Origin: Terebella lapidaria
Lineage: Eukaryota; Annelida; Polychaeta; Terebellida; Terebellidae
Reading direction: 5' to 3'
Assembly: GCA_949152475.1 (NCBI GenBank)
Contig: OX424557.1
Coordinates: 25,667,462 to 25,731,461, forward strand
DNA length: 64,000 bases
Shown here: in pieces, positions 1 through 64,000 of the stretch
Layout: the number at the start of each line of letters is the position of its first letter
Numbering within the stretch: position 1 is the first letter of the stretch
Notes under the pieces: generated by a model
Told to the model about the DNA's origin: nothing
What the model saw: the letters and a program-made list of their open reading frames with translations, nothing else
The model's database searches: none
Translations under genes and position numbers: made by a program

Positions 1-221
1 CCAGCAAACACTCTCTTAAATATTATATCGATCTATTGGTAACCGCATTCAATGTTAATGCCGTTTATGTACACATTTTGCTGACCCAGTGGTGTTCAGT
101 ATATCGAGCAAACCCAAAATATTGTGCATTGTTTATGTTGTAGTTTATGATTAATTTTTAACTGCACGTATGGAATGCACAATGTGCTAGGTATGTTCAT
201 GCAATGTCTGTCAACTTGTAG

Positions 222-834
222 TCGAGCTGGTGAGTGGTAAGTCAAAACTGGCCTATCAGACCGGGGTGTGGTCTGAGATGACAGCAGACAAAGCCGTGGA
301 TGGTCTCAGGGACAGAACAGAGCGGGGCGTGGAGTACTACAAGTCTGTGTGTGCTCACCCGGACACTGGGGACAGTAACACACCCGCCCAGTGGTCGGTC
401 GATCTCGGCGGAACATACAGAATCCTTACAATCACTGTCTGGAACACTTACCACAGTGGAGGTGAGAAACATGGCCTATATCCATCTCCGGTATCACTGT
501 TAAAAAAACTTGTATCATCATAAATCTGAAATACTGAAAATATTTCCAGGATACCATCGGATGCGGAACTTCGTGGTGGGAGTCAACCAGATCGGTCAGG
601 ATGACGTTATCTGTGGTAGCCATGGTGACACACCTGTACCTGCTGGGGGTAGTGAGACTTTCTCGTGTCCCGGGATCGTCACCGGGAGTGGAGTGTTCGT
701 GAGGAAGCTGCCCGAGGCTCCTGATCCACACCTCATCACCATCTGTGAGGTCATGGTTGAAGGGGAACAGATACCCACAACACCCACAACGACTCCAGCT
801 TTACTGACAGCGATTCCTGGAAATATGAATATAG
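222..834 (+). other. Copy 1 exons 2-3: first FTP (fucolectin-like F5/8 type C) domain
   Basis: Exon 2 (222-461) encodes VELVSGKSKLAYQTGVW, then DKAVDG, YYKSVCAHP, AQWSVDLGGTY and TVWNTY, the usual first half of an FTP/discoidin-like fold: AVDG metal-loop region, Cys-His-Pro, then the WxVDLG strand. Exon 3 (550-834) gives GYHRMRNFVVGVN, a CGSHGDTPVPAGGSETFSC disulphide pair and LITICEVMVEGE, the closing strands. Both junctions are phase 1, so the domain is a movable two-exon cassette. Exon 3 ends in a Thr/Pro linker. Confidence 0.85.
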
Positions 835-3800
835 GCAAGTAATAATATATCACTTGGGGCTCAGAGTTGAGCTACTGGTTCAATATTTTTTCCACAATTG
901 ATACTTGGAAAATTTCTACCAGATGTAAGTCCTCAAATCCCCTCAACTACATATGTATTATATACACTCAAAGCCTTTGTAGTAAAATTTTCTACACCGA
1001 CTTTATTCAGAACAACGGTCCCCTTACATGATGCGTGTACAGATGACATCAGCACATTATTTTTATACGTCTTTCAAATATATCAAATGACATTCAACGT
1101 GTGACGAAATAGCGTTCTTCCGGCTGCTATCAAGCTGACAGATCGATCGATTGTCTATCGAAGTGCCCAGCTAGTCTTTAAACTGCTACGACAAGGATAT
1201 GTTTTACCAAGACCTCTAGCTGCGTTTAAGAAATACTATGAACGTCATCATGATCTGGTTGATACATACAGCAAATCCATGTCTGCCATGCAACTGGATC
1301 TATTTTCATGTTAATTTTGGGGAATTCATGACGGGTGCCACTAGTGGGGCAGGAAATGCTCACTCTTTCCGGAACACCTGATTTCACCTCCTAATGGCCA
1401 TTTACGGGGGTTCATGAGTTTCCCTGTCATTTTTGTTTTCTCTCACTTCGTATGCCTGATATGACTTTCTGTCCCCGGACTATGAGATTGGATAACGGAC
1501 CCTGTTTTGTTTGCTCGGAATACTTAATACTGGGTATTGATTCCACGTCTATATCGAATAGCACGATGTATGTTGTGCAAGACACAAACAAATAGTCCGA
1601 CGTTTCTTCAATAATCCGAGTTTTTTTAGGATGATAAGACAATCACGGCCTTCACACACACACACATAATTCCAAATAAGTCCGATATTTTACTATGTCT
1701 GATATTAATAGGTCAATTCACAGTGTAGATTCTTTTAACTTCTCTTCTTAATTTCCTTCGTATCTCTCGTTTATGTCTAACTTCTCAAACTCTTATTCCA
1801 AAAGAATGCGAGAAAGCGCGGGCCATGTGCTGAGTGTCTGGAATGTTACTGCCTTGTGGAGCAGAAGTCTTGTATGATAGGTTGAATGTGATGTCATGTC
1901 TGGGTAAGCGTGGTTTGGTGTCTGGAAATGTTGTGATTGGAGGGGGTGAGATGAGTGACATCGTTTGCGGAGTTGTTTACATGTGGTGCGGTGGCTAGGA
2001 CGGTGTGTGCTGGATGACGTAAGGTAAGTCTGTGTCATGTGATGAATCTGTGACGTGTATGTGGAGTGAGAGACTGTGTAAGGGAGGGGTTTTGGGCGAT
2101 AACAGTCATAAATTTTCTACAAACGCCTTGGTGGTTATCAACACAACACTACTTTTGAACAAGGATCAACCGTGCCTCATATATGAAAATGATACATATC
2201 GTGCATGTATATCAACTGCAGCACTCAACAAGCTAACCAACCAAAGCGGCACCTTCCTTGACGATTCTCGCTGGACGTCAGACAAAGCAGTGGACGGTCA
2301 GTATGACGTGGAAGGAGCTGACAACTCTAATGGCTCACCAGACAAGTTGAGATACTGTGCCCGAGTGGACAGTCCTGATGGACAGCCGGCCGACTGGTGG
2401 GTGGACCTGGGGCAGCTATACACAGTCAGCACCGTCATCGTACACAACACGTACTGGATCGAAGGTATATAATCGTACAACATACTGGTAAAAAATTAAT
2501 TTATCGTGGCCTACACAACACGTACTGGTATGGAGGTAAGTCATCGTACACAACACGTACTGGGGCCAAGGTAAGTCATCGTACACAAAACGTACTGGAG
2601 CCAATTTAAGCCATCGTACACAACACGTACTGGAGCCAAGGTAAGCCATCGTACACAACATGTACTGGAGCCAAGGTAAGTCATCGTACACAACAGGTAC
2701 TGGGACGGAGGTAAGTCATCGTACACAACACGTACTGGTATGGAGGTAAGTCATCGACTCATCGTACACAACACGTACTGGGGCCAAGGTAAGTCATCAT
2801 ACACAACACGTACTAGAGGGATGGTAAGTCATCGTACACAACACGTACTGGAGCCAAGGTAAGTCATCGTACACAACATGTACTGGAGCCAAGGTAAGCC
2901 CTCGTACACAACACGTACTGTAGCCATGGTAAGTCAGCATACACAACACGTACTGGAGCCAAAGTCAGTCATCGTACACAACACGTACTGGAGCCATGGT
3001 AAGTAATCGTACACAACATGTACTGGAGCCAAGGTAAGTCATCGTACACAACACGTACTGGAGCCAAGGTAAGCCATCGTACACAACATGTACTGGAGCC
3101 AAGGTAAGTCATCGTACACAACACTCACTGGAGGGATGGTAAGTCATCATACACAACACATACTGGAGCCAAGGTAAGTCATCGTACACAACACGTACTG
3201 GAGGGATGGTAAGTCATCGTACACAACACGTACTGGAGCCAAGGTAAGTCATCGTACACAACACGTACTGGAGCCAAGGTAAGCCCTCGTACACAACACG
3301 TACTGTAGCCATGGTAAGTCATCATACACAACACGTGCTGGAGCCAAAGTAAGTCATCGTACACAACACGTACTGGAGCCAAGGTAAGCCATCGTACACA
3401 ACACGTACTGGAGCCAAGGTAAGCCATCGTACACAATATGTACTGGAGCAAAGGTAAGTCATCGTACACAACACGTACTGGAACCAAGGTAAGTCATCGT
3501 ATACAACACGTACTGGAGCCAAGGTAAGTCATCGTACACAACACGTACTGGAGCCTGGGGCAGCTGTACACAGTCAACACCGTCATCATACACAACACGT
3601 ACTGGAGCCAAATTAAGTCATCGTACACAACATGTACTGGAGCCATGGTAAGTAATCGTACACAACATGTACTGGAGCCAAGGTAAGTGATCGTACACAT
3701 CACGTACTGGAGCCAAGGTAAGTCATCATACACAACACGTACTGGAGCCAAGGTAAGTCATTGTACACAACACGTACTGGAGCCAAGGTAAGTCATCGTA

Positions 3801-6800
3801 CACAACACGTACTGGAGCAAAGGTAAGTCATCGTACACAACACATACTGGAGCCAAGGTAAGCCATCGTACACAACACGTACTGGAGCCAAGGTAAGTCA
3901 TCGTACACAACACGTGCTGGAGCCAAGGTAAGTCATCGTACACAACACGTATTGGAGCCAAGGTAAGTCATCGTACACAACACATACTGGAGCCAAGGTA
4001 AGCCATCGTACACAACACGTACTGGAGCCAAGGTAAGTCATCGTACACAACATGTACTGGAGTATTGGGAAATAGTTGTACACAATAACTACAGCCGAGG
4101 TAAACCATGGAGGTTAATCATAACCATCGAATGCTACCTACTCCGACAAAGATATACGATCATACAATCTAGATAAGAGGTAAGCATTATTCACAATACA
4201 CAACAAGTACCAGAGCAAATGTAAGTCATTCTATACTGTGATTTTTTTAACTCGTTTACAACATTTTTTGCCTTTAGTTCAGTCAAGTTACTTCGAGCGA
4301 ACTATTCAACTGGATATTGTATATCTGTGATACAAACGGCAATTAATTTACACAAACATGTCTTTCGGAACGCTATCTACGGAGCCGCTGAAAGGACATG
4401 GAAGAAATCACTTTTTACATATGGTTATTGCGTTCCCTCGCAATATTATTGTGTTCCCTCGCAGTATTATCGCGTTTCCTCGCAATCTGGATCGCGTTCC
4501 CTTGCGATCATATTGCATTCCCTCACACTCCGGATCGTGTTCCCTCGTGATCTCATTGCATTCCTTTGCAATCCGGATCGCATTCCCTCATGATATTATC
4601 GCGTTCCCACGCATTGTGCTGACGCCAATGACTTCTGAGATGGTTATCCTACAAGATCCCGAGGGAATGCGATCCGGAATGTGAGGGAACGTGATAATAT
4701 CACGAGGGAACGCGATAATATCGCAAGGGAATGCGATCCGGATTGTGAGGGAATGCAATAAGATCGCAAGGGAATGCGATCCGGAATGCGTGGGAACACA
4801 ATAAGATCGCAAGGGAACGCGATCCGGATTGCGAGGGAATGCGATAATATTGCAAGGGAATGCAACATTATTGCGAGGGAACGCAATAACAATGTGCTAA
4901 AAATATTTCTTCCATGTCCTGTCAGAGGCTCCCTACGCTATCTGTTTCTTTCAAAACACAAAAGTTTTATTTAAGCGAGGATTTGCTTGAACCATGGGCG
5001 CCGACATATTGCTTGGTTCTCGACAACTGATGACGGAATCCAAATGGACAAGTTCAAATTCGTCATAATAGGGGGATCGGGTTGTCAGTTGTCGTCAAGG
5101 TGCCTGCATGTGCGAGTAATTCCGAATCAGTTTACCTGCGTGGGCGGTCCCGAATCCTAAACCTCGCCCTTATGCAAATTATCCGAACAGAATCGCCCAT
5201 CACGTGCCAAAGGAAAACAATATTCGTTGACATGCAAACGACTGGATTTCAGGGAAAATTTATCATTGCAGTAGATTGCCAACTCTCACAGTTCTGTGAG
5301 CAGAAGTCTGAAAGTTTGCAGAAAAATGCCGTTTGATCTCCAGGTGAGGTATGCCAAGTTACAATACGACACCATTAAACATCGCAAAGATACTGGCAAA
5401 AAACGGTGTAAACGAGTTAGAAAAATCAGAGTTTACACAGAAGGTATCGGGCTTGGTATAAGTTAAACTATTTTCGTAATGAACGTACTGGGCACAGATA
5501 ATCTCTCTTTGTATTTGGTGTTTATGTTTTTATGCAAAATTGCAGATTACTTGATTCATAGGCTGATAACATTTTAAAAATGTAAGTTGATAGCCTGCAA
5601 CATATATAACTGGTAGGTCTATGACTCTTTTGAATGTTTGCAGCACATTACCGAATGAACTACTTCACACTCGACGTGGTCCACCCTGACGCTGGGGTGA
5701 TTGAGTGTGGTAGCTATAACTCCGGCACCCCCATACCCGAGGGAGGGACTTACATTGTGAGGTGTGACATCGTGGGACGTTATGTCCGCTTCAGGCGGTC
5801 TGGTGGAGACAGAGTTACGCTGTGTGAAGTGGAAGTGGCTGGCGAAATCTATGAATGTACGTCATAATTACTGTGCATCATGTATTTTTCTCAGTTATAC
5901 TTCTGTTCTATACTGTAGTTTCAGAAAGTCAGAGAGTGGGAACTGTCACACCATTTGCGTTCACACAGATTTCAACGTTTTGCAGTTTCTTACGACTACA
6001 CAAACCAATACGTTCAAGTAAAGGAAGGGAACTCTACAACAGTGACTATTGTATGGGCTCAGATCCCAGTCAGCTCAGGCCCTATTGAAGATTACGGGTA
6101 CCTGGTGGTGAACTGGCCGGACGGAGGTGGCGGACTGAAGGAGTATGTACCATACGACAGCACAGTGACAAGACAAAGCCTGCATCTGTCGGGCCTGACA
6201 CCAAACACCCGCTACCTGGTAGAGATCAGACCGTACAGACTCCAGGACGGTAGGAGGGTGTACGAGACCAGCTACCCACAGCAGAGTGTCACTACACCCT
6301 GTGGCGGTGAGGAAACAGTTTCGATCAACATGACAGCATGACGGAGGAGTATAATGACAATATCACATCGCTGTTGTCAGTGTTATGGATGTTTAATTTG
6401 GTATTTTGTCCTCCCCAGTACCCGATCCTGCTGCCAATGTTCGAACAACCACAGAAGCAGCAGCTGGAGCCAGACTGGAGAGGATCAAAGTCACATACCA
6501 GGTTAGTATGAGATCTTTTATAATGAAATGGTTTACAAAGTGTGCTACTTCATGTATGTTTGAGTACTTTCACATACCTCAATACTTGTCTGACAGTTGT
6601 CCCAGGTGACTGGGTGTAACGCTATAGTCGCTGTGTGGGTGGAGTACAGACCACAGACAGGAGGTGTCTGGCTGAGGATAGAGGCGGATACAGTCGGGGA
6701 TCCCATCACTGTGACTGTAGACGCCCCTGGTACCTACTCACTCAAACTCAGCATCCGTTATGACGGTCTGGAGATAATCCAGGGCTTACCTGACGTGGTT

Positions 6801-8501
6801 GTCAGCAGTTTACCAGGGACACCTGCTCCTACATCACCTACCAACCCCACCACACCTCCAACAAACTCCAAAACACCACCTACCAACCCCGCATCCACTC
6901 CTTCAAACCCCACACAACCAATGGACAGCAGTCTCAGCCTCACGCCAGTCGAAAGCACATCACTTGGTCCAGGTACATACCGTATTGACGCGCATAGAGG
7001 CGCATGCGCCTATAAGCGGATTTTCGCATTTTGAGAGACGTTTTGAAAAATATTTTTATTCACATAGAGGCGCATGCGCCTATATCCGGATATAAGCGCA
7101 CCCCATTATTCACATTCAGGCGCACCCCAATATTCACATGGAGGAATATCCCAATATTCACATACAGGGGCGCATGCATTCACATAGACACATTTTCCTG
7201 ACACGGGTATATATTATATCACATGAAAAAAACCTTGATTGATTTTTCCACGCTATCACCACGTACATGACCTATTGAAAACAATGGAGGGCAAGGTGTT
7301 TTTACGGAGATGAATCAAGGGGAAGGTGTTGCATATTGTGTTGTGTTGGGAGGTCAGATGTCGACCCTGCAGTATATTGAATGGACATGTGACTCGACAT
7401 GTTTACGCACACCTATTGGCCTACAGCGCGCAACGTGCCCACTACGGTCTTCTGCGGTAGATATGTACCCCCCTACCCCCACGGCACTATGCAGTATGGA
7501 TTTAGCAACAAACAAGTTCGAGTTCCATATGGCGTGTGCTTTAATTTTCTTTCAAGAAAGTGAACAAAACACACCTTGTGTGGTTTAGACTACTCCGATA
7601 TATAGGCGCATGCGCCTCTCACTGGATAATGGTTTCGGGTGGCGAAAATGTCAACTGCTTCACATACTGGCGCATGCGCCTCTATCCGGATATAGGCGCA
7701 TGCTCACTTATAGGCGCATGCGCCTCTATGCGCGTCAATACGGTAAATAATGTCAGATTGTTAGTCATATATGTCCAACATAAAATGGACAGAAGGAACG
7801 TTATGAATTGCCAACCACAAAACTGTCTCACACAATCATGTAGTTTTACTTGTTTTACTCGTTCGCAGGATTTTGTGACACTAGAGACTGTAAATGCTCC
7901 AATGGTAAGAATTTGCACAATAACGATGTAATTATATTATTGAAGGCATCGGTTCTACTGGCTAGCCCATGTCAGTTATTATATAAAATGAACACAACAA
8001 TGAGGTGTGAATGTGGATTCAGTTGCTTTCTTGTCAAAGATTCAGATATCATCATCGCCGTCTCTGTCGTCGTCTGTGTTGTGGTGATTTCTCTGTCAGT
8101 CTCGCTCACAACATACCTGATTCTACGTCACAGGTACAACAAAGTTTTATTCAATCAATCATGCAAGTACATCTAATTCATTTGAAATGATGTTCGAACC
8201 AGCACCGTTGTACTCACGTCCTCCCATATCATAGTTGTGGCAATGAATCACTTTCTTGTCAAGACGAAAGCACTCATCAAATTCTACCGATAAGAACGAG
8301 AAGCACACGTACATGAACAAGCAGCCAGGGAACCTGGGCCCCGGGACGACCAGAGACCTGTCTGCTCCAAACCCAGGCCTCCCGGACCCTGACACTGGCG
8401 TCTATGATGAGGTCAATGGAGCCAAACAGTACGAGGCCATCACCATGGCAACCAGAGAGCCTCCGCCACAAGAGGATGCCTACCAGCACATCAGGACCTA
8501 A
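222..8501 (+). CDS. Copy 1: two-FTP, FN3, stalk, transmembrane, tyrosine-tail receptor-like protein (intact, first exon outside window)
   Basis: Exons read as 222-461, 550-834, 2222-2464, 5644-5856, 5986-6306, 6419-6501, 6597-6972, 7869-7904, 8040-8133 and 8264-8501, all open and phase-compatible. Joined to a 61-nt signal exon like that of copy 3 they give 2,190 nt, about 729 residues plus stop. Order: FTP1 (exons 2-3), FTP2 (exons 4-5), FN3 (exon 6), FN3-like sandwich and Thr/Pro stalk (exons 7-8), 12-residue Cys segment (exon 9), membrane span (exon 10), cytoplasmic tail (exon 11). The family role of FTP domains is Ca-dependent fucose binding; cell-surface glycan recognition with tyrosine signalling is my inference. 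The window begins inside intron 1: its first bases match copy 4 intron sequence about 65 bp after that copy's signal exon. I know no named family with this architecture. Exon 3 uses a GC donor; the other donors are GT. Confidence 0.85.
835..2221 (+). other. Copy 1 intron 3
   Basis: Opens with GCAAGT rather than GT and closes at ...actgcag before 2222. Contains a 5'-truncated retroelement 3' end (about 1105-1440) and otherwise AT-rich filler. No exon is supported here. The equivalent intron of copy 2 is only about 250 bp. Confidence 0.6.
1105..1440 (+). mobile_element. Retroelement fossil, 3' end only
   Basis: A short C-terminal protein segment (QLVFKLLRQGYVLPRPLAAF, then YYERHHDLVD) ends at about 1314. 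It is followed by a tail containing GACGGGTGCCACTAGTGGG and GGAACACCTGATTTCACC. The same pairing occurs at 56,530-56,880 and, reversed, at 29,945-30,200. I associate this tail with a retroelement common in mollusc genomes but cannot place the family. It is a truncated, old, inactive copy. Confidence 0.5.
2425..4070 (+). repeat. 35-bp minisatellite, about 46 units, in copy 1 FTP2 intron
   Basis: The unit begins GTAAGTCATCGTACACAAC and ends TACTGGAGCCAAG, 35 bp. It is the end of exon 4 (coding IVHNTYW plus three residues) with its own 5' splice site, repeated head to tail. Most units keep AAG|GTAAGT, a near-ideal donor. There are no acceptor-like tracts between units. Copies 2 and 4 carry shorter versions at the same place (13,580-14,070 and 26,051-26,215). 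Confidence 0.92.
4234..5433. mobile_element. 1,200-bp DNA transposon with TA target duplication
   Basis: Ends read TACTGTGATTTTTTTAACTC on the left and, reversed, AACTCTGATTTTTCTAACTC on the right, with matching bases continuing to about 37 bp. TA flanks both sides (4232-4233 and 5434-5435). Copy 4 keeps the unoccupied site (gtaagtcattctacacagaagg near 26,421). No transposase is present. It encloses the foldback repeat below. Confidence 0.75.
4355..4960. repeat. Foldback with GAGGGAAYGCGAT repeats
   Basis: The left half (about 4430-4615) repeats CGCRTTCCCTCGCGATATT-type units. The right half (about 4660-4890) repeats their reverse complement, GAGGGAACGCGATAATATC and GAGGGAATGCGATCCGGA. Non-repeat arms continue the palindrome outward (GGACATGGAAGAAAT at about 4396 against ATTTCTTCCATGTCC at about 4905). 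Open frames here are by-products of the 21-22 bp units. Confidence 0.8.
5986..6306 (+). other. Copy 1 exon 6: fibronectin type III domain
   Basis: A single 107-codon exon, phase 1 at both ends. It reads SYDYTNQYVQVKEGNSTTVTI, VWAQIPVSSGPIEDYGYLVV, then SLHLSGLTPNTRYLVEIRPYR and YPQQSVTTPCG. The LSGLTPNTRYLVEIRPY segment is the classic FN3 F-strand with its Leu and Tyr core residues. Length is a little above the usual 90-100 residues. Confidence 0.85.
6419..6972 (+). other. Copy 1 exons 7-8: second beta-sandwich and Thr/Pro-rich stalk
   Basis: Exon 7 (6419-6501, VPDPAANVRTTTEAAAG..., phase 1 to 0) and the start of exon 8 (6597-6972) give LERIKVTYQ, TGCNAIVAVWVEYRPQTGG, DPITVTVDAPGTYSLKL and VVVSSLPG, which reads like a divergent FN3 or Ig-like sandwich. 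The remainder of exon 8 is about 55 residues dominated by T, P, S and N in PTNP-type repeats, a likely O-glycosylated mucin-like stalk holding the lectin head away from the membrane. Stalk length differs among the four copies. Confidence 0.75.
6980..7743. mobile_element. 764-bp palindrome-rich DNA element in copy 1 intron 8
   Basis: Perfect 37-bp inverted ends (6980-7016 and 7707-7743) start CCGTATTGACGCGCATAG and contain the palindrome GGCGCATGCGCC. TA is duplicated at 6978-6979 and 7744-7745; removing one TA and the element restores the copy 2 sequence near 15,828. GGCGCATGCGCC recurs near both ends with TATCCGGATA palindromes. No protein is evident; frames inside are short. Confidence 0.85.
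7869..8133 (+). other. Copy 1 exons 9-10: short Cys segment and transmembrane helix
   Basis: Exon 9 (7869-7904) is 12 codons, GFCDTRDCKCSN, three Cys directly before the membrane. Exon 10 (8040-8133) starts DSD and then runs IIIAVSVVVCVVVISLSV followed by SLTTYLILRHR, a single hydrophobic helix of about 23 residues with a basic stop-transfer end. This makes a type I membrane protein given the signal peptide seen in copy 3. Exon 10 is kept at 94 nt in all four copies and is the most conserved part of the family. Confidence 0.85.
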
Positions 8502-8506
8502 GATAG
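8264..8506 (+). other. Copy 1 exon 11: cytoplasmic tail with three YxxPhi motifs
   Basis: The exon completes RRKHSSNSTDKNEKHTYMN and ends at TAA 8499-8501. The tail holds VYDEV, QYEAI and AYQHI, each Tyr-x-x-(Ile/Val). The first two tyrosines are nine residues apart (YDEV-x5-YEAI), shorter than a canonical ITAM, and none fits a strict ITIM. Copies 3 and 4 keep all three (YDEV, YEAV, YQNL or YQQL), so the motifs look functional. SH2 docking after phosphorylation or AP-2 endocytosis are the two obvious readings. A donor GT follows at 8507, leading to a 3' UTR exon. Confidence 0.8.
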
Positions 8507-8676
8507 GTAATATTTTATATATATTATAGGTTTGACGATAAGTAGAATTTCACAGGATAATAAAACGTCAATTGTTTTCTGTTGAAGTGATTATGTTATC
8601 TTTCGCAATATTAATGTCCATACTTATTTTGCATATTACACTGCTTTACACATGATTTATCACAATTGTTTCACAG

Positions 8677-9130
8677 GAAACAAAGATCACGACAGGATTC
8701 GTCAATTTGAAACAAAATGACTGGATAGTAGGTTTGGTTATATTGAAAATATACTTTGCATGCTGTCATTGCCAACCATGACAGTGTATCAAAAATATGA
8801 AATATATGCTTCGTATATTTCATACGTTGATTGACCAGCGGAACATGTTTATTTTGAAAACGGTCCATAGAATTTACAAGAAATTGGTTGTGATGGGCAA
8901 ATACACTTATTTCAGTTGATCTTGTTCAAGACTAGTGTTTAGTATTAACGAGAGCACTAGTACGTGCAAAGAAAGTTTATATTATGTAGAAAATGCATGC
9001 ATTGTTTCCATGTATGTCTTGTATTGTGCAAATATTGAATCATATTTTGTGTTGAAGACTTCAGTTGGTGTATTATGTATACATGTTATCCACACATACT
9101 CCCTGAATAAAAGCATTGCTATCTTTTACA
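8677..9130 (+). other. Copy 1 3' UTR exon and poly(A) signal
   Basis: An acceptor (ttcacag) precedes 8677. The region is AT-rich and non-coding and carries AATAAA at 9106-9111 with CTGAATAAAAGCATTGCT context. The same block follows copy 2 (AATAAA 19235-19240) and, more diverged, copy 3 (23880-23885), which supports one gene per tandem unit rather than read-through. Confidence 0.6.
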
Positions 9131-10503
9131 CCCATCATAGTGTCTAGCTTGCATATGAACACTTCACATAAACAAACTTAATCATTATTATTAACATTAG
9201 ATGTAAATACCAAAAGTATATTGAAGTCTATGACACTAAACATTCACCCTGCACACAGCTTACCTGTGTTGTTTTAAAATATTATACGCTGTACTGACTA
9301 GCCAAAAACAAAACCAACTCGCTACTTTCACGTGTCTGTGTGTTCCAATAATCGAAATGTAACTTTTAAAACACTTTGTAACCGTACCAAAGAAGAGATA
9401 TGCACATGACCGCAACAAAAGATCATAGGACCAGAATGTCAATCAATGTCGGTCTCAAGTGACATGAATCTGAGGTACATGGAACATTATGATCCTAATA
9501 AAAAAACTCATCCATCAAAAGTGTACACCAATAACCCATACAATCTTTTGAAATATAAATTCACTTGAATTATATACACACACATTGACAATGTTTCTCA
9601 AGTACTTGCTCCAAGCCCTTGCACCACTTAGACGTCTCGAAATCATAGTGGCATGAAAACTTCCTGTTTGTGACAAAATGGCCGTGTTGCTATTGGTGTC
9701 GAATTTTCCTGCTGTATTTAGTTATTTCGCCTAGCAAACTCGCAAAAATAAATAAAGAGACTATAATATTTATTTGAGATTTTTTTTTATCTCATTGTAT
9801 ATTCACTTGATTCATACTGTAATATCTTGAATAGCCTCTCTATGCTAAAGTACGTAAATTCTATGTCCGATAAAGATCTATGTAATGATAGCGTGAATGA
9901 ATCTGTGGTACAACCCGAATCGATCATTGCCAGAGTAACCTTTCTCATGCGCTGTCTCACGCCATGTGGAATATTGTAAATTTTTAACGTGAAAAACTAG
10001 CTCCATCGTAATTTACGATATATAACTTGCAAACATATATCGTGTTGACTATTACCGTTAGAGATGCTGCATTACGGTATTTGGGTTCCACGGAGGGTAG
10101 CCTGTTGACCAGTTTCTTCTCTAAATTGCACGCGCCAGCCGCACGTGGTTTTAGCATTATGTCAAACGACCGTTTGAACCCGCCTCACGAAATGCATACT
10201 GTTTTCGTGTCAGATTGATAAAATAAACAAAAACGGCCTATATGATAACCCTACTTGTGAAAATACTTCATCTTTCGTACATTTTGATGTGAAAATCACA
10301 GCATTCGGGAAATTTTGGCGGGAGAGCCTATGAAAAGGTCCATTATCTGGCCGGTCCTTGAAATGTCCCGATTTTTCGTAGCACTGGACATGGAGATTGG
10401 ATAAGGTAATTGCTTGGAATACCATAACCCGAGTTAATGCCACATATAAGCATGAAACTACAACAGGATGTCTTGATAGTAATCATGTCAAAGAGTTTTT
10501 TTT

Positions 10504-12570
10504 TAGCTTACCGGACCTAATTTTCGACCGGTCCCAGATAGGACTTTCTCATGTTAAATTAGCCTATGTTTTATAAAGGGGACACATTTCTCCTAATATC
10601 TCACTTAATATTGGGATTAAACATTAGGAATCAATTGTGCACATATAGGAAATTATATATGCCGATTATTCTCGTGACCTTGAATTTGACCTTCGACCTA
10701 ATTTTCAAATTGGCTAATATCTCGCTTGTTATCGACTTTACAGCTTAGGAATAATATGTCAGCATATAGGAAATGATATATTCTGAATATTGTCGTGACT
10801 TTGATTTTGACCTTTGATCTCATTTTCAAGGTCACAGGACAAAATGGCTAATGTCTCGCTTATTATCGACTTCACAGCTTAGGAATCCAGGGATAGGGCT
10901 AGAGCATTTGAACAGTGGGTCAACTGGCTCCTTGACATTCAAAGCCAAGTTTCAATTGGACAACACATTCGTTTATTATTGACACGATCTCAAATCCATT
11001 GATAACTATAAATATCAAAATATCAATCCGTATATCCTGTGTAAAATATATCTGGAATCTATTTATTATATTTTTTACTTGATTAGTTGATATGAATTAA
11101 CAATTATAATTATTATTCACAGTGCTCAGTTACCTTGCTGAACATATCACGAATATTGCCATAAGGCAATTTAAGTTTTTTCTTAGGTGGCATCCTATGT
11201 ATTCTGCATGCTTCTCATGAAATATTAACCAAGAAACACTAAACTATGGCAGCCCCGCTCGCCTACATTGAAACAGATCGTTGGAATGGAACGCATACAA
11301 ATTCTGATTGATTGTGCAATTGTGTGAGTGGTGGCGCGCCCTAGCGGTTGAAAGAAATATCATGATTATTTACTATTTATGTCCCACCTGGCGAACTTCG
11401 GCAAAACTAACCGTAATTTGTATTTTCCGATCGAATTCGAAGCAAAAAAGTTTTAATGAAGAATACTATCTAGATCTACCAGTGAAACAATCGGGATGAT
11501 GTCCCATTTGATTTCATTTCGTGACGAAAACCGTATTTCGAGCGCTGCACGCCGGGAAATGCATCAAAGCTATGGGTCATTTCGAATTTCTTGCAGTCAA
11601 CTCAATGGCGCGGGGGCGCGACTCTCGGCCTAAAGTTAAATTCGTGTATCAGTGAAACACGCTTTTTGGCTGTAGTTTTATTTTGGCTATTCAGATCCAC
11701 TTGAAATCTTGTGTGTCTGAATCGGGTATCATAATTTTCCACCAACTTTAAGAATTGAAACTCAAGAAATAAAAGAGTTGGCAATCTACCCCAATGTTGA
11801 ATTTCAGTCCAAAATGGCAATTGAGCTGAGTTTGGAGTTTGAAGGCATAGTCTATATATATTAAGTAAATATGTTTATTTTGAAGCATTATTCAACTCGT
11901 ACATCAAAAAAAATTTTTTTTTTGGCCAGACTGAAATTCCATGTAGGGGATGAAATTCAACATTGGGTTACATTGCAAACCTCTTCAATTCTTAAAGAAG
12001 AATTCTGAAATTTCGTTAAAAATTGCGGCATGATACATAATTAAACCATACCAAATTTCAACTTGATACGATGATCCAAAAGAAAACTATGGCCAAAAAG
12101 CGCGTTTCACTGATGGCTGAAGTTGAGTTTACCCCCGGGAATCAATTGTGAACATATAGGAAATGATGTATGTCGAATATTTCGATGACCTTGAACCTGA
12201 CACTTGACCTCGTTTTCAAGGTCAGAGCACAAAATCGCTAATATCTTGGTTATTATCGATTTTACAGCTTAGGCATCAATTGAGGACATATAGGAAATTA
12301 TATATGCCGAATATTCTTGTGAGCTTAAATTTGACCTTTGACCTCAATAAACTGAAACTGCTACAAAAGCAAAGAATATCTTTGACAGTACTAGTCAGTT
12401 CCATTCTAGTTCCATATCATTGTATATTAGGCTCTAACACGATCGACTTACATAGAGCAAGTTTTAGGCGTGAATGATGTGCAATTATTCTCATGATTTC
12501 ATGACATTGCTTTCAGCTTACATAAAACTGAACTCTTGGGTCCAGTAAGCGCAGAGCCTACGGCTCTATG
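10504..12570. mobile_element. About 2-kb TTACCGG-ended repeat element in copy 2 intron 1
   Basis: Left end AGCTTACCGGACC, right end GGGTCCAGTAAGCGCAGAGC, which are inverted. Next to the right end is a small hairpin (AGAGCCTACGGCTCT). Copy 3 intron 1 (about 21,315-21,345) lacks it. Inside are units of a roughly 134-bp repeat (10,620-10,885 and 12,140-12,350), interrupted by an inverted repeat of about 240-bp arms (11,630-12,130). No coding sequence. Confidence 0.65.
11630..12130. repeat. Inverted repeat, arms about 240 bp
   Basis: The left arm starts near CAGTGAAACACGCTTTTTGG (11,650). The right arm, reversed, gives CAGTGAAACGCGCTTTTTGG (about 12,110). Both run on through GAATTGAA and CCCAATGTTGAATTTCA. 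A third, single-arm copy lies at about 19,985-20,170. Probably a non-autonomous foldback inserted into the 134-bp repeat element. Confidence 0.65.
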
Positions 12571-13579
12571 TTTTAATAGCATGCCAATAATGTTTTGTTA
12601 AATCCACCGTGTGCCAGGTATTTTGTGATTCAAAGAAATATCCTTGCAGTCGAGCTGGTGAGCAGCAAGCATGTGCTGACCTATCAGACCGGGGTGTGGT
12701 CGGGGATGACAGCAGACAAAACTGTGGATGGTCTCAAAGACAGAACAGACCGGGGCGTGGAGTACTACAAGTCTGTGTGTGCTCACCCGGATACTGGGGA
12801 CAGTAACACCCCTGCACAGTGGTCAGTCGATCTCGGCGGCACGTACATGATCCTTACGATGTTATCTGTGGTAGCCATGGTGACACACCTGTACCTGCCG
12901 GGGGTAGTGAGACCTTCATATGTCCCGGGATAGTCACTGGGAGTGGAGTGTTCCTGAGGAAGCTACCCGAGGCTCCTAATTCACACATCATCACCATCTG
13001 TGAGGTCATGGTTGATGGGGAACCGATAACACCCACAACGAAACCGGCTTTACCGACAGCGATTCCTCGAAATATGAATATCGGTAAATATCAATGTATT
13101 ACTGAGGGACCTGGATCGGGAAACTGGCATGATAATCCAAGTAAAGATGGTGGAGGATGGTTATGCTTTAGCAATCATAAGAACACGTCGAGTCTTCAAC
13201 ACTCCCCATATGACTGATAAAATTCAACGGCTGGTGGTTTTAGTGACGTTTGGACAATGAACAAAATGTGTCATAATTAGGATATTCCTGCTGTACTTTA
13301 CATCGCATTCACAAATACGTCACATTCCCATTACAGCCCACAACAAGCCAACCAACCAAAGCGGTACACACCAGAACGATTCTCGTTGGACGTCAGACAA
13401 AGCAGTGGACGGTCAGTATGACGTGGAAGGAGCTGACAACTCTGAGGATTCACCAGACAGACTGAAATACTGCGCCCGAGTGGACAGTCATGATGGACAG
13501 CCGGCCGAGTGGTGGGTGGACCTGGGGCAGCTGTACACAGTCAACACCGTCATTGTACACAACACGTACTGGAGCGATG

Positions 13580-14070
13580 GTAAGTCATCGTACACAACAC
13601 GTACTGGAGCCAAGGTAAGTCATCGTACACAAAACGTACTGGAGCCAATTTAAGCCATCGTACACAACACGTACTGGAGCCAAGGTAAGTCATCGTACAC
13701 AACAGGTACTGGGACGGAGGTAAGTCATCGTACACAACACATACTGGAACCAAGGTAAGTCATCGTACACAACATGTACTGGAGCGAAGGTAAGTCATCG
13801 TAAACAACATGTACTGGAGCCATGGTAAGACATCGTACACAACACGTACTGGAGCCAAGGGAAGTCATCGTACACAACACGTACTGGAGCCAAGGTAAGT
13901 CATCGTACACAACACGTACTGGAGCCAAGGTAAGTCATCGTACACAACACGTACTGGAGCCAAGGTAAGTCATCGTACACAACACGTACTGGGATGGAGG
14001 TAAGTCATCGTACACAACACGTACTGGAGCCAAGGTAAGTCATCGTACAAAACACGTACTGGATTGGAAT
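13580..14070 (+). repeat. 35-bp minisatellite, about 14 units, in copy 2
   Basis: Same unit and position as in copy 1, directly after exon 4. The first unit starts at the authentic donor (GATG|GTAAGT), so the array visibly begins with the exon's own splice site. Confidence 0.9.
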
Positions 14071-16584
14071 CAAGTAGTCATATGCAACACAAACTGGAAC
14101 AAAGGTGGGTCTTCTTAAATGTACTATGCAAATTAAAATCATCGCAACTGATACATACTTAAGATATTTTACACACCACGCCGCCATGTACTATAGGCTC
14201 ACGTACGGGGGTGGGTTACCGGGTGAGTTATCATAACCAGCACATGATGGCGCAGATATATATCATAGCTTTTCACATTCGGGGTGGATATATTGTATAT
14301 ATCATTGTAGATTACTTGCTTTTCAGGCTAAGAATGATATGAATGGTAGATGTACCGTTATATACAGGGTGTTTCAAAAGTAACATACCACAAGTATTTG
14401 CCATATATCATGATATCATTGAATGTTCACAGCTTATTACCGGATGAACTACTTCACTATCGATGTGATCCACCCTGACGTTGGCGTGACCGAGTGTGGT
14501 CGCTATAACTCCGGCACCCCCGTACCCCAGGGAGGGACTTACACTGTGGGGTGTGACATCGTGGGACGTTATGTCCGCTTCAGGCGGTATGGTGGATACA
14601 GAGTTACGCTGTGTGAAGTGGAAGTGGCGGGCGAAATCTATGAACGTGCGTCATAATTACTGTGCATCATTATTTTTCTCAGTTATACTTCTGTTCTATA
14701 ATGTACAAATGGTTTCAGAAAGTCGGAGAGTGGGAACTGTCACATCATTTACGTTCACACATATTTCAACGTTATGCAGTTTCTTACGATTACACGAACC
14801 AATACGTTAGGGTGAACGAAGGGGAATCTACAGCAGTGACTGTTGCATGGGTTCAGATTAATGTCAGTTCAGACCCGAGCCAGGATTACGGGTACCTGGT
14901 GGTGTACTGGCCGGTGGGGGCTGAGGAGAGACAGGAGGATGTGCCGTACGACAGCACAATGACAAGACAAAGATTGGTACTGTCGGGTCTGTTCCCAAAC
15001 ACCCGCTACCTAGTAGAGATCAGACCGTACAGACTCCAGGACGGTGGGAGGGTGTACGGGACCAGCTACCCACAGCAGAGTGCTACTACAGACTGTGGAG
15101 GTGAAACAAAATGTGAAGAACTGTATTGCAATATCAGCTTCGATCTATGACTGACAAGACTTGTAAAATAATGGATTATCCTCCTCAGTGCCTGATCCTG
15201 TAGAAAATATATGAACAACCATAAAGATAGCAGCTGAAGTCGTAGTGGAGATAATAGAAATCACTTATCAGGTCAGTGAGAGATCAAACAAGTGACGTCA
15301 CGAGGTGCATTGTATGTATGTTGAATACCCAAAACATTTGATCATGTTTCAATTTCTTCGCGAATAGCTGTCCTCCGTGACTGGGTGCAACTCTATAGTC
15401 GCTGTGTGGGTGGAGTACAGACCACAGACAGGACGTGATTGGCTGAGGATAGAGGTGGATACAGTCGGGGATCCTATCATTGTCACTGTAGACGCCCCTG
15501 GTACCTACTCACTCAGACTCGGCATCCGTAATGACGGAGGTCTGGAGAGAGTCCAAGACTTCTCTGAAGTGGTTGTTAGTGCCATACCAGAGACCCCTAC
15601 TCCTACCAACCCCACCCCGTTTCCTACAAGCCCCACATCCATTCCTACAACCCTCACTCCAGTTCCAATCCCTGCTACACCAGATCCTACCAGCCCCACC
15701 ACCCCTCCTACTAACCCCAAAACATCACCTACCAACCCCGCACCCGCTCTTACAAACCCCACACAACCAACGGACAGCAGTCCCAGCCTCACGCCCGTCG
15801 AAAGCACATCAATTGGTTCAGGTACATAAAGAGTGTCAGATTGTTAGTCATATATGTCCAACATATAATGGACAGAATGAACGTTATGAATTGCCAACCA
15901 CATAACTGACTTGCACATGTAGGTTTACTCAACGAACATTTGTTTTGATTGATGAGTAACAATGTTTGTTTGCAGGATTTTGTGACACTAGAGACTGTAA
16001 ATGCTCCAAAGCTAAGATTTTGCACAATAACGATGTAACTATATTATTGAAGGCATCGGTTCTACTGGCTAGCCCATGTCAGTTGTTACATAAAATGAAC
16101 ACAACAATGGGGTAACATGAATGTGAATTCATTTGTTCCCTTTAAAAAGATTCCGAAATCATCATCGCCGTCTCTGTCGTCGTCTGTGTTGTGGTGATTT
16201 CTCTGTCAGTTTCGCTCACAACATACCTGATTCTACGTCACAGGTACAACAAAGTTTTATTAAATCGAAAATGCAAGTACATCTAATTCATTTGAAATGA
16301 TGTTCCTCTCATATCATAGTTGTGGCAATGAATCACTTTCTTGTCAAGACGAAAGCACTTATCAAGTCCTGTCAAGAGACCTGTCTGCTCCAGACCCCCG
16401 CCTACCGGACCCTGACACTGCCGTCTATGATGAGGTCAATGGGGCCAAACAGTAAGATGCCATCACCATGGAAACCGGAGAGCCTCCGCCACAAGAGGAT
16501 GCCTACACGCACATCGGGACCTAAGATAGGTAATATTTATAATATAGGTTTGACGATAAGAATAATTTCACAGGAATAAAACAT

Positions 16585-18562
16585 AGCACCAAGGGTGCTG
16601 TAGCTTACCGGCAATCATGAGAAACGCAGAGTATTGATTTTCCAACATATAAATTGTTACACTGATCTTGAACTCTAATTGTCAAAACATGTTCGTAAAT
16701 GTTGCTGGAAACACATTTTCTGCATGGACTATAATACAAAATCAAATTACACATCACAAAGGTAGATAACGAGAATCTTATACATTATTTTGAGAAAAAC
16801 TGTCTGAATAGATTTCGACAAAATGGCCACCAAAGACAAAATTCATCGTTTTTGACCTTTCAAGGTCATTGAAGGTCAACTTCAAGGTCATCACTCAAAC
16901 CGCAATATATGATTTCCCATTTGAATGTGCCAATACTTAGGCTCTATTTTGAAGTCTTCTATGAGTTTACTCCGCACAGCTCCCAGTATGAAGGAAAATT
17001 AGGTGAAATTTTCTAAGTCCAAAATTTTTTTCAATGGCCAAAAAATGCCTAAAAATGAAAATAATTCAAGAAGGAGGTATTTTTTAGTTTTTTGATTTTC
17101 GCATTTTTTTCAAAATGGCGGCCGTTTTCGACGAAAAATGCCTGATTTTGGACTTTGGCGGCCATTTTCTCAAAATCTGTTCAGTAACTTTTTTTCTTTT
17201 TGATAAATAACACTCCTCAAATGTACTCCTATGATGTCTATAAATTTCGTTGCGCTTGAATCGCTCGAAGTGGGCCATTCTAGGCCCAAACTCGGCCCAA
17301 ATGGGACTTTTCCATGTTAAATTCTCCTATGCTTTATAATGGGACACATTATGCCTAATATCTCACTTGATATTGAGATTAGAGACTAGGAGTCAATTGT
17401 GTACATATAGGAAGTTATATATGCTGAATATTCTCGTGACCTTGAATTTGACCTCTGACCTCGGTTTCAAGGTCAGAGCGGCCGTTTTCGTCGAAAAATG
17501 GTCAATTTTGTACTTTGACAGTCGTTTTCTCAAAATCTGTTCAGTAACTTTTTTTTCTTATTGATGCATAACACTCCTCATGTGTACCCCTGTGACATGT
17601 ATAAATTTCGTTGCCCTTGAATTGCTCGAAGTGGGCCATTTTGGGCCCAAACTCAGCCCAAATGGGACTTTCTCATGTTAAATTCTCCTATGCTTTATTA
17701 TGGGACACATTAAGCCTGATATCTCACTTAATATTGAGATTAGAGACTAGGAATCAATTGTGGACATATAGGAAATGATATATGCTGAATATTCTTGTGA
17801 CCTTGAATTTGACCTCTGACCTCAGTTTCAAGGTCAGAGAACAAAATGGCTAATATCTCGTTTATTACCAACTTTACAGCTTAGGAATCAATTGTGGACA
17901 TATAGGAAATGATATCAGCCAAATATTCTGATGACCTTGAATTTGACCTTTGACCTCCTTCTCAAGGTCGCAAGGCAAAATGGCTAATATCTCGCTTCTT
18001 ATCGACTTTACAGCTTAGGAATCAATTATGAACATATAGGAAATGATATATGCAGATTATTGTCATGACCTTGAATTTGACCTTTGACCTCTTTTTCAAA
18101 GACACAGGACAAAATGGCTTATATCTCACTTATTATCGATTTTACAGCTCAGGGATCATTTGTGGACCTGTAGGAAATGATATATACTGAATATTGTCGT
18201 AACTTTGAATTTGACCTCTGACCTCATTTTCAAGGTCAAGAACACAAAATGGCTAATATCTCACTTATTATCAACTTTACAGCTTAGGAATCAGTTGTGG
18301 ACATATAGGAAATGATAAACGCCTAATATTCTGATGACCTTGAATTTGACCTTTGACTGCATTTTCAAGGTCATAGAACAAAGTTGCTATTTTGTTTTAC
18401 TTGTTATTAAATTTACAGCTTAGCAAACAATAGACATACCGGGAATGATATACACGTTTGCTGGATATTCTTATGACGTCGCATTTGACCAGTGACCTTA
18501 TTTTCAAGGTCACAGGAATATACAACATATTTTGTCCGGTAACCTGTCTTAGCCCTTGGGCT
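16585..18562. mobile_element. About 2-kb TTACCGG-ended element in copy 2 3' UTR
   Basis: Left end AGCACCAAGGGTGCTGTAGC followed by TTACCGG; right end CCGGTAACCTGTCTTAGCCC followed by TTGGGCT. The copy 1 3' UTR (about 8560-8580) is uninterrupted at this point. The interior contains CAAGGTCA-rich sequence, a repeated GGCGGCCGTTTTCGACG block (about 17,115 and a relative at about 17,478) and seven 134-bp units from about 17,395 to 18,530. Confidence 0.7.
17751..18530. repeat. 134-bp tandem repeat with DR1-like motifs
   Basis: Consecutive units start GGAATCAATTGTGGACATAT and include TGACCTTGAATTTGACC and TCAAGGTCA. Exact TGACCT-N-TGACCT direct repeats sit at 17,810, 17,944, 18,078 and 18,212, that is every 134 bp. 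One more is at 17,449 in an outlying unit and one at 12,332 in the sister element. DR1 is the recognition form of HNF4/RXR-type nuclear receptors; binding here is untested. Confidence 0.75.
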
Positions 18563-20960
18563 AATTTTTTCTGTTGAAATGCTTATGTTATCTTTCGCAA
18601 TAATAATGTCCATACTTATTTTGCATATTACACTGCTTTACACGTGATTTATCACAATTGTTTCACAGGAAACAAAGATCACGACAGGATTCGTCAATTT
18701 GAAACAAAAATGACTGGATAGTAGGTTTGGTTATATTGAAAATATACTTTGCATGCTGTCATTGCCAACCATGACAGTGTATCAATGTATTGCTATGAAA
18801 TATATGCTTCGTATATTTCCTACGTTGATTGACCAGCGGAACATGTTTATTTTGAAAACGGTCCATAGAATGTACAAGAAATTGATTGTGATGGGCAAAT
18901 ACACTTATTTCAGTTGATCTTGTTCAAGACTAGTGTTTAGTATCACTAGTACGTGCGAAGAAAGTTTATATTATGTAGAAAATGCATGCATTGTTTCCAT
19001 GTATGTCCTTATTGATATACATTATATATATATATATATATAATGAACTACTATCTAAAACTGTAATTATTGCAGATATGTAATCAATATACATGTATGT
19101 TATCTGCTATGACAAGTATTGTGCAACTATTGAATCATATTCTGAGTTAAAGAGTTCAGTTGACACACAACATGGGGTATACGGAATTAACATACAGTGT
19201 ATTATGTATACATGTTATCCACACATACTCCCTGAATAAAAGCATTGCTATCTTTTACACCCATCATAGTGTCTAGCTTGCATACAAACACTTCACATAA
19301 ACAAACTTAATCATTAGTATTAACATTAGATGTAAATACCAATAGTATATTGAAGTCTATGACACTAATAAACATTCACCCTGCACACAGCTCACCTGTG
19401 TTGCTTCAAAATATTATACGTTGTACTGACTTGCCAAAAACAAAAACCAACTCGCTACTATAAAGGTGACTTTAAAAACACTTTGTAACCGTACCAAAGA
19501 ATAGATATGCGCATGAAAGCAACAACAAATCATACCACCAGAATGCCAACCAATGTCGGTCTTAAGTGATCTGAATCTGAGGTACATGAAACATTATGAT
19601 CCTGATAAAACAATACACATCTACTGGCGTTACTACTGGCGTCTACTGGCGTTTTTTGAAGGTGGGGGGGGGGGGGGGTGGCTCGAGTATGATTGCCCCC
19701 CCCCCCAGAATCCCGGCCAGATGTTTGCATAATTTTTTGGCTTTAAACTTCAGATCAGCCAATAAACCTCTAAAACATTATATATGGAGTGAGGAAGTGT
19801 GACATTATTCGCTAAACAACCATACAGCCTTCGTTTCAAGTGAGCATTACCAATCTAATGTTATTCAAATACTCTACGCTATGACTTCGGCTCTCTATAG
19901 TTTCCATTTTTCACATATATTATTTTTAATCAAATGCAAAATCATACAGCCGTATGTCTCAGAAACCCTAGGGAATAATTTCAAGTTCATCTATCAGTAA
20001 AACACGCTTATTGGCCATAGTTTTGTATGACATTTTGAAATTTTGTGTGTTTTAACTGGGTGTCATGCCGCAATTTTTCACCAATTTTCAGAATTATATC
20101 TAAGAAAGTGAAAAAAAAAGTTTGCAATCTACCCTAATGTTAAATTTTAGTATATAACGGGATCAAATAAATTCCATCAAATTCAGGGCTTCATCTGATT
20201 ATGCCCTTACAGAATGAGCCTATTGCGTTGATTTGGAGTCGGAAGGCACAGTCAGTGTATATTAAGTGAGTATGTTTATTTCGAAGCAATACAGAAATCA
20301 AACATCGAATAAAAACGGGTTTTATGCAGGTGCAACAGAATAAGAGGAATGATAAAGTCGCGCGAGGTTTCCCAAAGCTGACTCAACTAACAACTTGCAT
20401 CAACCAGCAACTTGCTATTTGAGCCAGCTTTGGGAAATCAACGTTGGCTCCCTTCCTCTGCTCGGTTTCGATTTGTGTACATATAGCTTTCAGACCCCCT
20501 CCAACAGGAAGCTCAGACACCATGTAATGGGGAGGGGGGAGGGGGTCTGATGCCACCCTTCAAGAGAAGATGAAGTTGAATTGAGTCATAATACAATACT
20601 CTCCCATCTGTTCTGCTCAGTACCTTTCTTCATAAAGATTATAAAAGATGGAGTGCTTTGAATTTCTTTGGGCCTATTTTAGATGATAATTTTTAAAAAA
20701 ATATTTAAATCCCTTGATAGCCCACAAACATAACACTGAAATGAGCCCAAGGTACACGTTAGAAATGTTTTGAGAGAACACCAAATTCCAAAATTTTCTC
20801 GAGGGGGGGGGGGGGGTCTTAGGGCGCGCCCTGAATCCCCAGACCGGACATATTGGGCCCCCTCACTTTTCAAATGCTGGTGACGCCACTGATCAAAAGT
20901 GTACACCAGTAACCACACAATATCTTGAAATGGACATATTTTGCATTTGAATGATATTCA
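18563..20960 (+). other. Copy 2 3' UTR remainder and spacer to copy 3
   Basis: 18,563-19,260 resumes the 3' UTR block seen after copy 1, with AATAAA at 19235-19240. The spacer then holds poly-G and poly-C runs (19,662-19,705 and 20,802-20,818), a one-arm copy of the 11.6-kb inverted repeat (about 19,985), and 20,970-21,058 matches the 5' flank of copies 2 and 4 (ACTTGCTC..CACTCGCTCCACGC, GACGTCTCAGAA), probably the promoter-proximal region. No TATA box is obvious. Confidence 0.5.
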
Positions 20961-21058
20961 CACACATTGACAGTGCCTCTGAAGTACTTGCTCAAACACT
21001 CGCTCCACGCAGACGTCTCAGAATCATAGTGAGAAGAAAACTTCCTAGTTGTGGCAAA

Positions 21059-23249
21059 ATGGCCGTGTTGCTTTTAGTGACGAGTTGTCTTGCTGTATTT
21101 GTGTCTCCAGCTGTATCTGGTGACTTATATCTTACGAAATGTTATATATGTACTTGTATTGTCAAGTAGGTCTTCAAATTATCACAAATTTGTCTTGCAC
21201 TGGATTTGAGATTGGATAACGGACTCGGTTTTAATCGCTTGGAATACTATAACCCAGGGTTAATGCCAAATATAAGCATGAAATTACAACATGATGTCTT
21301 GCTAGTAATCAAGTTATAGCGTTACGGTTTTATTTTTCCAACTGCATGCCAATAATGCCTTGTTAAAATCCACAGTCTGTCAGGTATTTTGTTATTCAAA
21401 GATATATCCTTTTAGTCGAGCTGGTGAGTGGCAGGTCTGTAGTGACCTCTCAGACCGGGAATTGGTCTGGGATGACAGCAGACAAAGCTGTGGATGGTCT
21501 CAGGGACAGAACAGACCAGGACTTGCTGTACTACAAGTCTGTGTGTGCTCACCCGTACACTGGGGACAGTAACACACCCGCCCAGTGGTCGGTCGATCTC
21601 AGCGGCACATACATGATCAACTCCATCACAGTCTGGAACACTTACAACAGAGGAGGTCAGAAACATGTCCAATATCCGTCCCCGATATCACTGTTCAAAC
21701 TTACATTATCATCAACCTGAAATACTAAAAAATATGACATGGATTGTACCTCCCAGGATATCACCGAATGCATAATTTCATGGTGGGCGTCAACCAATAA
21801 CCAATGGTGGGCGTCAATCAATAACTGGATACAACCATTTTATCAAGAGGATATATATAACACACGTACTCGTCTTCATCACTGACGAGAATTGTAATCA
21901 GGCAAAATGCCCTCCTCAGTGCCTGATCCTGCAGCAGATTTACGAACAATTGTAAAGACAGCAGCTGGGGCCATAGTAGAGATAATAGAAGTCACATATC
22001 AGGTCAGTATGAGATGCCTGTAATTGACCTCATGCATTGTTTACAATGTACAGTTGCATGCTGAATTTTATTTACATTGAACAAAAGTGTTCACATACTT
22101 CAATCCTTCCGGAACAGTTGTCCTCTGTGACTAGGTGTAACTCTATAGTCGCTGTATGGGTGGAGTACAGACCACAGACAGGAGGTGACTGGCTGAGGGT
22201 AGAGGGGGATACAGTCGGGGATCCCATCACTGTGACAGTAGATACCCCTGGTACCTACTCACTCAAACTCGGCATCCGTAATGATGGAGGTCTGGAGAGA
22301 GTCCAGGTGTTACCTGACGTGCATGTAAATACAGTACCAGCTACGCCAGCTCCTACACCACCTACCGATCCAACCCCACCACCTAACAACCTAACACCCG
22401 CTCCTCCAAAGCCCACACAGCCAAAAGATAACAGTCCCAGCCCTAATCCCGTCGAGACCACATCAGTTGGTTCAGGTATATAGAGCATGTCAGTCCTTTA
22501 TATCATCAAGTAAAAGGCATAGAAGCAACGTTACGAGTGGTTGTTTGAATTGATCATGACTGGTAATACGTCATGTTTGTCTGCAGGATTCGGTAATACT
22601 AGAGACTGTGGATGCACAAAAGGTAACAATTTGCACAACAATGTCTTATGAACATTATTTAAGGCATCGTTTCTACTGGCTTACTAGTGCCAGCTGTTAC
22701 TAAAACTTAAATGACACATCATCGGGGTAATACGAATTTGCATTTATTTGCTTCTTTCTTCAAGATTCCGATATCATCATCGCCGTCTCTGTCGTTGTCT
22801 GTGTTGTGATGATTTCTCTGTCAGTCTCGCTCACGACATACCTGATTCTACGTCACAGGTCACAACAAATTTTCATTCGATAAATTATACAAGTACATCT
22901 GAATCATTTGAAAGAATGTTTGAACCAGTACCCTAGACAGTACCTCATTCCCTACTTTAGCTGTGACATTTAATCGTTTCTTTTGTTAAGACGGAAGCAG
23001 TCCTCAAGTCACACCGATGAGAACGAGAAGCACACGTACGTGAACCAGCAACAACTGAGCTTGGGTCCCGGGACGACAAGTCACCTGTCTGCTTCAGACT
23101 CCCACCCTCCGGACCCTGACACTGCCCCACACCCCCAGAATCACTGCGTCTATGATGAGGTCAATGGAGCCAAACAGTACGAGGCTGTGTCCATGGAAAC
23201 TAGAGAGCCTCCGCCACGGGATGGTGCCTACCAGAACCTCAGCACTTAA
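21059..23249 (+). CDS. Copy 3: shortened receptor-like gene lacking FTP2 and FN3
   Basis: Exon 1 (21059-21119) is the clean signal peptide MAVLLLVTSCLAVFVSPAVS with a GT donor. Exon 2 (21416-21655) is the first half of FTP1 and is open. Exon 3 (from 21757) is cut short: a small duplication (GTGGGCGTCAA twice) brings in a TAA and the rest, with exons 4-6, is deleted. Exon 7 21920-22002, exon 8 (stalk) 22118-22475, exon 9 22587-22622, exon 10 22765-22858 and exon 11 22991-23249 are open. Because exons 3-6 are phase 1 at both ends, skipping straight from exon 2 to exon 7 keeps frame, giving a signal peptide, half FTP, stalk, span and tail. The tail keeps VYDEV, QYEAV, AYQNL. It may be a truncated receptor or a young pseudogene. 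Confidence 0.7.
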
Positions 23250-26050
23250 ATTACTGTAATATTTACTAATAACTATAATTTTGGTTAAATATAATATCAC
23301 AGGAATTAAAAATTGTGGACTGTTTTTTGTTGAAATTATTCGTTATACCTTTTTGCAGTATTATCATCCGAACTTATTTTGGCTATTACAAAGATGGCTG
23401 CATGGCTCTTCCATTAGAAATAGTTATCAGTGTGTTCTACATAGTGTTTTTTATTATAATAAAAATATAGGTATGATTTGCTTTTCGAAAGCACAAATCA
23501 TGACAGTGTAGCAATGTATTTGTTTGATATGCGTGCTTTGTATGTTTTATACGTTGATTAACCAGCAGTTTATTTTGAAGACGGTCTCCACAAAGTACGA
23601 GACATTGATTGTTATGGTCAAATACACTTATTTCAGTTGATCATGTTCAAGGTTGGAATTTACTAATAATGTGAATAGAAGACTGTAAGCACAACAAACG
23701 TACTGGGATGTAATTGTTGCAGATATTGAAGTCAATACATCACTCGCTCGGCGGAGTATTGTACAAGTATTGCTTCATACTCTGAGTTGAAGAATTCAGT
23801 TGATACAAAACATGGGAAGATAAATTCATATACCTAATTAGCATACATTGGGATTCCATGCCATCCATGATACTTCCTGAATAAAAGCAATGATACCTTT
23901 TACACCCATCATAGTGTCTAGCTTGCATATGAACACATCACATAAAACAAAAACCATACGTATTACCATACATAACCAATCTCACAATCGAATTAAATGA
24001 CATTCGCCCTGCACATATACCCATTTGCTTCTTGTTTTAAAAATATTCTTACGTTGTACTGACTTGTCAAAATCTAAACCTAACTTTTGAAGTACCTCGT
24101 AAGCGAACCAAAAATGAGACGTACACATGACCGCAACAATAAATGATGATACACCCCGGATGCCAACCAATGTGTGTCTCGAGTCATATGACGTGAATTC
24201 GAGGTACATGAAACATTATGATCCTGATGATGAAATACACGTCCATCGAAAGCGTACATCAGTAACTATACAATATTCTTACATTTGAATGCATTTGCAT
24301 GACAGAAGCCCGGCTTCTTATGAACTTGCTCCAAGCACTCGTTCTACGCAGACGTCTCAGAAATTATAGTGGCAAGAAAACTTTCTGGTTGCGACAAAAT
24401 CACAGTGTTGCTTTTAGTTAGTTTTCTTGTATTGCTTGTGTCTCCAGCCGTATATGGTGAGTTGCATCCTATAATATTTTATGTATGTACATGTCTTGTC
24501 AGCCGAGGATATTTATTGTATGTCCAGCAAACACTATCTTAACTATTATATTTATCTATCACTCCATTCAATGTTAATACCGTGTGTGTATACATTTTCC
24601 TAACCCAGTGGCGTTTATTATATCGAGCAAACCCAAAGCGTTGTACATTTGTATGTTGTAGCTTATGATTAATTTTTAACTGCATGCATGGAATGCACAA
24701 TGTGTTAGGTATGTTCATGCAATGTCTGACAACTTGTAGTCGAGCTGGGGAATGGTAAGTCAAAACTGGCCTATCAGACCGGGGTGTGGTCTGAGATGAC
24801 AGCAGGCAAAGCTGTGGATGGTCTCGGGGACAGAACAGGCCGGGGCGTGGAGTAATATAGGTCTGTGTGTGCTCACCCGGACACGGGGGACAGTAACACC
24901 CCTGCCGAAGGGCCGGTCGATCTCGGCGGCACGTACAGGATCCTCACCATCACAGTTTGGAACATTTACAACATTGGAGGTCATGAGTACATGTATGTTC
25001 AATATTTTTCAATTCTGCTACTGTTTATTCCAATGCATGGATATAGTACAAATATCAGCAATCTGAATGCATAACACGTGTGTATTTCCCAGCATACCGT
25101 CGAATGCGTAATTTTATGGTGGGAGTCAACCAGACTGGTCAGAATGACGTCTTCTGTGGTATCCATGGTGACACACCTATACCTGCCGGGGGTAGTGAGA
25201 CATTCTCGTGTCCGGGGATAGTCAACGGGAGTGGAGTGTTCCTCTGGAAGCTACCACGCCTCATCTCCATCTGTGAGATCACGGTTGGTGGAGAACCGAT
25301 ACCCATGTCACCCACAACTACACCAGTTTTACCGAGAGTGATTCCTCGAAATATGAATATCGGTATGTATTGAACCATGACTATGAAAAATAATGGTAAT
25401 GGTTAAGATCAGTACAATTACACAAATACCGTGAATAAGCATGACGCCGCTGACCTGCTGGGGACGCTCCTTAATTCACAATCTTAATGGTGACTATGAT
25501 CCTTCTGATTTTCTGGTGGGTCACCAAAGATCATCCAGTTGATGGTGATTGGTTGCTCTTGTTATCATGAAACTGAACGGTGTTGTCACCAAGCATAATT
25601 TTAAATATCATGGTGAGAAATGTTTGAATCAGCATTCATTTAATAAAAAACAAAAAGTTTCCACAAATGATCTAGAACCATTCCTTCACAAACCGTCTCG
25701 ACCCATGGCTGGTACAACAACCAAGACAAGAACAGCAACAACAAGAACAACAATAACACGTTAACAACAATGACCACAACATGTATGTTCGTCCAACGCA
25801 ATTGCAGCCCTCAACAAGCCAGCCAACCAAAGTGGTACACACCAGGACAATCCTCAATGGACGTCAGACAAAGCAGTGGACGGTCAGTACGACGTGGAGG
25901 GAGCTAACAACTCTTATAACTCACCAGACAAGTTGGGATACTGTGCCCGAGTGGACAGTCATGATGGACAGCTGGCCGAGTGGTGGGTGGACCTGGGGCA
26001 TCTGTACACAGTCAACACCGTCATCGTACACAACATGTACTGGGTTGGAG

Positions 26051-26215
26051 GTAAGTCATCTTACACAACACGTACTGGAGCCTAGGTAAGTCATCGTACA
26101 CAACACGTACTGGAGCCAAGGTAAGTCATCGTACACAACACGTACTGGAGCCAAGGTAAGTCATCGTACACAACACGTACTGGAGCCAAGGTAAGTCATC
26201 GTACACAACACGTAC
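26051..26215 (+). repeat. 35-bp minisatellite, about 5 units, in copy 4
   Basis: Same unit as in copies 1 and 2, beginning at the exon 4 donor (GGAG|GTAAGT at 26,051). Followed by the same unique sequence (GTATTGGGAAATAGTTGTAC) that ends the copy 1 array near 4060, so the arrays are orthologous in position and differ only in length. Confidence 0.9.
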
Positions 26216-27007
26216 TGGAGTATTGGGAAATAGTTGTACACAATTACTGCAGCCGAGGTAAACCATGGAGGTTAATTATAACCATCGAATGCTACATACT
26301 CCAGAAGAGATATACCATCATACGATCTAGATAAGAGGTAAGCATTATTCACAACGATCTAGATAAGAGGTAAGCATTATTCATAACAAGTACCATCCAC
26401 AACAAGTACCAGAGCAAACGTAAGTCATTCTACACAGAAGGTATTGGGCTTGGTATAAGTTAAACTGTTTTCGTAATGAACGTACTGGGCACAGATAATC
26501 TCTCTTTGTATTTGGTGTGTATGTTTTTATGCAAGATTGCAGAATACTTGATTCATAGGCTGATAATATTTAAAATGTAAGTTGAGAGCCTGTAACATAT
26601 ATAACTGGTAGCCTATGACTCCTTTGAATGTTTGCAGCATGTTACCGAATGAACTACTTCACTATCGACGTGGTCCACCCTGACGCTGGGCTGATTGAGT
26701 GTGTTGGCTATAATATCGGCATCTCCATACCCCAGGGAGGGACATACACTGTGAGGTGTGACATCCTGGGACGTTATGTCCGCTTCAGGCGGTATGGTGG
26801 AGACAGAGTTACGCTGTGTGAAGTGGAAGTGGCGGACGAAATCTATGAATGTACGTCATAATTACTCTGCATCATGTATTTTTCTCAGTTATACTTATGT
26901 TTTATACTGTAGAAATAGTTTTAGAAAGTCAGAGAGTGGGAACTGTCGCATCATTTGCGTTCACCAAGATTTAAACGTTTTGCAGTTTCTTACTACTACA
27001 CAAACCA

Positions 27008-27318
27008 TAGACATAGAAAAGAGATGGACTGACAACTCTGATATCACTCTCTCTGTTTCTAGTCATTGAGCTTGATGTCACCAAAGGTCAGAGGAAGATG
27101 GTAGTTACACTTCCGTTGTCAAATTATAACGTCCTATTGCCATTGTTCATTCCTTACAATCCTCAGAGTGTTGACGTCACGTACGGTATTCGACGTATTT
27201 TGACAATTCACTTTTCCCATGAAACTTCAAACCAGAAATAAAGTACCCATGTTCCTCTGGTCACAAGCTCAAGGTCACTGAGGTCGAATTGGCAGTCCAT
27301 CTCTCTTCTATGTCTTTG
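27008..27318. mobile_element. MITE inserted in copy 4 FN3 exon
   Basis: Inverted ends AGACATAGAAAAGAGATGG and AGACATAGAAGAGAGATGG (reversed right end), about 23 bp with one mismatch. ACACAAACCA is repeated on both sides (26998-27007 and 27319-27328). Copies 1 and 2 show the uninterrupted exon. Confidence 0.75.
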
Positions 27319-28043
27319 ACACAAACCAATACGTTCAAGTAAAGGAAGGGAACTCCTCAACAGTGGTTATTGTATGGCATCATATTCGCTGTTGTCACGG
27401 GTATTAATGTTTAATTTGGTATTTTGTCCTCTTCAGAACCCGATACTGCTGAAAATGTGTGACCAATCACAGAAGCAGCAGCTGGAGCCACACTAGAGAG
27501 GATCAAAGTCACATACCAGGTTAGTATAAAATGTTTATAAGGAAATGATGAATACAATGTGCAACGTCATGTGTGCTTGAGTGTATTTTTTCACATACAT
27601 GAAACATAACTTTTTACATACCTCAGTACTTCCCTGACAGTTGTCCCCGGTGACTGGGTGTAACTCTATAGTCGCTGTAAGGGTGGAGTACAGACCACAG
27701 ATAGGAGGTGTAGATAGAGGCAGTTACTGTCAGAGATCCCCTCACTGTGACTGTAGATGCCCCTGGTACCTACTCACTCAGACTCGGTATCCGTAATGAC
27801 GGCAGTCTGGAGAGAGTCCAAGATTTATCGGACGTGGTTGTTAGTGCAATACCTACCAACCCAACCACACCCCCTACTAAGCCAACGCCCGATCCTACCA
27901 ATCCCATACAAACACCAGGCAACAGTCCCAGCATCACTCCTGTCGATAGCACATCAATCACACTTGTCAGCAGTGTTCCCACTTCATCTCCGACACCTGG
28001 TTCACAAACATGCGAGTATCTGAAAACATGAAAGGAACGTTTC

Positions 28044-28376
28044 AACTTAAAGCAACTGCCTTGGAAAACAGGCAATATTTTTATAACCATATTTCGTATA
28101 AACATGTGAGATTAACTGAACGGGAAATACAGTAACTGTTATGACTACAGCCAGTCCACTGAGAAATTTTACTCATTTGAAAAACAGTTCAAATATAGAA
28201 GTTGTATCCATCACACGCAGATGTAACCAATCATAAAAGTACAAGGTGGACTGACAATACCCTGCACACCACGGTATATCACTGATTATAACGGATTGGA
28301 AGACAACTCGGACGGATTGTTATCGTCAAAACCATTGTGTATATAGTGCACTCATTCAAAGGCAGTTGCTTTAAGC
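28044..28376. mobile_element. Small inverted-repeat element replacing copy 4 exon 9 region
   Basis: CTTAAAGCAACTGCCTTGG at about 28,048 is matched by its reverse complement (AAGGCAGTTGCTTTAAG) at about 28,358. No coding sequence. The flanks differ from the other copies, so the exact insertion site is not resolved. Confidence 0.45.
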
Positions 28377-29639
28377 ACAATAATTAACACAGTATGGAAT
28401 AAAACACACGAAGGTGTGGATTCCTTTGCTCTCTTCTCAAAGATTCAGACATCATCATCGCCGTCTCTGTCGTCGTCTGTGGTGTGGTAATTAATCTGTC
28501 AGTCTCATTCACAACATACCTGATTCTACGTCACAGGTAGGTGATTGACCAAAATGTTTGAACCAGCACCGTTTATACTGACGTCATTCCTTATCGTAGT
28601 TGTGAAACTGCATCATTTTCTCGTCAAGACGGAAGCACTCCGCAAGTCCCACAAATGAGAGCGAGAAGCACACGTACATGAATCAGCAGCCACGGAACCT
28701 GAGTCCCGGGACGACACGAGACCTATTTGCTACAGACCCCCGTCTCTCGGACCGTGAAACTGCTCCACTAGCCCAGGATCACGGCGTCTATGATGAGGTC
28801 AATGGGGCTGGACAATACGAGGCCGTCACCATGGAAACTAGGGATCCTCCACTACGAGATGATGCCTATCAGCAGCTACAAATAAGGGGTAGTGTACATT
28901 GATTATCATAGTGTTTGTTCCAAGCAATTCCGCATTAATCAAGTACGATCAGCTGTTTATTCAATAATTAACTGTTTTCATATTCACAGGACACAAGAAA
29001 CTTGATCCTGCATCGTCATGGCATGCAGTTATCAAAACAATATAACCTACTTTCCATGTAGTTTTTTAAATGAATAAAAGTTGTTGGTACATATCGTTGT
29101 GTTTCACCACCAATGCACAACAATGACCACACATAAATCAAGATCACAGAATTGAACTTGTTCGCTCACAGAAAAACTATATTTCACTGTTTTTCCTTAT
29201 CTTTTTAAAGATGAGTTCATTTAGAAATTCATGAAACGACAGTATGAAAAGCTAGCTTTTTTATGTTTTATCCATTGGTATTGATTTGATTATATGACCT
29301 AGTAATAGTAAACCTTGTGACTACCTACATCAAATAAAACTGTCGAACCGGGAATAATACAAAAGCTCTTTATCCTCACAGTCTCTGGAATTGATGACAA
29401 ATACAAATACTGATATGCCAAACGTGATTTTGACACTCTAATTGTGCCAGAAAAGTATGTCTCTGATCATTATTACATTGTTGTGATGAACACCCTCACC
29501 CCATGGTGATTTGTGGAATTGACCCTGATGGGCGGATATGACGCCAATGTGGAACCGGATGATGAATGAATCAGCCTTCAGCAGGTGTTTGATTCCAAAA
29601 GCGATTCATCACAGGCTTTTTCCGGAGCACCTAGTCTGA

Positions 29640-29860
29640 CATTAATTTGGCGAACAAATTATATTTGTTGCGAAGTGCAAGTCTGCCATTCTCTCTCATC
29701 ATCACGTTTCCATAGAATCACCGTAGAGTGCATGACAAGTTCACAACTGTCCATTGAGCTCGGGATTGAGCTATTGCCATCATCCCGTCCCCGACAAATG
29801 CGCTGGTTAGCCCGAAGAATGAAACACCAAGGATAAGCAGTCTTGTCGATAAGACATGCC
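29640..29860. repeat. Most diverged copy of the conserved block of the 30-53 kb units
   Basis: Shares CATCATCACGTTTC, GAGAGTGCA-like and CCATCATCCCGTCCC landmarks with 31.0, 36.0, 39.8, 43.8 and 51.3 kb. Too diverged to read a frame with confidence. Confidence 0.5.
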
Positions 29861-29944
29861 ACTAATTAGGCTATTTTGTACATAAGAATCTATTTGATAC
29901 CAGATCTGAGCGAACAAAACCGAGATCATTATTCAATCAAAGTC

Positions 29945-30282
29945 TAGTATCGAGAGCATTTAATGGGAATTCATGAAGTCCCATGTTTGGCCATGATGGA
30001 GTGAAATCAGGTATTTCAGAAAGAGCCTTTCCTGCTCCACCTGAGGCACCTGTCATGAATGCCATATAAATATGCAAACTATTCTTTTTGCAATCTTGTG
30101 CTTGTCACATATTCGGTGTATTTATCAACTAGATTGACATATACGTTATTGAATGCAGCTATTAGTCTTGGTAAAACATATAAACATCGATAAACATAGT
30201 TTGCCAAAACTGGAATTTGCATGGGAAACATCATGCTCCAGCTAATCCAATACATCACGTGAACAACAAAATTGGAAATCAT
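29945..30282 (-). mobile_element. Retroelement fossil, 3' end, reversed
   Basis: On the minus strand the segment LPRLIAAFNNVYVNLVDKY lines up with PRPLAAFKKYYERHHDLVD of the fossil at 1.1 kb, and is followed by the same GGTGCC...CAGGAAAGG...ACCTGATTTCAC tail. Truncated and old. Confidence 0.45.
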
Positions 30283-30949
30283 GAATGATTTGGAGTAGCG
30301 TTCTAAGCAATTTTAACAATTTATATTGTGTTTGAGAGCTAGTGATATGGCCACAATAAGATACCATTAAATTGAAATTATGAATTATCATCGCGTTTAA
30401 CAACTACTAGTGTTCGTTCATCTGGGCTGTCAATGCCAATCATATTCGCGACCAATAAAGGCAATATAATATAATTATAGTTACTGTGCGTGTGACAATG
30501 CTATCATAATTTTACCACGATTTTTAAATACAATGTCACTTTCATGGAGCTACTTTTAGGGTTATGCCTTATGACACTATACTTCATTTCGACCCAAAAT
30601 GCCAACTGCAAATACCCCAGAGCAGAAGCACCATATATATTCGTATTGGCTAATTTGATTCACAATGCGATGTCTAGCTGATGACACATAAGATGTCGCT
30701 TTTGGTCAGGACCAGCCGAATGAATGTCCGAGTACATTAGTGTGGATTCGGATATAAATATTTCATGAATTGTATATTTCCACAATTGTTTCCTTTTAGG
30801 TTTGCTATTGTCATCATCCAAATCTTGCTTACTCTTATTCTATTGTATGCATTGCACTTGTACAACATAGTTGCACGCTGCAGGAGATGGTTACTGATTT
30901 GCGTTGATCGGCCACCAAGTCAACGGCTTGTTAATTATTCTGTTACAGA

Positions 30950-31160
30950 TTGGAAAGAAGTGGTTACAGATTGGAAAGAAGTGAAACAACCGATTGAGAC
31001 TGACATTCTCTCTTATCATCACGTTTCTGTGAATTCACCGGAGAGTGCAAGACAATATCACAACTGTATAATGAGGTACTGCCATCATCCCGTCCCAGAA
31101 ATATGTGTTGGTTACGCTGCGGTAATAGGACACCAATGTGAACCAATCTTGTGGATTAAA
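30950..31160. other. Block conserved in all array units
   Basis: Plus strand reads DWKEVKQPIETDILSYHHVS, then ESARQYHNCIMRYCHHPV and EICVGYAAVIGHQ. The minus strand is also open in several copies (GRDDGSTSLYSCDIVLHSPV, then KRDDKRE). Copies: 35,930-36,110, 39,730-39,930, 43,735-43,900, 51,295-51,470, and a weak one at 29,640. Differences between close copies fall often in third positions of the plus frame, but the diverged copy is more easily read on minus. I cannot decide the coding strand, or whether it codes. Confidence 0.4.
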
Positions 31161-31171
31161 CTATCCAAATA

Positions 31172-31757
31172 CAGTGGGGTCCAAAGGTCTTAGACCACAT
31201 TGAATGTGTCATCATAATTAGCGTACAATAGAAGACTGTGTTCATTACATATGGACTCTAGAGCTGAATCCTCTGTTTATATTTACAGACATGTATCTCA
31301 AAATGATACCAGATGGTTTATTTCGGTAATATCAACAAATTTTGCCAACAAACTTATACGAACATGTAACATATTTATTTATATGTCACCAACTTTGTCT
31401 TAAATTTGTGAAACACATTAACATGATTAAGATAAGAGGTTGCAATGAAACTGATATTGACCAACACACAATCACCAGCCACATTGTACCCCAATCCTGT
31501 TGATTTTCGCGTTCCATCATTTTTCCTAAGCAAATTTAAAAACATTCAAATTTAGTATTTTTACCCGAAAATTAATAAAATATTCTTATGTTGCACAATC
31601 AAACTTCCTGAATATCTGATGTTAATTGTGTTTACATACATGAGAATGAATGAAAGAACAAATAACAGATAGCATAGATGAAATGAATTATATTTTAATG
31701 ATAGGTTTTAGAAAAGGTGATATTTTCAGGGTGGTCTAAGACTAAAGCGCCCCACTG
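31172..31757. mobile_element. Tc1/mariner-type MITE in unit A
   Basis: Begins CAGTGGGGTCCAAAGGTCTT and ends, reversed, CAGTGGGGCGCTTTAGTCTT, with TA on both sides. CAGTGGGGTCCAAA is a typical Tc1-like terminus. 586 bp, no transposase. Present in unit B at the same place, absent from C and D. Confidence 0.8.
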
Positions 31758-32055
31758 TACATGTATTCATGCAGTTCATGAGTTCGTGAGTTCATGCATA
31801 TAGCTGGGTTTTTCCCTAACTTGTTGATGATACCTACACTATCTTTCTCGATACTCTACCACGTGTCAGTAACTCTCTAGCTACTATATGATACTGCTTT
31901 CCCTGTACCCCGAATAGAGTCATTGTTTGATTTTGTAGCATTCCATGGTCCGTCTATTCACACCATGGCCAATGGTATGATAGGCTATAGATGATGGGAT
32001 GTTTGATTTCATAGATATATTCAGTTGAATATCTTACGGGACTGTCGGTTACGGC

Positions 32056-32987
32056 AGCTAGTTAGTGTCATCCAACTTTTAATAATTTAATTTTTTTCTA
32101 AATCTTGGGAATTTCCCAGCAATTTAAACCGGGGAAAACTTAGTAAAACCGGGAATAAATTATAAAAACCGGGAACAAACTATTTTTTCCAGGTTTGAAT
32201 AGTTTATTCCCGGTTTAAATAGTTCGTTCCAGGTTTCAGTAGTTTCTTCCCAGTTTAAATAGTTCTTTCCCGGTTTGAATAGCTTTTTCGAATAATTATT
32301 TCCCGGTGTGAATAATTTATTCCAGGTTTAAAATAGTAAATAGTAAAACCGGGAACAAATTATAAAAACCGGGAACAAACTATTTTTTCCAGGTTTGAAT
32401 AGTTTATTCCCGGTTTAAAGAGTTCGTTCCAGGTTTCAGTAGTTTCTTCCCAGTTTAAATAGTTCTTTCCCGGTTTGAAGAGCTTTTTTCCAGTTCGAAT
32501 AATTATTTCCCGGTGTGAATAATTTATTCCAGGTTTAAATAGTTTTTTTCCTTGTTTCAATAGTTCTTTCCCGGTTTGAATAATTTATTCCAGGTTTTAA
32601 TGTGTTTTTTTGAGGTTTGAATAGTTATTTTCCGGTTTGAATAAATTATATCGGGTGTGTACAAAATAGAAGTCCGACATTGATGAATACATATTTCAAA
32701 TTGCCAACAGAAATATATTGGCATGCATTAATATGTGTGTGGCTTCAGATATAAAAGTTTGGTCGGGCTTTGTTTCTATTCCGAAAGGTTTTTTGTATTG
32801 TCATCATCAAAATCTTGTTATAAGCGGTAATAGGTTTATAGTACATTATTCCCGGTTTTAATAGTTTTTTTCCCGGAATAAATAATGTATTCCCAGTTTC
32901 AATAATTTTCTAATTATTGGGACATCACCAAGATTTAGAAAGAAAAATTAACTGAACCCGCCAAAAATTGGATGGCACTGACAAGCT
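32056..32987. repeat. Foldback element with CCCGGTTT minisatellite, unit A
   Basis: Outer arms AGCTAGTTAGTGTCATCCAA and, reversed from the right end, AGCTTGTCAGTGCCATCCAA, then TTTCTAAATCTTGGGAATTTC-like sequence on both sides. Inside, the left part repeats AAACCGGGAA and the right part TTCCCGGTTTGAATAG in units of about 20 bp. A 90-bp piece matching 33,413-33,490 (GACATTGATGAATACATATT) is carried between the halves. Confidence 0.75.
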
Positions 32988-35900
32988 TCTCTACTCTGGC
33001 CCAGTTCTGATTTCAAAATCATAGCTGGAGATAGCCCAGTGCATTCTATGGTAAATTACCAAAGCATAAAATCGGTCAGACAAAGGGTTTTTATCGGCAC
33101 TGATGAAATCGTTCAAAGGGACGACTCGTATTCAGATCGTCTTTTATAGCAAACAATAGCCCACAGCACCATCGTGACATCCAGGCAACAATACTGTCAA
33201 CTCTGTGGTCTATTGCTTTGAACCTAATGATCTTAATGCAAATTAAAATTGTATTCCAACTTCACGATTCTGATAATGTAAGTTGGAGCTAGACACCAAT
33301 TCTTGATAAATAACTATATAATATTATTATCTATTATTTAGAATATTTTCGCCATAAACACCCAATGCATACATCCACTTCAATTGATGTAGGGCGTCTC
33401 TTAGCGATCGGGTGTGTGCAAAATAGACGTCCGACATTGATGAATACATATTTCAAATTGCCAACAGAAATATATTGGCATGCATTAATAGTTTAGTTTT
33501 ATCCGCCCAAGCACAGAACCTCTGATCTTTTACATCAGTTCATGTGTGCCAACATTGCAAAAACTCGCATGGGTGGCATCATGCTCTAGCTAAAAAACCG
33601 ACAAAACTATATATCACTTGCAACCAATTTGCAATTAGAGCCGCGTTTTACGCGAATGGAATAGTTTGTATTGAATCAGTATAATTTTTTTTCACTCAAA
33701 TTACAAAAGTTATATTGCGTTTCCGAGCTTGTTATATGACCAAGAAGGGACGTCCTAATATATTCATTTTGGCTGTCAATGCAAATCATAATCAGAGATA
33801 GTGAATACAATATGGTAATAGTTGTATGTGTGACAGTCCTACCAGGACCGCGATTGTTGATATGGTCATGAAATAAAACTTTACAGTTGGGGTCGATGAT
33901 ATATACGACATATCGACACAGAATGCCAACGGCAAATATCCCAGAGCAGAAGTACCATATATATTCGTATTGGCCAATTTGATTCACAATGTGATGTCTA
34001 GTTGATGACACTAAGATGACCTTATGGGTCAGATCCAGCCTTGCTCGTAATTACCCTGTTATCGCGCCATCAGGCTCGCTTTGTCCAAGTCTTTAATCAT
34101 TTAGTAGTGGACGGGCGCTCGGTGTGCCGCATAACAGATAGGCTTCGGTGGGTCCGAAATGGGGGAAGTTCGATACTGATCATTTATGATCGCATGGGCA
34201 TGGGGCTATCCACGAGCATCGGAATGTGACCCTGGAGGAAAGGCGAGCGTCAGCCGTTTGTAGAATTACGAGCAAAAATTCGCATATTGGCGAGTTTACA
34301 TAATTTGTATAGCTGGCATCGAAGAATGAACGGCACACCTCCCAAACACAGAAACCTGGAATGTTCCGCTTATGTTTCATCAACATGTTCTCTGCTTCGG
34401 CCGATATTATCTGCACAATACGACGCCGAAAATTAAAACATAGACTTGAATCTTGATTGTATTTATATTTTTATAACCATTGCAAATAGCTTTACATCAC
34501 TCTTAAATGGTGTATGTCAAGATATATGACACCTTGGACCGCAGCTGAATCACATGCAATTAAAACATGATGTAAATGCGCCAAATGTAAATTTTGCCAG
34601 TCATAAAAGAACATGTTTGGTTCTATTTGCAAATTTTATTCTCGTAAGATCACCAGCTGTAATTAAATCATGACATGTATTGAACATTCTATTTTTGTTT
34701 CAAAGTTTGATTCAAACGTGAATTTTGTATATAAATATGTATGAAATATTTTGTAACCAACAGACGCCTACCATCCATGAAAGCGATACAGGTTTGTTGA
34801 GTACTTCACATTAAAACGAAATGAGTATACAATAATCACAAACAAATGACAATATACTAACTCCATGCAGGTTTATTGCTGGAAATGTTGAGAATTTTTT
34901 TACATGCTTTATCATTAACATATTTTTCTTTGCGTTGTACAATTTCTGTTCCATACAGCCACTAATTTATGATGAACAGTTGTCTCCTGGACAGTCCCAA
35001 GGAAATTAGTGGGATTATCTTCAGCCAAACATCCTTGTCGTGTGTCCGCGTGAGCGTGCCCTCGACTACTGTGGCTCACCCGTGATATACAACGTGCCCG
35101 TGAAATATTTGCAATTGATTACTATATTATAAAGGGAGTGTGCATGTACCAACGCGAAAGAAGCAATGGCATTAGTATGAGCGTGGTCATGACGATTTTA
35201 CAGTTTCCATTTTTTCAGCTTAAAATTACACAGTAGGGATGTAAACTGGACTTTATTTCGAGGTAATTCAACTGTTACTCGAATACAATCAGGATATAAT
35301 GAAAAATCCAGTAATGTAAAAGTGGCACTGACATCACAGTGTGCTATTAAAATCATAGTTCAATGTCTTGAACAGTAATATCCCATCATCACCAGCCAAT
35401 GACGTCCACAAATATACCACAGTTCTTTTGGTATACTAAACGGATATTAATCTTACCAGTACTGACTGTCAAACTGCTAAAACATGATTACGTGAGAAAA
35501 CTGTTTTATGTCATCATTTGGCTGATGATTGCTCCAAGTGAATCACAAATACGATGGAAGTTATCAACATTGTTAATACCCATGCCTTGAATAAATACAT
35601 ATATTTCTCGTTTCTATCGGTCTGCTGAGACGGTCATTGCTGGTGGAGGTTGAATCAGCCCCAGGTAGCCTTCTGACTTGTGGTGGAGTGATTCTATGTA
35701 CAATTGTCGGAGTACATTAGTGTGAATTCGGACATAAATATTTTATGAAGTGTATATTTTCAAAATCGTATTCTTCTAGGTTTGCTATTTCATCATCCAA
35801 CTCTTGCTTACTCTTATTCTATTGTATGCATTGCACTTGTACAACATAGTTGCACGATGCAGGAGATGGTTACTGGTTTGCATTAATTGGCCACCAAGAC

Positions 35901-36125
35901 AACGGCTTGTTAATTCTTCTGTTATAGATTGGAAAGAAGTGAAACAACCGATTGAGACTGACATTCTTATCATCACGTTTCTGTGAATTCACCGGAGAGT
36001 GCAAGACAATATCACAACTGTATAATGAGGTACTACCATCATCCCGTCTCTGAAATATGCGTTGGTTACTCTGCGGTAATAGGACACCAATGTGAACCAA
36101 TCTTGTGGATTAAACTATCCAAATA

Positions 36126-36703
36126 CAGTGGGGTCCAAAGGTCTTAGACCACATTGAATGTGTCATCATAATTAGCGTACAATAGAAGACTGTGTTTATT
36201 ACATGTGGACTCTAGAGCTGAATCCTCTGTTTATATTTACAGAAATGTATCTCAAAATGATACCAGATGGTTTATTTCGGTAATATCAACAAATTTTGCC
36301 AACAAACTTATACGAACATGTAACATATTTATTTATATGTCACCAACTTTGTCTTAAATTTGTGAAACACATTAAGATAAGAGGTTGCAATGAAACTGAT
36401 ATTGACCAACACACAATCACCAGCCACATTGCACCCCAATCCTGTTGATTTTCGCGTTCCATCATTTTTCCTAAGCAAATTCAAAAACATTCAAATTTAG
36501 TAATTTTACCCAAAAATTAATAAAATATTCTTATGTTGCACAATAAAAATTTCTGAATATCTGATGTTAATTGTGTTTACATACATGAGAATGACTGAAA
36601 GAACAAATAACAGATAGCATAGATGAAATGAATTATATTTTAATGATAGGTTTTAGAAAAGGTGATATTTTCAGGGTGGTCTAAGACTAAAAACGCCCCA
36701 CTG
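36126..36703. mobile_element. Tc1/mariner-type MITE in unit B
   Basis: The same insertion as in unit A (578 bp), in the same flanks, so it predates the A-B duplication. Confidence 0.8.
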
Positions 36704-37008
36704 TACATGTATTCATGCAGTTCGTGAGTTCGTGAGTTCATGCATATATCTGGGTTTTTCCCTAACTTGTTGATGATACCTACTCTATCTTGGATATTTC
36801 TCGATACTCTACCACGTGTCAGTAACTCACTAGCTACTATATGATACTGCTTTCCCTGTACCCCGAATAGAGTCACTGTTTGATTTTGTAGCATTCCATG
36901 GTCCGTCTATTCACACCATGGCCAATGGTATGATAGGCTATAGATGATGGGATGTTTGATTTCATAGATATATTCAGTTGAATATCTTACGGGACTGTCG
37001 GCTACGGC

Positions 37009-37739
37009 AGCTAGTTAGTGTCATCCAACTTTTAATAATTTAATTTTTTTCTAAATCTTGGGAAGTTCCCAGCAATTTAAACCGGGGAAAACTTAGTAAA
37101 ACCGGGAATAAATTATAAAAACCGGGAACAAACTATTTTTTCCAGGTTTGAATAGTTTATTCCCGGTTTAAATAGTTCGTTCCAGGTTTCAGTAGTTTCT
37201 TCCCAGTTTAAATAGTTCTTTCCCGGCTCGAATAGCTTTTTTCCAGTTCGAATAATTATTTCCCGCTGTGAATAATTTATTCCAGGTTTAAATAGTTTTT
37301 TTCCTTGTTTCAATAGTTCTTTCCCGGTTTGAATAATTTATTCCAGGTTTTAATGTGTTTTTTTGAGGTTTGAATAGTTATTTTCCGGTTTGAATAAGTT
37401 ATATCGGGTGTGTACAAAATAGACGTCCGACATTGATGAATACATATTTCAAATTGCCAACAGAAATATATTGGCATGCATTAATATGTGTGTGGCTTCA
37501 GATATAAAAGTTTGGTCGGGCTTTGTTTCTATTCCGAAAGGTTTTTTGTATTGTCATCATCAAAATCTTGTTATAAGCGGTAATAGGTTTATAGTACATT
37601 ATTCCCGGTTTTAATAGTTTTTTCCCGGAATAAATAATGTATTCCCAGTTTCAATAATTTTCTAATTATTGGGACATCACCAAGATTTAGAAAGAAAAAT
37701 TAACTGAACCCCCCAAAAATTGGATGGCACTGACAAGCT
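37009..37739. repeat. Foldback element with CCCGGTTT minisatellite, unit B
   Basis: Same ends and flanks as the unit A copy but 201 bp shorter. The extra length in A is an internal duplication of the minisatellite (around 32,330-32,540). Confidence 0.75.
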
Positions 37740-40035
37740 TCTCTACTATGGCCCAGTTTTGATTACAAAATCATAGCTGGGGATAGCCCAGTGTATTCTA
37801 TGGTAAATTACCAAAGTATAAAATCGGTCAGACAAAGGGTTTTTATCGGCACTGATGGAATCGTTCAAAGGGACGACTCGTATTCAGACCGTCTTTTATA
37901 GCAAACAATAGCCCACAGCACCATTGTGGCATCCGGGCAACAATACTGTCAACTCTGTGGTCTATTGCTTTAAACCTAATGATCTTAATGCAAATTAAAA
38001 TTGTATTCCAACTTCACGATTCTGATAATGTAAGTTGGAGCAAGACGCCAATTTTTGATAAATAACTATATAATATTATTATCTATTATTTAGAATATTT
38101 TCGCCATAAACACCTAATGCATACATCCACTTCAATGGATGTAGGGCGTCTCTTAGCGATTGGGTATGTGCAAAATAGACGTCCGACATTGATGAATACA
38201 TATTTCAAATTGCCAACAGAAATCTATTGGCATGCATTAATAGTTTAGTTTTATCCGTCCAAGCACAGAACCTCTGATCTTTTACATCAGTTCATGTGTG
38301 CCAACATTGCAAAAACTCGCATGGGTGGCATCATGCTCTAGCTAAAAAAACGACAAAACTATATATCACTTGCAACCAATTTGCAATTAGAGCCGCGTTT
38401 TACGCGAATGGAATAGTTTGTATTGAATCAGTATAATTTTTTTTCACTCAAATTACAAAAATTATATTGCGTTTCCGAGCTTGTTATATGACCAAGAAGG
38501 GACGTCCTAATATATTCATTTTGGCTGTCAATGCAAATCATAATCAGAGATAGTGAATACAATATGGTAATAGTTGTATGTGTGACAGTCCCACCAGGAC
38601 CGCGATTGTTGATATGGTCATGAAATAAAACTTTACAGTTGGGGTCGATGATATATACGACATATCGACACAGAATGCCAACGGCAAATATCCCAGAGCA
38701 GAAGTACCATATATATTCGTATTGGCCAATTTGATTCACAATGTGATGTCTAGTTGATGACACTAAGATGACCTTATGGGTCAGAGCCAGCCTTGCTCGT
38801 AATTACCCTGTTATCGTGCCATCAGGCTCGCTTTGTCCAAGTCTTTAATCATTTAGTAGTGGACGGGCGCTCGGTGTGCCGCATAACAGATAGGCTTCGG
38901 TGGGTCCGAAATGGGGGAAGTTCGATACTGATCATTCATGATCGCATGGGCATAGGTCTATCCACGAGCATCGGAATGTGACCCTGGAGGAAAGGCGAGC
39001 GTCAGCCGTTTGTAGAATTACGAGCAAAAATTCGCATATTGGCGAGTTTACATAATTTGTATAGCTGGCATCGAAGAATGAACGGCACACCTCCCAAACA
39101 CAGAAACCTGGAATGTTCCGCTTATGTTTCATCAACATGTTCTCTGCTTCGGCCGATATTATCTGCACAATACGACGCCGAAAATTAAAACATAGACTTG
39201 AATCTTGATTGTATTTATATTTTTATAACCATTGCAAATAGCTTTACATCACTCTTAAATGGTGTATGTCAAGATATATGACAACACCTTGGACCGCAGC
39301 TGAATCACATGCAATTAAAACATGATGTAAACGCGCCAAATGTAAATTTTGCCAGTCATAAAAGAACATGTTTGGTTCTATTTGCAAATTTTATTCTCGT
39401 AAGATCACCAGCTGTAATTAAATCATGACATGTATTGAACATTCTATTTTTGTTTCAAAGTTTGATTCAAACGTGAATTTTGTAAATAAATATGTATGAA
39501 ATATTTTGTAACCAACAGACTCCTACCATCCATGAAAGCGATACAGGTTTGTTGAGTACTTCACATTAAAACGAAATGAGTATACAATAATCACAAACAA
39601 ATGACAATATACTAACTCCATGCAGGTTTATTGCTGGAAATGTTGAGAATTTTTTTACATGCCCTATCATTAACATATTTTTCTTTGCGTTGTACAATTT
39701 CTGTTCCATACAGCCACTAATTTATGATGAACAGTTGTTGGAAAGAAGTGAAACACCCGAGTGAGACTGATATTCTCTCTTATCATCACGTTTCTGTAAA
39801 TTCACCGGAGAGTGCAAGACAATATCACAACTGTACAGTGAGGTACTGCTATCATCCCGTCTCTGAAATATGCGTTGGTTACGCTGCGGTAATCGGACAC
39901 CAATATGAACCAATCTTTTGGGTTGAACTATCCAATGTATTCATGCAGTTCATAAGTTCATGCATATAGCTGGCTCCGCTCACGCAGTGCCGCTGGTCGA
40001 TATAAAACTCGCCTGTCGCCATGTGGTATATTCCT

Positions 40036-40175
40036 TGGGGGGCGGGATGGTGCAGTGGCAGAGCGCTCGGCCCATGATCTACATATCGTGTGTTCGAGTC
40101 CGCTCAGCGCCACTTGTGCCTGAAAACATCCCACGATAGATACATAAAGTGTCATATACAGACACTTTATGTATC
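40036..40175 (+). mobile_element. tRNA-derived SINE
   Basis: A-box TGGTGCAGTGG at about 40,049 and B-box GTTCGAGTCC at about 40,092 are correctly spaced for an RNA polymerase III promoter. The intervening sequence does not fold into a convincing anticodon arm and the 5' and 3' ends do not pair as an acceptor stem, so this is a SINE head, not a tRNA gene. It is followed by a short body with an ACACTTTATGTATC repeat. Confidence 0.6.
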
Positions 40176-42090
40176 ATAGGCAGCCTACTACAGTCGGGCA
40201 TTTTCGTTAAAAACAACGGGCACAATACCATATGAACACATGTGGTACATGTGCCGGAATATATATTTTAAAATCTATTTTTTTCTCCTTCTCAAGCCAT
40301 TAGTTCAGCTTTAATGCAAATTAAAATTGTATTCTAACTGCACGATTATGATAATGTAAGTTGGAGCTAAGAAGTCAATTCTTGATAAATAATTATTATC
40401 TATTGTTTAGAATAAGTGCGTGATAAATACCCAATACATATATTTACTTCAATGAAAGCGGGACATAAAATAGACTCTGGACATTGACAAATACATATTC
40501 CAAATTGTCAACAGAAATATATTGGCATGCACAAATCGTTTTGTTCGTTCAAGCTCGGGGCCTGTGAGCTTTTACATCAAGCCACGCATGCCAATATTGA
40601 AAGTGATGACATGGATGGAATCATGCTCTGGTTGATAAACCGACAAAACTATATATCACTTATGTAAATAGTATAATATAGTGTGTACTCAAATATTATA
40701 TAATATGTTCATTTTGGCTTTCAATACAAATCATAATCAAAGATCGATGATAAAATATGGTATTTGTTCTATGTGTGAGAATCCTACCAGGACCACGATC
40801 ATTGACATGGTCATAAAATACAACTTTACAGTTGGGGTAATGACACTATAGGACACATCCATACAGAATGCCAACGGCAAATATCCGAAAAGCAGAAGTA
40901 CCATATATATATATTCGTATTGGCCAATTTGATTCACAATGTGATGTCTAGTTGATGACACGTAAGATGTCCCTATAGGTCAGAGCCAGCCTTGCTCGTG
41001 ATTACTTTGTTATCGTGCCATCAGGCTCGCTTTGTCCATGTCTTTAATCATTTATAAGTGGACGGGAGCTCGGTGGCCAGCATAACAGATAGGCTTTGGT
41101 GGGTCCGAAATGGTGGAAGTTCGATACTGATAATTTAGGATCACCCGGGCATGGGGGCTATCCATGAGGATGGGAATGTTACCCTGGAGGAAAGGCGAAC
41201 GTCGCCTGTCTGCAGAACTAGGAGCAGAAAATCTTAGGATATTGGCGAGTTTTCATAATTTGTGTAGCTGGTATCGAAGATTGAACGCACACCTCCCAAA
41301 CACAGAAAACTGGAATGTTTCCCAGATGTGTCTTCATCAACTTCCCTGCTTTGGCCGATATTATCTGCACAATACAAGGCCGAAAATTAAAACGTGAACT
41401 GAATCTTGATTGTATTTGTATTATTATAACCAATGCACATACCGCTACATTACTCTTGAGATGGTGTATGTCAAGATATATGACAACACCTATCACCGCA
41501 GCTGAATCACATGTAATTGAAACATGATGTGAACGCGCCAAATGTAATTTTTGCGAGTCATTAAAAAGAACATGTTTGATTTCATTTGCACATTCTATTC
41601 TCGTAAGATCACCAGCTGTATTTAAACAATGAAATATATATAACATTATATTTTCCTTTTAAATTTGGTTCAAACATGAATGTTGTATATAGCTATGTAT
41701 GGAGTATTTTGGTGCCACCCATAAAAACGATACAGGAAATGTTGCTATGCTGGAAATGCTGGAAATTTTCACATGTCGTATCATTATAACATATTTTGCC
41801 TTGCGCCCAACAATTTCTGTTTCATACAACTGCTGATTTATGAAGAGTTGTTTTCAGGACAGTTGCAAGGAAAATTAGTTGGATTTATCTCCAGCCAAAC
41901 ATCCTTGCCGTGTGTCAGCGTGAGCTTGCCCTCAACGGTTGTGGCTCCTCCGTGGTATACAACGTGTCTGTCCGTGAAATATTCGCGTTTGCATACTCTA
42001 TTGTCATGTGAGTGTACATGTACCAATGAGAAAGAGGCAATGACATTACTATGAGCGTGGTCACATGTGACGATTTTACAGTTTCCATTT

Positions 42091-42908
42091 TTAGGTTACC
42101 AGACCTATGGTCCGAAACCCTATTGCCGTCGCGTTGCATCCGTCGTCCGTCTATTTACTTTTTTATCTTTAAAGTGTACGGTGCAATCTTCCTGAAAATT
42201 TGGAAAAAGATACCTTATCATAATTCGAGGTCTTTTTTTCTCAAAATAACGGCCATTTTTGACGAAAAAGGGTCAATTTTGAACTCTGGCAGCCATTTTC
42301 TCAAAAACTGTCAGATCAGTTTTGAGATTTCTGAATAAAAAATTCCCCTCATGTGCCTCTGCGATGTGTTTAAGTTTGGTTGCCCTTGAATCGACGTTCT
42401 GCGTGTGGTGGTCATTTTGAATTCTTGATGGGTCAGCATAAAATTTATTTTTTCCCCAAATCACATCACTATCCATTTGGGCCATTTCTAACAACAACTT
42501 GAGCTTGACCTTGGATGACTTGGAGTGCTGAATGTCTGACGTGAAATGTGTAAATTGGCCACTGAGGCATAAACACTTGTTCATACTGGTTATCATTGTG
42601 TATAAACTTACAAGAAGTCATGTATATATGGCACATCTTTTGATGACCTTGAATTTGACCTTAAATGACCTTGAAGGCCAAATATCAACATCTTGCCTGA
42701 GCTGACATGTAAATTGGCCTCTACGCACAAAATACTTGTTGATAAAGTTTTTAAGTTTGTATTATAAACATATATAAAGTCATATGCAGCATACCTAATG
42801 GTGACATTGAAGTACACAAAGATGACCTTGATCATTGTCAAGGTCATATGTCACCTGCAATGCTTAAAACCAAAATTGTCCGGTAACCTATCTTAACCAT
42901 TGGGCTAT
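42091..42908. mobile_element. TTACCGG-type element, unit C
   Basis: Left end AGGTTACCAGACC, right end GTCCGGTAACCTATCTTAAC. Unit A has the undisturbed sequence (ttttacagtttccattttttcag near 35,205). The interior has GACCTTGAATTTGACCTT and the GGCCATTTTTGACGAAAAAG block shared with the 16.6-kb element. Confidence 0.65.
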
Positions 42909-44037
42909 TTTTTTCAGTTTAAACTTACGCAGTAGGGATGTAAACTGGACTTTATTTCGAGGTAATTCAACTTTTACTTGAATACGATCAGGATATAATT
43001 AAATGTGCAATAATAAAAAATATGCACGGACATAACAGTATGCAATTTAATTCATATGTTCAATGTCTTGAACAGAATTATCCCAACATCACAAGCCAAT
43101 GACGTCCACATATATACCACAGTTCATTTGGTATGCTAAACGGATATTAATCTTACCAGTACTGACTATCAAACTGCTAAAACATGATTACGTAGGAAAA
43201 CGTTCTGTGTTATGCCATCATTTGGCTGATGACTACGCCAAGTGAGTCACAAATACGATGGAAATTATCACCATTTACGTATGCCTTGAATAGATACATG
43301 TATTTCTCGTTTCTATCGGCGGGCTGCTGAGACGGTCACCGCTGAGGGAGGTTGAATCAGCCGCAGGTAGCCTTCTGACTTGTGGTGGAGTGATTCTATG
43401 TACTTATCACGAACTTATTCGATGGGGTTTGCTTTGGATATCAAAATTATAGTTAAGTCGGAGGTGATTCGTTTATTAATTGCATCATGTACATCTCACA
43501 TAATGTCCGAGTACATTAGTGTGGATTCGGACATAATTATTTCATGAAGTGTGTATTTCCAAAAGTGTTTTCTTTTTGATTTGCTATTGTCATCATCCAA
43601 CATCCAACTATTGATTACTCTTATTCTATTAAATGTGTAAGCATTGCACTTGTACAACATATTTGCACGCTGCAGGAGATGGTTACTGGTTTGCATTAAT
43701 TGGCCACCAAGTCAACGGCTTGTTAATTCTTCTGTTAGGGATTGGAAAGAAGTGAAACACCTGAGTGAGACTGACATTCTCTCTTATCATCAGGTTTCTG
43801 TAAATTCACCGGAGAGTGCAAGACAATATCACTACTGTACAGTGAGGTACTGCTATCATCCCGTCTCTGAAATATGCGTTAGGCTCCGGTAATAGGACAC
43901 CAAAGTGAACCAATCTTGTGGGTTAAACTATCCAATGTATTCATGCAGTTCATAAGTTCATGCATATAGCTGGAATTTTCCCTAACGTGTTGATGATACC
44001 TTCTCTATCCTGCGTATTTTCGATACAATTTTTTTTC

Positions 44038-44740
44038 AATCTTGGGAATTTCCCAGCAATTTAAACCGGGAAAAAAATATTAAAACCAGGAATAAATTAC
44101 TAAAAGCGGGAACAAACTATTTTTTCCAGGTTCAAATAGTTTTCCCCCGGTTTAAGTAGTTCTTTCCCAGTTTAAATAGTTCTTTCTCGGTTTGAATAGT
44201 TTTTTCCCAGTTCAAATAATTATTTCCTGGTTTGAATAATTTATTCCTGGTTTGAATAATTATTTCCCGGTTTGAATAATTTATTCCAGGTTTAAATAGT
44301 TTTTTTCCCGGTTTCACTAGTTCCTTCAAAGGTTGAATAATTTATTCCAGCTTTTAATATTTTTTCCAGGTTTGAATAGTTATTTCCCAGTTTGAATAAT
44401 TTACATCGGGTGTGTGCAAAATAGCCGCCCGACATTGATGAATACATATTTCAAATTGCCAAGAGAAATATATTGGCATGCATTAATATGTGTGTGGCTT
44501 CAGATATAAAAGTTTGGTCGGGCTTTGTTTCTATTCCGAAAGTGTTAGATGGAAGGGGCTTTTGTCATCATCAAAGTCTTGTTATAACCGCTAATAGATT
44601 GATAATACATTACTCTCGGTTTTAATAGTTTTTCCCCGGAATAAATAATTTATTCCCAGTTTCAATAATTTTCAAATTATTGGGACATCCCCAAGATTCC
44701 GAAAGAAAAATTAACTGAACCCCCCAAAAATTGGATGGCA
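44038..44740. repeat. Foldback with CCCGGTTT minisatellite, unit D
   Basis: Diverged copy; the left outer arm is partly lost, the TCTTGGGAATTTCCCAGC inner arm and the right arm (TTGGATGGCACTAACAA) remain. Confidence 0.65.
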
Positions 44741-45225
44741 CTAACAAACTTCTCTACTTCGGCCCAGTTTTGATTTCAAAATCATAGCTAGGGATAGCCC
44801 AGTGCATTCTATGGCTAATTACCAAAGCATAAAATCGGTCAGACAAAAAGTTTTTATAGGCACTGATGGAATCATTCAAAGGGACGACTGGTATTCAGAC
44901 CGTCTTTTATAATATATAGCAAACAATAGCTCATAGCACTATTGTGGCGTCCGGCAACAACACTCAACTCTGTGGTAGTCCATTGCTTTAAACCCATTGA
45001 TCTCAATGCAAATTAAAATTGTATTCCAACTGTACGATTCTGATAATGTAAGTTAGAGCTAAGACTCCAATTCTTGATAAATATTTATTATCTATTATAA
45101 AGAATATTTTCGCCATAGACACTCAATGTATATATCTACTTTAATGGATGTAGGGCCTCTCTTAGCGATCGGGCGTGTACAAAATAAACGTCCGACATTG
45201 ATGAATACATGTTTCGATATGCCAA

Positions 45226-46145
45226 CATTCCTCCTCAAATTTGGTCAAAATCGGATAAAAACGGTTGCCATGGCAAAGGAAAATGTGAAAATCACATAAT
45301 TGGATCTGACTCCGGTTCTACTCGATATTATTTTTTCCAACTATTTCTGTATTTTTCTGTAATCAATTCCCGATCGTATGGTGTACGGCTGATGGTCGTA
45401 CGACGAAAACTCTCCATTATCGCCCGATGTCGGAAAATTGGGGGTCACAATCACGGTTATTTTTTGTCAGCGACTTTTCTGTGCAAATGTCTGCGCTTAT
45501 AACTCAAAGACGGTCCAATCGATCTGAAATTTACATGACTGAAGCTCTATGTTAATAGCTCGGTCTCCTTCAAGTTTTATCAAAATCGAATGAAAACGGT
45601 TGTCATGGCAACGGAAAAAGTTAAAATCGCATAATCGGCTATAACTCCGGTTCTTTTTTATATATTTTTTTCCAACTATTTTTGTATTTTTCTTTAGCCA
45701 ATTCCCGATCGTACGGTATACGGCCGATGGTCGCACGACGAAAACTCTCCATTATCGCCGGATGTCGAAAAATGGGGGGTTCACGATTTCGATTATTTTT
45801 CGTCAGCGACCTTTCTGTGAAGTGTCTGCGCTTATAACTCAAACACACGGTCCAATCAATCTGAAATTTATTGATCTGAAGCGCTAGGTTAGTGGCTTGG
45901 TCTCCTTCAAATTTTGTCAAAATCGAATGAAAACGGTTGCCATTGCAACGGAAAAAGTGAAAAATCACACAATCGGCTATAACTCTGGTTTTACTTGATA
46001 ATAATTTTTCAAACTCCTTCTTTATTTTTCTTTGGCCAATTGCCAATCGTATGGTTTACGGCCGATTGTCATGCGACGAAGATTCTCTATTTTCGCCTGA
46101 TGTCGAAAAATTAGGGGTCATGATTTTGATACTTTTGAGTGTTCT
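45226..46145 (+). repeat. 336-bp tandem repeat, nearly three units
   Basis: Anchor AAAACGGTTGYCATKGCAA recurs at 45,261, 45,596 and 45,933. Each unit continues through CCAATTCCCGATCGTA and CTCCATTATCGCC. Degenerate partial units follow to about 46,700 with a poly-C run at 46,379-46,394. No protein is supported. Confidence 0.75.
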
Positions 46146-48141
46146 GAGATTCAAGGTCATAGTGTGAAGCTAGTTTTCAGTCGTTTTAACCCATTTTCGT
46201 TCAGGATATGTGCCTGGATAACAGAAACAATACTGTGAAATTTCACAGCCCAATGTTGAGCGACAAGGTCAAGGTCAGAGTAAAGATCAAAATCGAAAAT
46301 TTACAATAACTCTGCTTATATATTTTTCTGTACTCAATTCCCGTCATTTGCTGTATGACCGATGGTCCTGTGATCAAACCCCCCCCCCCCCCCCATTATC
46401 GCCCAAGGTAGCAAGTGTATGGGTCATCAGCTGAAAGCACTGATTTGTAGTATTTCAAGTATTGGTAATTCCCAAACCTCTGACGATGTTCAGTAGAATG
46501 TTGAATTTGTGAGAGCTGGCGAAGTTTGGGTTGCGCAGTGTCAATAATTCAGGTCGTGGTCAACAGATCGAGAATATATGTTCAAGATAGAAAGAACTCT
46601 ATTTTTATTAATGAATATTTCTCCCATGATTTTTTTTATGGCCAATTCCCGATCATTTGATATGACCAATGATAGTACGACCAAAATCCCCGGTTATCAC
46701 CCAGGTCCAAAATGTAATGGTCTTGAACTCTAATTTTAGTAACTAAATCTGGAAGGAGGAGGGTCTGCAATCTCTGATTGTCTCGTTCCCACTAAAATTA
46801 CAAAAATTATATTGTGTTTCCGAGCTTATGATATGATCACAAGCTCGGGACAGCATAAATATGATCATTTTGGCTGTCAATGCAAATCATAATTAGATAT
46901 ATTAAATACAATATGGTGTTAGTTCCATGTATGACAATACTACCTGGACCACGATGATTGACATGGTCATGAAATAAAACTTTACAGTTGGGGTCGATGA
47001 CTCTATACGACGTATCGAGTCAGAATGCCAACAGCAAATATCCCAGAGCAGAAGTACCATGTATATTCGTATTGGCCAATTGGATTCACAATGTGATGTC
47101 TAGTTGATGACACGTAAGATGTCCCTATGGGTCAGAGCCAGCCTTACTCATGATTACCCTGTTACCGTGCCATCAGGCTCGCTTTGTCTGTGTCTTTAAT
47201 CATTTAGTAGTGGACGGGAGCTCGGTGACCAGCATAACAGGTCCGAAATGGGGGGAAGTTCGATACTGATAATTTAAGATCGCCTGGGCAATGAGGGCTA
47301 TCCACGTGGTTGGGATGTGACCCTAGAGCTTTACCCGTCCGCAGACTTAGGAGGGAGGATATCTTCGGATGATGGCGAGTTTTCATGATTTGTGTAGCCG
47401 ATGCTGAAAAAGGAATAACACACCTCCAAGACAGTGACATCTTATTTTGATTATTTGTCTTTATCGGCTCCCCTGCTTTATACTATCTTCTCAATATTGT
47501 GAATGTAACATTGTATATGATTTGCACATTGAAAGATCTGCATGTGTAATTGTGGTTTAGTATGATAATACATTTCGCACAATCTGAATATGATGTGTGA
47601 GTAATTAAAACAATTTCTCACCGCCAGTCACTTTCCTTTAAATACTTTTACATGTCCCTTTTTGCTATAAGTGCAAAAATAAATAATCCATGTGTATGCA
47701 ACCCCCTAAACCAAATGCCCAAGTCTAAAGTGATCACACTTTGGGAGCGGCTCATGGTGTATTCCCTGATGGGGAGTTCTTCAAAATATGCCGCAAGTTT
47801 TAGAAATATGACCGAAAATTTCACGTAATGTGTGTGGTATAATTAATTGAATCTGGTGAATAATTGTTCATGATAGTGTTTTGAGGCTATTTTGCTGACC
47901 ATATCCTGCATATCATAACCTCCATATATTCAGTTTTGCAGAGTATGAGACAAAGCAAACCCAATGACACGTGGCTTCGTCATAAGTTGGTGAATAGTTG
48001 GCCGCAATCGCCATCTAAAAACTTCATGGACAGGATCTTTTTCTGGAAAAAGTAACTGCACTGCTTGTTTGAAATGACCTTGTTTATGGTTTTCCCACAT
48101 CCATGTATATAAGCTGGTGTCTGCACCGATATCAATCGACC

Positions 48142-48537
48142 TATGGAATTCCCATTACGAACTGCGAGCTGCGACCTGCGTACTGCGAGCTGCGAACTAT
48201 AAACTGATACAAACTTGTGACCTGCGAGCTATAACTGCGACCTGCGAGGTAAAAACTGCGACCTGCGCAGTAAAAGTGCGACATGCGAGGTAAAACTGCG
48301 ACCTGCGAGGTACAAACTGCGACCTGCGAGCTCACGTTACAAACTGCGACATGTGTGCAACAAAATACACCTTAAATATTTGGTAGGTCTATATACATTT
48401 TCCGTATTAAACCATGGTTTACTACGGAATAAGCCATATAGAATCTTTAAGATATCCTTTCTCGTTTCTATGCTAGCTCGTAGGTCGCAGCGCGCAGTAC
48501 GTAGGTCGCAGCTCGCGGTTCGTATTGGGAATTCCAT
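48142..48537. mobile_element. Foldback element with 8-bp target duplication
   Basis: Ends ATGGAATTCCCATTACGAAC and, reversed, ATGGAATTCCCAATACGAAC, with the inverted match running on through GCGAGCTGCGACCT for about 45 bp. The interior repeats CTGCGACCTGCGAGGTA. AATCGACC flanks both sides (48134-48141 and 48538-48545). The paralogous segment at about 61,200 lacks the element. Confidence 0.8.
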
Positions 48538-48600
48538 AATCGACCAAATGTTATATTATAAAATCTACCTCTTTAGCCTTGGCAGGATGATTAGTCTGAT

Positions 48601-48851
48601 TAGAAACGCCTAAACGTAATGGTGGTCCCATCAGCAAACTTAACTGTGTGTCTTTGTTGTGGTTCTCCATCACTCACTGTCAGACGGGTAGTGCTGTGAC
48701 CAGCATACCCATGACTATCTGTATGAATATAACACGTAAACTCTGGTGTTCTCTCCACAAATAACGATGGACGTCATCTCAGAACTGCCATGCCTGCTAT
48801 GCCATTGAGAGCAGCATTTCGGTTTTCAGTGACAATGACAATGGAATGCAT
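48601..48851 (-). pseudogene. Unrecognised decayed coding fragment
   Basis: Minus strand from ATG at 48851 reads MHSIVIVTENRNAALNGIAG, MAVLR, one TGA, then SLFVERTPEFTCYIHTDSHG, TRLTVSDGEPQQRHTVKFAD and GTTITF. About 83 codons with one stop. It looks like part of an extracellular beta-rich protein but I recognise no family. The related segment at 61.2 kb lacks 48,564-49,040 altogether, so this piece was inserted here or lost there. Confidence 0.35.
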
Positions 48852-50448
48852 CAGTATTGAACAGTTCAATTACGGACTTGATTATCGTGATATATTCTCT
48901 CACCAGCTCTGTTGTTCACACTGGAGACACGATATGTTCAATACCCACTGAAAGAAAAGTGATAACTTGTGGTGGTTGTTGAGTGATATAGTAACAGTCC
49001 CAGTACACATTATAATTTCCGTCACATATGTTCTCAATATAAACTGAATGCTCAAGCTGAACCTCCGTTTCTTTCCTGCATCGGCCTCAGCATTTCCATG
49101 TTATACTTAGTTTTTGTGGGGTTTTTTTTCAATATACCAGCGACATTTTTCAGTAATTGGTCGTGTTCACAAGCGTCCAGGAAAGCTGCTAATGGACTCT
49201 ATTCACTGCGCTCCCCAGCAAAGTGTTTCGTATCAAAGGCTAATATGAGTCACAGTGTGACTTGTTACGCTCGTCCCTGAAGTCGATGAGGCAAACAATT
49301 AATCATCTTCAAAATGATGGATGATCCCTCTTGTCATTTGTTAAGGGAATATTGTATCATGCTGGATATTCACCAATGACATTCTTTACTGACGACACAT
49401 TACAACTCGCAACATATGCCTCGATACTTCGCGTCTTGTCAACGATGTCAATCGATATATGTTGTGTGGCATCAATATATTCTGTTTGTATGCTGAAAGA
49501 GGTATTATGCTAGTATGAATATCAACAGAACTGGTTTTCTTTATCTATTTCGTATAACTCATACTGAAACTGCAAGACATGGTGAAAGGAACGTTTCATA
49601 GTATCAAGAATATAATGAAAGACAGGGTAGAGAATTGTACACAGTAATACGAAAACCGCACAGATGATGTAATAATACAAAATTTACATTAACTGAACCA
49701 AATGCGTCCGACGATAGAAAAAAAAAAACAAGAATGACTGCAAGCCCTCCACAAACACTGAATCAACAAAAAACTGAAACATAAAAACACCAGCTTTTAG
49801 ATCGACCAATGCTGTGAGCAATGGTGTTCTGCGATACACACAATACTATAGACAGCAAGCAGGGCTTTGATCTTCAGAACCATTCCAGCAAATGTAGCTG
49901 TAGTTGTTCCTCCCATTACACCCATTGCTTGTGATGAGAACTAAAAGAGGGCATTATAGGTTGTATTTGCCAAAGGTAATGATCAATTTTATAACCACTA
50001 GTAAATAGTCAGTACGGGGAGAGGACTCGATATCGCTGGTTGAGACTCAGTGTTAGTTCATTGTTTCTTTTGCAGTGTCTTGGACCAATGTTGTATATAA
50101 CTGTATTCACAGTCAATGGACTAGCACATTTTTACATAACTGAGTTAAGAAGCGCATATAATATTTATCGTAGTTTGCACTCACAGAACCATGTGACATT
50201 ACCTCAGCATATGTTTCAAATGTCTCAAATGTCACTTTCATTATTCATCCTTGTAATAGCGCTTTAGAACAAATATTTCAGTTTTGAATAGAGCTCTCAA
50301 TAAATGTGGCCAAATAAATAATTATTCTATTAAACGTGTATGCTTTACATTTGTTCGACATATTTGCACTCTGCAGGAGATGGTTTTATTTGCACGCTGG
50401 TGCAGAATGTCTGATTTACATTAATTGAAGACCAAATAACGGCTTGTT

Positions 50449-51281
50449 GTGCGGCGTTAGCCGTACTATATCTGTTAGTGTAATTTTGACCCCATGGTAC
50501 TACTGGTGAGGAGCTTGTCCATGCGTGGACTTGTTGCTGCCGAATTAAGTCAGCGATGACATTATCCATATTTTATGTCATAATCTCAGATTACAACAAA
50601 GTTAAGTAGCAAATATTGAACAAAGAAAACACACACCTTGGTCATTTGTGGAAAGTGCAACTAAAACACATTTTGGCAAGAATAATGGACGAGTCGACAA
50701 ACAAATGCGAGTAACAATCAATTTTCGCATGGACAAGCTCGGCACCAGTATTGGAGGTATTATGGTATTGTAAGACCATCTACGAGAATTGTTCTCTGTG
50801 AGAGGGAAGTAGAGAGTTATAACAATGCGAGTTCGAGTTACAATACGATTCGAGTTCATTTTTTCATATTGTTATCAAAGCGGACATCTTTGTTGTTATC
50901 AAACTAATCAATAGGCTTTAAGTTGATTTCCAAATATTGAGCAAGGGAAACACACACATGCATAGTCCTTTGTGGAAAGTTCAACCAAAACACATTTGGG
51001 CAAGAATAATGGGCAACTCAACAAAAGAGCAGGTGAGAATCAATTTACGCATGGACATCAAAATATTCGACAGGTTGTCATAACGTTCAGGTTAACAATT
51101 AGAATTTTCATATCACATAGAAACAAGACCCACAATATTTTGTTTGGTTGTTTAACCAAGAAATGGGTTTCGTGTCTACTTATCCTTGATTTTTTTTCGT
51201 GTTCACTCAGCCTCGAGTACTGGTTCTACTCTCCTTTGTCCCTGTGGCCGCACACGTAACCTCAAGTTCTGCTGTTGTGAT
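50449..51281. mobile_element. 833-bp insertion with 7-bp direct flanks in unit E
   Basis: GCTTGTT occurs at 50442-50448 and 51282-51288, and units A and B are continuous here (acggcttgttaattattctgttacagattgg). Inside is a local direct duplication of roughly 130 bp (50,620-50,745 and 50,925-51,060; shared TTTGTGGAAAGT, CAAGAATAATGG). Ends are not clearly inverted; class unknown. Confidence 0.5.
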
Positions 51282-52204
51282 GCTTGTTGAGTATTCAGTT
51301 AGAGATTGGAAAGAAGTGAAACACCCGATTGAGACAGACATTTTTTTATCATCACGTTTCTGTAAATTCACGAAGAATGCAAGACAATATCACAAATGTA
51401 TAATGAAATACTGCCATCATCCCGTCCCAGAAATATGTGTTAGTTACTCTGCGGTTATGGGACAGCATTGCGAATTAAATTCATGTGTTTGTGATTTCAT
51501 ATACTAGTATTTGGATGTTTTTTCCCCCAACGTATGGATGGGGGCTACTCTATCCTATATTTATATCCTTATTCCTCTATACTCTACGACGTGTTGGTGA
51601 CTCTCTAGCTATTAGATGATACTGTTTTCCCTGTACCCCGAATAGAGCTAATGTTTGATTGTATATTTCATGGTCCGTACAGCATGGCCAATGGTTTAAT
51701 AGGCTACAGATGATGGGATATTTGACTTTCATAGATATACCCAGTTGGTGTAACGGGACTAAATCATAGCTAGGGATAGCCCAGTGCGTTCTATAGTTAA
51801 TTACCGAAGCATAATATCGGTCAGACAAATAATTGTATATTTATTGTTTATGATATGTTCGTGATAATACCCAATTCATACATCTACTTCAATGAATGCA
51901 ATGAATGCAGGACATAAAATAGACGCTGGACATTGACGAATACATATATTTCGAATTGTCAACAGATATATATTGCCATGCATTAATCGTTTAGTTTTGT
52001 CCATCCAAGCTCGGGGCCTGTGAGCTTTTACATCAGGTCACGCATGCCAACATCGAAAGAGATCACATGGGTGGAATCATGCTCTGGCTGGTAAACCGAC
52101 AATACTATATATCACTTGCAACAAAATTGCAATTTGAACAGCTTCTTATGCGAGTAGTATATACTGTATTATAATAGGTATTTATAATACAATTATAGGT
52201 AATT

Positions 52205-52307
52205 GACTGGATACAGTGTTTGAGGCCCGAGGTCGTGTCTGGGCCGTAGAAAGCTCGTGCGTCCGTGGCACAGACACGATCGAGGGCCTCAAACACTGTA
52301 TCCAGTC
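52205..52307. repeat. Hairpin, 37-bp arms
   Basis: GACTGGATACAGTGTTTGAG at 52,205 pairs with CTCAAACACTGTATCCAGTC at 52,288, with GTCGTGTCTG / CAGACACGAT inside and about 30 bp of loop. It is the left part of an AT-rich segment with CCCTCGGG-type short palindromes to about 52,490, probably a MITE. Confidence 0.6.
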
Positions 52308-54531
52308 GATTAACTTATTATTATATGCCGCATTATGAGATGCATACCCCTCGGGAGAGATATGATTACAAATGCTGACATTTTCTAGTGATTTTAGACC
52401 CTTATTATTCCCCTCGTGAGACATTACCATCCTCGGCTACTGCCTCGGGCAGCAATATCTCCCTCGGGGAATAATCCGCTGTACCAATATACATACAGGT
52501 TCGTATTTATATAATGTACTCAGTATTATTTTTTCACTAACATTTATAAATTATAATACGTTTCCGAGCTTGTGATATGGCCATGATGGGACACTATAAT
52601 ATGTTCATTTCGGCTGTAAATGCAAATCATAATCAGAGATAGTAAATACAATATGTTAATAGTTTTATATGTGACAATTATACCAGGACCACGATTATTG
52701 ACATGGTCATGAAATACAACTTTACCGTTGGGGTTAATGACACTATACGACACCAACGTCAAATATCCCAGAGCAGAAGTACCATATATATTCGTATTGC
52801 TTAATTTGATTCACAATGTGATGTCTAGTTGATGACACGTAAGATGTCCCTGTAGGTCAGAGCCAGCCTTGCTCGTGATTACCTTGTTATCGTGCCATCA
52901 GGCTCGCTTTGTCCATGTCTTTAATCATTTAGTAGTGGACGGGAGCTCGGTGGCCAGCATAACAGATAGGCTTCGGTGGCACCCAAATGGGGAAAGTTCG
53001 ATACTGATAATTTAAGATCGCCAGGGACTGGGGACTATCCACGTGGTTGGGATGTGACCCTAGAGAAAACTGGAGCTTTACCCGTCCGCAGATTGACAAG
53101 GAAGAATATCTTCGGATGTTGGTGAGTTCCCACAATTTGTGCAGCTGGTACTGACTAATGAATGACACACCTCCCAGACAGCGAAACCTTGGAATATTTG
53201 ATTTTGTGTCTTTATCAGCTTCCGTGCTTTATACTATCTTCTCAATATTCTGAATGTGAACATTGTATATGATTTGCACATTGAAAGGTTTTCATTTGTA
53301 ATTGTGGTTTAGTATGCTAATATATTTTTGCACAATCTGAATATGATGTGTAAGTAATTAAGGATTGACTGCGCGTAACTTACAGCATCTGGGACCTGGG
53401 AGGTACTCCATTTTCACAGTGTTCATAAAGCACCCAAATATTATCCAAATCTACTGAAACTTTCACAGCATGGAAGAAGTTGCCCATAGATCATGTATAA
53501 TTGAGAAATCATGTAAATATCAAATGTGAAATCCAAAAAAACTCAGTATTCACACACCGGACAAAAGGTAACAAAATCTCCATGGCAGTATTAACACAAC
53601 ATGTAAATTCATTGCAAAATGTGTCTCCACCTGATATAGATCATCAACCAAGACATATTTAGTGACAAAAACTCAATATATATTCACACTGAATTGAAAT
53701 GTGACATGATGAATTGGAATGAAAAAAAAATTGCTCAGCAATGGCTGACCCCAAAACAGGAACTACTTTTAAGTATTAACCCTTCATGTCCCATATGTGG
53801 CTGATAGCACATGTGGGGCAGCACCCTGAGTGATGGCTATGTGTGTGACAATCTAGAATATCCACAACCATGATAAACATGATAGCTAACATAAATGTAT
53901 GGTGTACTGGTGTAACTGGCCTAGCAAATCAGCTCAGCACACGAATAATGCTCACTTCCATTGTGAGACAATATCAGAACCTGTGCATTGTCAGACAATT
54001 CACATGTACTTCACATGAATAAATACGGTGTTCATAGCATATACCATTGTAGACCTTTGATATGTACATGTATATAAAAAGCAACACATGCACATGTATA
54101 GAAACATGTATCATTCATTCATATAGACAAATACTGCATTAGTACCATTAGAAACACAGGTCCAAAGAAGTCACTCTGTTTATGTATTATCTCCCTCATT
54201 ATTTTCTTTGAATACTGAAATGGTCATCATGATGACACTGAATATGAAACCTGTACTTTTTTTCAACCTTTATTTAGCATATTTTGATAATGTCCATGTC
54301 ATTAGAAATAAATGTGGATCTCTCATTCCCTGTGCTTCTATCAGGACCAATACATGTATATGAATCATTTGTTACAGTTGTGCATATATAAAATTTGGTA
54401 TTATATATGCACACCTGTTCACATAGTATGAAAGGTGACGTAATGCTGACTTATCTAAAGGGTCAGTTGCTTACTTAATTTCTGTACTTACATGTACCCT
54501 GCAAAGCATCAAACCACACAATCAGTCCACG

Positions 54532-54984
54532 ATCAGGCTCCCTTGTAGGTAGTCTTTGTATAGGTCTGTGACCTTGTGAGTCACAGGGTCACCATCTGTT
54601 GACTGCTGCATCTGTTGACCTGTTTCATGACCTGGCCTGCAGAGAGAAATATAATATTCAGCCATCCACCCCCATACTGTATAAAGTCATGCTGCTGAAA
54701 AGCTTCAGCAGCAATGTGGAAGTAGCCATTAGTAATCTTGGTATATTGAACATGCTCAAATAATAAAGAACAATATGGAGATGTACTAGTATTGTATTTG
54801 GTGATACATTTACATATGCACAATACCTTACACTTTAGGTATCACGGTATTGTGTATATTTACATTCGAATTAAATAGTACAGGTATGAACTTACCACGA
54901 CACCACTCCTCTCGCCCATCAACCACCCACTTGTGCCGGATCTGACGGCCCACAACGCGGAAGGCCATCCTAGAGGTCAGCCTC
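54532..54984 (-). CDS. Small transposon gene with basic Trp-rich (Tudor/chromo-like) domain
   Basis: One exon (54984-54896) with acceptor tgcacag and donor GTAAGT reads RLTSRMAFRVVGRQIRHKWV and VDGREEWCRG, a pattern (GRxIRHKWxVDGxxEWxxG) like small SH3-fold chromatin-reader domains. A later exon (54636-54532) with acceptor ctctgcag reads VTHKVTDLYKDYLQGSLIVD and stops. Joining is unresolved: the direct join is out of frame, so another exon or a break lies between. Role unknown, perhaps target choice or chromatin contact. Confidence 0.4.
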
Positions 54985-55191
54985 CTGTGCATGTAAGTAA
55001 CAGTAAACATGTTGAACATTTTGAATTATACACGTCACACATATATTTAGAACATTATGTTTCTTCACTTCAGTTCCCATACATGGCAATACATCATGTA
55101 CATAGGGTGGGATATACGACAGGCTGAGGTGTACTATGTTGTAAATATCCACACCCAGAAATGTAAAAGGCTGAAAAACCCATTCACCTGC

Positions 55192-55720
55192 GAGTGGACC
55201 GTCGTGTGGTTTGAGTGCTGGCAGGCGGGGTGATGGCGGCACTGCGAATGTCCAGATGTTCCTGCTGCTCCTGACGTGTAGACGTACATGAGGATGTCCC
55301 AGGGTGGGGGTTGTCATCGGAGATGCTGGCAGTGGAGGTCCGAGCAGAGGAGGCCCGAGCGGAGAAGGTCCGAGTGGAGGAGGTCCCAGTAGTGGGGGTC
55401 CGAGCAGAGGAGGTCCGAGTGGAGGGGGTCCGAGCAGAGGAGGTCCGAGCAGAGGGGGTCCGAGCGGATGAGGTCCTAGCACTGGAAGTCCTAGCAGTAG
55501 CAGCGGAGGTATCAGCGGTGGAGGCCCTGGCTGTGGAGGTCCTGGCGGTTGAGGTCTTAGCAGTTGAGGTGCTAGTGGTGGAGGTCTCACTGGTAGAGGT
55601 CCTTGCAGAGGAGGTTCTTGCTGAGGAGGTCCTACATTTAGTGGTGGAGGTCCTAGCAGTGGAGGTATTACACTGTCTCCTCCATGGATAGGTTGTCTGA
55701 AGTGTAGAATATTATATTAT
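55192..55720 (-). repeat. 15-bp minisatellite encoding a PPLLG-type repeat
   Basis: From about 55,325 to 55,680 the plus strand repeats GAGGTCCGAGCAGAG with variation. On minus this gives GPPLLGPPLLGPPPLG for about 25 units, then PTLGHPHVRLHVRSS and a possible donor (CGCAG|GTGAAT at 55,192-55,191). Plus gives VRAEE-type repeats, equally open because 15 is a multiple of 3. Since the other element genes are on minus, a Pro-rich exon is the likelier reading. Confidence 0.5.
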
Positions 55721-55948
55721 ATTAAGAATGTTGTTCTCATCAGCATATACCCTTTGTACTAAATACCCATAAATATTCATGATATATAGGTCTTCAGCAC
55801 TGCTCTGAGCAACGTGCCAGTGGTGAGAAATGCCCTGCCAATAGATTCAATAATTGACTTGATACTTGGGTATTGGTTCCATTTTTATTACATGCACTAG
55901 TATATCCATCATGCATGACCATGATGACGCACTGAAATGCAATAAAAT

Positions 55949-57232
55949 TCACACCCGTACCATGTTTACAACTGGTTCCCGGATACCAGGGTATTTTCCA
56001 TAACGAGGAAGGGCTAGTTCTGGCAAAAGGGCATTGTGAAAGAACCAAGTGAGTTTAGGTAACATGTCATCCTCCCATAGATCAATATTTCTGGTGATGC
56101 GCTGTACATGAATGCCATACGGATCCCGACAACGCACCACCAGGTCACACCAAGACATTTGTGTTATGGCAAGTTGGCCCTGGATCTGGTAGTAGAAATC
56201 GTGGTTAGTTTTCAATGATAACTGGTTATTGACCACTTTAAGACAGAAGGACGGCATGTTGGAAGCTGCTGTATACAAATCAATGGCCTTGTTTAGTAGG
56301 ACATTTTTGATTTCAAGGAGGCCTTGTGTGTTGTTCTCTTGAACTAAACCATCAGGTGTAGCTGCTACAAAATTGTGTGTTGGGTGGATGTACAGTCCAC
56401 AAGGGGAAACTGTGACAGTGCTACCTTGCTGTTTTTTATGTGTTACATATTCTTGTGTCGTGATACGTTCTTGGGATAATCCTTGAATTGTGTATCGATT
56501 ACCTTGGAAATTTGTGTACAATAAGCACTCGACTGTTTTTAACCATTTGGTTGTAGGGCGCTTTTTGCAGATTTTACCAAAATTGGATGCTGTAACTCAT
56601 AGATTGCAGTCGACCTTTAAGAAGTTTTATGGTCGTCATCAGGAATTAATAGACTATTTCGGTCTTTCTGTAACTCAGATGATGGGAGATATTATCACAT
56701 CATGTTGATTGGTACTTGTAGAGTCGTTATTATAACCTAACTATGTCCTTCATCTCGATGGCATTTATTTTGGATATCACAGTGGGTGTCGCATGCGAGG
56801 CAAGAGAAGCTTACTCTTACTGGTACACCTGATCTCACATTTGGCTTCGCCGGATGTCTGTGATATTCAAATTGCTCGGACCTTGATCACCAATTTTGAA
56901 TTTTTGTCCAACCTTAAAATACCGATTGTGTAAATTTTGTCCATGGATTTTGAGTTTAGTCTTGCGGATTGTTTGGTGTTTGGTATCATACTTGTCTTTC
57001 TAACTCTTCTCTCTTGACGCCAAATGTGGGTTTTAGATTGGTCTCTGGTTTGTTTCTCTATGTCTGTGATTCGACCAGCTGAGATGTTGATTGTTTTCTC
57101 TAGAAATGTGTTTGTGCATTGTTTCAGTTCATCAGCTGTGCAGTCTGGTTCTATTGATGTACTGTTTTCCCCATAACTTAGTTTGGCTTTTTTTGACGTA
57201 CATTGGCTTTGTCGGGCTCTTCGCCTTTTCAA
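55949..57232 (-). pseudogene. YqaJ-type (lambda exonuclease-like) nuclease, interrupted
   Basis: The N-terminal part (57232-56880) has ISAGRITDIEKQTRDQSKTH and WRQERRVRKTS, the usual lead into a YqaJ domain. The C-terminal part (56521-55949) has CLLYTNFQGNRYTIQG upstream in frame, GLYIHPTHNFVAATPDGL (active-site Asp), GLLEIKNVL (E-x-K) and YYQIQGQLAI (Q-x-Q), the PD-(D/E)xK nuclease signature. The two parts are separated by a retroelement fossil. The enzyme family digests one strand from duplex ends and supports annealing-type recombination; a role in repairing excision or insertion gaps is inference. Confidence 0.75.
56530..56880 (+). mobile_element. Retroelement fossil inside the YqaJ gene
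   Basis: Opposite orientation to the host transposon. C-terminal segment LQSTFKKFYGRHQELIDYFG, then the tail with GTGTCGCATGCGAGGCAAGAG and ACACCTGATCTCAC, related to the fossils at 1.1 and 30 kb. Truncated and inactive; it landed after the transposon. Confidence 0.55.
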
Positions 57233-59105
57233 GGATCTCTAGTGTCTGGTTTACTTTGTAAGACTTTAGTTCTGATGCGGTTTGCTTTAAGAGTTGCGAA
57301 ATGGCTTGTGAAAGGTGCGCTGCACTTTGTGTTGGTGACTTTTTCCCATACGACTGGTGACCATTCGGGACCGAAATTCTTTCTAAGTCCTGCACCAAAA
57401 CAACGACCCTGCCAAGAACCCCCTAGGTTAAGATTTTTCACTTTTCCCCCATCTAACTTCATACGTATAGTCATCCATGACTCTGCCAAATTTGTTGTGA
57501 AGTTACAAATCAGTTGATGGGATATTTTTGACAATCTATTCAAAGGGACCAATACATCATTTATCAAGTTTTTGTGTTCAGTGGTCATGTCAGATTCATT
57601 GTATTCGGGTATATCCTCTTGATCATCAGAGTCCCCCTTCTCAAGATTTCCCCACATGTGTTGTTGTTCTGTCAAAATTTCAGATAAGGGGTCTGTGTCA
57701 CCCTGATCATGAGTACATGTGCTGGTTGTGCTGTTGATGGTAACCGGCTGACTGTTGGATGCTTGGTTTTCAGATTTTCGTGTATGTTTGCAGAAGTCAG
57801 CTGAGCAATGTGTGTGAATGCCCATGATGTGATAGATTGAATTGTTTATGTCTTTACGAAGTTTCTTGATTGCTGTAGGTCTGTTGGATTCTTTGGATCG
57901 CATTTTGATTGCGGATCTCACTGCCACCACAAGTCTCTCTCTCTGACGTTTAGTCAACAGGTTACCTTTGTATGCTGGATTATTTGACACAATCTTCTCT
58001 AAACTGCCTCGAAGGCATTTGACAGCATGATTGGCACACTGAATTTTATTGATGTGTTTGCACCAATGAGGACCCTTTTCTAGCAGGCAGGCCATTACAG
58101 AACTGTCCCCATCGGCGATGATGTTCAAGTATCTCAAATTGTATTTGGATTCGGCCTCAAGGAAACCTTCAAGAATAATGTCTGCTTCCATGGCTTATGA
58201 GCTTTCTAACCAGTTCTTATAGCATAGATGTTGTTTAACTGGGCTATTAAGATTTTCAGCTAATGTGCAAGTTTGACAAATTTTATTTCTGACCCCAACA
58301 TGCAGAACCTTCCCTGTGGCTGCCCCAACTATAATTGCTACCCCTCCCAATGCGTTGTATGAATGTTTGTGAGCTCGCTTACTCCAACCCCCATCACAAA
58401 TTACAGTAATATAGGGAACCCCCTCATGAAGATGACCCTTGCCAATGGCAATGTCGCGTTCTTCATTGGCTGCTTGCTGCATATCTGCATCCAAGACAGA
58501 TCTCCACCAGGCACCTATCTCCTTCTCAATATCACTGAATGTGTGCGGGCGCATCCCCGGTATCCCCATTGTGGCTAACTGCTCATTCATAGCAGCCGCA
58601 CCCCCTCCCGTAGACATCTGGCCCCAAACTGCTGACATGTTTATTTCATATCTAGTGTGTTCATTCAGTTTTTTGGAAGTGCAGAAAGTGAAAACTTTAT
58701 TACATCCTAGGCAGCATGCTGCAATGATACTGGCTAGTCCTAAGCATTTTATTTCACTAGTTTCACAGGTAGACCATTGTCCTCGAGTCTTTGTTGGGCT
58801 GCTGGGCATTTCATGCAATGAACTGTGATTTCCACAACATGGATGGCTAGCAGGTCGAGATTCAAAATTCTGTAGCTTCCCCTTTCTCTAATGGCATACG
58901 GATATTTTTGAGTTTTTACTTTAATTCTAAGTTTGTGTCCAGATTGGATCAATTTATGGAAAAGCTTTGTTTTCATGTGAGTTTTTGGTTGTGATGAAAC
59001 TTGGCCACTACATGTACCTAATTGATATTTGTTGTAGAAGTGTTTCATGTTTTTTCTGGCATGTTTCCCTCCTGCTCTATTAAATTTTCTAACATATTTC
59101 CCCAT
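57229..59105 (-). pseudogene. Kolobok/MULE-like DDE transposase, decayed
   Basis: Starts MGKYVRKFNRAGGKHARK at 59105, with a zinc-ligand-like region (CMKC, then CLGCNKVF after a frame change near 58,750-58,780). The catalytic core shows VICDGGWSKRAH (first Asp), then after one in-frame TAA at 58195-58197 AMEADIILEGF, IIADGDSSVMA (second Asp), KIQCANHAVKCLRG, and TTNLAESWMTIRMKLDGGK (Glu). This order, CDGxW...AMEaD...DGDS...NHavkclr...NLAESW..GGK, is what is annotated as Mutator-like transposase in invertebrates. It cuts and pastes the element's ends. The C-terminus ends at 57229 beside the YqaJ frame; in related elements I believe the two can be one protein. Confidence 0.8.
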
Positions 59106-59712
59106 GATGCTGTGCTCCTATACTAATGCAGTGACTGTGCAGAGTGAGCCGTGTCTTTAGTGTATAATTAGACAAGACAGAAATGAAGGGTCTTCAGCAG
59201 CAGGGCGACTCTGCGAACAAAAGCAGACACGGCGAAAATAGCCTTTGTTAATTTTCAGTACTGGTTATCGACAAAACAGTGAATACACATGTATTAAATA
59301 CAAACATAAACATACATCACACAATGACAAGTAGACGTGTGTATTGTGTACCTAGATTTGGTGCACCACTAATCTGCAAGCACATGTACTATCACACAAA
59401 TTACCTAATGAATAGGCCTACACTATTTTCATTCGTTTGTTTATATACCTATATCAAATTAATACACACATATATTGACACGACAGCTATGTGGAGGATG
59501 AACACAATAAATATTGCAATGACAACGTCGAATAATGTATCGAAAGGTCATAAGTGGCCATGGACTGACATTCGACTTCAAAGTCACGGGGTTAACTGTC
59601 AGTGGGGTGACAGCTCCAATGTAAACAAACTTAGATCTGCCTCGTTTCCAAACGGGACCCACGGGAATCACCCAGATGTGCGATATTTTATTTAAGCTGT
59701 GACAACCACTCA

Positions 59713-59800
59713 CCGTAATAACAACTGCCGCTGTTAATTGATATGTCTTCTGCGTGTGCCACAAAACTTCTTCAGGCAGCTTCTGACCTGGTAATCCTAC
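59713..59800 (-). other. Possible short exon upstream of the transposase
   Basis: Minus strand reads YCLVGLPGQKLPEEVLWHTQ, then KTYQLTAAVVIT, ending at a strong donor ACG|GTGAGT. Stops lie just upstream in the same frame and no ATG is evident. It could be a 5' exon of the transposase gene or chance. Confidence 0.25.
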
Positions 59801-60743
59801 CAAACAATACACATTTGATGCGTTTCATGCAGTGTGTCAACAAGCATTTTGTCCATTATCACCATTCGTGAGATGGCGCTGCCGTCGATTACGGAATACC
59901 GGAAATATGACCGACTTTCAAATAGTCCCTGCCCGGGATGTGTATGAGGATAATTTGAACGATGAGTTTTCATATTCAAGTCATAAATCGAAATATATAT
60001 GTATCTATCATATTGTACAAATTGTTTATTTTTAGAAATATTTACAGTTACAGAAATTCACAGTGCAAACCGACTCACGAAAGTGAGTGCGTAAGAACAT
60101 GTGACGTCACTTATTACGACATTGAACCTGCCAAAAAATGGGGGAAAATCCTCCGAATTAAAATTGTCAAAATATTCATTACACACGTATGTTGTCTGTC
60201 AAAAAGGATATTATTGGACATAAACTCACCCGGTTATACTTGCCGAAGAACATGAAACCGATGACATCGCCGCATTTATGTTGTTTTCGTGGTACCAATT
60301 TTGCAACCATATGTGCCATGTGCTCTTGGTAGTGTCAACAATGGAATAACTCCACCCACTCGGCGCCATTCATCGTCCTCGTCAATTCCAAGTGAGTGGT
60401 TTGTTTTTTCAAAAATATTCGATAGCAGTGTTCAAACAGTAAATTTACTGTCTCGGTTCATGATCTACACCTGTCACTGATTTAATGTGCCTAGGTTTCA
60501 TGTTATGTACTATGCCCAGTTTCATGATTTTGTTACCTTCATATAGTCATTGGTATTTTCAAAGTTTGAACACTACAAAATATAATTTGAACACTTTCTA
60601 TATTTATTTACACTCCTCATGTTATGCCCCATGGGTTGTGAAAGTTTCAGTAGATTTGGATAAGATTTGGGTGCCTTATGAACACTGTGAATATTGGGGT
60701 AACTCCCAGGTCCAAGATGCTGTAAGTTACGCGCAGTCAATCC

Positions 60744-61660
60744 TTAAACAACTTTCTCACCGCCGGTCACGTTCCTTTAAATACTTTTGAATGTCCCTTT
60801 TTGCTATAAGTGCACAATTAATCCATGTGTCTGCAACCCCCTGAATCAAATGCCCAAGTCTGAAGTGATCGCACGTTTGGAGTTGTTCATGGTGTATTCC
60901 CTGAGATGGTGAGTTCTTCAAAATATGACACAAGTTTTGTAAATATGACCGAAAGTTTCACGTAATATCTGTGTGGTGTATTTCATTGTATCAGGACGAT
61001 AATTGTTCATGGAAGTGTTTTGAGGCTATTTTGCTGAACATATCCTGCTCATATTGGTGAATAGTTGGCGGTAATCTCCATCTAAAAACTTCATTAGCAG
61101 GATCATTACCTGGTCAGTACATGTAGTAACTGAACTGGTTGTTTGAAGGGAGCTTGTTCATGGCTTTCCTTACATATAATTTTGTTTTTGTACCAGTATC
61201 AAATGACTAAATGTTATGTTATGAGATTTACCTCCTTAGCTGAATGCTCAAGCTGAACCTCCGTTTCTCTCCTGCATCGGCCTCAGCATTTCCAGGTAAT
61301 ACTTTGTTTTTGTAGGGTTTTTTTCATTATACCAGCGACATTTCTTCAGTAATTGGTCGTGTTCACAGGCGTCCAGGAAAGCTGCAAATGGACTCTATTC
61401 ACTGCGCTCCCCGGCAAAGTGTTTTGTATCAAAGGCTAATATGAATCACAGTGTGACTTGTTACGCTCCTCCCTGAAGTCGATGGTGCAAACAATTAATC
61501 ATCTTCAAAATGATGGATGATCCCTTTTGTCATTTTTTAAGGGAATATCGTATCACGCTGGATATTCACCAATGACATTCTTTACTGACGACACATTACA
61601 ACTTACAACATATGCCTAGATGCTTCGCGTTTTGTCAACGATGTCAATCGAAATATGAAT
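60744..61660. repeat. Continuation of repeat unit E beyond the transposon
   Basis: Starts at the TTAA copy and follows 47,605-49,515 of unit D in order, lacking the 48.1-kb foldback and the 48,564-49,040 piece. Confidence 0.65.
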
Positions 61661-62183
61661 TGGAGGAATTGGCATCTGATTCAGCATTTCATTGAACATA
61701 CGGTGCACAAGACAGCACATATTTTAATCATTTGTAACCCAAAGTCAGAAATGGGAGATTTTGAAGAAGAACAAATAGTTTATTGAAAATGTGATAATCA
61801 TGTTTTTTCACCAGCTTGTTACTTCGAGAACCAGTGCAGGTCGATGATTAGCCACTTCACTAACTGCGAGAACTTTATGTTTATCAATTGAAACCAATAA
61901 TTGTTACCAAAGCAAAGTATTGTCATGCTTCTGAGTATAGAAAATAAGCCAATAGTCAATGCACCTCCCTCGGCCCACACTAATGATTAATAAAGGACTG
62001 GGTGTGCGTAGTCGTTTCCAGGTCTCCATCAGTCCCATGAATTGGTTCCTGGCATGTTCTCACATCGTAATCTGCTGACAGTGTGACTTGGGAGCAATGC
62101 AGGGGAATAATGCGAAACAGAACAGTGCCAAACTGACTGTCAGTTTATTTTTAGAGAATGATTGGCAAATAGGAACAACTCTC

Positions 62184-62704
62184 GAATGTAAGTATCAATC
62201 TATTACCACCAATAGTCAGATTTTGATGATACCAAAAACAAACGTAAAATAGAACATTTTGGAATAAAAACAAAGCCCGACCAAATAGTTCATCCAAAGA
62301 CACACTGGCGTCATCAGGGGCAGACAGTGTGTTAAATGTAGTTGTTTCTACTGTACACCTAATGGAATTAGTATACAATTGCCCAACAACCTATGAAAAT
62401 AATTTAAAAATCTGAAGCAAACCCCATGGAATAGATATATGACAAGTACATAAGTACCTAATCACAAGCCCGAAGGCTACTGAATTGATGGTATCCTCGG
62501 GGACAGATTTAACGTCCGCCAGCAGTGACACCGACTCAGTGGTATGAATGTAAGTATCAATCTATTACCACCAATAGTCAGATTTTGATGATACCAAAAA
62601 CAAACGTAAAATAGAACATTTTGGAATAAAAACAAAGCCCGACCAAATAGTTTATCCAAAGACACACTGGCGTCATCAGGGGCAGACAGTGTGTTAAATG
62701 TAGT
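62184..62704. repeat. Direct duplication of about 160 bp at 361-bp spacing
   Basis: GAATGTAAGTATCAATCTAT...GGGCAGACAGTGTGTTAAAT occurs at 62,184-62,343 and 62,546-62,704 with one or two differences. Part of it (GGTCGGGCTTTGTTT reversed) is also found at 32,760, 37,515 and 44,518. No coding evidence. Confidence 0.7.
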
Positions 62705-64000
62705 ATAATGTTTGCTCTGGAAAGCACCTGAATAATAGCCTAGAACAAAGTTTGTGATCAAACGGAATCATTTCAAACAAATGGAGCTGTCTGGGTGTAT
62801 CGAGGCGATGGAGCTGTCTGGGTGTATCAACGCGATGGTTCGGATGTGTAACGATTCATCGTATACATATGCATGGAAGCAAGATAATATATCTGACAAA
62901 ATGGACCAAGACCAAATGAAATTGTATTCCTGATATAACTAAAACATGCGACAGCAACACCACTAGCCTGGAGGCATTTTACTAGATTAAATCCCATGTC
63001 AGACAAAATAATAACATAACAATCATTATCAACCAACAAAAAGTGTTTGGGTAGAGAAGATATGGTCCCAGTGTCAGAATCTCAGGACAGAGTATTCATC
63101 ATAATATAATCAAAACCACTTGCCAAGAGTTATTGTTCAAATTGAGTAATACCAAACTATTATTCATCCCCCAAGTAATAACAATTGCTCGTCCCATGCA
63201 GATCGTCAACTTGCTCGTCAAGTTGCAACACATGCGTAATCATTGTGAAACTTATAATCCCAATGTCATTAACATGACCAAAATATACAATTTTTGCCAT
63301 TACTTAACAACAACTTGAACCTAGAGAGCATATCTTATACCATGTAGTCTATAATGAAACCTTAAGTTACAACCTTAAGATACAACCATATGTTTCCTTG
63401 CAAAAGGAAGTGTGAATGACACGAATTGTTCGGCCAGTTAATAGAAGATAGAACATCATGCGCTGTACACACACATATATATATATAGACGAGCGAGGTC
63501 GATTGATTTCGTCGAAACCTTCGAACGCCACAAAGTCAGGGCGATTGCGAACATCTGGGATGATTCAAGGTGTGTAACGCTTTGGATGTCTTCACCAGCT
63601 AGCTGATCTGGGCTGTTCTTCAGAACGCTCGGCCTTCAGACGGTTTTCTGACGCATTTGAAATAGTTTCAGACATGCTTAAAACAGTTTTGAAGCATCCA
63701 AATTATTTCAGGCGTTGACAGACGCCAAATAGTTTAAGACTCGTCTAAAACATTTCTGATGCATCTGAAACACTTCTGTTGCATGCACATCGAAAATAAT
63801 TCATGCTTGAGACGCACCTTATAGTAACTGTTTCAGATGTCGTTCATGACATTCGATCCATGTTTCGTTGATATATCCCAGTCTTAATTGTTCTGAAACG
63901 CTTCAAGTCAGCACGCTGACTGCGTTAATAAACTCTTGCTCCAACGGCCTCTTTGGTGTTTATTAAATGACGGAAATAATTATTGCCCGACTCACGAATG
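62705..64000. other. Unassigned sequence at the right end
   Basis: No gene recognised. A TA-dinucleotide run lies at 63,474-63,487. From 63,600 to 63,900 variants of TTTCAGACGCATCTGAAAC recur loosely in both orientations, an old degenerate short repeat. Confidence 0.4.

Follow-up and report, generated by a model that had tools for sequence, protein, structure and literature searches.

In the vertebrate paired receptors SIRP, KIR, LILR and PILR, like ectodomains are carried on different C-termini, and the clusters that encode them contain dead copies. According to an excerpt of PMC3533184, paired receptors are those whose extracellular regions resemble each other while their signals are opposite. 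Within the part of PMC10815196 available to us, Dectin-1 appears as a tyrosine-tailed lectin-like receptor opposed by the receptor phosphatases CD45 and CD148. Eel AAA and striped bass FBP32 are F-type lectins, for which an excerpt of PMC5712786 gives the fucose motif HX24RXDX4(R/K). Here, we describe a receptor family found in a stretch of 64,000 nucleotides from the annelid Terebella lapidaria (the window). The family differs from vertebrate paired receptors in that we saw no Ig or C-type lectin domain and no ITIM. It has the FTP family in common with the F-type lectins, but it encodes a membrane receptor with FN3 domains and a tail.

Overall, the cluster comprises nine units across 116 kb, three of them complete (copy 1, U1 and U5). 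Five units lie upstream of the window, and two of these, U1 (723 residues) and U5 (556 residues, one FTP), are complete open genes. Copy 1, according to our splice model, is a predicted open gene of 11 exons and 729 residues. Its exons join in frame over 2190 nt with a single, terminal stop; the donors are GT in nine of ten cases and GC in the remaining one (AG|GCAAGT after exon 3), and all ten acceptors are AG. The features are as follows.

-127..-67 (0 is the base before the window), just outside the window: copy 1 exon 1, signal peptide
222..461, forward strand: copy 1 exon 2, first half of FTP1 (tblastn, splice model)
550..834, forward strand: copy 1 exon 3, second half of FTP1, with the GC donor (tblastn, splice model)
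2222..2464, forward strand: copy 1 exon 4, first half of FTP2 (tblastn, splice model)
2512..4062, forward strand: intronic minisatellite of 35 nt, 43.5 units (TRF)
5644..5856, forward strand: copy 1 exon 5, second half of FTP2 (tblastn, splice model)
5986..6306, forward strand: copy 1 exon 6, FN3 domain (Pfam fn3, splice model)
6419..6501, forward strand: copy 1 exon 7, start of the second FN3-fold domain (tblastn, splice model)
6597..6972, forward strand: copy 1 exon 8, second FN3-fold domain and Thr/Pro stalk (splice model, AF2, Foldseek)
7869..7904, forward strand: copy 1 exon 9, short Cys segment (tblastn, splice model)
8040..8133, forward strand: copy 1 exon 10, membrane span (splice model)
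8264..8501, forward strand: copy 1 exon 11, four-tyrosine cytoplasmic tail up to the stop (splice model, tail alignment)
12649..16524, forward strand: copy 2, dead, with a frameshift in FTP1 and stops in FN3L1 and the tail
21059..23249, forward strand: copy 3, shortened, with signal peptide, FTP1a, cut FTP1b, FN3L, Cys segment, membrane span and tail
24396..28902, forward strand: copy 4, dead, with a signal peptide lacking ATG, stops in FTP1a and FN3L1, and a broken FN3

The minisatellite unit in the copy 1 intron resembles the end of exon 4 plus a 5' splice site. The exon blocks named in the first-pass annotation were all recovered by tblastn, on one strand and in the order given there, and the eleven-exon layout that it drew for copy 1 yields an in-frame splice model with usable splice sites, position 222 being the start of exon 2. 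Its description of four tandem copies in the window, with one intact, one shortened and two dead, agrees with the states listed above. The tandem birth and death that it had read from them is supported. Of the nine units, those other than the three complete ones are dead, cut short or disrupted. FTP1b of copy 3 is ended by a stop after 13 residues, and copy 3 gave no FTP2 or FN3 match. Neither U1 nor U5, both complete, gave a match to the Cys segment of copy 1 exon 9. From 28.9 to 114 kb, tblastn returned no exon match that we took as a further copy. U2 was considered as a soluble form and rejected: 3' of its second FN3-fold domain lie frames that by eye read as retroelement-like, which is not a family assignment, with no span or tail match, and U2 was therefore counted as disrupted.

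The predicted copy 1 protein runs from the signal peptide through FTP, FTP, FN3, a second FN3-fold domain and a Thr/Pro stalk to the membrane span and the four-tyrosine tail. At the level of sequence this bears out the proposed single-span receptor, in which FTP and FN3 domains are combined with a tyrosine tail. On the joined copy 1 protein, Pfam matched PF22633 (FTP/F5_F8 type C 2) in two stretches, with a whole-protein E-value of 6e-16, as well as fn3 (4e-6); the second FN3-like domain had no Pfam match. Structure prediction covered the contiguous exon 8 piece. This piece folded in AF2 with a mean pLDDT of 81.7. When the model was compared with the PDB by Foldseek, the top eight matches were FN3 domains or an FN3 fragment, with weak E-values of 0.016-0.08; rank 9 was an Ig-type receptor, and none of the 980 matches fell below 0.001.

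Membership of the heads in the FTP family is indicated by PF22633 together with weak PDB sequence matches to FBP32 (3cqo, 1e-5) and AAA (1k12, 6e-4). On the other hand, the first-pass annotation had taken the head for a fucose-type lectin, which the motif search did not support. None of the five FTP domains of the three complete genes, nor a partial FTP exon on C9, contains a strict match to HX24RXDX4(R/K), so the label "fucose lectin" is unsupported and we rejected the fucose-lectin reading on motif. A loosened pattern matched once in copy 1, inside FTP2 and away from the expected place. In a comparison with FBP32, the His and the final Arg are retained in FTP1 and Thr stands in place of the first Arg; FTP2, as aligned by eye, has Arg for His. 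Of the cation motif h2DGx (x = N, D or S), AVDG alone is left: AVDGL and AVDGQ keep h2DG and not the last position. FTP domains in genome annotations should accordingly not be taken as fucose lectins before the motif is checked.

The tail, about 78-90 residues long, carries four conserved tyrosines in the contexts Y-V/M-N, Y-D-E-V/F, Y-E-A-I/V and Y-Q-x-L/I. All four are invariant in the eight aligned tails, which are among the 15 invariant positions out of 78 in the copy 1 tail. Related tails were matched on C9, on C1 and at other sites on C3, three chromosomes in all. ITAM follows the pattern YxxI/L-x6-12-YxxI/L and ITIM the pattern I/L/V/S-x-YxxI/L/V. Neither strict pattern matched in the three tails tested, and an ITAM or ITIM tail was rejected. 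A loose pattern of our own making, YxxPhi-x5-13-YxxPhi, does match. Because it alone matches, the signalling type of the tail is a guess; we take YxN to be a Grb2-type site and YDEV and YEAI to be Src-SH2-type sites.

Relatives in the same genome suggest a kinship of this receptor with the RPTPs, with which it has in common an FN3-bearing ectodomain and a single span. At 26.38 Mb on C3, 0.7 Mb off, FTP-FTP-FN3-FN3 exons lead on to a span and then to exons for a tyrosine phosphatase. All five phosphatase pieces tested match PF00102, the first one exactly at the cut-off. The ectodomain aligns with that of the window family in FTP2b (38% identity, E 2e-11), FN3 (37%, 3e-20) and the second FN3-fold domain (32%, 8e-5), although the FTP2b exon of this relative alone had no Pfam match at E 0.01. 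By contrast, the window family has no cytoplasmic PTP domain; its short four-tyrosine tail ends in a stop, and across 214 kb of sequence surrounding the cluster the best match to six such phosphatase peptides had an E of 0.078. Another relative at 26.42 Mb is closer (61-82% identity by exon). It has a different span, but any link to a phosphatase would have to bridge the 23-24 kb to the closest phosphatase exon.

We then took a census of C-termini for 45 related FN3 matches genome-wide, counting on the same strand within 12 kb downstream. PTP followed 9 matches, a tyrosine tail 15 and neither 21, and no match was followed by both; five of the 15 belong to the cluster of the window, and a single tail exon accounts for three of the matches on C9. 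Upstream on the same strand the counts were one for PTP and six for the tail, and on the opposite strand zero for each. C9 holds three sets of exon matches running from FTP through FN3 to the tail, on one strand each. At 42.05 Mb on C3, a span ending in LRHR, as in copy 1, adjoins a tail match, and the same interval holds phosphatase exons too. The architecture was not named in open-licence titles and abstract starts among the literature matches listed (for example the best 15 of 16,614 and the best 15 of 639). By word search, the RPTP ectodomain review PMC10815196 gave no "discoidin", and "lectin" once, in another context. What the first-pass annotation could not name is an ectodomain of RPTP type, not isolated in this genome, on another C-terminus.

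We give about an even chance to the reading that the window family is a tyrosine-tailed, non-catalytic branch of the RPTP superfamily, in which heads are joined either to a phosphatase or to a tyrosine tail and the two would signal in opposition. As judged from sequence similarity, like ectodomains appear on different signalling C-termini in one genome, with a distant likeness (32-38%) where both ends are certain, and the members may best be read as arranged like paired receptors. As to ligand, tail phosphorylation, opposed signalling, expression or cell type, and immune role, we infer the following. The FTP/FN3 head would bind a ligand on another cell or microbe; clustering of the receptors would let Src-type kinases phosphorylate the tail, from which SH2 proteins would carry the signal; and phosphatase-bearing members with like heads would oppose it. 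The ectodomains of Dectin-1 and of CD45 and CD148 are unrelated, whereas those of receptor and phosphatase in the FTP-FN3 family are homologous. More tentatively, and with less than even confidence, this may be an invertebrate paired-receptor system without Ig or C-type lectin domains, a superfamily with members on several chromosomes that come in two opposing forms, phosphatase and four-tyrosine tail. In vertebrates inhibition goes through an ITIM that recruits a phosphatase; here the receptor presumed to inhibit would be a phosphatase in its own right and a member of the same family. If both forms share ligands, paired-receptor logic would have arisen apart from vertebrates, the inhibitory arm being made up of homologous receptor phosphatases, and copy 1, U1, U5 and the 26.38-Mb phosphatase would be candidates for an activating/inhibitory balance of surface recognition in animals without antibodies.

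The same tail could also serve endocytosis. YxxPhi is an AP-2 sorting signal, and YEAI, YQHI/L and YDEV all fit it, so that a scavenger receptor which removes microbial or glycoprotein ligands and does not signal through kinases is conceivable; an excerpt of PMC5712786 also implicates F-type lectins in immune recognition. Nevertheless, the Y-V/M-N site is not YxxPhi, and four invariant tyrosines with surroundings conserved across chromosomes would exceed the needs of sorting, which leaves this explanation unlikely. Quite unlikely, too, is that the members are decoys, non-catalytic paralogues that compete with RPTPs for ligand or pair with them, with a tail that serves chiefly for anchoring or sorting. 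The presence in one genome of related ectodomains that have a phosphatase and others that lack it would suit this, as would the single-FTP and shortened forms, but a pure decoy needs no conserved tail.

Birth and death fits self-recognition loci as well, the bindins of molluscs include F-type lectin domains, and mollusc FTL diversification is partly ascribed to bindins in the excerpt of PMC5712786. Haemocyanin PF14830, sought as a mark of molluscs, had no hit here and none in 14 controls. The excerpt does not mention signalling bindins, however, and pairwise dN/dS, which is not site-level, gave no sign of diversifying selection averaged over the whole ectodomain or the FTP domains. We thus see only a slim chance that these are gamete or self receptors rather than pathogen receptors. 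A decaying cluster without present function, as the incomplete state of six of the nine units might suggest, is very improbable given that three genes are open, that their splice sites are usable and that ectodomain dN/dS is 0.33-0.34 in all three pairs of complete genes. Selection over the whole ectodomain looks purifying. By domain, dN/dS was 0.23-0.31 for FTP1 and 0.50 for FTP2 (one pair), and for the tail, which has few sites, it was uneven at 1.27, 0.65 and 0.41.

The receptor genes of the window join a head of receptor tyrosine phosphatase (RPTP) type to a conserved, short cytoplasmic C-terminus with four tyrosines (the tail), and elsewhere in the genome heads of this type end either in phosphatase exons or in such a tail; in no case did we see both. 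In the 762 Mb searched (438 contigs), a query containing the fibronectin type III domain (FN3) of a gene at 26.38 Mb on the contig of the window (C3; window at 25667462-25731461) gave 44 FN3 matches with E no greater than 0.01. A separate search added another, making 45, a lower bound. Within 12 kb downstream on the same strand, a phosphatase exon followed 9 of these matches, a tail 15, neither 21 and both none; within 3 kb, the counts were 6 for phosphatase and 11 for tail. On the opposite strand both counts were zero, and upstream on the same strand they were 1 (phosphatase) and 6 (tail), as expected from tandem clusters. Five of the 15 tail-followed matches belong to the window cluster (upstream units U1, U4 and U5, copies 1 and 2 in the window), and three on contig C9 share one tail exon. 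For the 21 matches with neither end, the end may have been missed or be of another kind, or the copy may be dead. Three sets of matches on C9 follow the order F-type lectin-type domain (FTP), FN3, tail (about 3.5, 7 and 3.5 kb). At 41.9-42.2 Mb on C3, tail and phosphatase matches are interleaved.

A phosphatase ending is seen at C3:26.38 Mb. On the minus strand, the exons there follow the order FTP1a, FTP1b, FTP2a, FTP2b, FN3, second FN3-fold domain, membrane span, phosphatase, from which order and strand we infer one gene. Five pieces of phosphatase frame all matched PF00102; the weakest E value, 3e-4, equals the cut-off, and the best is 2e-15. The FTP2b piece searched alone had no Pfam match. 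In its active-site stretch the frame has VVHC / SAGVGRTG, divided by an intron. Genome-wide there were at least 170 phosphatase exon matches, clustered on C3 (8-12, 19-20 and 41-42 Mb), on contig C4 (41.1-41.7 Mb) and on contig C15; their number and clustering suggest a large receptor phosphatase expansion. A closer relative of the window family lies at 26.42 Mb, with an ectodomain 61-82% identical to that of copy 1, exon by exon. Its span is unlike that of copy 1 and, by eye, more like that of the 26.38-Mb gene. The genome tail searches gave no match there, and the nearest listed phosphatase exons lie 23-24 kb downstream. This relative may be a phosphatase twin of the window family.

For the tail, we aligned six sequences from the cluster (U1, U4, U5, copies 1, 3 and 4) and two from C9, excluding that of dead copy 2, which is interrupted by a stop codon at its third tyrosine. 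All four tyrosines were invariant in 8/8 tails. They are among 15 invariant positions in the 78 of the copy 1 tail, for which the naive chance is 0.001, a value that ignores relatedness and general tyrosine conservation. A search with a C9 tail gave 23 matches at E values of 10 or less. Eighteen fell below 0.05 (one of just 19 residues), at C9 24.45-24.49 and 25.65-25.80 Mb, contig C1 20.28 Mb, and C3 39.13 and 41.96-42.16 Mb; weaker matches on C3 reach 42.20 Mb. Counted by eye, the window family has the spacing YxxV-x5-YxxI-x13-YxxL, and the C9 tails have x7 and x13. Strict ITAM and ITIM patterns had no match in the three tails tested; a loose double YxxPhi pattern devised in this analysis matched all three.

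Exon peptides were searched by tblastn, exon by exon and with thresholds, in the window and its flanks (100 kb upstream, 50 kb downstream). Every exon block named in the first-pass annotation was recovered, on a single strand and in a single order. The cluster spans -87.1 kb to +28.9 kb (position 0 is the base before the window) and holds nine units:

U1: complete
U2: span and tail matches absent; retroelement-like frames after the second FN3-fold domain
U3: only signal peptide and FTP1
U4: FN3 through tail, interrupted by stops
U5: complete, one FTP only
Copy 1: complete
Copy 2: dead
Copy 3: shortened
Copy 4: dead

Exon matches and the splice model agree with the copy states proposed earlier (copy 1 intact, copy 3 shortened, copies 2 and 4 dead), and three of nine units are complete. 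The splice-boundary model of copy 1 has 11 exons and 729 residues without internal stops. The gene starts outside the window, with its signal peptide exon at -127 to -67. Nine of its donors are GT; that after exon 3 is GC (AG/GCAAGT). Copy 1 relies on this GC-AG intron (boundary at window 834-835), at which U1 has a GT donor. In the models of copy 1, U1 and U5, phase-1 introns (phases by eye) flank each FTP and the first FN3; such borders would permit clean module loss, and U5 is complete with a single FTP. The short Cys exon that precedes the span in copy 1 (window 7869-7904) has a counterpart in copy 2 (11/11 residues) and less exact ones in copy 3 and U4; tblastn of window and flanks gave no match in the complete genes U1 and U5. 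It is perhaps an optional cassette.

Pairwise dN/dS among the three complete genes was 0.34, 0.33 and 0.34 for the ectodomain, 0.23, 0.31 and 0.31 for FTP1, 0.50 for FTP2 (one pair), 0.40, 0.59 and 1.06 for the stalk, and 1.27, 0.65 and 0.41 for the tail, which has few sites. These values point to functional constraint and give no evidence of diversifying selection.

Pfam recognised PF22633 in two stretches of the head and fn3 once; the second FN3-like domain had no Pfam match. Its exon 8 piece was predicted with four strands (pLDDT 81.7, from an alignment of three sequences only). In a Foldseek search of this model against PDB, the best eight matches were FN3 (E 0.016 to 0.08) and the ninth an Ig-type receptor, with none below E 0.001. 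The proposal of a fucose lectin head found no support: the strict fucose motif, in the form quoted in PMC5712786, had no match in five FTP domains, and a loosened pattern gave one match, off the expected place. Aligned to FBP32, FTP1 keeps the His and the last Arg and has Thr for the first Arg; by eye, FTP2 has Arg at the expected His position. The ligand may be another sugar, or a protein.

We infer a paired-receptor logic. By the definition in PMC3533184, vertebrate paired receptors have like ectodomains and opposite signals, and PMC10815196 describes CD45/CD148 restraining dectin-1 through dephosphorylation. Among molluscs, a fucolectin gene expansion is reported in Gigantopelta (PMC7895826), and PTPRJ- and PTPRC-annotated genes are reported as raised in parasite-resistant Pinna (PMC9731998); these reports only make an immune role thinkable.

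A 35-nt minisatellite occupies the intron after exon 4 at three places:

Window 2512-4062: 43.5 units
Window 13549-14063: 14.7 units
Window 26020-26220: 5.7 units

The unit resembles the end of exon 4 with its own 5' splice site. In the copy 1 array, 32 units contain TACTGG...GGTAAG, so that dozens of possible decoy splice donors lie at the intron start. In the 26.42-Mb relative, the corresponding intron holds an array that appears to share this origin and to have diverged. Further repeated units, up to 99% alike, form a second set at window 30571-53052 (near 31.0, 33.7, 38.4, 40.6, 46.8 and 52.5 kb); six frames from it had no Pfam match at E 0.01. On the minus strand at window 55949-58887, a YqaJ recombinase-like frame (PF09588, 1e-10) adjoins a Mutator-like transposase in two frames (PF20700, 1.5e-47 and 1.4e-20), apparently together a DNA transposon.
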